A stretch of DNA of 64,000 nucleotides, from NCBI GenBank assembly GCA_033064195.1, contig JARBJD010000130.1, positions 62,001-126,000 of the forward strand, given 5' to 3'. Under the pieces are notes generated by a model that saw only the letters and a program-made list of their open reading frames with translations, was not told where the DNA came from and did not search any database. Below, one piece after another: positions 1-64,000 of the stretch; position 1 is the stretch's first letter, and the number at the start of each line of letters is the position of its first letter. Both the position numbers and the translations under genes were made by a program. The stretch comes from Blattamonas nauphoetae. Taxonomy: Eukaryota > Preaxostyla > Oxymonadida.

Positions 1-59
1 ATTGCACGATCCTTCTTTCGTTCTGCTTTAATGAGTTTTGGAACCTGCGGATGCTCGGC

Positions 60-1020
60 ATCATCACTGTATGCTTCATTTTTTCAATTTCACCTCTTTT
101 TGCCAACTTTTTTGACTTGATCCTGATCGCGCTCCATCTCTGTTCCGTTTCCACTTCTTCGACATTTTATTCCGTTCTCTACTTTCTTCATTATTGATTC
201 ATCTGTTTTCATACTTTTTCTCTCTTATTCTTATTCAGGTGTCACCGTAGTGAACATTTCATCACTTCTCCAATTTTTACATTGTATGTTGCTTATTATC
301 GTTCACAACATCCTTCTTTATTCTCTTCTTCTCTTTGTTTCACTTCCTCTTGTCACCATTTTTCATGTTCACCTCTTTTCCCTCTTTTTAGGTTCGATCT
401 CAGTCATCTTTCCAACTTGGAACTTTCCGGTAATATTGAGTATGTCACTCTCATTCTCTTCTTTCTTTCTTCTGTTTTCTTCCATTTTCATATGTTTTGT
501 TCCTTCTTTTCTTCAGGTATTCTCAGATTGAACAGATCATCGATTGCATCGTTTTTTACCTTGTATGTTTCCGATTATCGCTTTAAACAACTTTCTTTCT
601 TCTCTTCTTTTCTTTCTTCAACTTGTTTTGATTCTCGTTTTCTCACTTTCACCTCTCTTTACAACTTTTTAGGTTCAATCAAGATTGCCGCGGCATCTTT
701 GCACTTTTCCGTCTTCGTCATCATTTCGTTCTTATTCTCTTCTTTCTTTCAGCTTTTCACTTTCATTTTCATCATTTCCGTCTCTTATTCTTTCCTAGAT
801 CATACCGTATTGAACCGATCAACAACTTTCGCAATTTTGATTTGTATGTTGTTTCATCTCTCTTCAAACTTACTTGTTTCTTCTCTTTTTGTTATTTGTT
901 CAATTCTTTTCATCGTCATTTTTTCACGATCATCTCTTTTTCCCTCTTTTTTCACTCTTTCAGAACCATGCTCACATCTCTGCACTTCTCCATGTTTTTG
1001 ATCATTTCACCATGATTTTC
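60..1020 (+). repeat. Diverged tandem repeat, period about 280 bp
   Basis: Two anchor words recur at regular spacing on this pyrimidine-rich strand. TTGTATGTT occurs at about 283, 561 and 842, and a TTCACCTCTTTTT-like word at about 90, 369, 648 and 932. At least three to four units are present, well diverged from one another. Long Phe/Ser-rich open frames across it are a by-product of T-rich composition and I do not call them genes. Confidence 0.7.
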
Positions 1021-1962
1021 ACCTTATTTTAGACTTATTCTCTTCATTTTCATTCCTTATTTCACTTCCTTTTCAACCGTTCTCATTTCATTTTTGTGGT
1101 CACTACTCCGCATCCATTTTCTCATTGTTTATTGAGTTGTTTCACTTCACTCATGTTTGTTTCGCTCAACCTTTTTTCTCAATTACAATGCGCAAATTTC
1201 CACTAATTTACTGACACTCCTGTCTTCCAGGATCTCACACACAACGATCATCTCGTATCTTTTCACTTCATCTCATTTTGATCATTTCACTTGTTTCTTT
1301 CCACTCTTTCTTGTTTTTTAATGTCATTAAAATACGTGATCAGTCTCTGCTCTCATTATTTACATCGGATTTCACGTCATTCTCAAGATCTACATTTCAC
1401 CAGTTTGTATTGAATCTGCCCGTTTCGTTTTAGCTTGTTTCGATCTCTTTTCATCCAATTAAGAGCAAAAACAGTCAAAAGTCAATATCGTGAAGTGCTA
1501 ATAAGCGACAACGGTCGCCAAAATGACTCGTGAGATGTGGAAACTGAGAGGTAAATACGAGCGAATGAAGTGTCAAACGTGGAAGGTGAAATGAGAGAAG
1601 AAAGACGTTGAAATGGTCGGAACTTAGACAAACAGTGAAATGTTAAGAACGAAAAAATGACAAAAAAGTGAAATTTTGAAAGAACTAATGAACCAAAAAT
1701 TCTGAAAATTCAGCCACAGCCTTCTCGAATGGTGAGAACGGAAGGGCGATATGTGTTAATTCGAGAAAAAAGTGATGTGAGGAAAAGGAGTGCGAAAATG
1801 TGACGTGAAAAGGTGTGTGCAAAAACACTATATAAGAACACAAGCCGTGCGGGGACGACTTATGTTCGTTAAAATGCTTGAAATATGAAGTGGTTGAAGC
1901 GAAAATAGCGAAAACTGAAAACTCGTGAAAAAAAGTGTGAAAGTGTTGAACATGAAAGTGAA

Positions 1963-1996
1963 CGTTCGGAGATGCGCCAAAGGGCGTCTCCGAGCG
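1963..1996. other. GC-rich hairpin, 15-bp stem
   Basis: CGTTCGGAGATGCGCC is followed by AAA and then GGGCGTCTCCGAGCG. The two halves pair over about 15 bases with a small A-rich loop and one or two G-T wobbles. It stands out as a GC-rich island in AT-rich DNA. It could be a transcription end signal, a small structured RNA, or chance; no neighbouring gene decides this. Confidence 0.55.
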
Positions 1997-2704
1997 TTTT
2001 GAAGTGCAAGATCGTCATTAGACGATGAAAGCTGACCTGAACATGATAACCGTGAAAGCGTATACCGTTTTTCTAAAATTCGGAAAAATTCAAAAAAATC
2101 ATGGTGGGTCGGATCAAACTTTTTTTTCGAAAGTGTTTTTTCGCGAAAATTTCCCCATCCAAAATGATGAACTAATTATGTGGAGTCATAAAAAATGTGT
2201 TTTAGAGATATAGTGGTTCATAGTAGAGAAATATGAGCATCGACTTTTTCGACCTATTTTGGACCACAGAACGGTACGTAGCGCCACGAATTCCCTACCG
2301 ATTTTCATCGGGATTGTTTTGATCGACGACCGACGTTGTCTCCGAGATTTTAGAATTGTTTTCGATTTTTTTCGAAGTGATTCAACTGTTGGTTTCAATG
2401 GATTTGTGTGAAAATGGAAAAACTCGAAAAATCGATTTTGACCTGAACATTTTTGATCTCATTGTTGACAAGAATCAATTCAAACAACGTTCGGAATCAT
2501 TCAAATCGATTCTGAGCATTTGAAGGTCAGGTGGACCTCTCAAATAATTGCTGATTGTGCAATTGGGGTTTCTGGGAATCCAAATTTGCTTTGAAAGAAC
2601 AACAGAATGATCAGGCCGATTGTTGTGTCAATCGGCATGATGATTTTGCACAGTAGTATCGTCTATACCAACGTGGTTCCCAATTCGTTCTATACACTAC
2701 TTCT

Positions 2705-2795
2705 CTGTTCATTTCTGAACGATCATGTTCATTTCTGAACAATCAAAATACATTTCTGAACAATTATGTTCATTTCTGAATAATTAAAATACAAT
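2705..2795 (+). repeat. Short tandem repeat, about 20-bp period
   Basis: Four copies of CATTTCTGAA(C/T) lie about 20 bases apart, separated by GATCATGTT- or AATCAAAATA-type spacers. The copies alternate between two spacer types. The mirror copy is 30460-30551. Confidence 0.7.
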
Positions 2796-3149
2796 TCAGA
2801 ACTAGTCGAGCTGTAATTTGCCTTTTCAGCATGTGGATCAGGATCATCCCATGATTCCCACAAAATAGAAATGAAGTGTTATACATGGCTGACCTGACTG
2901 GAAATCTCGAAAATCGAGAAATTCGACTGACAGTCACTGACTTGAGTTTTTTTTTAATTATGGGTCGGATCTCGGAGAAATTGAAGTTTTTCCGATGATC
3001 TAGATCTTCCATCTATGAGTAAAAAAGTGATATATTGTCGGTCAAAATAGTCGTAATACCTGTTTTAATGTCTAAATCCTGTAATTTGGCGTTTTTCGAA
3101 TTTAGACCATTTTTGTGGGAGGATCTGCCACTGACTGTCAGTCGTTTTT

Positions 3150-3296
3150 CACTGACATGAGCGTTTTTCTCACTATATAGGGCATTCTTGAAACTAAAAG
3201 TTGAAAAATATCATGGAGGGAAGTGAGAAGAATGTGTGGCCACAACAAGCCAGTCATAATTCACTATAGTTGTCGAGAAAAAGGCTCATGTCAGTG
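3150..3296. repeat. Short inverted repeat, 22-bp arms
   Basis: CACTGACATGAGCGTTTTTC at 3150 is matched in reverse complement at 3275-3296 with one mismatch over 22 bases and a 103-base loop. The word CTCATGTCAGTG at the right arm is also the exact place where the spacer copy of the ABC block starts (about 9113-9128). The motif therefore sits at a duplication boundary. It may be a MITE-like foldback or a recombination junction. The mirror copy is 29959-30105. Confidence 0.7.
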
Positions 3297-4137
3297 TTTT
3301 TTAGGGACTGTCAGTGACTTGACTTTGTCAGTTATGTGTAACTTTATTGATCGCTTTTCAACTTCATATTATTCATTCATACACTTCATACACACTCATT
3401 TTATCTGAATTTTATTACTTTTTCCAACCAAACACCTCAATCGCGAGAAATCGCTGTTTTACATCCCTAACTTTTTATGGATCCTCTATCCGATAGAGGG
3501 CTCCTTTCCTTCTCTTCCTTCTCCTTTGGCTTCCAAATTCCTATATATTTGCTCAAACTGTATTAGGAAATCGAATACTACGCTCATTTTCACCTCTCTC
3601 CAACTGAGATCTTCAAAGAGATGGAGACTCGCTCCTTTGCCAATTTAGTGTCCATCGATCGCTTGAATGTTTGAATACAGATGGTATCACATCGTATATC
3701 CTGTTTTTTCATTCATTTTGTTTTGTAACAACAGTTTCTTCTCATCATCATCTTCAATCTCTCTCACAGCTCGCCGTTCTCTGCCTTCGTCTCGTTCGTT
3801 CCTTTCTCCCTCTCTACGATCGTCTGACACATGCGGTGTCATATTCCTTTTGCGATCATTCGTTTCAAACTGCGGGAATCACACATTGGACAGTTCACGA
3901 TCTTCCACCAATGACTTCTTCCACACTCCGAGCTCATCCGACTACTTTTCCTCTGCAAAACATCCTTATATCGGATAAAACATTCGCTCAATTCGCTGAT
4001 GTCGCCGTGTCTACTCAGCTTTCAGCGTTGACATTCAATCGCCTTTCTGACGCGCCTCTAATCTCGATTCTGAACAAAAAGTCCTTTTTCTTTATCTCCG
4101 TGTGTTCTTAATTTGATTTTTCATCTTTAATGCTGTT
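3297..4137 (+). other. 5' part of the duplicated ABC block (copy A)
   Basis: This region is shared with 9128-9967 and, in reverse complement, with 29118-29958. An open frame at about 3671-4111 is kept in both A and B copies with few changes, but in overlapping frames. It reads as a Ser/Phe/Leu-rich peptide that I do not recognise. It may be an upstream part of the transporter gene, a leader, or not coding. Comparing substitutions by codon position between A and B would tell. Confidence 0.4.
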
Positions 4138-6682
4138 TTGTCAGTTTGTCTTCCCAACTTTCACAACGCAAAGACACTCGTAATCGCAGAAGAAATAGTC
4201 GTGCAACGATACATTGCAGAACTCTCTGAATCGAAATATGTTAAATTAACCTGCAATCTGTTCTCCCCGCTATTCATAGGAATGTCTGTGTTGTTTTATT
4301 GGATCATGGTTTCCAGGTCTCTCTCTACTGAACATCTTCAGTTCGTGTGCTGTTTGACATTGATTTCATTGGTTTCTACGTTCAGAACAGTCTTGTTAAC
4401 GGAGTTTGAATGAACAGATTGGGACGAATTTGGAAGGGCGCAACGGAGTCGCCTTCCAAGGGAGTTATATCCATTCAGCATCATTGTCTGTGCCTTGTGC
4501 CGTATACGGCAACGATCCAATCAATTTTGCGACAGTTGTGATGCCCAACATAGGCTATTTGATGATGATCACGACGATGCCGACCACGACACTTCCGATG
4601 TACCTGGAGGCCCTGCTGATGATTCTTATCGAAACAAATCATCTCTCACCCTTTCTGTATCTTCCAGAAATGGAGGAAGTTGTGGAAATAGCTGAAACAA
4701 GGCTTCCAGAGCCTGCGTATAAATCACAAATTAGAGGAGAAACACACGACGGCATAACATCCTAAGATAAACCACAATCGAACGAAATGAATATAACCGA
4801 ACTCTCCCCACAAGAAACGCTGACGAGACTCCAGTTGAGTCCAATAGCCTTCAGCTGTACAACAAACGCTGACGGACCACCAAAAACACCATTCGAGGGA
4901 ATGTCACTTTACACGCGGAGTATGGTGAAGAGGAACACAACTAGGCGGATCGTGTGTGTACACTGGAGCCAGATTTCAAGATCTTCGCAGCCGGCGATGT
5001 GATAGCGATTGGAGAGAAGGGAGTGAACATGAGTGGAGGACAGAAGGCGAGAATCCAGCTTGCTCGTGCAGTATACTCGGACAAAGACATTTTCATCATC
5101 GATGACGCACTCTCCGCAGTCGATGCTCGTGTTGGGCGATATCTGATGGACGAGTCCATCTGTGGCATGCTGAAGGGTGAGACTGTCATTCTGATGACCA
5201 ACCAGCTACAGTTCCTCGACAGGGCGAAGTGATTGCGTTGGAGAACGGAAGAATCCCAGCACAGTGAACATACGCCGAGAGAAGCGCGCAAGGAGTGAAC
5301 TTTGACGACTTCACCATCAAATCCGACAGAAAAGACGCGAAATAGAAACAGAAGAAGGTCGAAGTCAAAGAAGCGGAGAAGACAGACGATGACAACGCGA
5401 AGCAGATCATTACAGAAGAACAGGAAACAGGCGGGATCAAGTTCATGTCGTTTGGGAAGTATCTTCGCATTCTCATGCCGCTTGACGTCGTGATCCTATT
5501 CTTGCTTCATGATGTGGCCGCCGAAGCTGTCAGCCTCGTGTCCACGTGCTGGTTGGGCAATATCAGCAACCCGATGGCGATGGGAGGGATGGGCTTTTGG
5601 TGGAAGATTGGGGTGGATGGATTTCTAGTGCTGGGTCTTCTGGTTCTGCTGATGCTTCGTTCTGCGATGACTGCAGGAGCAGTTGGGCGTTCGGCTCGCG
5701 TGGACCACAACAAGTTGATGGACCACGTGATGAGCTGTGCGTCGTCGTTCTTCGACACGACGCCGATGGGCCGCATTCATGTCGATTGCTCGTTCTCTTG
5801 TTCTGTCGCACTTTACGGAAACGATTTAGGGAGAAGGTCTGACGACGATCCGAAGCCATGGACGGGAAGAGGAATGGAAGGACAAGTTCTTTGAGGTGAA
5901 CGACGACATGTCAGTGCCGTTCATGCTGTTCCGGGAGGGCCAGAAGTGGGCGTCGCTGTATGCGTCTGTGATCTCGTCGTTCGAGCGAGTTGACTTCTCA
6001 TCGCTGAAACTGCCTCAGGAACCGTCGACGCACGAAGTGGAAGTGCCTGAAACTAGGCCAGCGAAGGGAGACTGCCGATTTGAAGACGTACAAAACAATT
6101 ACCGTCCTGGTCTGCCGTTCGTGCTGAAGGGGGTGATCTTCGGCATCACAGGAGGGGAGACGATTGGGGTGTGTGGGCGGACAGGAGCAGGAAAGTCGTC
6201 GCTTCTGTTAGTTCTGTTCCGACTTGTTGAGCTGGACCCGAAGTTGGCGCTGATGATGATTAACATGAAGACAGGATTCCCAGTTTATGCAGACCCGAAC
6301 GAAGAGCCAAACATCGGACGACCGGATTTCGATAGTGGTGGAAATGATTGAGATGCGGGAGATTGTGGCGGGTCTTCCGCTTGGGCTGGACTCACATGTG
6401 GCGGAGGGAGGAAGCAACTTCTCAACTGGCCAGCGACAACTGTTGTGTGTTAGGCGAGCGATTCTGAACAATAGCCGAGTGGTTGTGATGGACGAAGTGA
6501 CAGCGAATGTTGATGTGGATACAGACGCGAAGATTCAGCGGACGATTCGGGAGAAGTTCGGAGACAAGACAGTGTTTGTTATTGCTCATCATTTGAACAC
6601 GATCATGGATTTGTCGCGGATTTTGGTCACTTCACCATACAGTCTTATCGAGATCTCCATTCACACCAAAACGACGACATGA
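4122..6682 (+). pseudogene. ABCC/MRP-type ABC transporter, broken (copy A)
   Basis: Fragments in several frames keep the order of a full ABCC exporter: membrane helices (about 4138-4640), the first nucleotide-binding domain, a second membrane domain (about 5445-5760) and the second nucleotide-binding domain. The first nucleotide-binding domain keeps the signature SGGQKARIQLARA (about 5032), the Walker B FIIDDALSAVD (about 5092) and an H-loop-like Gln, but I find no Walker A for it. The second has Walker [10 protein letters not shown] (about 6178), the signature STGQRQL and Walker [13 protein letters not shown] (about 6480). At about 2.5 kb it is far shorter than the usual 4 kb and lies in at least five frames, so it is a pseudogene. 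Known members export conjugates and other solutes across membranes. The second half is GC-richer than the first. Confidence 0.88.
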
Positions 6683-6828
6683 AGGTTAAACTGAGATAAT
6701 AAACAATAATATTGCCTACTGTTGATTGATTGTGCTGTAGTGGAGATGCGGAAGTTGATCTGACCCAAAGTGAAAGGTCAAAAAAGTGACTGACTACTGA
6801 CACGCCTTTTCTCCTAGTCACCCATGTA

Positions 6829-8676
6829 CAGTCCTTTTCAAAAAGATGTTCAACTGGTTCAAAAAGATGGCTGATCGACACGATACCCTCGCCCACAATA
6901 CTGATTTTCCTCTTCTGACCACTTTCCACCCCTGACTCATCTCTCGTTTTAGAATGCCTGCATGGACAGATAGTGACAAAAAAGATGGTCTGTCTTATTT
7001 TTCGCCAAAAATGTGCACATTTTGTCGAGATTTTCAGCATTTTCATTTTTTTCAACATTTTGCTCTCATCCTTCTTCTTTCTTTCAAATAGAACAAGATC
7101 CTTCCTCCAATTGAGATCTTATTTGGTGAATCGCTGTTTTATCACTGATAAAGTCATGCTTTATTAAATTTCGATCTCGTCCATTCAGCCGTGGCAATTT
7201 GGAATGTATGTCAATTGTTTGTTCTTTTCTCATACTTCTCTATTGCACGCCCTGTATGTAGACAGTTCCCCGTATCCTTTCATCCGTTCTAATGTGACAT
7301 CAAACTCGCAATCTGTTGATGAACTCTCGTTCTGACGCTCTCTCGTCATCGTCCTTAATCTGGTTTTCACATGTTTTCTCTTTTATGCTCATCATTTAAT
7401 ATAGATCTCTCAACTAATTTTGGCAAAACAATCAGTTGTCCAATACTTGCATGCTTGTATCCGCAAAGCTCTCAATACACTGCCAATATCCCTCATAGAA
7501 CTTCATTTCACAATCCAACACGGTCAGTCTCTTCGTGTATTCTCTTCACTCATTTTCATCGCTCTTACACTCCCTGCTTGTTTCAAAACAGTCACATCAC
7601 GAGATCCTCATCCAGATCTTTAGATGCACACTTGATGTTTGATGTAACTTGTACTTTTTCTGACAAAAATTATCATTCATCTTCATTTTTTATGTCAAAA
7701 AGGGAAAATAAAATCGATACGGTTCAACATTTCGATTCAATACCTTCTGATCTCTTTTCTCCTTGAAACATTTTTTCTTGTCGATCCAATTTCTTGGTCC
7801 CAACACAGACACTCATTTCCATCTTGATTTAACTTTATTTGCGTTTCTGACTTTTCAAATGACAAGATCATCTTCTTTCGTGAAGTGACAGTTGTTGAAT
7901 TGATATGTCATAAAACTGCAAGAAAAATATAGAGAGGAGATTAATCAAAGAGAATGAACGAGACTAACCGTGAAAGCAAGCATGAATATGGATACTTGGA
8001 ATGATATGACTTATTTTCAATGTCGAGATGGGAACACGAGGAATACTATAGAACACACAAAGCATGATCGAGATGACTGCATGTAATGATGAGAATAAAC
8101 CAAGAAACCTAATGAAAACGCGATAGTGGCTATACGATGAAAGATGGGCACGACGGGTGTTAGAAAAGTCCAGAACAGTCTGCAGTCCGTTTAAAAACTA
8201 CCGGACCATCTGGATCTGCGCCGAACAGACGAATCGAGGATGGGAACCTCTGTGAATAGAGCAAACAATTGACATACATTCCAAATTGCCACGGCTGAAT
8301 GGACGAGATCGAAATTTAATAAAGCATGACTTTATCAGTGATAAAACAGCGATTCACCAAATAAGATCTCAATTGGAGGAAGGATCTTGTTCTATTTGAA
8401 AGAAAGAAGAAGGATGAGAGCAAAATGTTGAAAAAAATGAAAATGCTGAAAATCTCGACAAAATGTGCACATTTTTGGCGAAAAATAAGACAGACCATCT
8501 TTTTTGTCACTATCTGTCCATGCAGGCATTCTAAAACGAGAGATGAGTCAGGGGTGGAAAGTGGTCAGAAGAGGAAAATCAGTATTGTGGGCGAGGGTAT
8601 CGTGTCGATCAGCCATCTTTTTGAAACAGTTGATCACATTTTTGAACCAGTTGAACATCTTTTTTGAAAAGGACTG
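6829..8676. mobile_element. Tc1/mariner-like non-autonomous foldback element (left arm)
   Basis: Terminal inverted repeats of 393 bp (6829-7221) and about 415 bp (8262-8676) start with CAGTCCTTTTCAAAAAG and end in its complement. The element is flanked by TA on both sides (6827-6828 and 8677-8678), as in Tc1/mariner insertions. The spacer copy of the ABC block reads CACCCATGTA then TAAATTC at 13112-13130, where this copy reads CACCCATGTA then CAGTCC. That fixes the left boundary exactly. The right terminal repeat is about 21 bases longer because of one internal insertion or deletion. The 1.04-kb centre (7222-8261) has no transposase; the open frame at 7371-7766 shows no recognisable domain. 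Confidence 0.85.
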
Positions 8677-8936
8677 TAAAAAGCCACAAATATCAACAAT
8701 TGCCACATTATACTGGATTACCGTCACAGAACTGTCGGTTGAACTTCGAATTTCCCTCATTATCCTCTTCTTCAAGGAAATGAGAAAAGATCTCTGACCC
8801 ACAAACAAAAAGCCCGAAGTCATGACAGTCAACGCACTTTCTAAAAAATAGGTCTGTCAAGTCAAGTCAGACAGGTATATTGAAATCAAGATTGATTCGA
8901 CATAAAAAATATCATGAGTGTGGATTGGCGTTCGAA

Positions 8937-9116
8937 CTACGGGATGACATTGAAGAGTGGCATGGATGGAATTGAAGATTTTTCTGATTGATCATCTTTC
9001 TTTTTGGGTCGTTTTGGAGTCCTGGTTTGGTTATCATCAGTTTCAGCTGTGGGGGGCTCCTTTTCTGGCGTTGTTGGTTGGCTTCTTTTCAGTTTATTAA
9101 CAATAACTTTTGGCTC
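8937..9116 (-). pseudogene. 3' fragment of the CR-type NTPase/OTU gene
   Basis: This is the last 60 codons, including the stop, of the gene that is complete at 19021-24321, copied as part of the palindrome arm. It ends abruptly at the inner palindrome breakpoint, where the ABC block copy B starts with GGCTCATGTCAGTG. It cannot make the NTPase or the protease domain. Confidence 0.9.
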
Positions 9117-9967
9117 ATGTCAGTGTTTTTTAGGGACTGTCAGTGACTTGACTTTGTCAGTTATGTGTAACTTTTTTGATCGCTTTTTATTCTCACGTTA
9201 TTGCTTCCTTCACTTCATACACACTCATTTTATCTAAATTTTGTTTCTTTTTTCTTTAGAACACCTGAATCGTGAGAAATCGCTGTTTTACATGCCTAAC
9301 TTTTTTATGGATCCTCTATCCGATGGAAGGCTCCTTTCCTTCTCTTCCTTCTCCTTCGACTTCTAATTCCTGTTTGTTTGAACAAACAGTCTTAAGAAAG
9401 GGAGTATCATGTTCATTTAACCTCCTTCCAACTGAGATCTTCAAAGAGGTGGAAACTCGCTCCTTTGCCAATTTAGTGTTCATCGATCGCTTGTATGTGT
9501 GAATACAGATTGTATCACATCCTATATCCTGTTTTTTCATTCATTTTGTTTTGTACCAACTGTTTCTTCTCATCATCATCTTCAATCTCTCTCACAGCTC
9601 GCCGTTCTCTGCCTTCGTCTCGTTCGTTCCTTTCTCCCTCTCTACGATCGTCTGACACATGCGGTGTCATATTCCTTTTGCGATCTTTTGTTTCAAACTG
9701 CGGGAATCACACGTTAGACAGTTCACGATCATCCACCAATGACTTCTTCCACCCTCCGAGCTCTTCCGACAACTTTTCCTCTGCAAAACTCTCTTATATC
9801 TGATGAAACAACCGCTCAATTCACTGATGTCGCCGTATCTACTCAGCTTTTTTCTTTGACATTCAATCGCCTTTCTGACGCGCCTCTAATCTCGATTCTG
9901 AACAAAAAGTCCTTTTTCTTTATCTCCGTGTGTTCTTTATTTGCTTTTTTCATCTTTAATGCTGTTT
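9113..9967 (+). other. 5' part of the duplicated ABC block (copy B)
   Basis: Diverged direct copy of about 3283-4137 with scattered substitutions and small insertions or deletions, clearly older than the palindrome. It starts exactly at the CTCATGTCAGTG word that forms an inverted-repeat arm in copy A. A Ser/Phe-rich open frame at 9495-9803 and an overlapping one at 9499-9717 correspond to those in copy A. No function is recognised. Confidence 0.5.
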
Positions 9968-12900
9968 TGTCAGTTTGTCTTCCCAACTTTCACAACGCAA
10001 AGACACTCGTAATCGCAGAAGAAATTGTCGGTGCAATGAGACATTGCAGAACTCTCTGGATCGAAATATATGAAATTAATTCGCAATGCGTTCTACCCGC
10101 TATTCATAGGAATGTCTGTGTTGTTTTATTGGATCATGGTTTCCAGGTCTCTCTCTACTGAGCATCTGCCGAATATGAACTGTTTAACATTGATTTCTTT
10201 GGTTTCTACGTTCAGAACAGTAACGTTAACGGAGTTTGAATGAACAGATTGGGACGAATAAGGAAGGGCGCACTGGAGTCGCCTTCCAAGGGAGTTATAT
10301 CCATTCAGCATCCTTTTCTGTGCCTTGTGCCGTATACGGCAACGATCCAATCAATTTTGCGACAGTTGTGATGCCCAACATGGGCTATCTGATGATGATA
10401 ACGACGATGCCGACCACGACACTTCCGATGTTCTTGGAGGCCCTATTGATGATTTGGATCAACACAAATCGTCTCTCACAGTTTCTCTATCTTCCAGAAA
10501 TGGAGGAAGTTGTGGAAACAGCTGAAACAAGGCTTACAGACCCAGCGAATGCAATAAAGATTACGAATGGTGAGTTCAAGTGTGGTTCAGCTCCAGCAAT
10601 CCCTCTGACGCAGGCAGAAGAGACAGCGCTGAAGAAGGAAGCCGAACAACGAAAGAAAGAAGCGAAATTGGCTGCAGCGAAGGAAACTCAGGTGAATCCA
10701 CAATCGAACAAAATGCAAGAAACCGAAGTCTCCCCCACAAGAACCACAATCACAACAGAGCGATTCCCCAGATCTTCCAATCATCTGTCAACGTTAACGA
10801 GACGGAAATTGAGTCCAATGTTCAACATAAAGTGCATTGGGAACTTTGAATCCAACTGTCACGCCATTGCTCTCCCCAGCTCCCTCTCGCACTCCAACCA
10901 CCTTCCGCGGTCCAACAAACGCTGATGGACCAACACTGATGGATATGAACAACTCCATTCATCACATCACTGTTTGACGCGAACTCCGGGCGACTATTCT
11001 TCCACTTCTCTGCTCGGACACGGTCTCCAATTGTGGGAACATTATACGACACAATCTTTCGGATCGATAAGATGGCATCAGCTGGATCAGCAGACACTGG
11101 TTGGATCCTTTCGCTTGTCGCTGCCGATGCTCGGACCGCAGCTGAGATGCATCCAATGCTCATTACGCTGTTCGGCATTCCATTGAACCTGGACATCCCA
11201 TTTATTTTCCTCATCTTCGATTTAAAGTGGGTTGCCGTGATTCCACTTGTCGTGATGATTCTAGTCCTGATCTCGAACTCCCTCCTGATGCAAGGAATGA
11301 TGAAATACGTCAAAGCATGCCTGGTCTTAAATGATCAACGAAATAAGATCACTATCGAAATATTTCAGGACATCCGTGTCGTCAAATGTTCTGGCCTGGA
11401 AAATGTGTTCATGTCCACCATCAGCGTCCTTTGTGAGAATCCAATCCACAATATATTCCTTCAATCGATGTTGATGCAAATCATTGGTGCTTTTATGAAA
11501 ATCAGTGCGTTAGCAGTCCATATTGTAACCTTCTCCGTATACTGTGCCATATTCAACGACGATCCAACACATTTTGCTGATGTCGTCCTCCCTACATTGG
11601 GATATTTGATGATTTTGGCAATGCCCGCTGCAATGCTCCCGAACAACCTGGAGGCAGCAATGATGATTCGAAGCCGCTGCTGAAGTAGGTACTCCGGAGT
11701 CCAACGCCCCTGAGTATCCATCCATCACTCCTAGAGTCCTCCTCGCCCTCTGCTCCGTCTCGCCCTCAGTCACGGTCAACCGCATTGGACAACACAACAA
11801 ACGCTGACAGGCCAACGTTGGCTGATATGAACATCACAATCGCAAAGGGTTCACTGACGATGATTGTGGGGGAAGTGGGATGTGGAAAGTCGTCGCTCGG
11901 AGAAGCAATTGTTGGAGACATCGAAAGAATGCATGAAATGTGAGAATGGATGGGAGAATCACGTGTTGCACTCAAACAGCGTGGATTAACAACAACACCG
12001 TTCGAGGGATCATCACATTCAACGTCGATTACAACGAAGAATTATTGGAACACCGTTCGAGCATGTCCACTTGAATCTGAAATCAAGATCTTTGCTGCAG
12101 AAGACGAGACAACGATTGGAGAGAAGGGAGTCAATTTATGTGGAGGGCAGAAGGCGAGAATCCAGCCAGCACGAGCGATCTACTCAGACAAAGATATTTA
12201 CATTCTCGACGATCCACCTTCCGCAGTCGAAGCTTATGGTTCTCTTCCTCGTCTTCGAAGTGGTCTGCAAAGACATCAACCCAGTGTCGACGTGGTGGAA
12301 GGGGAAGGTTGGCTTGACCACAGCATTCTCGTCTCTCACGTTCTGGTTGAATATTGGGGTTTATGGATTCTTGAGTGTGGCAGTGTTCGTCCTGATGTCA
12401 TTGATGGCTCTGATGACAGTGAAGGCGATGAGTCGATCTGCTTGCATTCGATACAACAAACTACTCGACATTGTCATGGACTGTCCTTCGTCGCTCTTCG
12501 ACACCACTCCGATGGGAAGACTTTTCAACCGATTCACAGGAGACATCCCACAAATCGACCTCTTCCTGTTCTCCCAATTTCTGCAGGTGATTGGGATGTG
12601 GGTTGGACCGATCGGGCAGGTTGTGATTGTTTGTGTGGACATGCCTTGGTTCTTGGCGATTGGTCTTCACATCCTCGTTCTCTTCATGGGTCTCTCGCTC
12701 TTGTCCGCACGAGTCTCTCAAAATCTCCAGCGATTGGAATCGATTACTCGATCCCCCGTTCTGTCCCACTTCTCTGAATCTGTGACAGGAGATGGTTGAA
12801 CCACCGTCAGAAGCTACAAACGAGAAGAGGAATGGAAGAGAGAAGTTGAGATGAGACTTCACGAGATGAGAGACAAAATCGAGCGAGAGGTGCGGAGTGA

Positions 12901-12975
12901 AATGCGATTGAATCTAATCACTTCACAATACCATCTGATCGAGATCTCCATTCACACAAAAACGACGACATGAAG
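9968..12975 (+). pseudogene. ABCC/MRP-type ABC transporter, broken composite (copy B)
   Basis: The first part (to about 10560) matches copy A's membrane and linker segment. Then a charged linker and a second first-half transporter follow: membrane domain 11033-11683, Walker A GEVGCGKSS at 11869-11895 and signature CGGQKARIQ at about 12142. A second membrane domain (12240-12797) comes next and is cut by TGA at 12797. The end-of-membrane-domain motif (GYLM...MP...LEA) occurs twice, at about 10384 and 11600, so two transporters are spliced together. The second nucleotide-binding domain is absent: the sequence jumps to the same 3' tail as copy A at about 12910. It is not a working gene in this form. 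Confidence 0.85.
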
Positions 12976-13355
12976 GTTAAACCGAGATTAAAATCAATAA
13001 TATTGTCTACTGTTGATTCATAGTGCTGAAATGGAGAATGTGAAGTTGATCTGACCCAAAGTGAAATGTCAAAAAAGTCACTGACTACTGACACGGCTTT
13101 TTGCCTAGTCACCCATGTATAAATTCAACAGCACAAAATTCAGTTTTACGTTCATTTCGGATGAATCAACAGCGAAAAGGATGAATCGATATCGATCAAG
13201 AGAAAGAAAACTTTGACGGTCCGATCAACTCACGTCACCATCAAATCGTTCTCTTCTGATTACATTTATCACAAAACAGAGAAACTGGAACGACATAAAT
13301 GTGGTTGAAATAAATGTGAGATCGCAAATACACCTGATTAGCCAAGTGATGGCTG
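12976..13355. other. Tail of ABC block copy B and short gap
   Basis: To about 13122 this is the non-coding tail shared with copy A (6683-6828), ending CACCCATGTA. The rest, to 13355, is unique AT-rich DNA in which I see nothing. The tail's end serves as the empty site for the mariner-like insertion. Confidence 0.6.
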
Positions 13356-15374
13356 TCAACTCTTACAGCACATCTCAGCTGCCACTTCATCCGTGACTCT
13401 CTGATGGGATATGTTGTATGTTGTCTCCCACTCCTGTATCTCGTCTTCTCCCTTCTGATGCCTTTCCTCCTCTTTGAGTTGCTTCATTTCATTCTTTCTC
13501 TTTTCTTCAGCTTCTTTCACCAGTTGATCCACTTCGGCTTGTTGCCTCATTTCTTCATCTTCTCTCGCTTGCCACTCTATTTCATTCTCATTCTTCCTTT
13601 TCATCTCTTCCTCTCTCTCTCCTCATCCGTATCCTTCTCAAACTCCTCCTGATCACATTCTCCTCTCTCGTCGTTGTGTGTCTGTTGCGGTCGTTGATGT
13701 GATGTGTCTTGTTGGGTGTGGGTGAACGGATAGAGAAAAGGGACATGCGAACGAGTTTCCGAGCGATGAAGATGTAAAGTCTGCTATGGGACCACAAATC
13801 GCTCAGGAGTGGTTTGGTTGTGGATGTCCTCTCTCCAACTGCTCCTTCATTTTCCTCTCCGTCTCTCTCTTCACCTCCCTTTTCGCTTGTTTGAGAAGAT
13901 GCTTCGCCACTCTGAACAGAAAGAATAGGCTGACTGCTCGATCCTTCTCGTTCATCCCACTCGCCCTCTCCCCAATTCCCGCCACCCGCACACGCCTCTC
14001 TTCATCCTCCTCTTTCCTCTTCCGTTCAACCTCTCTTCGAATCGTGTCCTCCAACACCCTTTTTTCCTCCTTTTCCTGATCCTGTCTGTCCTTTAGGAAG
14101 GAATCGATGAGTGAATACGACTCGCTCATCGGTGGAGAGTCTTGCTCGATCGTCTTTTGTGGCGTGACGAGTGATGTCGTCGGGTGAGACACGTCGGTGT
14201 TCCCATCTTTATGTTCTGGGCTGTCTGGAATATGCTGTTCGGTCAAGCCGAATCTTCCTGTTCTCCGAGCCATTGTTGGTGTGACGAGCGTCGATGGGAC
14301 GAGTGTTGGCGCGTGCGGTAAAGCTGTTTGGTGCGTCGTTGACGAGCGCATTCGGAACAGGAAGAGGGATACTCACTCCCTCCCGACCTCCCACACTTCT
14401 GCTCCTTCGCTCTCCTTCTTCATTCCTTCCATCTCTTCCTCGTTCCTGAGTTCTTGCTTCTTCCGCTTCAGCTCGCCTTCACGCGGCAATCACGTCATCT
14501 TCCCGTTTCGTCTTTTCAGCAGTTCTATTCCACCTTTCCGTCCGCACAGGTCGTAACCCCATGTTGTTCCTTCCTTTCTTCGCTCTGCTTCGCGAATCCG
14601 AGCTTCCTCCATCGCTTTCATCCGTTTTCGAGCTGTCGCGTGATCTTGACGCTCATCTCGATATTTTGTGTTCTTCCTCCATTTTGTCCATTCTGCTACT
14701 TGGAACATTCTCTGTGACACTTCTAACAGCATTAGCAACCGTTTTTCTCTCCTCCATCGACGTAGCGCGTGATCGGATGGCATGGTCCTCTCCGTGAGGT
14801 TGCCTAGCTTGCCGGTGGATTCTTTCAACACGCAGTGGACTTAATTGAGCTTGTTCGTGAGTTAGATGATTGTTGATTGTGGCCTGACGACCAGAAGGTA
14901 CATCTTTTGCGAGGACGATCCGACCATTCTCATCTCTCCATGGTACTCCTCCTCCGCCTCGTCCGAAATGAAAATACTCCAAAGTTTGTTGTGGAGAGTA
15001 CCCTCGTTTCTGGTGTTCCCGCACTTTTTGCTCTCGCTCCCATTTTTCTCGTTTTTGGTCTCGAAGTTCAGCAGCATATTCCTCCTTGCTTAAAACACAC
15101 ATACTCATGTTCACATGGAGCTTCTGAATCTTGTAGTCAATGTCCGGTGATTCCATCTGGCGCAGGAGAGCTACTGTCGGTGTTAATCCGCCAGGAAGAA
15201 TGTGGCTCGACAAATCATTTGATTTCCGACTCCGAATTGGGCGCTTGAATCATAGCCATCTCCGTCTTGGTTTGATATTGGAGGAGGCGTCCTTGATTTG
15301 TTTGCCGACCGGTCGGGAGGATCCAAGTTGGGAACGCATTCATGTCGAACTCGTGGTGCGGATCTGCCTCGCAT
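13356..15374 (-). pseudogene. Charged coiled-coil protein gene, frames interrupted
   Basis: Reading leftwards from an ATG at 15374, coding-like sequence continues through at least four frames to a stop near 13356. The early part (15300-14900) has SPDIDYKIQKLHVNM, then a Lys/Glu/Arg-rich stretch and a glycine motif FHFGRGGGGVPWRDENG at about 14980. Later parts are almost purely charged heptad-type sequence (RREVERKRKEEDEERR, KREVKRETERKMKEQLERG). The glycine motif next to coiled coil recalls CSPP1-like centrosome and cilium proteins; that likeness is from memory and weak. Frame changes could be true decay, base-calling errors or unrecognised introns. It lies in the palindrome spacer beside transposon debris, which favours decay. 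Confidence 0.5.
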
Positions 15375-16330
15375 CCATGCTCGGTTTATCTATCGAACGC
15401 ACCTTCCGTTTGTATCTCGTCTGTATCTTTCTCTTCTCTTACGCTGTCAGTTCTTATATTTGTTTTGGACCCTTCGTTTTTGCGTTGATCGATTTGTGAG
15501 ATTCAGGGATGATATCTTGACTATATCTGAAGAGATCTGGACACGCAATGATGGTTAATGTGAATTCAGATGGATGGACGAAACTAAAGAACGGGAGAGG
15601 TTGATGTTTTGTTGAGATGAGAGGTTGAGATTTATATAATGTTTCACATGATTGAACAATGAAATATACGTATATTTCCGCACTTTAGATTGACTGCTTC
15701 GTTTATTTTGCACAAGACTGCGATGCTTGACAAGTTAAAAGGGAAAGAGCAGACCAGCATGATGAAGGAGTTTCTACAGAACAGTTCCAGTGAATTCAAT
15801 AACACTGAATGGAAAGAACAAGAAATTAAACAGTAAAACAGACGATACAAATGATGCGACACGAAGTTCCTGAGTGTCCTGATGTCAACACGATCAGTGC
15901 ATTTTTCTTGTCGATCAAGAGTTCTTCTCTTATCCAAAGAAGAGAACGAGGTCAAGAGGAGGATACGAACAAGAAGAAGGCAAACTGGCAGACAGTACTG
16001 CTGGTGTTTCTCGTGTTCCTCTGTCCCTTGCTTCAGGTGTAGTGAAAACCAGTTCTATTTGCACTGAAATTCGAAAAGATGGAAAATAAGAGAATAAACG
16101 ACAAAAAATGAGCAGACTGGTTGCTTCATTCTTTCAGATTTCTCTTCAGTTCGACTCTTTCAAAAGTCTCCACGATCATGATGTCCAATGTCTATAAAAC
16201 GAGAGAAAGATAAAGATGAATACAAGAACAATAAAAGAGCACACAGAATACCTCTGTCGCTCAGTGTACTTTGACAAAAGTGTCATTTGGCTGATTTGAG
16301 GGGCTGATGACAAAAATGTTGGTTTGATAG
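15375..16330. other. Gene-poor stretch
   Basis: I see no supported gene, repeat or RNA here. Short open frames at 15644-15955 and 15851-16042 overlap on opposite strands and show no domain. The stretch separates the coiled-coil gene from the GGACA repeat cluster. Confidence 0.5.
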
Positions 16331-16740
16331 GACAGATCGGGCCACCATAGGACACGACAGGACAGGACAGGACAATTGACCTCCCTCGATTTTATTGTGA
16401 AAACGGAACGCAATTATTGTGAAGACCTCAAATAGCTTTCATGTCCTATGGTTTGAGCCCGATTGAAAATTGTCCTGTCATGTCCTATGGTGGGCTGATC
16501 GAGCGCGTTTGGACAACTTTCGCGATTTTTGTCAAAAGAAGGTGAAGAAACACAATATAAATGATTTTGAAACAGAAAATGTACATTATTGTCTCATCTT
16601 TCTCCTCATTTTAACGTTTCGAGTTTTCACCATCCGACGAAGCAAGAGGCTAGTTCAATTCCTGTCACAGGCACTTTTATCCAAATTGTCCTCCTCTTTT
16701 TGGCTGTCCTATAGGACAGGACAGACAGGACATGCCGACC
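16331..16740. repeat. Cluster of GGACA words with a short inverted repeat
   Basis: CCACCATAGGACACGACAGG at about 16341 is matched in reverse complement at about 16474-16492 (CTGTCATGTCCTATGGTGG). Further copies of CCATAGGACATG/CATGTCCTATGG lie at 16440-16451, and GTCCTATAGGACAGGACAG at about 16705. The array directly abuts the 218-bp MITE. It may be a separate decayed foldback element or satellite debris. Confidence 0.6.
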
Positions 16741-16747
16741 CATGGTA

Positions 16748-16965
16748 CAGGGTGGCCCAAAACTCTGAAAATTCAAAGGACCGATCAACAATCGAACCGA
16801 CTGATTCGAAGCTTCAACCAAATTTCTCTTTTTCACAATGTGACTGGTTTTCTCTTCATATTCTGTCACCTCAATATCATTGGTGAAAAATGAATGTTTG
16901 CGTGGTTACAGGTATGATTGTGCCGCGATCGGCCCATTTATTTTTTAGAGTTTTGGGCCACCCTG
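16748..16965. mobile_element. 218-bp MITE, Tc1/mariner type
   Basis: The element begins CAGGGTGGCCCAAAACTCT and ends in the exact reverse complement (19 bp perfect, with A-rich similarity beyond). It is flanked by TA at 16746-16747 and 16966-16967. A CAGGG start with TA target duplication is typical of Tc1/mariner superfamily MITEs. It contains no gene, and its ends differ from those of the 1.85-kb element, so it is another family. Confidence 0.9.
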
Positions 16966-16989
16966 TAATTCCTTGTTGTGCCAGCTTTT

Positions 16990-18475
16990 ATTCTTATTCT
17001 TCTCTTCCTTCACAAATCTTCAGTTTGGTATTCATTCGCTCCTGAACAGTATCTCGAATCAAAAATGTGTGAAAATTGCTATTTGCTTGAAGGAGAACCC
17101 TTCATTCTCGATCTCAAATCATTCTCCTCGCAAATTGGCTTACACCTGTTCTACTCACCACTTTATCCATTTTTCTTTATAGGTCCGGAAGCTTTCAATC
17201 CCATTCCTGTCTTTTGGAGCCTTCAATGACCAGAAAACCACCTCTTTCATCTCACTCCAACTCAAATGGGGACACTCGCTCAAATACACATCGACCTCAC
17301 CCACATTACCACTATCCTCATTTTTACGGCAGATGGATACCATTCTTTCTATATTGGTCCCAATCACATCGAACAACAAAGTATCTTTCCCGACTGAAGC
17401 GTGGAGTGAGTTTGAAGTCCACAACCCTTTCAAACTGAACACCTTTGGTACACCGGCCTCGCTTCTTCTGAGCGGGTTTGACCTCCCCTCGCTCTCCACA
17501 CATTCACTCATCAAATCTCTGACTGACCTCCTCACAATGTTCCCTCTCCAGACTTTCTTCTCTTACATTTCCGGCGACACATCAGACATGAATATCCTTC
17601 TTGTGAGTGCCGGTATCTGCGGAGATGATGGCGTTCAGGCACCCATTCTGGAAGAAACGAAAGATCCGACATTTGTCTCCTCTCTCAACACTCATCTCCT
17701 CCACTCGCCTTCGCTCCATTTCAGCATCCTGACATCGACAACTCCGTTCTTCTTGATAAATCCGTCACACTCGCCTTATATCATCCATCTCGTCACTCAG
17801 CTGTTCTTCTCGCTGTCCTTGTCACAGCAGGATGCCCTCGCCCTCATCGACACCATCCAGACGCAGGAAAAGCCTCTTCCCGATCTCATCTTCCATTCTC
17901 TCGAATCGGATCCTCTCACCCCTCCTTTCCTCCACGACTTCATCCTTATTCTTCCTTTCTCGATTCAGCAGTTGTTCTTCAGAACTTATCTGTCATACAT
18001 GAAGAACAGTCCAGTCAAAGCGATGTGCGTTCTCCTCCCATTCGGACAGCTCCCAGATCGCGTTCAGTCGTCCACGAATCAGCCCTCATCCCGTCCAACT
18101 TCATCTCGTCGTCGGTTGTCCCTCAGTTTTTGATGTTCCGGTTAATCTGCAACAACTCTGCCAATTTGTCCAATTCTTTTGGGATGTCTTCAAAACCGAA
18201 AACTGTGAAAATTCATCAGGACTTCCAAGTCCCTTCAAACACTCTGGATAAACGCACAACTCCTGCGAAACATTCACCACAAGCTCAACCGATGTTTCCC
18301 ACATCAAACCGTAACTCACTCCTTGTCACCCCATTCCACTCCAGAAGCAGGATCTCGGACCAATTGTCGACATGTTCATCGCTGAACAGAAAAAGCAGAA
18401 CGAGAGGAAGAATGATATCTTCCCGACAGTCATTTCTGGAAGCAAACAACACAGAACACCACCTTAGCAATTAGG
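16990..18475 (+). pseudogene. Unrecognised gene, broken or spliced
   Basis: Coding-like sequence starts about 16990 and includes VWYSFAPEQYLESKMCENCY. It crosses an intron-like junction near 17150-17185 (TTTCTTTATAG acceptor), then stays open from 17187 to 18133. There it reads as a Ser/Leu-rich, mostly helical protein of about 300 residues. After 18133 the reading continues in other frames (QTLWINAQLLRNIHHKLN near 18230; GPIVDMFIAEQKKQNERKND near 18357), so at least two shifts or introns are needed. I recognise no domain. It ends about 540 bases before the CR-type gene on the same strand. Confidence 0.4.
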
Positions 18476-19020
18476 AAAAGACACACCACGAATTTCACGC
18501 GAGAATTGGAATCATTTTAAGTTGTTCGAAGAATACACAAAGACAGGTATATTCACATCTCACAACAACCAAAAGCGACTGAAAAAGAAAATCTTCGATT
18601 TGGCCTTTGTTATACCTGCCCAATGCTCTTGTGTGTCCCTGCTAATAACACCGATGATTCTCTCCAGAAAATAGCCAACTATCGCTGCAAACACAGATTT
18701 CCTTCCATCTGGCTCAGATCTTGCTCCAATATGGGAGTTTTGTTTTGAAATCTCGCATTCCCTACATTGATTTTTGCCTTTTTTTTCTCAATCACCACCT
18801 CATCTGTCTCTGTCAGTAATACTTCTCAATTCGGAGTAAAATGAAAAAACCCTTGTCATACAGGTATATGCCTAAATTTCACATCTTTCTGAAACAGACT
18901 GTATTGACACCGAAAAAAACCATGTCATCCATCATTCCTTGATTGGTACTGAAGACGAAATAAAGGGTAAAATTAGATCTGAAAAAATACCAGTCTGCCC
19001 TACGAAACAATCACCATTCA
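18476..19020. promoter_or_regulatory. Upstream region of the CR-type gene with ACAGGTATA words
   Basis: There is no gene here. AGACAGGTATATT at 18541 recurs in reverse complement just downstream of the CR-type gene (24378-24390), so the two enclose it. Shorter forms, TATACCTG (about 18612) and ACAGGTATAT (about 18861), lie between. The words could be terminal repeats of a mobile unit carrying the gene, or repeated binding sites. Confidence 0.35.
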
Positions 19021-22000
19021 ATGCAAGCACTTCTTCTAAAGGCAAACTATAACCTCATCGCTACGGCCTTGGCCGGACTGGAGAATCTTCACAATTCCAT
19101 TGTGAATGCTACTTCAACCACAAAGAAAGACATTAGTTCGACAGACCAAAACATCATTAACGGGTTTTTCAAGGAGTTTATGTCCGCCTATAATAAACTC
19201 CCTCGGAAAGTCAAAGACGATCTTCAAAACAGATTTGATATGTATAACAATTGGTGGTCGAATACCTCCAAAAACTTGAAGTCTGAAGAATATAAACAAC
19301 AACATTCTCGCTTGCAAAAAGGTTTAGCATTGTCACTAAAAAATGCGAATAAAGAAAAAAACGACTGGGATAACAAGCTTCGAAAGATCTTCAGAAATCT
19401 CCAAATTTCAATTGATTCATCAATCGTTCCACTCCACCAAACTGAAATCCTCAATTTTGAAGAAGATACAACACATGTGAAGCCCTTCAACAAAGCCAAT
19501 TATATGTACAAGTCTATCAGAACATTGAAAGACAACGACAATTCTCTCTTTCCGCCAATCGACCTTCTCTTTCGCCCCTCGACCTACTCGTTGTTTTCTC
19601 ACATTCTCTTCAACTCCAATGAATATGTTCGCACTTGTTACGATATGCAACCGAATCCAACCATCTTTCAAGTTGTGACTGGAACACCTGGGATTGGGAA
19701 ATCGGCGATTCGAATGCCACTGCTCACTTTGACTATGAGTCTTGGGGCCAATGTTTGTTCCTTTTTTTAATCTTCAACTTTTTTAGGAAGTGAAAACAGC
19801 ACGAAGAGGCGAACCATCCTTCATCTTTAGGAATCAGAATCCGGTCGATTTCACATATCCGATTCCTTGTGATTTTGATGAACAGTCAGATGAATTCACT
19901 CCATTACCTCCAATCGGAAGCGCGTCCATCACTATCAACAGAGAAAACGAACCACCTATTCACATAACTCGAGATACCTTCTGCTACACGTACAACGTTT
20001 TCATGTGTGAATCAACATCAACCAACGAAGAATATGATCCTAAAGAAATTTATTCATCGGAAATTCCACTTGGAGAACTGACTGTGCCAAGCATTCATCA
20101 CTTCCCGCACTTCTTCAGGCTCTTCGTGAACAAAGACAATCAAGTTGAGAATCGGCTGCGAGGAGCAAAATGGCACATTGTGGACGAGTATCTTCGCTCT
20201 ATTCTTCACTTTTTGTTTCTTTCAACAGCTTTATTCTTAAACGCTCAAAAATCCCTCATTGTGAACATGTTGTTCTCCTGACATCCCCAAACAAAGAAAG
20301 ATGGGAGGATCTATCAAGTGCTACAGATCACGGTGGCCCCATTATCTTGTACAATGTACCGACTCTCTTGTTTCCAGAAGTGATTCACATTTTCAATGCA
20401 ATTCCATGTCGATATCAATTTAATACGGAGAAGGAATCGTTGATGATGGAAGCGCAAGATTCGATCCAGGAGCAAGGAATGATTCTACGGAATGTGTTGG
20501 ATCCACAGACCATTCCTTCTGGAAATCTTACTTCTAAATCATCACAAGATCCGAAGACTCGGACGAAGGGAGACTTTTTTGGACGTGAGATATCTCATCG
20601 TTACATCCAATCCTCTTCTCCCCAATTTGATCCCATGAACTGGTTCATACAACATGCGACTCAGGACTCGTACAAAATCATACAAGAACGAACAACCAGA
20701 AAGATTAACAAATCCGTGGAGCTCAATATTGTCCCACGCGACCGCAAAGACAGTACTTCAAGTGTCAAAGGCGCCCAACATGAACAATCTGTGATGAGTG
20801 CTGTCGAGAAAGGAATCGTTTTGAAAGGATTGAAACCGATATCATCTGATGAGTTCCCCGAATCATCTATTTCGTTCCCTCAAACGAAATACAGCCTTAG
20901 TCAAGAAATGAGTGATGCATGTGTCATCAAGACAATATTTATTCCAGATCCTGACTGTCTTCACGAATATCAGACTCAAGCGTACCAGCCAAAATGGGAT
21001 TTCCTCTTCCAACATTGTCTTCACAAAGAAGCTCTATATTCTATTTCGTCTCGAATGAAGACAATTAAAGAATTGGACACAGACACAGCTTATGTCAGTG
21101 GTAAACATCGTCCCAAATCATCAGATGAAATGACAGTTATCACAAGTCACCTCATCCCAAATGATGCACGAAACGCAGGGTTTGACTCGATCCTTCTAAT
21201 GTTCAGGTGCAAGAAGGATCCATTTGACCTACATTCACTTGGAGTTTTGTTCCTCCAAGACACAACTGGGGCCACACACGGCATTTCCCCCGGAGGAGTC
21301 GTACTGATGAAGAAATGGTGCTACATCCTGGAAACAAGGTACCGTTTGAAACGAGTTCAGATCTTTCCATCATACATCGTCGTCGCTAATGGCAATAACT
21401 ATAAGAGTTTCACACTCATCAACAAAAAAAACCTTGGGCAGTTCATCCCAGAACAGAACATATGGATTGCCAAGTTCGAAGCACATGGAGAGATTGAGGT
21501 TGGATACGACACCATTCCTCCAATGACTGCCAGCGCCTCTCCAATCTTGGATCGAGCCCTTGACGAGGAAGTTAACAAGAATCCACATGCCGTCCGCTGT
21601 GCCTACTGCAGATCACTCGTCACCGAGAACTTTCCGGATCATTTCTGTGGTGGGATGAGTGAAAAAACAATCAGGGTTAAAGTTAACGAAAAACTGATTG
21701 GTGTTCTGGAGCATTCAAAGAATCCAGACATTCAGCCGACAGAAGAACCCGTTCATATCGAAAATCTGGCAGAAGATATATCTGATAATTTAGTTACAGA
21801 TCCATCTGACATCAAACCCAGGAAACCGAGCAGTAAATTGCCGTCCACAATACAATCTCCACCCCATCGAAAAGAATATGTTGAAATCACATATACGAAT
21901 GGAATCCCTGGAAATCCAGATGTCTATCGAATGCCATTCCTTCCACCACCATCAACAATGATAACACAATCAGCTCAAAGTCTATCTCGGTCTATAGACG

Positions 22001-24321
22001 CACCGCACCAACCAAATGATGTTCGTCCTGATGCGTCATCGCAGCCATTGCCAGATCGTCTGAATGATCCATCAAGGATTAGAGAAGCGCACCTTCTGTG
22101 GGTTGAAGGCTACATACTGAGCTATCAGGAACTCGGCACATATCGCTTCAAACCAATCAAGCTTGCAAAGCAGCCATTCCACTCATTACGGTTTGATGAA
22201 CCAGGTACTGATGTTACAGATATCACGCACAATGCACAATACATGCTTCCTTCTGTGACAAATGACCGTTTCACCCCTCTTGATTTCATCACGGAGACAG
22301 GGACAGCTTTTATCAGTTCCAAACGCGTCGAATATGAATATTTTTGGCAATGGCTGAATCGCAAGAATCCTCTCACTGGAATGGTTGTTGCACTTCAGGC
22401 AGATGAAATTGAACTGACCAAAAGGATCCAAAAATGTGAAGATGAGAACGAGAAATCACGCCTGACATGCCTTATCGCGAAAGTACTCCTTCTGAGATCA
22501 CGACTCTATATCCAGTCTGGAGCTCTCACAACCGCTCAGTGGTTCTTCGAACGGTCGAAGCAGCACATGGTGCTGAATGACACGGCTGAGGTGGAGTATG
22601 AACTGATTCTAGCTCGTAGCAACGGTCGAGAGATCAGTCCTCGTGGATCTGACGAACTGAACAGAATTATCGTGAATGCAAGAAATTGCTTCGGAATCAA
22701 CTGGGAACAGTGGATTCAGGAAGGACAGAACCTTCCAATCCTTTTGAATCCGTCTTATCACAGACTCCAATACCATCTCAAACAGGTTCAAGATCATGTG
22801 AACACATTGAGATCGCGTCTGAAATCGATAGTTGATCCTGGTCCCATGACGAATGACCCCCGAAGAGCAACGATGGAGGAGGCTCTTCCACAGACGCTGA
22901 AAGAAGGATTGACTTTGCAGTTGCTGATCGCTTGGAAGACGGGCTATCGGGATCAGCTCGAATTCTTTCAGAATGAACTAAATTCAACCTTTCAGAACGA
23001 AGGAGATAAGACGATCAAAGCCATGACCACACCATTCAAGTCTCAAAAGAGGCAAATTGAAAGGCTCGACATTGCAGTTGTGACCAAAGCGATCAATGAC
23101 ATCCTCACTACCACACAAAATCACTTTAACACTTTGCATGTTCTTGAAAGTACAAACGGGGTGGAAATGATGATTGGAGACCATTCTTCCATTTCTATCA
23201 CTCCATCAATTCACAGGAGCATCCAACAAGACATTCACACGACTACCCAGCTCCTGATTGACAGAATTTCTGCGATCAAAACTGCTTCCTGTCAGAAATT
23301 AAAGCATACAGGCAACACAGTAATGACCAACGCTTTAGAGCAGATGGCTGAGGAACTGAACCCTATTCTGATAACAACTTCCAATCATGATGCTGATATG
23401 GAGGCTGTCGAGGACACCTCATCTAATGTCATGCTGACTGAAGAATCGGAGGAAGAGCCGAGTCTTCCTGAAGAACCAAGAGCCAAATTCAATGAGAATT
23501 CCTTCGGGAAGGGGAAGAGAGCAAACAAAACTGTCTCGACGCAGTACGACACAACACAGACGATTTATCATTGCTCCTACTTCGAATCGCAAGAAGATGA
23601 TAAGGAGTCTAATGATATAAAATACTTCAGAAAGCATCTTGGAGCTGCAAATGTTGTGAATACCAACGGAGATGGAAATTGCTGGCTCTATGCAATTTAT
23701 GATCAACTAACATATGATGAACTGGTAAGTGCTGGTTTTCTTCTGCTAACTCATGACAAATGCAGTAACGACGCTATGTGTTACTTCAAATCTCAAGTCA
23801 GATCTCGCATGGTCCACACTATGCGCGGCAACATGGATGGAGTTGTGACATTCTTAACCGGTTTAAATTCAGAGACACCAGAGGACTATATCGATAGACA
23901 ACTGAAAGATGGACAATGGGGTGGGGATGCCGAGTTATCTACTGTGTGCAGAGTCATTCAGAGACAAATTGCCGTTTACTACCCAAATGACAACCCTGTT
24001 TTTGTGTATGCACCTGATCCAACTCTCCCTACAGTCGACATCGGACACTGCGGTGGGAACCATTTTGTCAGTCTACATAGCGTACCAATCATCAATAAAA
24101 CAGGCTTTAAAAAATTACATACAAAAGTACAGACACTAACGAAGCCAAAAGTTATTGTTAATAAACTGAAAAGAAGCCAACCAACAACGCCAGAAAAGGA
24201 GCCCCCCACAGCTGAAACTGATGATAACCAAACCAGGACTCCAAAACGACCCAAAAAGAAAGATGATCAATCAGAAAAATCTTCAATTCCATCCATGCCA
24301 CTCTTCAATGTCATCCCGTAG
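19021..24321 (+). CDS. CR (Crinkler/RHS)-type P-loop NTPase with C-terminal OTU-like cysteine protease
   Basis: Two short introns join three open segments: 19753-19786 (34 nt, GTTTGT...TTTTAG) and 20188-20228 (41 nt, GTATCT...CAACAG). The product is about 1741 residues. An N-terminal helical part is followed by Walker A GTPGIGKS (residues 221-228), then ARRGEPSFIFRN and LLTSPNKERW (about 395), which follow the order seen in Crinkler/RHS-type NTPases. A possible zinc site (CAYC...HFC) lies near 835-852. The C-terminus has NGDGNCWLYAI, with likely catalytic Cys 1529, and GGNHFVSLHS with His 1656. That is the spacing of an OTU deubiquitinase-like fold. No signal peptide is seen. In the known family, NTPases of this type carry variable C-terminal effector domains, so a role in attacking or remodelling ubiquitinated targets is an inference. 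The final 59 codons lie inside the palindrome arm. The frame is open throughout and the gene looks whole. Confidence 0.72.
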
Positions 24322-24592
24322 TTCGAACGCCAATCCACACTCATGATATTTTTTATGTCGAATCAATCTTGATTTCAATATACCTGTCTGACTTGACTTG
24401 ACAGACCTATTTTTTAGAAAGTGCGTTGACTGTCATGACTTCGGGCTTTTTGTTTGTGGGTCAGAGATCTTTTCTCATTTCCTTGAAGAAGAGGATAATG
24501 AGGGAAATTCGAAGTTCAACCGACAGTTCTGTGACGGTAATCCAGTATAATGTGGCAATTGTTGATATTTGTGGCTTTTTACAGTCCTTTTC

Positions 24593-26427
24593 AAAAAGAT
24601 GTTCAACTGGTTCAAAAATGTGATCAACTGTTTCAAAAAGATGGCTGATCGACACGATACCCTCGCCCACAATACTGATTTTCCTCTTCTGACCACTTTC
24701 CACCCCTGACTCATCTCTCGTTTTAGAATGCCTGCATGGACAGATAGTGACAAAAAAGATGGTCTGTCTTATTTTTCGCCAAAAATGTGCACATTTTGTC
24801 GAGATTTTCAGCATTTTCATTTTTTTCAACATTTTGCTCTCATCCTTCTTCTTTCTTTCAAATAGAACAAGATCCTTCCTCCAATTGAGATCTTATTTGG
24901 TGAATCGCTGTTTTATCACTGATAAAGTCATGCTTTATTAAATTTCGATCTCGTCCATTCAGCCGTGGCAATTTGGAATGTATGTCAATTGTTTGTTCTT
25001 TTCTCATACTTCTCTATTGCACGCCCTGTATGTAGACAGTTCCCCGTATCCTTTCATCCGTTCTAATGTGACATCAAACTCGCAATCTGTTGATGAACTC
25101 TCGTTCTGACGCTCTCTCGTCATCGTCCTTAATCTGGTTTTCACATGTTTTCTCTTTTATGCTCATCATTTAATATAGATCTCTCAACTAATTTTGGCAA
25201 AACAATCAGTTGTCCAATACTTGCATGCTTGTATCCGCAAAGCTCTCAATACACTGCCAATATCCCTCATAGAACTTCATTTCACAATCCAACACGGTCA
25301 GTCTCTTCGTGTATTCTCTTCACTCATTTTCATCGCTCTTACACTCCCTGCTTGTTTCAAAACAGTCACATCACGAGATCCTCATCCAGATCTTTAGATG
25401 CACACTTGATGTTTGATGTAACTTGTACTTTTTCTGACAAAAATTATCATTCATCTTCATTTTTTATGTCAAAAGGGAAAATAAAATCGATACGGTTCAA
25501 CATTTCGATTCAATACCTTCTGATCTCTTTTCTCCTTGAAACATTTTTTCTTGTCGATCCAATTTCTTGGTCCCAACACAGACACTCATTTCCATCTTGA
25601 TTTAACTTTATTTGCGTTTCTGACTTTTCAAATGACAAGATCATCTTCTTTCGTGAAGTGACAGTTGTTGAATTGATATGTCATAAAACTGCAAGAAAAA
25701 TATAGAGAGGAGATTAATCAAAGAGAATGAACGAGACTAACCGTGAAAGCAAGCATGAATATGGATACTTGGAATGATATGACTTATTTTCAATGTCGAG
25801 ATGGGAACACGAGGAATACTATAGAACACACAAAGCATGATCGAGATGACTGCATGTAATGATGAGAATAAACCAAGAAACCTAATGAAAACGCGATAGT
25901 GGCTATACGATGAAAGATGGGCACGACGGGTGTTAGAAAAGTCCAGAACAGTCTGCAGTCCGTTTAAAAACTACCGGACCATCTGGATCTGCGCCGAACA
26001 GACGAATCGAGGATGGGAACCTCTGTGAATAGAGCAAACAATTGACATACATTCCAAATTGCCACGGCTGAATGGACGAGATCGAAATTTAATAAAGCAT
26101 GACTTTATCAGTGATAAAACAGCGATTCACCAAATAAGATCTCAATTGGAGGAAGGATCTTGTTCTATTTGAAAGAAAGAAGAAGGATGAGAGCAAAATG
26201 TTGAAAAAAATGAAAATGCTGAAAATCTCGACAAAATGTGCACATTTTTGGCGAAAAATAAGACAGACCATCTTTTTTGTCACTATCTGTCCATGCAGGC
26301 ATTCTAAAACGAGAGATGAGTCAGGGGTGGAAAGTGGTCAGAAGAGGAAAATCAGTATTGTGGGCGAGGGTATCGTGTCGATCAGCCATCTTTTTGAACC
26401 AGTTGAACATCTTTTTGAAAAGGACTG
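24593..26427. mobile_element. Tc1/mariner-like non-autonomous foldback element (right arm)
   Basis: Second copy of the element at 6829-8676, flanked by TA at 24591-24592 and 26428-26429. As expected for a palindrome, the longer terminal repeat lies on the CR-gene side and the shorter on the ABC side. However, the centre (24996-26034) runs in the same direction as the centre of the left copy instead of being mirrored. Recombination between the two terminal repeats of one copy would give this. The centres differ by one base in a poly-A run. Confidence 0.85.
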
Positions 26428-26573
26428 TACATGGGTGACTAGGAGAAAAGGCGTGTCAGTAGTCAGTCACTTTTTTGACCTTTCACTTTGGGTCAGATCA
26501 ACTTCCGCATCTCCACTACAGCACAATCAATCAACAGTAGGCAATATTATTGTTTATTATCTCAGTTTAACCT

Positions 26574-29134
26574 TCATGTCGTCGTTTTGGTGTGAATGGA
26601 GATCTCGATAAGACTGTATGGTGAAGTGACCAAAATCCGCGACAAATCCATGATCGTGTTCAAATGATGAGCAATAACAAACACTGTCTTGTCTCCGAAC
26701 TTCTCCCGAATCGTCCGCTGAATCTTCGCGTCTGTATCCACATCAACATTCGCTGTCACTTCGTCCATCACAACCACTCGGCTATTGTTCAGAATCGCTC
26801 GCCTAACACACAACAGTTGTCGCTGGCCAGTTGAGAAGTTGCTTCCTCCCTCCGCCACATGTGAGTCCAGCCCAAGCGGAAGACCCGCCACAATCTCCCG
26901 CATCTCAATCATTTCCACCACTATCGAAATCCGGTCGTCCGATGTTTGGCTCTTCGTTCGGGTCTGCATAAACTGGGAATCCTGTCTTCATGTTAATCAT
27001 CATCAGCGCCAACTTCGGGTCCAGCTCAACAAGTCGGAACAGAACTAACAGAAGCGACGACTTTCCTGCTCCTGTCCGCCCACACACCCCAATCGTCTCC
27101 CCTCCTGTGATGCCGAAGATCACCCCTTCAGCACGAACGGCAGACCAGGACGGTAATTGTTTTGTACGTCTTCAAATCGGCAGTCTCCCTTCGCTGGCCT
27201 AGTTTCAGGCACTTCCACTTCGTGCGTCGACGGTTCCTGAGGCAGTTTCAGCGATGAGAAGTCAACTCGCTCGAACGACGAGATCACAGACGCATACAGC
27301 GACGCCCACTTCTGGCCCTCCCGGAACAGCATGAACGGCACTGACATGTCGTCGTTCACCTCAAAGAACTTGTCCTTCCATTCCTCTTCCCGTCCATGGC
27401 TTCGGATCGTCGTCAGACCTTCTCCCTAAATCGTTTCCGTAAAGTGCGACAGAACAAGAGAACGAGCAATCGACATGAATGCGGCCCATCGGCGTCGTGT
27501 CGAAGAACGACGACGCACAGCTCATCACGTGGTCCATCAACTTGTTGTGGTCCACGCGAGCCGAACGCCCAACTGCTCCTGCAGTCATCGCAGAACGAAG
27601 CATCAGCAGAACCAGAAGACCCAGCACTAGAAATCCATCCACCCCAATCTTCCACCAAAAGCCCATCCCTCCCATCGCCATCGGGTTGCTGATATTGCCC
27701 AACCAGCACGTGGACACGAGGCTGACAGCTTCGGCGGCCACATCATGAAGCAAGAATAGGATCACGACGTCAAGCGGCATGAGAATGCGAAGATACTTCC
27801 CAAACGACATGAACTTGATCCCGCCTGTTTCCTGTTCTTCTGTAATGATCTGCTTCGCGTTGTCATCGTCTGTCTTCTCCGCTTCTTTGACTTCGACCTT
27901 CTTCTGTTTCTATTTCGCGTCTTTTCTGTCGGATTTGATGGTGAAGTCGTCAAAGTTCACTCCTTGCGCGCTTCTCTCGGCGTATGTTCACTGTGCTGGG
28001 ATTCTTCCGTTCTCCAACGCAATCACTTCGCCCTGTCGAGGAACTGTAGCTGGTTGGTCATCAGAATGACAGTCTCACCCTTCAGCATGCCACAGATGGA
28101 CTCGTCCATCAGATATCGCCCAACACGAGCATCGACTGCGGAGAGTGCGTCATCGATGATGAAAATGTCTTTGTCCGAGTATACTGCACGAGCAAGCTGG
28201 ATTCTCGCCTTCTGTCCTCCACTCATGTTCACTCCTTCTCTCCAATCGCTATCACATCGCCGGCTGCGAAGATCTTGAAATCTGGCTCCAGTGTACACAC
28301 ACGATCCGCCTAGTTGTGTTCCTCTTCACCATACTCCGCGTGTAAAGTGACATTCCCTCGAATGGTGTTTTTGGTGGTCCGTCAGCGTTTGTTGTACAGC
28401 TGAAGGCTATTGGACTCAACTGGAGTCTCGTCAGCGTTTCTTGTGGGGAGAGTTCGGTTATATTCATTTCGTTCGATTGTGGTTTATCTTAGGATGTTAT
28501 GCCGTCGTGTGTTTCTCCTCTAATTTGTGATTTATACGCAGGCTCTGGAAGCCTTGTTTCAGCTATTTCCACAACTTCCTCCATTTCTGGAAGATACAGA
28601 AAGGGTGAGAGATGATTTGTTTCGATAAGAATCATCAGCAGGGCCTCCAGGTACATCGGAAGTGTCGTGGTCGGCATCGTCGTGATCATCATCAAATAGC
28701 CTATGTTGGGCATCACAACTGTCGCAAAATTGATTGGATCGTTGCCGTATACGGCACAAGGCACAGACAATGATGCTGAATGGATATAACTCCCTTGGAA
28801 GGCGACTCCGTTGCGCCCTTCCAAATTCGTCCCAATCTGTTCATTCAAACTCCGTTAACAAGACTGTTCTGAACGTAGAAACCAATGAAATCAATGTCAA
28901 ACAGCACACGAACTGAAGATGTTCAGTAGAGAGAGACCTGGAAACCATGATCCAATAAAACAACACAGACATTCCTATGAATAGCGGGGAGAACAGATTG
29001 CAGGTTAATTTAACATATTTCGATTCAGAGAGTTCTGCAATGTATCGTTGCACGACTATTTCTTCTGCGATTACGAGTGTCTTTGCGTTGTGAAAGTTGG
29101 GAAGACAAACTGACAAAACAGCATTAAAGATGAA
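26574..29134 (-). pseudogene. ABCC/MRP-type ABC transporter, broken (copy A', mirror)
   Basis: Reverse-complement copy of the broken transporter at 4122-6682, in the right palindrome arm. All fragments keep the same lengths and frame breaks, apart from single-base changes near 28290. The damage therefore predates the palindrome. The same motifs are visible: Walker [17 protein letters not shown], Walker [13 protein letters not shown], and SGGQKARIQLARA with FIIDDALSAVD. Confidence 0.88.
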
Positions 29135-29958
29135 AAAATCAAATTAAGAACACACGGAGATAAAGAAAAAGGACTTTTTGTTCAGAATCGAGATTAGAGG
29201 CGCGTCAGAAAGGCGATTGAATGTCAACGCTGAAAGCTGAGTAGACACGGCGACATCAGCGAATTGAGCGAATGTTTTATCCGATATAAGGATGTTTTGC
29301 AGAGGAAAAGTAGTCGGATGAGCTCGGAGTGTGGAAGAAGTCATTGGTGGAAGATCGTGAACTGTCCAATGTGTGATTCCCGCAGTTTGAAACGAATGAT
29401 CGCAAAAGGAATATGACACCGCATGTGTCAGACGATCGTAGAGAGGGAGAAAGGAACGAACGAGACGAAGGCAGAGAACGGCGAGCTGTGAGAGAGATTG
29501 AAGATGATGATGAGAAGAAACTGTTGTTACAAAACAAAATGAATGAAAAAACAGGATATACGATGTGATACCATCTGTATTCAAACATTCAAGCGATCGA
29601 TGGACACTAAATTGGCAAAGGAGCGAGTCTCCATCTCTTTGAAGATCTCAGTTGGAGAGAGGTGAAAATGAGCGTAGTATTCGATTTCCTAATACAGTTT
29701 GAGCAAATATATAGGAATTTGAAGCCAAAGGAGAAGGAAGAGAAGGAAAGGAGCCCTCTATCGGATAGAGGATCCATAAAAAAGTTAGGGATGTAAAACA
29801 GCGATTTCTCGCGATTGAGGTGTTTGGTTGGAAAAAGTAATAAAATTCAGATAAAATGAGTGTGTATGAAGTGTATGAATGAATAATATGAAGTTGAAAA
29901 GCGATCAATAAAGTTACACATAACTGACAAAGTCAAGTCACTGACAGTCCCTAAAAAA

Positions 29959-30105
29959 CACTGACATGAGCCTTTTTCTCGACAACTATAGTGAATTATG
30001 ACTGGCTTGTTGTGGCCACACATTCTTCTCACTTCCCTCCATGATATTTTTCAACTTTTAGTTTCAAGAATGCCCTATATAGTGAGAAAAACGCTCATGT
30101 CAGTG
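29959..30105. repeat. Mirror copy of the 22-bp-arm inverted repeat
   Basis: Reverse complement of 3150-3296 in the right arm. Confidence 0.7.
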
Positions 30106-30459
30106 AAAAACGACTGACAGTCAGTGGCAGATCCTCCCACAAAAATGGTCTAAATTCGAAAAACGCCAAATTACAGGATTTAGACATTAAAACAGGTATT
30201 ACGACTATTTTGACCGACAATATATCACTTTTTTACTCATAGATGGAAGATCTAGATCATCGGAAAAACTTCAATTTCTCCGAGATCCGACCCATAATTA
30301 AAAAAAAACTCAAGTCAGTGACTGTCAGTCGAATTTCTCGATTTTCGAGATTTCCAGTCAGGTCAGCCATGTATAACACTTCATTTCTATTTTGTGGGAA
30401 TCATGGGATGATCCTGATCCACATGCTGAAAAGGCAAATTACAGCTCGACTAGTTCTGA

Positions 30460-30551
30460 ATTGTATTTTAATTATTCAGAAATGAACATAATTGTTCAGA
30501 AATGTATTTTGATTGTTCAGAAATGAACATGATCGTTCAGAAATGAACAGA
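30460..30551 (-). repeat. Mirror copy of the 20-bp tandem repeat
   Basis: Reverse complement of 2705-2795 in the right palindrome arm. Confidence 0.7.
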
Positions 30552-31261
30552 GAAGTAGTGTATAGAACGAATTGGGAACCACGTTGGTATAGACGATACT
30601 ACTGTGCAAAATCATCATGCCGATTGACACAACAATCGGCCTGATCATTCTGTTGTTCTTTCAAAGCAAATTTGGATTCCCAGAAACCCCAATTGCACAA
30701 TCAGCAATTATTTGAGAGGTCCACCTGACCTTCAAATGCTCAGAATCGATTTGAATGATTCCGAACGTTGTTTGAATTGATTCTTGTCAACAATGAGATC
30801 AAAAAATGTTCAGGTCAAAATCGATTTTTCGAGTTTTTTCCATTTTTCACACAAATCCATTGAAACCAACAGTTGAATCACTTCGAAAAAAATCGAAAAC
30901 AATTCTAAAATCTCGGAGACAACGTCGGTCGTCGATCAAAACAATCCCGATGAAAATCGGTAGGGAATTCGTGGCGCTACGTACCGTTCTGTGGTCCAAA
31001 ATAGGTCGAAAAAGTCGATGCTCATATTTCTCTACTATGAACCACTATATCTCTAAAACACATTTTTTATGACTCCACATAATTAGTTCATCATTTTGGA
31101 TGGGGAAATTTTCGCGAAAAAACACTTTCGAAAAAAAAGTTTGATCCGACCCACCATGATTTTTTTGAATTTTTCCGAATTTTAGAAAAACGGTATACGC
31201 TTTCACGGTTATCATGTTCAGGTCAGCTTTCATCGTCTAATGACGATCTTGCACTTCAAAA

Positions 31262-31295
31262 CGCTCGGAGACGCCCTTTGGCGCATCTCCGAACG
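31262..31295. other. Mirror copy of the GC-rich hairpin
   Basis: Reverse complement of the hairpin at 1963-1996, unchanged in the right arm. Confidence 0.55.
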
Positions 31296-32239
31296 TTCAC
31301 TTTCATGTTCAACACTTTCACACTTTTTTTCACGAGTTTTCAGTTTTCGCTATTTTCGCTTCAACCACTTCATATTTCAAGCATTTTAACGAACATAAGT
31401 CGTCCCCGCACGGCTTGTGTTCTTATATAGTGTTTTTTGCACACACCTTTTTCACGTCACATTTTCGCACTCCTTTTCCTCACATCACTTTTTTCTCGAA
31501 TTAACACATATCGCCCTTCCGTTCTCACCATTCGAGAAGGCTGTGGCTGAATTTTCAGAATTTTTGGTTCATTAGTTCTTTCAAAATTTCACTTTTTTGT
31601 CATTTTTTCGTTCTTAACATTTCACTGTTTGTCTAAGTTCCGACCATTTCAACGTCTTTCTTCTCTCATTTCACCTTCCACGTTTGACACTTCATTCGCT
31701 CGTATTTACCTCTCAGTTTCCACATCTCACGAGTCATTTTGGCGACCGTTGTCGCTTATTAGCACTTCACGATATTGACTTTTTGACTGTTTTTTGCTCT
31801 TAATTGGATGAAAAGAGATCGAAACAAGCTAAAACGAAACGGGCAGATTCAATACAAACTGGTGAAATGTAGATCTTGAGAATGACGTGAAATCCGATGT
31901 AAATAATGAGAGCAGAGACTGATCACGTATTTTAATGACATTAAAAAACAAGAAAGAGTGGAAAGAAACAAGTGAAATGATCAAAATGAGATGAAGTGAA
32001 AAGATACGAGATGATCGTTGTGTGTGAGATCCTGGAAGACAGGAGTGTCAGTAAATTAGTGGAAATTTGCGCATTGTAATTGAGAAAAAGGTTGAGCGAA
32101 ACAAACATGAGTGAAGTGAAACAACTCAATAAACAATGAGAAAATGGATGCGGAGTAGTGACCACAAAAATGAAATGAGAACGGTTGAAAAGGAAGTGAA
32201 ATAAGGAATGAAAATGAAGAGAATAAGTCTAAAATAAGG

Positions 32240-33200
32240 TGAAAATCATGGTGAAATGATCAAAAACATGGAGAAGTGCAGAGATGTGAGCATGGTTCTG
32301 AAAGAGTGAAAAAAGAGGGAAAAAGAGATGATCGTGAAAAAATGACGATGAAAAGAATTGAACAAATAACAAAAAGAGAAGAAACAAGTAAGTTTGAAGA
32401 GAGATGAAACAACATACAAATCAAAATTGCGAAAGTTGTTGATCGGTTCAATACGGTATGATCTAGGAAAGAATAAGAGACGGAAATGATGAAAATGAAA
32501 GTGAAAAGCTGAAAGAAAGAAGAGAATAAGAACGAAATGATGACGAAGACGGAAAAGTGCAAAGATGCCGCGGCAATCTTGATTGAACCTAAAAAGTTGT
32601 AAAGAGAGGTGAAAGTGAGAAAACGAGAATCAAAACAAGTTGAAGAAAGAAAAGAAGAGAAGAAAGAAAGTTGTTTAAAGCGATAATCGGAAACATACAA
32701 GGTAAAAAACGATGCAATCGATGATCTGTTCAATCTGAGAATACCTGAAGAAAAGAAGGAACAAAACATATGAAAATGGAAGAAAACAGAAGAAAGAAAG
32801 AAGAGAATGAGAGTGACATACTCAATATTACCGGAAAGTTCCAAGTTGGAAAGATGACTGAGATCGAACCTAAAAAGAGGGGAAAAGAGGTGAACATGAA
32901 AAAATGGTGACAAGAGGAAGTGAAACAAAGAGAAGAAGAGAATAAAGAAGGATGTTGTGAACGATAATAAGCAACATACAATGTAAAAATTGGAGAAGTG
33001 ATGAAATGTTCACTACGGTGACACCTGAATAAGAATAAGAGAGAAAAAGTATGAAAACAGATGAATCAATAATGAAGAAAGTAGAGAACGGAATAAAATG
33101 TCGAAGAAGTGGAAACGGAACAGAGATGGAGCGCGATCAGGATCAAGTCAAAAAAGTTGGCAAAAAGAGGTGAAATTGAAAAAATGAAGCATACAGTGAT
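32240..33200 (-). repeat. Mirror copy of the 280-bp tandem repeat
   Basis: This is the reverse-complement counterpart of 60-1020 in the right palindrome arm, with the same anchor words and spacing. It differs from the left copy by a few homopolymer length changes. Confidence 0.7.
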
Positions 33201-33420
33201 GATGCCGAGCATCCGCAGGTTCCAAAACTCATTAAAGCAGAACGAAAGAAGGATCGTGCAATTCGGATCATTCCCCATATTTTGACAAATTTCCTTGAAA
33301 TCGCAAATAGGCTCTTCTTGACATTGTCGGTTGTAGAATATGTTGGTAAAAAAGAAAGAAAGTGATTGAACATAATTTCATTGTTTCTAAAATTGTTTTG
33401 ACTTTTTTATTTTGTATAAA

Positions 33421-33774
33421 ATGAACCCGAGAGAAAAGTTGATTGAATCAATGAAGAAAGAGAACTGTGAACTTGTTTCTGAGTATGTCCGGAGCACAGA
33501 ACCAGTAATCTATGTCCATGAAGATGTTGAGTGGAGGATTAAACCAAAGTTGTGGAATCAAGGAAACAGACCACACATGTCACAACGTCGACACTTCACT
33601 CAATCATTTGTGGAAAATGAACTGAGGAAGTACAACTGTGAGCTCGTTGGTGAGTACAAGCAAGTGCTGACTCCATTCACATATCGAGTGATTGGTGGAT
33701 CTGAAGTTTTCAAAGTGCGACTAGATTCATGGCTAAAGGCAAAGAAGAAGCCACATTTAAGGAAGTCAAAATAA
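33421..33774 (+). CDS. Small protein with two tandem repeats, next to the polymerase fossil
   Basis: ATG at 33421 gives 117 residues. Two units of about 50 residues share the pattern NCEL(V)(S/G)EY, then a Tyr/Phe-Val strand, a basic stretch, Trp and a final Pro-His (KENCELVSEY...RPHM and KYNCELVGEY...KPHL). The protein is Lys-rich. It lies 44 bases before the polymerase reading frame on the same strand, so it was probably part of the same element. Repeats of this build occur beside nucleases and in virus-like elements, where they may bind DNA; that is an inference. I know no name for it. Confidence 0.6.
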   Translation: MNPREKLIESMKKENCELVSEYVRSTEPVIYVHEDVEWRIKPKLWNQGNRPHMSQRRHFTQSFVENELRKYNCELVGEYKQVLTPFTYRVIGGSEVFKVRLDSWLKAKKKPHLRKSK

Positions 33775-33817
33775 TCACTCAACTAATTTTATTTTTTATT
33801 TTTTTAATTCGTAGTAA

Positions 33818-36816
33818 ATGTCAACACTCTGGAAAGTGAAGGAACAAATTAGAGAGGTTAGAGAACTATTTCCAAACACTCAATTCGCATTTACTGATGG
33901 TCGAACATACAAACCTGACAGCCCAAACAAGCAACATCACTATTCATTTCTCCTGGCAATGCTTCAACACCCAGATGTTGGATATCGAAATCCTAATCCA
34001 ACAGCATATCTTAATATCAATTTAATTCCAAAATTCCTTCAAGAAGTTAGAAACCAACGACAGATGGAACAAGCTCAATTCATTCAGAAACAGAATGAAC
34101 AGAATAACAATGCATTGATGAATGAAGAGGACAAAAACGTAATCATCATTGACATGAAAGCAAATCCAAGAGTGAACGAAACTGAACTGAAGAAGCAAGT
34201 GTTCAAGATCACGAGGAAACTGAAGTCGATAGAAGAGAAACTGATGGACCATTGGATGAAGAATCTGTTGATCATTCAAAAGAAAAATGAGCAGATGGAA
34301 TCAAGGAAAGTGAAGCAATTTGATGGATTCAATGAATGCATCTTACTTGCTGAACCAAGAGACAAACTTTCCTTCAATGAATGTCTGACAAATGCACGAA
34401 AGAAGTTCAAAAAGAATGAGGTCGAGAAGGTTGAAGACAATGGAAAACCGTATCAGCTGTACTTCCACAATCATCTGAAGAACGTTGAGGAAATCACAAC
34501 ATTCATCAAAGCAGTGTACGACAAAGAGAAGGATCGTCCCTTCAAGATCAGTATTGACTTCGGAAAGATTGTTGAGAGAAAAGACAAAGATGAGACACTG
34601 TACAATGATTTCAGACCTGAACTGGAGAATACATCAAAGAGTTTCCCAACAGTGATCAGAAGTGAAGCAGACATCGATGAGTATTCAAAATATGCGATCA
34701 ATCTGATCAAAGAATCACAAGAGAGAACACTGATGGACACAAAGACGATATTTATTGCATTTCACTCCATTCTTGTTGCTGTTTACAGATTTCCAGTTGC
34801 AGGAAAAGCCAATACCATTCTTACTGAACACATTAAAACGAGAAATGTTCGATACATTGATTCCGAGTACAACATCTGCTTCTTTCAAGCTCTATCGTTC
34901 CTTACACTTCAAGATGTCAAAGGCGAGAAAACATCAATCAATATGAGGAATAGTGAAGCCTACAGATTGTTTGCACAATGGATGAATCTCACACATCTGA
35001 AGTCTCGACAATTGACTCCACATCTTCAACAATATTCTGGCTTTGATATTGCATGTGATTTAGAGAGAGCAATGCAAGTATTCAATATCACTGTTCACAT
35101 TTATGAGTTCGATGAAGACAAGAAGCGGTACTTCCTCAGTCAATCGTACATCAACGAGAATGATGATGCAAGAGTTCTCCCACTTCTGATGATTCCTCTC
35201 ACCGCAACTCTCGTTCATGTGATGTTCATTGTTGATCCTGAGAAATTAACTGGATACAAACTCTGTCCATTCTGTCAATCGAGAGGATTCCAAGTGAAGG
35301 ATACAAACTTCAAGAGATACTACGAGAAGCATCTTGCCGAATGTAAGGAACTTGATGGAAAACACATGAAGAAGATCTCACTTGATAAAACACCACGACC
35401 ATATGTTCCACATATCCTCAACAACAAGGCTCATGAGTTTCTGATGGCACACAAAAGACAAGATGAATTCAAACCAACACAATACTACATCACTTACGAT
35501 TTCGAAACAATGGAAGATCTCATTCTTGACAATTTATTCTCTGATGACAATACTCAATTGATCTCACATTTAAAACCTCTCTCAGTTGCATCAGCAATCA
35601 AAACCAAATCAGGAGTGAAGTCTATCTACTTTGATTTTTCGAAATGGAAAGGACTTTGTGAAGCAGTGGATCAGAGAACTCTTCAAGGATGCTGAGACAG
35701 TTCGAGAGAACAACCAATACGAAGACCCAGAGATTCCTTCACAGAATGAAGTTAGTGTCATTGGATTTAACAGTTCAAGATTTGACATCAATCTCATTTT
35801 CCGTGATCTGGTTGACAAGGATTGGAAAGTGGTGAGCTTCCTTGGATCAACAACAAAGTACAGACAAGTATTGATCAGACATGAGAAAACCCAACAGGTC
35901 CTTCGGTTCATCGACATGATGTCGTACACAGGACCAATGACATTGGATAATGCAGTGAAGGCTTTTGGAGGAAACACCACTCTTCAGAAATCATTCTTTG
36001 CTTACGAATCATTTGATTCATCAGACTACGATACAGTGCTGAGCAAACAAGAACCATTCTCCAAATATGAATTCTATTCGAGTCTGAACAACAGTGAAAT
36101 GTCAGACAGTGATTACCAATTATACCTCGATGATTGGAACAAGCAAGGATTCAAGAACAGATGGGATTACCTCAAGTTCTACAACATCAGAGACGTCGAA
36201 TGCATGATTGCACCACTTGACAATCTGATTGAACTGAACTTCCAATACAAAGTGGACATGCTGCACAATCTCTCACTGTCAGCAAATGCTTCTGCAATTA
36301 AGTATGCTTGTGCCTACAAGGACTTCGATATTGATGCTGACTACAACGAATGTGACGAATCTGGACCAATCAAGATCACCAAACAATACTGGAAATACAA
36401 AGTTGAAGGATACAGATATCAAGACATGAAAGCTCATCGCAGTACTGACAAAAACGTTACTGAAGCAGACTATGATTGGTTTGTTCAACCGTGCAAGAGA
36501 GTGTGCTACATCTGCAAGTGTCACTTCTCACAAGCAGTCAAACCAACGTTGGACAGAATCGACAATTCAAAAGGACATTCTAAAGAGAACGTGAAGATCT
36601 GTTGTGATTACTGCAACACCTACAAGTCAGACCATGATGAATATCTCACTAGATTGAGAATTCAACTGAAGAAGTATTGCATCTGGAAATCACTTCCTAT
36701 GACTCTGATACACGAACAGACCTATCACAAGTTGAGAGCAGCAGTGACAGGTGGATTATCGAATGTTCAACACCGACAGAACATCAAAGACGTTACACCA
36801 ATCAATCACTTCACAT
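33818..36816 (+). pseudogene. Protein-primed family B DNA polymerase, Polinton/Maverick-like fossil
   Basis: Virus-like element relic. Parts seen in order are a long charged N-terminal region, a Cys-containing NICFFQAL segment common upstream of such polymerases, a C-x2-C...H-x3-C zinc site (about 35265-35342), exonuclease motifs (YDFETMEDL, GFNSSRFDI), and an HNH-like Cys-rich segment with DRIDNSKGHSKEN, typical of some members. The palm part is not seen in the window, nor are capsid, integrase or protease genes. The fossil is broken, with about two or three breaks, one of them the insertion of the mariner-like element at 36818-38994, which is therefore younger. Polinton/Maverick, adintovirus-like element or linear-plasmid origin cannot be separated from what is here. 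Confidence 0.75.
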
Positions 36817-36817
36817 A

Positions 36818-37152
36818 CAGTCGGAATAGTTCAACATCGCAGGAAAATAATTCAACATCGAACAAAATAGTTCAACATCGAACAAAATTGTTCAACATCG
36901 AAAATGAATAATTCAACATCGAACAAAATTGTTCAACATCGAAACCGAATTGTTCAACATCGAACAAAATAATTCAACATCACAACGGACTTGTTCAACA
37001 TCGAACAAAATAGTTCAACATCGAACAAAATAGTTCAACATCGAACAAAATAGTTCAACATCGAACATAATAATTCAACATCGAAAACGAATAGTTCAAC
37101 ATCGAACAAAATAGTTCAACATCGAACATAATAATTCAACATCGAAAACGAA
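36818..37152 (+). repeat. 20-bp minisatellite, first block
   Basis: About 16 tandem units of TTCAACATCGAACAAAATAG or close variants (AAAACGAA or AAACCGAA in place of ACAAAATA) lie here. Further blocks are 37305-37600 and 37760-38055, plus the inverted block 38699-38994. The two later direct blocks share the same variant order, so the whole unit was duplicated recently. Confidence 0.9.
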
Positions 37153-38994
37153 TTTCACATTTGTGTGCCATAAAGCTTAAATTGAATGTGTTATGACATC
37201 AGAGTCGAAAGGGATTCGATCGAAGAAGGAATGCCTCGCTCGATTGGGACAAGTTGGATCAGTTACTTATGGTAGATGAGAACCTTAGTTGACCGGAACA
37301 TCTACAGTCGGAATAGTTCAACATCGCAGGAAAATAATTCAACATCGAACAAAATAGTTCAACATCGAACAAAATTGTTCAACATCGAAAATGAATAATT
37401 CAACATCGAACAAAATTGTTCAACATCGAAACCGAATTGTTCAACATCGAACAAAATAATTCAACATCGAAACCGAATTGTTCAACATCGAACAAAATAG
37501 TTCAACATCGAACAAAATAGTTCAACATCGAACAAAATAGTTCAACATCGAACATAATAATTCAACATCGAAAACGAATAATTCAACATCGAACAAAAAA
37601 TTACCTCCCCTTTATTTGTGTGCCATAAAGCTTAAATTGAATGTGTTATGACATCAGAGTCGAAAGGGATTCGATCGAAGAAGGAATGCCTCGCTCGATT
37701 GGGACAAGTTGGATCAGTTACTTATGGTAGATGAGAACCTTAGTTGACCGGAACATCTACAGTCGGAATAGTTCAACATCGCAGGAAAATAATTCAACAT
37801 CGAACAAAATAGTTCAACATCGAACAAAATTGTTCAACATCGAAAATGAATAATTCAACATCGAACAAAATTGTTCAACATCGAAACCGAATTGTTCAAC
37901 ATCGAACAAAATAATTCAACATCGAAACCGAATTGTTCAACATCGAACAAAATAGTTCAACATCGAACAAAATAGTTCAACATCGAACAAAATAGTTCAA
38001 CATCGAACATAATAATTCAACATCGAAAACGAATAATTCAACATCGAACAAAAAATTACCTCCCCTTTATTTGTGTGCCATAAAGCTTAAATTGAATGTG
38101 TTATGACATCAGAGTCGAAAGGGATTCGATCGAAGAAGGAATGCCTCGCTCGATTGGGACAAGTTGGATCAGTTACTTATGGTAGATGAGAACCTTAGTT
38201 GACCGGAACATCTATTTCTTCACTCTGTTGCTACATGTCCATGCATTGAATCTCACAACTGCTCAACTTTCAATGACACGATCATCCATGGCACAGACAT
38301 CAAAAAAAATGAAGTTGGAAGTAACAAATTGACAAACCCAATTTGGTGAGTGGTCATTTCTTAAGTTCCGACGCAAAATGGGGTCTGACAGCCGTGGTCA
38401 TGATCATGAACTGCAGTGAATGGAGAGAAATGATATTTTTGATGACAGAGGGGGAGAAAATCAGAGTCAAACGGACCGTGAAGGTATGAATACCGAGTTT
38501 GGGAAAATACAAAATGTGAAAAAAAATGGTTGTCGACAATGATGAATGGAAAAGGGTGAAAAGTGCATACTATTTCCGATCGAATCTCAAAACAATGAAA
38601 AAAACGACGGTTTCTTCGTTTCTGTACGTAATTCACTTATATTTAACGTGTACGCATTTTTTATTTGAATGCTCTGGTGCTCTTTATCGTCATTCGAATT
38701 TCTTGTTCGATGTTGAATTATTCGTTTTCGATGTTGAACTATTTTGTTCGATGTTGAACAAGTCCGTTGTGATGTTGAATTATTTTGTTCGATGTTGAAC
38801 AATTCGGTTTCGATGTTGAACTATTTTGTTCGATGTTGAACAATTTTGTTCGATGTTGAACAATTTTGTTCGATGTTGAATTATTCATTTTCGATGTTGA
38901 ACAATTTTGTTCGATGTTGAACTATTTTGTTCGATGTTGAATTATTATGTTCGATGTCGAATTATTTTCCTGCGATGTTGAACTATTCCGACTG
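36818..38994. mobile_element. 2.18-kb mariner-like element made of a 20-bp minisatellite, with tandemly copied end
   Basis: The element begins CAGTCGGAATAGTTCAACAT and ends in its reverse complement, flanked by TA at 36816-36817 and 38995-38996. Each end is an array of a 20-bp unit close to TTCAACATCGAACAAAATAG. On the left, the end plus about 200 bp of unique sequence is repeated three times in direct order. The units run 36817-37303 (487 bp), 37304-37758 (455 bp) and 37759-38213 (455 bp), and each starts again at TACAGTCGG. The right terminal array is 38699-38994. The unique centre (38214-38698) has no transposase. It sits inside the polymerase fossil. Confidence 0.85.
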
Positions 38995-39079
38995 TATCAC
39001 GCCGAAATATCGCAAACATGACAAACAGAACCAACAGAGAATCAGAAGCAGTCAATCCCCCAGCGTCTTCACGACAAAA

Positions 39080-39524
39080 CACAAGGCAACGGGATAATTG
39101 TTTGAGTCATCTATTCCTCAAAAAGGAGGAATTGCACGAAGATCAAGGATCTGAAAATACCGTCGAGCGGAGGGAGGGCCATTCGATCTGTCCGATCCTT
39201 CTCTCTCATAAAAGACGACAACAGCTTCCCCGGTGCCATCCAACATCAGTTCGACTTAATCGGAGAATCATATCATAGGACATACCATGTTCCATCAGGT
39301 CGTCACATCACCATCTCGAATACATTCTCTTCGAAATATCAAAGCCATTTACTTCTCGCGCTCCATCGGCTAACTCGAACACGTACGCTCATTCCTCACC
39401 AAAAAGCCGCCACCCAGCTCAACACACTCCTCTTCCATCCTCTCTTCAAACTCCCCGATTTTGAGGTGGACTTCAGTTCTGTGGTTTTCAGAAGTGTCAA
39501 TAGTCTCAATCCCCAACACTAATC
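39080..39524 (+). other. Open frame without start, unrecognised
   Basis: A single frame stays open for over 100 codons to a TAA at about 39522, including IQHQFDLIGESYHRTYHVPSG and LLLALHRLTRTRTLIPHQKAA. Its composition looks like coding sequence, but there is no good ATG and no domain I know. It is probably the remnant of a host gene or of a mobile element gene. Confidence 0.35.
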
Positions 39525-39599
39525 AAAGATACTCTGCAAATTACAACATTACGACAGACAATCCAATTCAAAAAAAGAAACAACCAAATCTTGACTGGT

Positions 39600-40830
39600 G
39601 AAATGGACTACGAGAATAAATCGGAGAGGTCATCCGAAGACATTTTGAAGCGACCGGAGAAACCAGGAGACTCCGGATCAAGAAGGGCAGCAGATGGTCT
39701 TATCTTTTCAGGGTATGTTTCTGGGAGATTCTTCAGTACTATTTCAGGATTGACTGGATACATACCTATATCGCGATAGCTTACGTGGATGGTCGATGGC
39801 TTCAAGGCTTCGTGAAGACCATCGACCAGATTCCGGCAGAAAACCCTCCGATGACTGTCAACCGAATGATCAATTATTTAGTCTGACGGTTTGTTTTTAA
39901 GTTTGAGTTTCAAGTTTGCATTAATGTTGGCATCGAGTGGCTGCATGACGGATGTAGTGTGGGAGGGAGGTTACACAAGATCAACAAGGTTATTTTTTGC
40001 TATAGTCAAAACTTATTCAGAAACGTGGGCAAGAAGCATGTCCATTTGCAGTAAACAGTGGGCGAGTGGAAAACCAATTTGTCGCCTTCGGCGAAGAATT
40101 GCAGGTATGATTTGCTTTTCGAACACCTCTTCATAATTGTCTTTGACAGAAAAATTGAAATCTGGCAACACAACAATGGAGTAGCATTGGAGGAGGGCAT
40201 ATTCATCAGGAATCTTTTTGTTGGCAAGGGAGAGAAGAGTGGGATAAGACATCCCATCAGCGGAAACGAGGAGGAGGGCAGCTGTTCGAGGGGGGAGAAT
40301 GGGTTCGAGAGCGACGGGTTTGGGAGCGCCAGGGACTGTAGCGCGACCATCCTGTTGGGGATGGTCTATCGTCACATTGGTTTCATCAAGGTTAAAAAAT
40401 AAGTTGAGGGGGATAGTGAAAGTTTTCGTGGAGTTTTACAAGTTTTGAAAAAATGGTTCGATCCTTTTGTTTGTGCACTGAACTATGCGTCCGATAGGAT
40501 ATGAAGATGGAGTGGTCATAGAAAGTTCTGGGTCTTACTAAATAAAATGGTCTGGCCATGTTCGTGAAACCGAATTTATCATCTGGTCGATGAGAACACC
40601 TGGATTAAGAAGAGTTATCGTCTGCGGGAATTGAACTGAGGATGGACAATACCTTGTTACGAATCTGAGAGACTTTCATATGTTCGCCTTTCCTTGCTCT
40701 GTCAATTGCTTCCTGGCGGAATTCCAAACGTAAACTATCACTTAGTTTGGGTGGTCTGCCTGTTCGACCAATCGATCATGACTTTGTGAACTCAATTCCA
40801 TTTCCAAAAATCTGATCACCCATGTATTGG
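39600..40830 (-). pseudogene. pogo/Tigger-like DDE transposase relic
   Basis: In leftward reading, fragments in several frames give, in order: GRPPKLSDSLRLEFRQEAID (about 40750), FNLDETNV with the first catalytic Asp (about 40377-40398), LQMDMLLAHVSE (about 40020-40055; second acidic site), SVMQPLDANINAN (about 39920-39955) and YRDIGMYPVNPEIVL (about 39735-39780). NLDET, the QPLD motif and the YPVNP end mark a DDE_1-type (pogo/Tigger/Tc5-related) transposase. Several stops and frame changes show it is dead. No flanking inverted repeats were found. It could once have supplied transposase to a related family, but the TA-flanked elements here need not belong to it. Confidence 0.78.
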
Positions 40831-41362
40831 ACAAGTGTCCCGGGTTTTTGACAGACTAAATGAAACAAAACACTATTGGAGGTTTCACAGTTGAATCAAG
40901 ATTTCTGCCCTATTTTTTATCGAAAATGAATACAAACGACCAAAAATAAGAGAAATAGATATTTTCAGATTATTCCGGAAGACAAGCCATCTGAACCAGT
41001 TTTTGTGACGTTGTGTTCAAGTCATCAGTTTTGGAGCCGCCTTGCAAAAGAGCTTTTGAGGTGATCAGCGAAGTCTGGTCGCATCGTCCATGCGACCTGA
41101 TCTTTCGCCTCGTCACCAGGAGCAGCAGGTGTCCAGAAGTCATGGCGAGGATAAATGATGTTCATGAGTGTGTGCATTTTTCTGTCAAATCACTGAAAAA
41201 TCATCAAAATAGTTAGTGAACGAGAGAATCCTTTTGGCTGATCTGATAGAAGTCTGCAAAAAAACCTCGAATTGAAGCCATTGATTTTGAATCTGTGTTG
41301 TGCACACGTCTTCAATTCAAGAAACTCCGTGAATGCGGTAATGGGAAGACTAGAAATCAATC
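40831..41362. other. Stretch without a supported gene
   Basis: There are only short open frames with no domain. I see no repeat or RNA structure here. Confidence 0.5.
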
Positions 41363-42250
41363 GTGAAGGTCTATTCTTGGATGCATGGAAGAGTTTTGAC
41401 AAAGATTAACACTCTTCTTTGGACAAAAATGACACAGGAAACTTCACTTCAAATGTCAAACAATAGTTTCTGTCCTCTCACGAGAGGTATGAAGAACCCA
41501 ACAATGAGAACCGATGTTTGTCCAGATTGTATAAGGCTACAAGAAGCCAATAGGGAGTTGATGCATCATAGTGATAGCAACGAGACGAAGTAAGAAGAAG
41601 AAAAGAGTGAGATACTGGCATTGGAAAGACATATTGTCGGAGCTGAAGATCAACGAAGTACGATCAAGAAGATAAAAGCAAACCTTGTGAATGGTCAATT
41701 TTTGATGGTCGCAGACTTTAAGGAAAGATGAAACAGGAAAAGAAGTCAAACAAGTCTTTCATTTTAATTCAGAGATCCTTTGTCACAATGCAGCTTTCGT
41801 GATAGAGGCATTGGAGGTTCTGATGGAGAATTCGTTCTTTGATCGAGCCCACAAGATTTTTTGTTTCCGATTGTGGCCCTCGTTTCCGAAACAAACTGCT
41901 CCTGTGTTATCTTCTATCAGATCTTCCAACACATGATCCATCTATATCAAAAATGGTTTTTTTTCACTTTTAACATCACAGCAAGAATATTTGTGATACA
42001 GATTCGACTCTACTTCCTGTCCATTTGAATGGATCCTGAAACAAGTGAGGTTTCAGTGGCTTGTTTCTTACCCAGTCTTCATTTCCACCAAACACAGCCG
42101 TATCCTCGAGACAATCGAACAACCGAAAATCCAAGATGTGGAGTCAAAAAAAAAGAAAACAGAAAAACCGAACTCGCTCACAATCCTACGATCAGTCCGC
42201 ATTGCTAGTGGTGGTATCGCGGCTTTCGGAGGGTAGGGTCACTCATAGAC
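41363..42250 (+). pseudogene. DDE-like transposase relic, family with a DFKE motif (copy 1)
   Basis: Fragments include VCPDCIRLQEANRELMHHSD (about 41515-41575) and then LMVADFKER (about 41704-41727), which matches LLGDFKEN in copy 2 at 45623. A later stretch near 42020-42190 is followed by decay. The DFKE segment would hold the first catalytic Asp of an RNase H-like transposase core. The rest of the core is missing or unreadable. It is broken by several stops. Confidence 0.5.
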
Positions 42251-42269
42251 AATGAACTATGCTGCTTCT

Positions 42270-42845
42270 CGAACAGTGAGACGTACCAATCGTCCGTCGA
42301 AAAAGCCAAAGACATTATCGAGGATACGCTCAACTCTCTTCATCCATCAATTCCATCTCGCCAGATGATTTGGGGTTCGAATCCTGATACAACCGATCTT
42401 TTCCAGATTTCTTTCTCCCTAAAATACCTGAGTGACGAGCACCCTTCAGATCTCGACACTAACAAGGATCCGTCGTCTGAACAACCTACCAACAATTTCT
42501 TGATAAGTTGGCGACAAGTTCATTTGCGCCCACAGGTCCTGAGGGACAAATGGAAATTCAACAATAATAATGATCCAATTTAATGTCATTTATCAGCTTT
42601 ATCACTTCTTTTTCTTCAATCAGGGCGAACCAATAATTGAAGAGACTGCCGCTTGCACGACGGGAATGGGAGCAATGACAACTGGGACCGGGCAAATCAT
42701 GATGACAGGTTGGGAAACTCGTGGGAGCTTCGGTTTGTTCAAAGGAGCTCTCTTACCAGTCGCTCATCACAAACCTTCAGCTCCCACTCCATTGAGAGTT
42801 GAACAGAACCTACCTGAGAACGGAAAACGAGTTGTGGTTGTATAA
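42270..42845 (+). other. Two short open frames, unrecognised
   Basis: The first runs open from about 42270 to 42583 (ETYQSSVEKAKDIIEDTLNS, then SRQMIWGSNPDTTDLFQISF). The second runs 42602-42845 in another frame and is Gly/Thr-rich (GMGAMTTGTGQIMMTGWETRG). They may belong to one decayed gene lying between the two DFKE-family relics. I see no known domain. Confidence 0.35.
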
Positions 42846-43231
42846 TCTACATGAAAGTTGTTCAGCAGAACGAAGCAAAACATTTCCCACTAAGACGAAT
42901 AAAAACCATACTGATTCTGATACAAAAACCAGTTCGATTGAAATGATACTAGACCGAAGTCTCGTCGATTGGGCTCGTGATGTCGAGGAAATTCGCGCAC
43001 GGAGAGTGATGTGGACAGATGGTGGGTCGATGAGGAAATGATTTCGATGTATTTGTGCATTTTGGAGGAATTCAGAAAGGATGGAGCGTCGAGGATGGGA
43101 TTTCAATGTGGGTCAATGCTTTCGACATCAAAAAAAGTTCGAAGATCAACATTCAAAAATAATCTCCTCTCTTGATTGAGAAACGAAGTCATTTCTCATA
43201 ATTCACCCCATAATGTTGGCATGATCTAGAA

Positions 43232-44055
43232 ATGAATCTCAAACGTTCACCCTTAGCACTTCCTCTCGCACACAAATCAGATTCTTTCCAAGATGCACCT
43301 ACTATCCACAGGTTAGTCTCTCAAACAACTTCGGGAATGCAAGAAAAAGTGTATGTACCATCCCAACAGGTCCGTGATGCAATGTTCGCTCAATCCAGTC
43401 TCATGCCGGGTGAATCTCAGGCGTCCGTATGGCTTAACAAGGAAGGAATTGGACTCATCTGTAGAGTCTCTCATGAATGGATCCCGAAAAGAGGTGGAAA
43501 CATGGACCACCTCGTACACACCCCGTTCAGAGTTGATACAAAAAAACTGTTTTGCAACATGTGACGTCACAGAGTCACTATTCTTCGGTGGGAAAATTGG
43601 TGGTGAAGACTGAAAATAGAATTGGGAACATGATGGAAACCATCGGGAAAAAGAACGACAAAACACTGGAAGATCGAATCTATCAACTGCATTGGCTAAT
43701 AAAAGAGGAAATCGCTGTCTCGAAATACCCTTCATTGATTACACTTGGCAACAAAACATCATCTGAACGTGGAGGAACGGAACCACGGTTCACGTCAAGA
43801 GACGTTCACATGCGACGAATGCAATCAATTGGTGATGTTCTCAGTCAGGATCGACTGATAGTGGCGTCACCAATTAGTTCCATGTCAACAATTCGTGCAT
43901 TTTCTGGAATTATCACTTTTGGTCCTACTAAAGAAAACAGTAAAATTGTAGAATTTTCTTCCCACGCGATCCCAAAAAATCCTCACAAGAGCTCTTATCA
44001 ACCACTTTTTTCATGTGTTCTTGTCATAACTTCACAACCTGAGAACCGATTTTGA
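43232..44055 (+). pseudogene. Unrecognised gene, broken
   Basis: ATG at 43232 opens 110 codons (SLMPGESQASVWLNKEGIGL). Coding-like reading then resumes in another frame from about 43600 to 44055 (EDRIYQLHWLIKEEIAVSKY, GDVLSQDRLIVASPISSMST). At least one shift or an intron separates the two. There is no domain I can name. It lies between transposase relics, so it may be an accessory gene of the same element. Confidence 0.4.
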
Positions 44056-44230
44056 TGAAATTTTCCACAGAAATGGTTGTTTGGTGAAATGAACATTTTG
44101 ACAAAAAAATGGAAAAAAAATATGGGTATCTGGGAAGATATGAAAAAAGGCTGTTTTTCGCCCAGAAAAATTTGATGGGAAAATAATAGTAATTTTTTTG
44201 AGTGTCTTTTATCGATATGTTTTCGAAAAT
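44025..44230 (+). repeat. Diverged repeat related to the foldback element at 44591
   Basis: Words such as TGGTGAAATGAACATTTTGA and AAAAATATGGGTAT here match, in reverse complement, the interior of the foldback element at about 44870-44990. They are diverged copies in opposite orientation of the same repeat family. Confidence 0.6.
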
Positions 44231-44590
44231 AATGGGCCTAATGTGACTTTCAGCCACATTACAAAAAACAAACCGACCAGTATCACCAATGAGGATGAAG
44301 AAACAGAAGATAGCCATCAACACAGCCATCTGAGTATGTAGTGGACGGATCCGACTCTTTCAAGATTTTTGAGACTATTGTCGGCCATCATTCGTTGATC
44401 GTGCCTGCTTTTTCATTTTTCTGTTTCTCTTCTGACAGGTACCAGATGGATCGAACGATTTCTCGAACTTAATCCAACTGCGAAAGACAACGAAACCAAC
44501 CGACAGATTGGTGACATAAGCAAAATCAAGAGAGACGGTTTGTCTTCAGTTTTTTATTCATGTTATAGTAGTGTCAAAAACCCGTACATA

Positions 44591-45140
44591 TTCAAAAACC
44601 CGTAACATGGGGCTTGAAAAATATACATTGGTCAAACTAAGAAAAATAAAATTTGGTTCCGCGCGGAAACCCCTGTGTCAGGAGAAAACCTCAAAATACT
44701 GTTTCCTTTAGGAATCCACACCTTTTTCACAACTTTTTCCCCTTTTTTCTCCACAACCAGCCATCCGTTTTGAATCAAATAAAATGCATTGTGATCGTAA
44801 AGTTCTCGATAAAAGCTGCTCAAAAAATAAAAGATATTTTTTTCTAAGAATTTTTTGTCGAGAAAAATATGGGTTTTTTTCCATTTTCCCAAATATCCAG
44901 AATTTTTGCTCCCAATTTTTTCAAAATGTTCATTTCACCAAAAAAAACTTGTTTGTGAAAAATTCCATCGAAATCGATTCACTGGTTGTTGAGATATAAC
45001 CGAAACGATTTTTTTATCGGGCAAATGGGGGTATTTTGAAGTTTTCTCCCGACACAGGGGTTTCCGCGCGGAACCAAATTTTATTTTTCTTAGTTTGACC
45101 AATGTATATTTGTCAAGCCCCATGTTCCGGGTTTTTGAAA
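44591..45140. mobile_element. Foldback element with 110-bp inverted repeats
   Basis: Arms 44591-44700 and 45031-45140 are reverse complements with only a few mismatches (TTCAAAAACCCG, then GGTTCCGCGCGGAAACCCC near the inside). They enclose 330 bases without a gene. The GC-rich GGTTCCGCGCGGAA core is itself palindromic. No clear target duplication is visible, so family assignment is open; a MITE or foldback element is most likely. Confidence 0.8.
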
Positions 45141-45149
45141 AGTTCGGTT

Positions 45150-46640
45150 TATTGAAACATGCGATCACAAAAAAACAATTCGCACAGAAACATCGTCGGA
45201 GGATGATTGCTCCATCCAAGAAGAGCACAATCATTCAGATGATGCATCGGACTCGTACCTGTGTTATTCCTGTAGCTCTGATGATTTGATGGATTTGAAT
45301 CAAAAAAAGATCCAGACTTCGTTCCTTCACGCCGAATTGCCCAATCGTTCCACACCATTGTCGATAAGACACAACTTGAACAGTAGCTGAAGTCCATTCG
45401 TGATGGCAGCATCCTTGAAAGAGGCAGAGATGAATTGCACCTCATCTGGTGTCCCCTTCTTCCTCTCTCACTAAACAGCGCTGCTACTCATATCGAAGAG
45501 GATGTGTCACAGTATCAGTCCACGCTGGACTTATTGAAAATGCACAAGGAGGACGCAGCAATTCGGCGCTTTTAACATATAGCTGATCTCGCGAACCTGA
45601 GAGACGGGGAGTGTGTTCTTCTTGGTGATTTCAAAGAGAACATCGCCATTCCGTTTGGAAAGATTGAAGCGGGAGAGAACTTATACACTCGGAATCCTAT
45701 CACGTGTCTTTCATTCATTGGCGTGAAGAATACAAAGGCATAGACTCACAAATGCACTTTCACCATCCTCTCCAACTACCTGTCGCATTCAGGCTCATTT
45801 GTTGTTCATTGTTTAAAGGAGATTGTCAAAGATTCTTTCTTTTCTGACGTGAAATCGTTGAAGTGGTGGTCGGATGGAGGCCCACACTTTCACTGTCGGC
45901 AAGTGGTCACTCACCTCCATGCACATCTCTCCTTCAATCTGTTCCATATTCCAACAATCGTCAATTTTTTCTTCCCTGGACACGGTAAGAACATGTGTGA
46001 TGAGCATTTTGGGGTTACATCGAGAATGATGAAGAAGAGGAGACCGGAGAAGATAGTTGATTCTCTCAGTGCAGTACACAAATTCTTCTCAAGATCATTT
46101 TCGAATACGGCTTCTCACAGAGAAAAACGACGACAGACATATCGATGGATTGAGTTTGTGTTTCTTTTGTTTCTTTTTCTCAGAATTACTAATTATCGAC
46201 CAGAATTGAGGTTCCATCTTAATCGATTCGAACAATTTCAGTATTCACTGCAATTCGAAGTCAACGATTCGGATGTGTGTTCAGCCTCAACATCATCCAC
46301 AACTGAACAACATCGATGGGAAACGGAAATAGTGTTTGAATCAAAGACAACGGAGGGAAAAGCCAAACGATCGTACGCACCTATTTTCACAGAAACAAAG
46401 CTCGGAACAGAATCCAATCTTGCAGGTGCATCACTTCAAGAACGCCATCAAGCTGGAAAACCGCTAACAGTCCTATTCTCAACAAAAGTGGGTGAACAAA
46501 GGGTTGGATCAACAAAAGTTTGTCTCACCTCAGAAGACATAATTTTCAGTTTTGTTCTCTTTTTATTATATTTTGTGTTCAATGATTACAATGAAGTGGG
46601 TGATAATGTCTATGTCAGTTTTTTACTATGTGTTTTTTGA
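45150..46640 (+). pseudogene. DDE-like transposase relic, DFKE / WSDGGPHF / HGK family (copy 2)
   Basis: An acidic N-terminal stretch (SSEDDCSIQEEHNHSDDASD) with a possible zinc pair is followed by DGECVLLGDFKENI (about 45602-45643). Next come LKWWSDGGPHFHCRQVV (about 45858-45905) and NFFFPGHGKNMCDEHFGV (about 45964-46017), and the frame then stays open to 46638. The three Asp-containing motifs fit the D-D-D/E order of an RNase H-fold transposase. A similar SDG...HGK..CDG pattern is widespread in animal genomes as an unnamed transposase-like family; that link is from memory. Several stops lie in the first half; the second half is open for 263 codons. Confidence 0.6.
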
Positions 46641-47506
46641 AAATATGTAACATGACTATTCACTGTATGAAATCGGAATTCGGCCAAAAAGTCTAAGAAT
46701 TTATTAGGACCTCTCAAACTTTATTTTTACCACCCCGATAATTCTCGATCTTGGAAGATTCAAACTAAAATGCACCAACTTCGAAAAGAGCAAACTGTTT
46801 GACATATTTGAGGACAATATAGCTGCTTTTGTATCTTCGAAATTCGTGCATCCTCATCGAATATTGTTGCAAAGGGTGTGAATGTGCGTAAAAATCGGTG
46901 TGGTGAAGAAATACGAACTTTCGGGGTATTGACTCCGAAACTCCTAATTCGGAGTTTGAATGACGATCGGCCCAAGAGAGGACCAAGAGGAGATCAACTC
47001 GGACAAGCACCTTATATTCAAACTGGAACTCCCTCTCAATTAGTTCATCCAACTTCTAGACTTATATCAAAAAAGGACAAATCAATCGTGATCTCAGTTC
47101 TGATCCTCACACCCATGTCACGTGGTTTTCATCATCTCATTTCTTTCAGGACCTCTCATCTCGCTATTTGAAGTCCGTGCTCCATTCAACACTTCTTTTG
47201 TTCTGTTATGATTCATTTTTGTCTCCATCATACCAAAATTTGTGGAGATCTCTTCGACTCATCATTCACTCTACTCTTCTCTGTCAATAGCTGCAAATTG
47301 ATTTGATGGATGTCAATATCACAATATCAGTGTGACTTTGCATTGTTTTTGCCATCTTATCTGTATATCTCTCTTCATTAGTCTGGAATTGGTGTATGGT
47401 TCAAATCCAGATCTGATGTGGACCGAACGAAATGAGATATTGAAGATTCACAAAGTCGGTATGTCTCTCCCTTATTTTTACCCTCGGATTTTCCTATTTC
47501 TCTCAC
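46641..47506. other. Stretch without a supported gene
   Basis: Open frames on both strands at 46760-47171 overlap and carry no domain. No repeat is recognised. Confidence 0.5.
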
Positions 47507-49066
47507 TTGGTTCGGAATAGATATTTTGATCGTAATTACACCTCCCCCCAGAGCGGAAATGCAGCCTTTTTAATGCCAATGAACTCTCAATTTTCGTCCA
47601 ACACTCCACCATCCGAAGAACAAGCTCTCTCGTCCACAATGCGCGATTTGTACCAAGTCACTGATGTCCTAAAGTTACTCGACAGTCGTCCTGTGGGGAT
47701 ATCCATTGCCAAAGACAGCGACCGTGTCATCCAAACTGGAGGCGTCCACATACGGAGCAGCGACAGACCAGACATCATCCTCCCTCCCGTTCCCGATGGC
47801 AGTGGTAAGATGGGCGGAACGAGGAGACAGCGCATCGACACAGCCCTCCACAATGGACAGTCCCCACAGAACGCCCTTCCACACTGCCTCCGTTTTCTTG
47901 AGCCTAGTCGACACACATCTGCCTCTCCTATCGCCTCACAGCCTCTTCTCCAACCAATCCTACAACCGACACCGAACACAATCACGATCAACCTCCATCC
48001 ATCAGGGCCCTCCGCATCATCACTGTTACCTCCACTTCCCACACGAAAACCGATCCCTCGCACATCACATCCACCGACTCGTCCACCAACGCGGAAGAAG
48101 AGGAAACAGAAGACAGCCACACACTCCGGTTCGTCCAGGCACAGCCATCCTTCATCTGTGAGCATTTCCTTCCCACATCCTCCACCTTGTCCCTCGGAAG
48201 AGGAGAAGATCTTCTTCGATGATATTTGTATCCGAAACAGACAAACCGAAATCGCTCGAGCAAGAATCGAAGGCAGTTCGAAAGTGGAGAGAGAAGCAGA
48301 AAGAGATGGAAGAGGCGAAGGAGCGTCTGAGGGTTGAACTGAGCATGCTCACACCAGACAATGCCGCCTCAGACAGCCACAGTTGGAAGGAGAGGGTGGA
48401 GAGAGATGAACAAAACACGATCTCAGCAACAGGAACTGAACAAACACGATCAGCATCTCTTCAATTCGTAGCCTCACTCTTCCTTTTCTGTACAGTTTGG
48501 ACCGGGACAGACCACATCCCTTGCCCTCCATGCACTCTCCGTCGACCTCCACTCAAAACATTGCCAAAATCGTCCGGAAGTGTCTTCTCAGATCGGAGCA
48601 TGGGTTTGAAGAAGCAGAAGCGAGACACAAAGCAAAGATGGATGTCGGAGAAAACAAGCAGATAAAGGCGTAGACGACAGAAGCCACACTCGGGCCAGGA
48701 TCCATGTCTATAGACCTTCTCGACCAGCTCACCAAATCTGCCTCTCGAGCGCACCAAGTTGTTGTTCCACCGTTCGAACTTGTTCTAAGGTCAATCGAAC
48801 ACTGTTTGTCTCGTTTCGATCTGGGACTGTGAGTTCAAAGAAAGACGATACCTGTTCGCAAAACCACAAATTCCTCCAATTTTTCGATTGCGTCATTCGT
48901 TTCTTTCAGTGTTACACCTAGTAACTTGGCAGGATCCATCTGTGAGGACATACGGCCGATCGTGTTTGGGCGATTAAAGAGAATGAATAATTCCCAGCCA
49001 ACATTTTTTCAAGTTGATCAGACCCAGGATGTGTTTGCACACGAAAAGACCAATGTCATAAAATGA
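47507..49066 (+). CDS. Unrecognised gene with at least one intron, partly out of frame
   Basis: The opening frame runs from about 47507 (first clear ATG at 47573) to 48160 and encodes a low-complexity Pro/Ser/Thr-rich part, then a basic PTRKKRKQK patch. A charged helix follows in another frame (SETDKPKSLEQESKAVRKWR, 48219 onward). The end reads SMSIDLLDQLTKSASRAHQV up to 48828, then an 81-nt intron 48829-48909 (GTGAGT...TTTCAG), then VTPSNLAGSICEDIRPIVFG to a TGA at 49064. Frame changes near 48165 and 48440, and a stop at about 48669, need further introns or mean decay. I cannot name a domain with confidence. Confidence 0.45.
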
Positions 49067-49373
49067 GATGAAACTTACAGTAAATGAGAATAATAGTTCG
49101 GACATGATGTGAAACGATTTTATGAAAAAGGAGAACAGGAATAGATGTCGATAAAGCGAGAAACGATCTTGATCCAACCCATCATTCTCAGTGTGTCTAG
49201 AAGCATCGCTCGGACTGATTCGAAAGTTCGTTAGATCGCTATGTTTCCTTATGATGAAGCGGATGATCCTGTCCCCATGAAAACGGAACTTTTCGGTGAA
49301 ACGAACCTCCGATCTCTGTTGTGTAGTAATGGGCTCAATAAATCTGACTTCTCAGTTCTCAACTATCGTCAGA

Positions 49374-51613
49374 ATGTCAATCATTTTCAAAGTAATCTGC
49401 TCAAAGAAACTTACAGTGGTGAAGTTCGTAACAGCCGAAGCCGTCACGTTCGCCGAGCTTCAAGCCACAATTGCCGAACGCTTCGGAATCGAAGACCCAA
49501 CTAGCATGCGCTGTCTGCACGTTGACAGCGAGTCGGACTTTGTGGAGCTAGCAAGCGAGGGAGATCTGGAGGCAGCCAAGGCGAATCTCGGAGAGACCAA
49601 ACTCATCAAAATCTTCATCGAGCCGAAATGCGCGAAGGGCTGCTGCTCCACCGACTGCGGCTGCTCCAAAGAATGCTGCAAAGAGAAGTGCTGCAATGGG
49701 GAAGAGTGTGGCTGCTGCGGAGACAGTTGCAACAAAGAGAAGTGTGAGAAAGAAGGATGCGATAAGGAGAAGTGCAGCAAGGAGGAGTGTGGGAAGGAGG
49801 AATGCGGGAAAGGACAGTGCTGCCGACAGAAGTGTGAGAAGAAGAGCGGCGTCTGGAAGAGAAGGAAGATGATTGCACGCTACAACCACTCCAAGTTCTG
49901 CCCTCCAGAAGAGTGCAAGAAGCCAACATGCTTCGCTCCCAAACAATCGTGTCCATGTGGACCGAACTGCCAGTGCGGGCCGAACTGTCAGTGTGGACCC
50001 ATCTGCGGACCAGCCGTGTGCAGATGTGGTCCCGGCTGCCCGTGCCCCACTCCTTGCCAATGTGGGCCTGCGTGTCGCTGCGGGCCGACGTGCCAATGCG
50101 GGCATGTATGTACCCTGTAGGTTATCGGGAGACTGTAGGTTGTAGGGACTCTGTAGGTTACGAAAAGGGACTGTGTAGGTTGCAAAAGGGAGCCTGTAGG
50201 TTGATTTGGTACTCTGTAGGTTGTGACTCAACACTGCGTTCTCGACTCATTCCGCTCCATGAAACATGCCAGAGACCACAACGGGCTTCATTTATGCTTC
50301 ATCTTCCCACTTTTCACTCTTCTCAGAATTCCACAATTTTCAGCTTTAATTTCATTCGCAGTCTGTTTCTTTTTTTAATATCACTGTCCATTATAAACTC
50401 CATTTTCTGTTTCAATCTTTGTTTGTTGTGATCCTTGATCAAGACCACAACAACAATGTCCGAGATTGCCGAATCAAATAGACACTATTGTCATTACTTC
50501 CATTTCAGTTCGCATATATTCACTATTTCTATTCGTTTGTTCTCCGTCTTCAACTAATAAACACTGTAGATCGCGAAATGTCCTTCGAAACAAAAGTGTT
50601 CGAGAAAATCCACAAGTTCCTCCGGACCGATTTTTCAAATGATATCATGAAATGATGTAACTCTATATAAAGTTTAATATTTTCCACATTCCCCCCTCTA
50701 CATGTACCTCTCTCTCACACAGTCGCTCCACAACCTACAGTCTCCCGATAACCTACAGGGTACTTACATGCCCCAATGCGGACCACGCTCCTCTCCACAA
50801 TCCAAGCGATGCTCTCCCAACTGCCAGTGTGGTCCGTGCTGTCAATGTGGGCCGAACTGCCAATGCGGTCCAGCCTGCTCACAATCCAAGCGATGCTCTC
50901 CCAACTGCCAGTGTGGTCCGTGCTGTCAATGTGGGCCGAACTGCCAATGCGGTCCAGCCTGCTCACAATCCAAGCGATGCTCTCCCAACTGCCAGTGTGG
51001 TCCGTGCTGTCAATGTGGGCCGAACTGCCAATGCGGTCCAGCCTGCTCACAATCCAAGCGATGCTCTCCCAACTGCCAGTGTGGTCCGTGCTGTCAATGT
51101 GGACCAAACTGCCAATGCGGTCCAGCCTGCTCACAATCCAAGCGATGCTCTCCCAACTGCCAGTGTGGTCCGTGCTGTCAATGTGGGCCGAACTGCCAAT
51201 GCGGTCCAGCCTGCTCACAATCCAAGCGATGCTCTCCCAACTGCCAGTGTGGTCCGTGCTGTCAATGTGGACCAAACTGCCAATGCGGTCCAGCCTGCTC
51301 ACAATCCAAGCGATGCTCTCCCAACTGCCAGTGTGGTCCGTGCTGTCAATGTGGGCCGAACTGCAAATGCGGACCATGCTACAAGTGCGAAGTGAAGACA
51401 TCACGCAAATGTGGGCCAGAGTGTACTTGTGGACCTGATAGTGACTGCTGCTCGAAAGAGACGTGTGCCAAGGATTGCAGCTGCCAAAAAGAACAATCCC
51501 CGAAAGAACAGTGCCCATGCGGTCCGGGATGCGACTGTCCAATGGACTGCCCTTGCAGATCAGGTGGAGAATGTGTTTGCAAGCAAACTCATTCTGCTGA
51601 TTTGTCCCAATAA
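49374..51613 (+). CDS. PB1-domain protein with cysteine-rich, metallothionein-like tail
   Basis: I chose the ATG at 49374 because the PB1 domain starts there (MSIIFKVICSKKLTVVKFVT). Its acidic OPCA-type motif HVDSESDFVELASEGDLEAA is near residue 45-65. From about residue 80 the protein turns to Cys-Cys and Cys-x-Cys clusters, then to CxCGPNC repeats. If GTATGT at 50106 and CTACAG at 50758 are splice sites (653 nt), the frame joins exactly to a second exon (50759-51613), giving about 528 residues with about 100 cysteines. Without splicing, the first part ends at a TAG at 50118 and the second would start at 50768. PB1 domains pair with other PB1 proteins. The tail should bind zinc, copper or cadmium; that is an inference from composition. 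Confidence 0.7.
50099..50772. repeat. 43-bp inverted repeat enclosing the possible intron
   Basis: GGGCATGTATGTACCCTGTAG and onward (50099-50141) are matched in reverse complement at 50730-50772, with about 41 of 43 bases identical. The arms contain both putative splice sites plus a few exon bases on each side. The enclosed 590 bases have no gene apart from CTGTAGGTT copies near the left arm. Confidence 0.88.
50113..50225 (+). repeat. Scattered CTGTAGGTT repeat
   Basis: The word CTGTAGGTT occurs six times in about 110 bases (near 50115, 50132, 50151, 50175, 50201 and 50214), spaced irregularly by A/G-rich filler such as ACGAAAAGGGA. It reappears inverted (AACCTACAG) twice at about 50731-50758. 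Confidence 0.8.
50798..51385 (+). repeat. Seven 84-bp coding tandem repeats
   Basis: Units start at 50798, 50882, 50966, 51050, 51134, 51218 and 51302 and encode 28 residues each (start QSKRCSPNCQCGPCC). They are identical except for a GGGCCG/GGACCA alternation in units 4 and 6 and a changed end of unit 7. Unit 4 plus 5 equals unit 6 plus 7 in that variant, which suggests two-unit steps of expansion. Open frames on the other strand here are shadows. Confidence 0.95.
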
Positions 51614-52752
51614 TTTTGAAAGAATCCATCCGTTTCACTGGTCTTTCTATCAAATTCTGTCTATTCTTGTTCCAGGAACAGATTAAAGTCCTCAATCTCC
51701 ACGGATATCTTCTCTCAAAACTTCGTTTCTACACATCCTCTTTTCAAGCACTGACTCTCCAACCTTCATTGTGACCTCACTGCTCCACCTTTGATAAACT
51801 GCGTTCCACTCAGATCGATGTACATCAAGTCACATGTGTGAAGATCGGGTGTGCTCTTTTCACTTTCTTTGAAACTCGTAGCACCTGAAAGCGGATTCTC
51901 TTTTTCCATGACGGTTACTCTTGGAGATTAAGATAATGATGTCCCAATGTCTCTTCACCAGTGTCAAACAGACATATAAAACCTGTTTGTTCTCAATTAT
52001 CTCTCATAATTTCAGATAGACAAAGGAAAGGAGTATTCAGGACACGATCGATGATGATCTTGCCAGATGGGTGCAAACATGTGTCCAATTCAAGAAAAAA
52101 TACTTGTACTCCTGGGTTCATGCAGAAATCTAATTTCAACTGATAATTCAAGTGCAATAGAGCATTTTCGAGACTATTGAGTATTTTGCCTCTATTTCTT
52201 CACAATACATCTTATCCGTACTCTCCATTGTAGAACCTTCTTTTTTCACATTGTCTCACCTCATGATCTTCTCTCATCTGTTTTTGAAACAATAAATGTG
52301 TTCAATTGGCGTTTCAAAAAAGTGTCGTTTCTCGTCACGATCGAAGCTCAATTTCGAAACAAACCCCTTTTCCATCATATTTGAGTGATTTTAAGAATTT
52401 GGAGAAAAATAAAAAAAGTGAAACCATCCATAGTGTTTTGGCTCTTTTCAAAATTATTGGGACATTTGTAGATGTTTTTGACTTTCGTTTCCTTCATTCA
52501 GACCTCACCACTAAATTTTGATATTTCGATCTTTGAACAATGTCCGACAAGCGTCCCCCATCATACGGGTAAAAGTGAATGATGTTGTGTGGTGTCTCCC
52601 AGTCGATTGACAACGACAGGAAAAGCTCCAACGGTCCAATTTTCTCGAAAAGCGACAAAGTTCTAGTGACCAGATTCTTTTCTATGAATTATTGTTAGAT
52701 TTGGGGTGTTTTGCTTTCATTTCCATGTTGAAAACGTAAGAATGATATGAAA
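51614..52752. other. Convergent intergenic region
   Basis: This lies between the cysteine-rich gene (plus) and the receptor-like gene (minus), 3' ends facing. Open frames are short (60-71 codons) and overlap without domains. I see no repeat or RNA gene. Confidence 0.55.
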
Positions 52753-55700
52753 TTAAGATTTTGTTGAAAGCGAAGCTAATTCCAGTTTGGCAAGCAACCC
52801 TACTCTGTGCGAATAGAGGGCTTGCTTTCGACTATGAAGTATGAAGTCACACGACGAACACAAGAACAGACATCGTGATTCTTTTGTGATTTCTGTTCCA
52901 TTCTCTTCTAACCCCTTTTTTATATCGGTGACAAGATATTGATTTTCATCACACGCCATCCAGTCCTGATCATTCTCATTGGCAACGTACTGACAATCAT
53001 TGCAGTAAAATGCCGCTTCGTTCCGCCTGCAAAGATCACATTCAATGAGGACTCCGGGGGACCCAATGGAGCGAGTGGTTGAGTATGTCAGATCGAGATC
53101 ATGCACACACTCGATGTGGTCGTAATAGCATTTCTCACACAGAACAGTGTTGCAGAGCGGGCAAACAAAAAGATACATTTGACGTTTGGAATGTTTCCAA
53201 GTCCCACATTCTTCAGGGTTGGAGTGCTCGGATTTGAATTGGCGGAGACAGTTGATAAGGCTGGGTTGTTTGAACTGCGATGTTGGGGAGGGAACTATCA
53301 CTCCTGATGCTGGCAATAGCGGGTCAACTGCTACACTGGGAATGTGTGCGGTCGGAGTCACTTGTTCAAAGTGTCCCTTTTCCATCTTTCCGAAGAAGTC
53401 ATCCAGCCATTCTTCCGTTCGGTGTGGACATCCAATGTTTTCGCAGACCATCAGATGCTCCATTGAGTGATGGTGTGGAAGTTGGTCTGTCTCGAAGTGA
53501 AGTATTTGTTTCTTTCCTCTCAACAGAGAGGTCATTCGTGAGTGTTCATCAGATGGCCGATATTTTCTCTTCCAGAGGAGAAAGAGTTTGACGATGGGCG
53601 ATTCCATCTGAATCAATTTCGGAACTTTGTTGTTCTTGGAAATAACAGAAACCAGTTTTTGTGTTTGGGAGGTGTCTGCACCCTGTTCTTCATTCTTTTT
53701 CTTCTGACTCCGCCGCTTAGATTTCGAGCTGGGTTGAGGAAGATTTGGAGGTGGAATTGGGACGAGCTTTGCGTGGGTTTTTGTCCAACAAACTCGGCAG
53801 AATAGTTTCTTTTGATTGTCCCAAGTATGTGTTGTACAAGTTCTGGTGGCAAAGAGTGTGTTGCATTCAGAACATACAGGAATTTGGACGTGAGTGGCGA
53901 GAGTCGGAGCTGCTGTGTGATCTGTGCAACAACTTCCTGTTGAGCATGTTTCATCGCTAACCCCCATTTCTGCTTGCTGTGGATCTTTGGAAGTTCCAAC
54001 TTGTTGGTCGTCAGAAGCTGTAGCTGTTCGTTTACGTGATGGTGTCTTGTTGTTGGGTGTTGGGTGGCGGTGAGTACGGGTTGGAGTGGTGTTGAACTTT
54101 TTAGAGGACGGGTGACTTTGATTGGCCCTTGGTTGCCGTCGCTTCTTTCTTCTGAGTCGTTTCGTATGCCTCGATGGTGTCTGTTGGTTGACATCTTGTT
54201 CTGAATCATTCATCGAGTTTGAATTCGTGTCTGTCCCGCTTGATGAATCGGAATCAGAATCAGACGAATCAGACGTTGATTCCGATTTTTCACTCACACC
54301 CGGACTTGGAGTTTGGGCAGGACTGGGGAGGATGCGATATGCCGCTGTTGTCGGCGGAGGCGTTAGAAGATAATCTTCATCTAAGAGCTGCAGAGATTGC
54401 TCTGGAGGTTCATGTTCCGGAGAGTCAGCGACGACAGACTGAAGCGGTGGTGTTGTGTCGATTTGTGCTGTGACGATGTTGGCCATTGGCGTGTGAATTG
54501 ATTGGTCATTCGGTTGGACGGGCTCTTCGGGGGATTCCTTGACACTCTTCGGAGTTTCGACTTTTTCTTTTATGATTTCTTCTGCATTGCCAATCTCTTC
54601 GTTCATCGCTTCTCCGGCTTCTTCTTTGATTGATGGAAGGGTTGCATTCAATCGTGATGTCCCAACTTCTGCGTTCCAGTCTTCTGGCTTCACAATTCGC
54701 ATTGTGATACCATTTTCAGTCCATTCATCTTCTGTCATGTGATTTTGTCCCGAGCAGAATCCCAATGAGCCCTCGCTATCATCGTGCCAAGATATCATTT
54801 CATCGCCGTCCAAGTCGAACGAATCAGCATCGAAGGCATCGACGATCAGATTTTGTTCATTCAAGAATTCTTGATTGATTTCGTTTGTCATGTAGTCCAG
54901 AATGAATTTGTTTTTGGAGATACGAGCTTTCTGGAAGCACCTCACTGTGACGATGAGTGATGGGATGATGACAAACGCAACAACGAAGATGGCGACGAAG
55001 ACGTACAAAAATGGCGGAGAGAAAATGGTGTGGAAGAAGGTCTGTGCAAGGTTCTGTCTCGAAATGAGGAAGTCACGCAAGCTTCGAGAGTGTGGATCAT
55101 ATGCTCGTGAGAACGATGGAGCATAGTTCTGTGCCTTCCAGTACCCCTCGTTGGCCCAATGCACAGTCGAACAGACAACATTTGATTTGAACAAGAATGT
55201 CTTGTCTTCCAGAGAAACAGATGTTTCACCAAGGTGCTGTGTGTTGTAGAAATCAGAGGGGGGGACAGTGAGTGCACAGATCAGATCGGCAACAGATGCT
55301 TTCGGCGGAGATGAGGGATCATACAGATAATACTTGACGCCGTCGATGATGCAAGAAGGTTCTGTTCTTTCTTCATCATCTGTTGAGGTGTTGAAGAGAG
55401 TGAGGGTTGGTAATGTATTTGGATTCGTGATTTCGACAGTGATGGATGGACTGACTGTTGCAATGGTATTCAATGTGGGAGCGTTTGCCATGTTTCGAGT
55501 CTGGAATGTTTCGCTGATTTCCGATCCTCTCCAAACTCGACTGATCTCATCCAAAACAATATTCTTCTCAACACGAGCTCGAACAGTGCAACCCTTTGCG
55601 ATTGAAAACGAGAGGACGGATGGATGTCGATGGACGATTGTTGTTGAGATCATCGTCCTACTCACTGTAGTGGATGCTGTTCCTCTTGTGATAGTCACAT

Positions 55701-58700
55701 ATGGTGCCGTGTCCATGATCTCATCGATGGAGAATTCCGTATTGTCTCTCGTTGGCTCGATCGTTACAATTAATGACCCATTGTGAGGATTCGAGATGAT
55801 GAGAAGGTCTTCCCACTCCATCTTCTCGCTTTTCGTTCGAATTGTGGGAGCAATCGTCCCAAGTCCATTCCAATCAACAGAAACCTCTCCGCCAGTTGCA
55901 ATAATAGTCTCATCATTCAGAATAACGGGAACTTCTCCAAACAGATCGTCTTCCATTGGAGGGAACAACAAATCACGATTGAGTCCGATTGGACCAACAC
56001 AGTGAGACAACTTGGACCGAGGGAGTTTTGACAGAGGAGCGATTGACGGACACGATGAACATCGAATTCCAAATCCTGACTGCAAAAAGGCGTTGACTGC
56101 TGGGTTGATGGTATATGGGGATGATAGGGTTGTGTTGATTCCGACGGAATGTGCAAGAATTCCTGAGACCATTGAGAAGGCAGCAGAAATCGAAATTGAC
56201 TGGGAAGAATATGCAAGGACAACTGTTTTCGTTTGATTAGCCTTTAAATTCTGTTTGATATGTTCAACCAGAAGATCCTTTCCCCACGCAATGAATGGAG
56301 AAGATGAAGATTTGAGTGGTTCGTAGGATTTCTCATCACTTCGATCGTTCACAAAACTCTTCTGAGCCGGTCCCACAGAACCATCCATTTTGGCATCCAG
56401 GATGATTGGTACACCGAGAAGGAATTTGTGGAGAGATGATGGAAATTGACTGAGTTGAGGGGGTTCGGCCACCGAGAGAAAAGCCGACCATGTGATCGGC
56501 GACGAAAAGGCAAGACTGTTTCGGACGAGAGCGATTGATGTGATTGGTGGCATGGTTTTGTAGAAAAAGGAGATGAGATACGTGTTTATGGTTTCATTGT
56601 TTTGTGAAGTTTTGTTGATTAATGATGGTTGAGATTTATAACGATAAGAATGGGGGCTATGCCTGTATCTTGCTTGAGATGTGAAACGTTCTGAGTTCAA
56701 TTGAGCGGCCATTGATTCGTAGGTCACGTGAGGAGGGAACCGGCTACAAACACTTTCCATTCTTTCATCACACACAGCCTCTGCTCCTTCGTTGATGACT
56801 TCTTGAAAGTCTGAGTTCAGTGTTGTGATATTTATCCCTTCGATTGGAGAGATAAAGTTCGGACTGGCTGAACTCACGAGAATGTTGAGATAATGCGAAC
56901 GATCATCTCCCCAAGTCGCGATAGAGTCTGATGGGCACGAACACAGAGACGGATGTGTCCCATGAGTTGGCCGGCCCGGACATATTGTTGTGTCTACTTC
57001 GGTGTAGATGTTTCCTGTACATCCCAAGGTTGCTTCGAGGAGCGAAGGAAAATAAATGAGAGTTTTTGGTTCTGATTGAATTGGTGGAAGCCAGATTTGA
57101 CGAACTGTCTGAGTGAGGCGTTCGTGATAGGCCGAGAGAGATGCTTCGGTATGACTGGAAGATTCAATTGAATCTTGCACTGATTCCATAATCGTTGTAA
57201 CCAACGAAGTGGAGAGATTTGTTGCGCAACCATGGTCGATCTCGGAAGTTCCTTTCGGGCAAACATTTGTCGGAAGCGAATCAACGATACCCTTCGATAA
57301 TCCATTGGTCGAACATTGTTCGGTTTGAGAGCTCCGAGTTGTTTCTTTTCCCAAGAATGAGGACGCGAAAGTGTAGCGTGTAAAGCGAGTCTGATGAAAT
57401 CCAGTTCGAAGGCTCCGCTTAAGTGGAGTGTCGAGACCGGACAACGACTTGTTCAAAGCAAAGAAGTTGCATTCATCCCCATATCCGAGGAAGCGTCGAA
57501 AGCAGACAGTTTCCGTTGATTCGAGGAAATAAAACGGAGCCTGGACATCTGCACCAAACAGGATTGCAGTATAGTTCTGACTCGTATCTGAAGTCGTTGG
57601 AAGATCGGTCCATCGAAGGTTCGAGAAACTTCCGATCTCCGATCCATTGACAAAGAAGTAGAGGGATCCTTTATTTCCCATAACAGCAAGGTGTGTGAGT
57701 GATCGCCAAGGGAGAACGAGATGATGTCCATGAATTGTGTCATTGCTGAAGAAAGTCCACTTTTTTGTTCCAAGAGTGAAGAAAAGGTCAACGATCAGAG
57801 AATCGTCAATGATCTTCACAACCCTCAGACCAAAACGCCAATGGTTGATTGTCTCAGCTAATGAGATAAAAACTCCACGTTCATCATCGATTTGGGAACA
57901 AAAAGAGTGATCTGCGGTGTTGTCTTGACCAATCCAGGATTCGATCAAAAAATATGGCCCTGTCCATGAAGTTGAAGCACGTAAAGTATACGCAGAATCA
58001 GACATCCCGCTGACATACACTCCGAGAGACGGTTGGCATTCTTCCGATGATGAAAAGTAATCAAGCCACAAAAACTGGTGATCTTCGCGAAATGGGAGAG
58101 GTGGATTTGGATACATTGTATAAGATATGTTAGTGGATTTCGAGAGGATGGAAAGCGATTTGGTTGTGTTGAAATCAAAAAAATGTCGATAGACAGTGAG
58201 AGATGGGTCACGTTCAAATAGAAGAGAGCAAATCTGATTCGGGATAATATACCCACAAACATCACCAACATATACTGAAAATGATCCAGTCTTTGTGGCA
58301 CTCTCCCAAGAGAATGTTTTATTATTCAGGAAATATCCTTGAGAGAAGGGAGACGATGTAAAAGAGGAATAATCGTCATCATATTGCGATATCTGTGCAG
58401 GTTGACTTCTGATTGGGGAAAATAACGTGAATGGTTCATATGAATCTAAAAGAAGGTGATTTAAGAGACGGGCAAACGAGATGAATCATTTGTCATAAAA
58501 TGGAAGGTCCATTCAATAAAGCGAGTCATAATAAATTGAGTATTTCGTTGAGTAGCACTGACATTTGTCATGTCTGAATTGTGGATTAATGCGAGGTCTT
58601 TTTTCTTGGACTGAAGAGATAAATGAATAATCTACAGACAAAATTTTCTACTTCAAAAAGTGATGAGGAATCTTTGTTGACAAGATTTTCTGCATCTTTG

Positions 58701-59698
58701 CAAAGATCCGACAGTCGAAGACAAACACAAGAAACTAGGAGTACTGACGAGCGTAGATCGAATGCTGTGGGTGCAACTGCGGGATTGTATTCATATGTAC
58801 ACTCAAAATCTGTGTTGAATGAGTAAATATCCTCAATGAGCATTGCCCATTTTTTGCGGTAGTTCTCCCGAGATGCTGAATCTGTGACATCCAGTTGCTT
58901 GGCAGCAAGAAGAACGTCTGTTGCGTTTCCGAGTATTGTAGCAGCATTTCCGAGGTCACCACATGTCTTCAAGGAGATGATAAAAACAAAGGAATACAGA
59001 TAATTTTTGGATCAGCAGAAAAGAATCACTTAATGAGATGATATGTCCTATGGATTCTTGTACGATCTGATAAACCTGCTCTAAGGTATGAGTAGCGTGT
59101 GACTCCAGAAAATCAAGCTGAGTTGAGTTAGGATGACATAAGGCAGACGTTTGATTGAGTTTGGCTCGCAGACGATTCACAATATGAGTACAGCTCTGAC
59201 ATATGCTTTGTGAGTTCATCCAATCTCTTGAGAACATGTTGATGGATCTTGTAGGTTGTTGAATCGATGGAAAACTGAAGACATGAGAAACATGAGAGAT
59301 GATACCGCTTCAAAAGAGTCGAAACCACTCGAGGAGCAAGTTGGTTGGGTTGAATCTCCGTGGTTCATTGGTGACAATAGAATAGGCGACAATCCGTGAG
59401 TGTTATTGAGATGAGTAATTTGTGAATACGTTAAATAGATAGAATCGTCTAATGAAAGCTTATCTTTGAGAGTACACAGCGTTGAATCCCCAAGGAGAAT
59501 GGGCTGTTTCCATGAGAGAAGTTCACTTTCATTGAAGGTTATCGACTGGATTCCATGTTCTGATCAAAAAAGTCGGATGACTTAAGTATGTTGACACAGA
59601 CTGATCTTTTGAATTAAACGGGAAATTCTGAGAGGTACTGGACCATCCGTGTCTGGGATGACACTGCAAATGAGCAAGAAGAGCATCAGGGGGAACAT
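52753..59698 (-). CDS. Large receptor-like membrane protein with cytoplasmic zinc-finger tail
   Basis: The start at 59698 gives a signal peptide (MFPLMLFLLICSVIPDTDG). Short introns restore the frame: 59560-59601 (42 nt), 59275-59305 (31 nt), 59196-59235 (40 nt), 58611-58639 or 58611-58651 (29 or 41 nt) and 58446-58477 (32 nt). One junction near 58973-59080 is unresolved. From 58445 to 52753 the frame is unbroken. The outer part includes a lectin/laminin-G-like fold around 57430-58080 (DLFFTLGTKKWTFFSND, SLYFFVNGSEIG) and many N-x-S/T sites. One membrane span lies at about 54935-55012 (FLYVFVAIFVVAFVIIPSLI). The inner tail is acidic, then Ser/Pro- and Lys/Arg-rich (RLRRKKRRQPR). It ends with at least four C-x2-C clusters (CSECNTLFATRTC; CPLCNTVLCEKC; CDLCRRNEAAFYCNDC; CSSC), B-box-like. 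There is no kinase domain. The product is about 2200 residues, and its function is unknown. Confidence 0.78.
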
Positions 59699-59941
59699 GA
59701 CGATGTTTAAATGTTCGGTTATGGAATATAAAACGAACACGATTCTTCGAAGAGTCGTGTTGATTGAAAACTGTTCATGTGAGATTGTACAACTGTTCCA
59801 AAGTTAATATCAATTGAAAGGTGAACAGTAAGGACGGAAATTAATGATGAGTGGTGACATTTAAAGCTTGTGACGAAGCTGTGGTGATCAGACCCTCACA
59901 TTATTCCCCAATCCTGAGATACGATTGTATCCTTCATCTAT
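59699..59941. promoter_or_regulatory. Divergent upstream region of two surface-protein genes
   Basis: 243 bases separate the start codons of the receptor-like gene (minus) and the beta-helix gene (plus). No TATA-like box is obvious. The right gene has GATTGTATCCTTCATCTAT just before its ATG. Confidence 0.5.
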
Positions 59942-62900
59942 ATGATTTTATTTATATACTGCTTCATTTTCTCATCATTTGCACAATCTAGTACCGGTAT
60001 ATCCTCACAACTTTTCTGTTTTTCCATTCAATTGATATCTATCCTTATTTCCATGAATCATTTACTCCTTTGCCGTTTCATTTGTGATATTCATCTTGTT
60101 AATCTTTGTGTCACATTTATTACAGCATATGTTCAAACACCATCGAAACATGTCCGTTTTATTTCTGCCACTGGTTCAAACACTAATCCATGCACGAAAA
60201 AGATGCCATGTGCTTCATATGATCCTGCGACGAAGAATCTTAAACCATACACTCTGACCACCCTTATTTCGCTTGATGAAACTGGAACAACTTTGCACCC
60301 TATCTCATTGACTTCATATCACATAATCCTGCTTAACTATGATGTATACACATCGTCTAGTTCCTATCCTTCAATGCATGATACAATTTTTCTCAAATCA
60401 TCACTCTTTTCTCCGATAATCACTTTGAACAAATCAACGTTCGAAGCAACAGCCAAAAACTTTGTCTCTTCGGGAACACCAAGCTCCTCCCCATTTCTCA
60501 TGTCAGTGGATATATCCTCTGAACTCGTGCTATCCTTTTGTACCTTTATTGCTACCAAAACTTTCCCATCGTCTTTCATCCAACTTGCTCTGTTCTCTAG
60601 AGCAACAATCCAGACATGCACGTTTTCAAACTTAATATCAACATCATCTTTTGGTGGGGTGCTTTTTGTAGGCCTTCAGGAGTCGATACAATCGATCCTA
60701 ATCGAAGATACACAATTTCACAATTGTTCATCGATATATGGGGATGGAGGATGTCTTGGAATCAGTCTCCTAACTACAGGATCTATTATTTTGTCAAATT
60801 TGACGTTTGATTCTGTTTCTACTCCGTCTGGAACCGGCAGTTCCATCGTCATCAAATGCCATCATCTGCTGACGACAGAAAATGATATTGTTTCATCATT
60901 GACCTTCCACAGGCTAATCCACTCAAATTGCCTTTCACAGGATCAGGTTCATATCAACATCTTCTCAATGGTTCAACTAACATCGTCATTCGGAAATGCA
61001 GTTGTGGGATATGACACATCTCAAGATTCTACTCACTTTATCAACACATTACCCACAGGCATTGCTCCCCTTCCCATTCTGGACGATACAATCTCGTGCT
61101 ATCTCTCTTCTTCCGGAAACGACACACCTCCATCGTCCTTCTGTGGATTCATCTTCAGTCCTTGCCAAACCCTTCAAACATTTCTCACAAACCGCAATGA
61201 CCATAATCTCCCCGGTTTAGTCTTCTTGGTTGATTCAACTCGTGTTAATTCAACCACAACAGTTCCTTCACCTTGTCCTGATTTTGTGCTCACTCCTGAT
61301 CCCGACTACCGCACTTTCTCATCACCTCGAAGCATGACATTTTCAGACACTGGATGTCTTCTCTTTCCGACTTCATCTCAGCAGCGCGTGATATCTGGAA
61401 TTGATATCATTCAGAATGGGACTTCGGCACAAACACTTTTCGAGGTTCATGGAAGTCATCTCCACATCTCGTCTTCCTCATTCACATCTCTCTCTCCAAC
61501 ATCACAGTCCATTACCCTCTTCGTTCTCAAAACAATCCCATCACCTGATAGTTCTTCTATCGCTCTGGTCTCGATCACTTTTCAAGCTCTAACATTTTCT
61601 CCAACGTCTTCAATGATCATTCTCGCCGAGAATTCCGAAGCGCTCATCAGTGATTGCTCCTTCTCAACAATCATCTGCGGGAGTGCTGGGTTATTGGTAG
61701 GAACAGAGTGCCCAAATCTGGTGATTGAAAAAACGATTTTCACAGACATCCAATTGACAGGATCGTCGCTCATGAAACTCTCATCATCATCTGTCGTATC
61801 AACATTACTCGTATTCGACTCTGTTTTCACCTCCATCACCTCAACCAAGACAAATGGAACAGTCCTATCGATCAAGTCCCTTCACCCTTCTTCTCTGACC
61901 GTTCTCGACAACACAAACTTCACCGACTGCTCCACAACAGGAAACGGAGGTGCCGTGTTCATCCACACTTTCGAGACCAACCCTGTCGTTTTCGAGCCTG
62001 TCTCCTTCACCAACGTTTCTGCAAAGAAAGGGACTGGTGGAAGCCCGTCTGTACCCGGAGTGTTTTCGTATGAGTCGGGGTTCGGAGGTTGTGTCTGTCT
62101 CGTCCTCGATGAAACGTCTGGAATAAATCCCCTTCAGCTCACTTTCAACACGAAAGCTTCTCAAATGCAGGAATCAACAGACAAGGTCGGAAACATTCTC
62201 TTCATCGTTGCTTCACAACTGCTGTTTCGCTTGGACGATTTATCTCTCAATTCTCATTCAGCAACATCACTCACAGCATCATCAATATGTTTTCAGGACG
62301 TTGACTTAAACAGTGCACCGGACTCCCTCTTGTCTCACATCCAAAATCTCTATTCTGCACCTGAAGTCTTTGTCTCAGCTTCAAACGGAACCGACACTGT
62401 CACTCCTGTCTGTGGAAAACTATCGAATCCTTGCCAGACGATGGCTGGCCTCTTCACAGGAGTGAATGCAATCGTGAGAGCAAGTGGGACCGCATATTTT
62501 GAACTTTTCATTGTGGATAGCGTGATTGTGACTGCCAGTCATCGAATTCCAGACACACCAATCATCATTCAATCGTCGAGCTATTCTTCAGGATCCACAC
62601 TAACGTCAGACGTGACACTCACAGAGATCGGATCGTTCTGCATCGAACAAACCTCATCGTCTGCGTCAATTGAATGGTGTTCACTTCGGTTTATGATCAC
62701 ATCCGGACGAACATCGTCAACTCCTCTTTTTGAATTGGCAAACGGAGACATGACATTTGACAGATGTTCCATCGGATCGTCCGTGTCCTCACTTTCGTTC
62801 CAGATCTTCAGTTGCACGTCTGCAGAGCTTGACACAAACACACTCTCTTTCTCCAACACCACCTTCTCATCATCTGTTATTTCATCAACCGATTCTGTCT

Positions 62901-64000
62901 TGATCCTTGCCGACATTCATGTTTCGAATTCCCAGCTTTCCTCGACACAGGCCTTCTTTACTTTAGCGAATGCTTCTTTGGTCGTTCTTGAGAAGTCTTC
63001 GTTTGTTTCGTTGAATGGATCATCACTCATCAAAGTCAATTCTGGTGTGTTCGTTCTTGACCACGTCGAGTTCCGCCAAATAACGACAGTCTCATCTCTC
63101 ATCTCGAGTCGATCTAAACGGAACGAAGAAGTCTACATTGTCTCCTGCAACTTTGATTGCTGTGCAGCTATTTCGAATGAGTATGGAGTTCTTCTTGTCA
63201 ACGCCGCTGAAGATAGCATCATCTCCATCGCCGAAACTACTTTCAGGCTGTGTCATGCTGAGCTCCCAGTGAACATGACGGGTGGCACCCTTCTCCCTCG
63301 AGGCGGAGCTCTGGCGATTATTGCAGACACAACAACTTCCACAACGCCTGTGGACTTTAACCTTGTGAGAGTCAGGTTTTCGATATGTTCAGCGGCAATC
63401 GGAAATAACATCTACATCCTCGCCAAGCAGACCGAGCTCATCATCTCACCGTCGACATCCACCGATCTTGAACTGGACACACCAGCACTGAATGACTTTG
63501 TGGCACACAGTCCCTCCCGATCGGATAGTCAGATGCAATCTTTCGAAGACTTTCTCATGACGCCTCTGACCATTTTTGCACCGATATGCACAAGCACAGT
63601 GCTGACAGCGTCAAACGCAGCCAACTGTGGAAGACTGGGTTCACCGTGCTACTCGATTGGTGTATCGTTCAACAGAATGGTTCAGGAGGCAACAACACAC
63701 CTTTCCATCTTGTTTCTGTCTGAGATGAACGAGACCGTGACATTCCCAGATATTTCTGTGGCCATCTCCCCCCAAAACAGACTTCAGGAGACTCGACTGC
63801 ATATGAAAGGGACAGCATCTTTCAAATTGCCAAGCACGAACACAAACGCGTTCGCTCATTTTTCTTATCTGCTTATTGAACTGGGTGTATACGATGGGAC
63901 GCAGACAAGCGTGTTTTTGTTGGAAACAAACAGTGTGACGTTCGATGAATGCGAGTTTGTTCACACCAGCCCTCAGAAGACAACAAGCTATTCTCTCTTC
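59942..64000 (+). CDS. Secreted beta-helix-type surface protein, runs off the window
   Basis: One frame stays open from the ATG at 59942 to base 64000 (at least 1353 codons) without a stop or visible intron. The N-terminus MILFIYCFIFSSFA then QSS is a good signal peptide. The body is Ser/Thr-rich with irregular repeats of short hydrophobic strands (FTSLSPTSQSITLFVLK; DCSFSTIICGSAGLLVG), as in right-handed beta-helices. Every roughly 410 residues a module opens with a C-G-x4-P-C motif: FCGFIFSPCQTL (about 61139), VCGKLSNPCQTM (about 62411) and NCGRLGSPCYSI (about 63622), each after an SA(S)N-type turn. An earlier variant, SNTNPCTKKMPC, is near 60187. Such proteins are numerous in oxymonads and related protists and are thought to lie on the cell surface; function is unknown. 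The C-terminus is outside the window. Confidence 0.85.
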   Translation, partial: MILFIYCFIFSSFAQSSTGISSQLFCFSIQLISILISMNHLLLCRFICDIHLVNLCVTFITAYVQTPSKHVRFISATGSNTNPCTKKMPCASYDPATKNLKPYTLTTLISLDETGTTLHPISLTSYHIILLNYDVYTSSSSYPSMHDTIFLKSSLFSPIITLNKSTFEATAKNFVSSGTPSSSPFLMSVDISSELVLSFCTFIATKTFPSSFIQLALFSRATIQTCTFSNLISTSSFGGVLFVGLQESIQSILIEDTQFHNCSSIYGDGGCLGISLLTTGSIILSNLTFDSVSTPSGTGSSIVIKCHHLLTTENDIVSSLTFHRLIHSNCLSQDQVHINIFSMVQLTSSFGNAVVGYDTSQDSTHFINTLPTGIAPLPILDDTISCYLSSSGNDTPPSSFCGFIFSPCQTLQTFLTNRNDHNLPGLVFLVDSTRVNSTTTVPSPCPDFVLTPDPDYRTFSSPRSMTFSDTGCLLFPTSSQQRVISGIDIIQNGTSAQTLFEVHGSHLHISSSSFTSLSPTSQSITLFVLKTIPSPDSSSIALVSITFQALTFSPTSSMIILAENSEALISDCSFSTIICGSAGLLVGTECPNLVIEKTIFTDIQLTGSSLMKLSSSSVVSTLLVFDSVFTSITSTKTNGTVLSIKSLHPSSLTVLDNTNFTDCSTTGNGGAVFIHTFETNPVVFEPVSFTNVSAKKGTGGSPSVPGVFSYESGFGGCVCLVLDETSGINPLQLTFNTKASQMQESTDKVGNILFIVASQLLFRLDDLSLNSHSATSLTASSICFQDVDLNSAPDSLLSHIQNLYSAPEVFVSASNGTDTVTPVCGKLSNPCQTMAGLFTGVNAIVRASGTAYFELFIVDSVIVTASHRIPDTPIIIQSSSYSSGSTLTSDVTLTEIGSFCIEQTSSSASIEWCSLRFMITSGRTSSTPLFELANGDMTFDRCSIGSSVSSLSFQIFSCTSAELDTNTLSFSNTTFSSSVISSTDSVLILADIHVSNSQLSSTQAFFTLANASLVVLEKSSFVSLNGSSLIKVNSGVFVLDHVEFRQITTVSSLISSRSKRNEEVYIVSCNFDCCAAISNEYGVLLVNAAEDSIISIAETTFRLCHAELPVNMTGGTLLPRGGALAIIADTTTSTTPVDFNLVRVRFSICSAAIGNNIYILAKQTELIISPSTSTDLELDTPALNDFVAHSPSRSDSQMQSFEDFLMTPLTIFAPICTSTVLTASNAANCGRLGSPCYSIGVSFNRMVQEATTHLSILFLSEMNETVTFPDISVAISPQNRLQETRLHMKGTASFKLPSTNTNAFAHFSYLLIELGVYDGTQTSVFLLETNSVTFDECEFVHTSPQKTTSYSLF

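Follow-up and report, generated by a model that had tools for sequence, protein, structure and literature searches.

Fold-back inverted duplications of yeast are, in the excerpted account of PMC10622511, primed by fold-back at nearby inverted repeats and formed via a dicentric chromosome. The palindrome described here, from the oxymonad Blattamonas nauphoetae, is likewise an inverted duplication, but it has a 15-kb spacer and two unrelated joins. With the human Y palindromes, e.g. P8 (excerpts of PMC6790999), it shares large, spaced arms of very high identity; unlike them, it shows no sign of long-term conversion in the one assembly at hand, and no complete gene was recognised in its arms. Like the Maverick/Polinton-type endogenous elements of protists, as far as the excerpted text of PMC10120064 describes them, the arms carry the end of a comparable element with a PolB-like gene, although the palindrome is not that element's own terminal repeat and its outer edge cuts the PolB-like gene. 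Non-recurrent repeat-region rearrangements resemble it in having an inverted copy near the source, non-recurrent ends, a repeat-rich setting and 2-5 bp of microhomology at a join; in contrast to these, only one of the two joins here has clear microhomology, and the case is known from one assembly, its mechanism being unobserved. The event belongs to a known, ordinary kind of genome rearrangement. In the excerpts returned by a literature search there was nothing on this locus or on oxymonad palindromes, and the main text of the genome paper has no words beginning palindrom, inverted, maverick or transpos.

Anatomy of the palindrome

The window, 64,000 nucleotides of contig JARBJD010000130.1 (positions 62,001 to 126,000), had been described in an initial annotation as holding a giant inverted palindrome with a spacer of about 15 kb, and this was borne out by BLAST of the window against itself and then of contig positions 2001-146000 and 2001-195981 against themselves (Table 1). 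The left arm had rightly been taken as cut by the window edge, making the arms a minimum: it extends 1,396 bases further, to contig 60605. Since it outruns the window, the right arm ends at 34658 and not, as proposed, at 33262. The inner edges exist, at 9115 and 24143 instead of 9116 and 24146. The left arm measures 10,511 and the right arm 10,516 bases, and the outer flanks differ from each other, so that two near-identical inverted copies have different flanks on both sides, as in an inverted segmental duplication. With the palindrome at 60.6-96.7 kb in a contig of 196 kb, a chromosome end is rejected; neither this nor an amplicon structure, as had been suggested, finds support in a locus well inside the contig with unlike outer flanks.

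Aligned base by base as three segments, the flipped loop being turned over first, the arms show 0 substitutions in ~10.5 kb; this is an upper estimate of identity, because true differences between arms so alike can be lost in read correction and polishing. The match cannot be due to chance, and full identity extends to the very edges on both sides. As had been noted, the differences are then single-base length changes and nothing else, although they number 17 and not about ten: 15 in the outer 8.22 kb (11 of which shorten the left arm), 2 in the turned-over element and 0 in the inner 439 bp. All except two of the 17 fall in single-base runs of at least 4, the two in shorter runs.

Table 1. Features of the palindrome (window positions unless marked as contig)
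Feature	Position	Strand	Basis
Left arm (read as the copy)	contig 60605-71115 = window -1395..9115	+	Self-BLAST, base-by-base alignment
Right arm (read as the donor), mirror of left arm	contig 86143-96658 = window 24143..34658	-	Self-BLAST, alignment, frames through both edges
Spacer, 15.0 kb	9116..24142	.	Holds most of OTU-domain gene, ABC-transporter repeat (truncated) and further dispersed repeats
End of Maverick-like element (long terminal inverted repeat family); mirror ~30554-33262	1..2702	+	Same family as C257 terminal repeats
6.3-kb Maverick-like remnant: end and part of PolB-like gene	30553..36826	+	Collinear with C257 element across 34658
ABC-transporter-like frame-broken region, left arm; mirror in right arm up to 29972	3283..6682	+	Pfam PF00005, PF00664
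1,848-bp element, ~0.4-kb terminal inverted repeats, TA on both sides	6829..8676	+	Self-BLAST, alignment, fetched dispersed copies
Right-arm counterpart of TA-flanked element: interior inverted between unmoved ends	24582..26427	.	Alignment
Inner join of copy: 4-bp overlap GGCT, OTU gene tail / truncated ABC repeat	9112..9115	+	Sequence comparison at join
ABC-transporter repeat in spacer, 5' part cut off at join	9112..12799	+	Comparison with arm copy, Pfam
1,383-aa open frame, OTU protease domain	20170..24321	+	Frame and domain search

Genes and elements of the arms

In the frame-broken ABC-transporter region PF00005 and PF00664 are matched on different broken frames, of which two out of four pass the curated Pfam cut-off, and the ABC repeat of the spacer matches the copy in the arm at 90.7-90.9% identity over 1.44 kb. 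The right arm includes the last ~60 codons of the OTU frame, and the left arm carries them detached from the rest of the gene. No gene in the duplicated stretch was recognised as complete, so the duplication is without evident function. The tRNA and Rfam scans of the window gave no matches. A SufD-SufS fusion agrees with B. nauphoetae as the probable host.

The relative of the Maverick-like remnant on contig C257 is a 22.9-kb element whose 3.1-kb terminal inverted repeats are 97.4% identical. It has a 1,468-aa frame with DFNSLYPS and, further on, GDTDS; the first motif C pattern tried on this frame gave no match, no Pfam or PDB match was obtained, and NCBIfam returned nothing above cut-off. 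PDB searches with two frames of the element yielded nothing at E <= 1, its rve match is weak and below cut-off (E=0.012, Pfam), and no capsid gene was identified in it. In a protein search with the 625-aa PolB-like frame, 0 of 4,025 candidates reached E <= 0.001.

The loop that the initial annotation had seen as flipped is the small TA-flanked element. Compared as a mirror image, its two copies differ by 273 mismatches and 114 gaps; once one of them is turned over, the alignment has no mismatch, 2 one-base changes and two gaps of 21 bp, the latter a reflection of the asymmetric ends. In both arms the asymmetric 21-bp end unit flanks the same TA from the same side, the interior alone being reversed, which rules out independent insertion of the element in opposite directions. 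The left-arm interior has the direction found in five of six fetched full-length dispersed copies with asymmetric ends (eight dispersed copies were fetched out of a longer list that also has, e.g., those on C81, at 96%, and on C179 and C135, at 79-87%). The TA-flanked insert is itself young, because six dispersed copies differ from the arms by just 0-2 substitutions in ~1.67 kb. Judged from the copy on contig C347, which carries the same end unit on both sides, the terminal repeats seem to recombine with each other elsewhere, and we suggest that ~0.4 kb of repeat may suffice to turn the interior over in place. No transposase was identified in the 1,848-bp element, and a 151-aa frame in its right-arm copy has no Pfam match.

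Donor, copy and the joins

Which arm came first? The edges of the arms show, on the evidence of their sequence, the right arm to be the donor and the left arm the copy. The right arm is assigned as donor because the OTU-protease frame (20170-24321) and the PolB-like frame (33818-35695) run unbroken through its two edges, at 24143 and 34658 respectively. The C257 element is collinear with the right-arm side across 34658, and an OTU paralogue on contig C240 (67%) spans the inner-edge site (query 7104-7848 of window 16500-24800). The left arm is assigned as copy because a DDE transposon and an ABC-transporter repeat are truncated by the joins at its two edges, relatives of both running on elsewhere: a DDE relative on contig C61 (91%) has a different continuation past the outer join, and the ABC repeat runs uninterrupted through the inner-join site, e.g. 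on contig C468 (81%, query 280-2096 of window 2600-9400). One arm has the ancestral junctions and the other the new ones, again as in an inverted segmental duplication. The joins, which are those of the assembly, differ in their overlap: the outer one (contig 60605), where the DDE transposon meets the PolB-like gene, has no clear overlap and ~3 extra T, and the 4 bp at the inner one would be found by chance at roughly 1-2% by our own arithmetic, which is weak evidence for a replicative mechanism.

Proposed origin of the palindrome

The assembly displays directly the anatomy, the polarity, two non-homologous joins and the absence of substitutions. We propose that a recent inverted segmental duplication, or templated insertion, quite probably best explains the palindrome; a recent inverted duplication was among the readings first suggested, and our results support it and add a polarity. 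A 10.5-kb source (window 24143-34658), comprising the OTU gene tail, the small TA-flanked element, the frame-broken ABC-transporter copy and the Maverick-like end, would have been copied and inserted reversed ~15 kb upstream, between the DDE transposon and the ABC-transporter repeat, both cut at the joins. As to the mechanism, we lean towards break repair with two template switches aided by microhomology, of the MMBIR type, while end-joining of a broken 10.5-kb fragment into a break may be the true course with a somewhat smaller, still considerable probability. Later, most simply, recombination between the ~0.4-kb terminal repeats would have turned the element interior over in the right arm. 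The duplication would be recent, judging by the 0 substitutions between the arms. Since both donor junctions are still on the same arm, the spacer of this molecule has not been inverted by a net crossover of the two arms.

We consider it quite unlikely that chimeric Nanopore reads or an assembler misjoin brought one locus into the contig twice, the second time reversed. The B. nauphoetae assembly was made with Canu from Nanopore reads of DNA sheared at ~20 kb and polished with Nanopolish and Illumina/Pilon, and the one-base run-length changes between the arms are expected of a Nanopore consensus; in the same direction, the far arm of the palindrome on contig C165 (below) lies where that contig ends and is the shorter one at 33 of 34 indels, resembling a tail that was poorly polished. 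However, an overlap of 0-4 bp at the joins is too short for a misjoin by an overlap assembler, and two separate chimeric joins around the same 10.5 kb would be needed. The assembly fold-back raised in the initial annotation would have no 15-kb spacer and would mirror the element interior, which here is turned over in one arm; with four different flanks and joins of 0-4 bp, it is improbable.

An older palindrome in which gene conversion maintains the identity of the arms, in the manner of mammalian Y chromosomes, would fit the complete identity to both edges, and the apparent recombination of the small element's terminal repeats elsewhere also speaks for it. Yet the element interior runs opposite ways in the two arms, which implies that recent conversion did not pass through the element; the donor junctions are unexchanged, the insert is young, and nothing requires age. 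Arm-to-arm conversion, which had also been suggested, is not needed, and we regard it as highly improbable. A single giant mobile element, Maverick-like or of another kind, with the arms as its terminal inverted repeats is hardly conceivable, and a transposon with 10-kb terminal repeats can be ruled out: although a Maverick-like end is present in each arm, and although parts of the arm occur as dispersed repeats and its inner part is not wholly unique, the arm edges cut the PolB-like gene, the OTU gene, the DDE transposon and the ABC repeat, the stretch 2600-7232 has a 100% match at the two arms only (among scored matches, 40 of 755 candidates), and the terminal repeats proper to the family stop at window 2702 and 30553, so that they do not coincide with the arm edges, the arms running ~6.4 kb beyond.

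Other inverted copies were seen in the genome. Contig C165 holds a second palindrome, with arms of at least 6.2 kb and a spacer of at most 19.9 kb, and contigs C58 and C95 hold older inverted pairs of a gene family, at 72-93%. All three contigs are chance finds, fetched since their matches looked inverted, and give no rate.

What does the proposed inverted segmental duplication mean for the organism? No gene is changed by it in an obvious way. It is a doubtful and tentative suggestion that large, widely spaced inverted duplications arise again and again in the mobile-element-rich regions of this genome, and that inverted template switching may be a main source of its new gene arrangements. Donor and copy can be named, as can the parent sequences at each join, and the palindrome would be a clean example, in a little-studied gut-flagellate eukaryote, of break repair building a palindrome.

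Palindrome anatomy and arm identity

The locus looks like a real and recent inverted segmental duplication, in which both the donor (the source copy) and the newly inserted copy can be identified. Self-comparison of the window showed that positions 1-9115 match 24143-33262 in inverted orientation, and with the neighbouring contig pieces added the match runs from position 60605 of contig C36 on the left to contig position 96658 (window 34658) on the right. The initial annotation had reported the inverted match, had taken the arms as a minimum because the left one is cut by the window edge, and had described one flipped loop; all of this was borne out, the loop being a 1.85-kb element whose interior is reversed between the arms. 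The wider comparison covered C36 (195,981 bases; the genome has 88,311,006 bases in 837 contigs) from base 2001 on, and the window corresponds to its bases 62001-126000. The arms measure 10,511 (left) and 10,516 bases (right), and the spacer between them 15,027 bases.

The arms were aligned as three segments: the outer 8.22 kb, the small element turned over, and the inner 439 bases. Across this alignment there are no substitutions, and the few mismatches reported by BLAST probably reflect gap placement and the ends of the element. Only one-base changes in run length were found: 15 in the outer segment (the left arm being the shortened one in 11), two in the element and none in the inner segment. 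About ten single-base length changes had been annotated initially; their kind stands, and the count is corrected to 17, of which 15 fall in runs of four or more. Since reads of both arms can correct each other during assembly, the identity of the arms may be overstated.

Coordinates of features in and around the palindrome (window positions unless a contig or contig piece is named)
Feature	Position	Remark
PolB-like gene start and Maverick-like element end	to 2702	left arm, outermost
Stretch shared with dispersed ABC-transporter repeat	inward of 2702	left arm
Frame-broken ABC-like region	about 3283-6682	left arm; Pfam matches on separate frames
Small 1.85-kb element	6829-8676	left arm
OTU-protease gene, about last 60 codons and downstream part		left arm, innermost; OTU match of the gene, E=1.1e-7
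DDE transposon frame	7511-8554 of contig piece L009	join at L009 8605
OTU-domain gene	19021-24321	
Maverick-like remnant, 6.3 kb	30553-36826	in the right arm and past its outer edge
20-bp minisatellite arrays	36825-38987	both directions
Second Maverick-like element, 17.1 kb	C36 41566-58659	window -20434..-3341
PB1 domain frame	49296-50120	E=8.5e-7
Cysteine-rich 303-aa frame	50702-51613	84-bp unit x6.9, 97% match

Polarity and proposed origin of the probable duplication

Frames cross both edges of the right arm. At the inner edge the OTU frame 20170-24321 passes unbroken through 24143, and an OTU paralogue on contig C240 (67%) aligns across the same place (query 7104-7848); at the outer edge the frame 33818-35695 passes through 34658, across which the Maverick-like element of contig C257 is also collinear. 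The left arm has joins at both edges and is therefore the copy, with the right arm as its donor. At the outer join a DDE transposon (DDE_Tnp_4, E=1.5e-15) is cut about 50 bases past the end of its frame, and its relative on contig C61 (91%) has a different continuation beyond this point. Of the six T that stand in a row here, the relative on C61 and the sequence on the PolB side explain roughly three, and about three are extra. At the inner join the OTU tail abuts the ABC repeat of the spacer, which lacks its 5' part; other copies, such as that on contig C468 (81%, query 280-2096), carry this part without interruption. GGCT is common to both sides of the join, a 4-bp overlap. In content, the repeat segment preceding the DDE transposon overlaps with the ABC repeat of the spacer, yet their bases differ; the two therefore stem from different repeat copies, and the site of insertion has probably lost some sequence.

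Two routes would give this anatomy, the first being slightly the more likely. In a replicative route, repair of a break would have involved two template switches, one from the DDE transposon to 34658 and one from 24143 into the ABC repeat of the spacer; in the other route, end joining would have captured a broken fragment. The overlap at the inner join leans towards template switching; the outer join, where T are in excess and a clear overlap is missing, leans towards capture. Because both donor junctions are still on one arm, there has been no net crossover between the arms inverting the spacer. For B. nauphoetae, PMC10703272 describes a Canu assembly of Nanopore reads, with the DNA sheared to about 20 kb and with polishing by Nanopolish and Pilon; if this is the assembly analysed here, its reads are of a size that can cross an arm. 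An artefact of the fold-back type is opposed by the 15-kb spacer, by four flanks that are all different, by the slight or absent overlap at the joins and by the reversed interior of the element, which a fold-back would not yield, so that the evidence speaks for a real structure.

Elements carried by the arms

Ten sequences of the small element were examined, in the two arms and in dispersed copies, and ends were found in nine; the second copy on contig C98 has no recognisable ends. TA lies on both sides in all nine (two arms, seven dispersed copies), and the terminal repeats of the element, about 0.4 kb long, are inverted; one of its ends carries an additional unit of 21 bp. No transposase was recognised, and a 151-aa frame in the element has no Pfam match; the segment is mobile-looking. 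The TA site, and the side of it on which the extra unit lies, are identical in the two arms and only the interior is reversed, which argues for one insertion before the duplication, followed by inversion. Recombination between the terminal repeats would later have inverted the interior, most simply in the right arm. Five of the six asymmetric full-length dispersed copies (C827, C69, C98, C2 and C335) have the interior oriented as in the left arm, and one (C166) as in the right. The seventh, a shortened 1.70-kb copy (C347:11109-12815, L043), bears this unit twice, once at each end, which may reflect recombination of one element end with the other. Over about 1.67 kb, the six dispersed copies show 0-2 substitutions relative to the arms, and thus the element also spread recently. 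The 0.2-kb stretch 24374-24581, between the OTU gene and the element, recurs at 97% on contigs C5 and C479, so the inner part of the arm is not wholly unique. These matches (C5:157406-157614 and C479:280386-280589) both end at the start of the element in the window and may represent its empty site.

The family of window 6-2702 is represented by many copies, with at least 47 matches from the 40 candidates scored out of 1,121. On C257 it forms the 3.1-kb terminal repeats, 97.4% identical, of a 22.9-kb element. Its 1,468-aa frame, without a match in Pfam, NCBIfam or PDB, contains DFNSLYPS and GDTDS, which we take to be PolB motifs; another frame matches an integrase (rve) weakly, with E=0.012 and below the cut-off, and one gives a clear Peptidase_S74 match (E=1.9e-12). 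No capsid gene was identified in this element, and it is called Maverick-like for its terminal repeats, its size and these motifs. The Peptidase_S74 (endosialidase chaperone) protein at C257:198595-199491 (L023:5595-6491) resembles phage tail fibres. The minisatellite arrays begin where the C257 match of the PolB-like remnant stops, and the second element on C36 has terminal repeats of only 378 bp (98.4%), beside the long-repeat family.

Neighbouring genes and other inverted pairs

The OTU-domain gene has many diverged relatives across the genome, and a frame upstream in its region contains TGTPGIGKS, P-loop-like by eye and, we presume, reminiscent of Crinkler/RHS proteins. The 303-aa frame is metallothionein-like by eye and had no match in a Pfam search; just upstream of it, the PB1 domain is followed by a cysteine-rich part. 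A SufB frame is present in the genome, and in one further frame a SufBD core is fused to a class-V aminotransferase. The fusion matches the expectation for the SufDSU protein, which PMC10703272 lists for oxymonads; the SufU part was not seen.

Further inverted structures were met by chance rather than in a survey. On contig C165 (L045, L046), arms of at least 6.2 kb match in inverted orientation, 81740-88000 with 114097-107880, with 4 mismatches and 34 gaps. Its far arm runs up to the end of the contig and is shortened by 33 of the 34 indels, so poor polishing of a contig tail may account for this palindrome. C58:23520-31772 and C95:68169-76537 (L030, L031) hold inverted pairs of the OTU gene family, which have 72-93% identity over matched pieces and are older. 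The duplication described here is an event of an already known kind.
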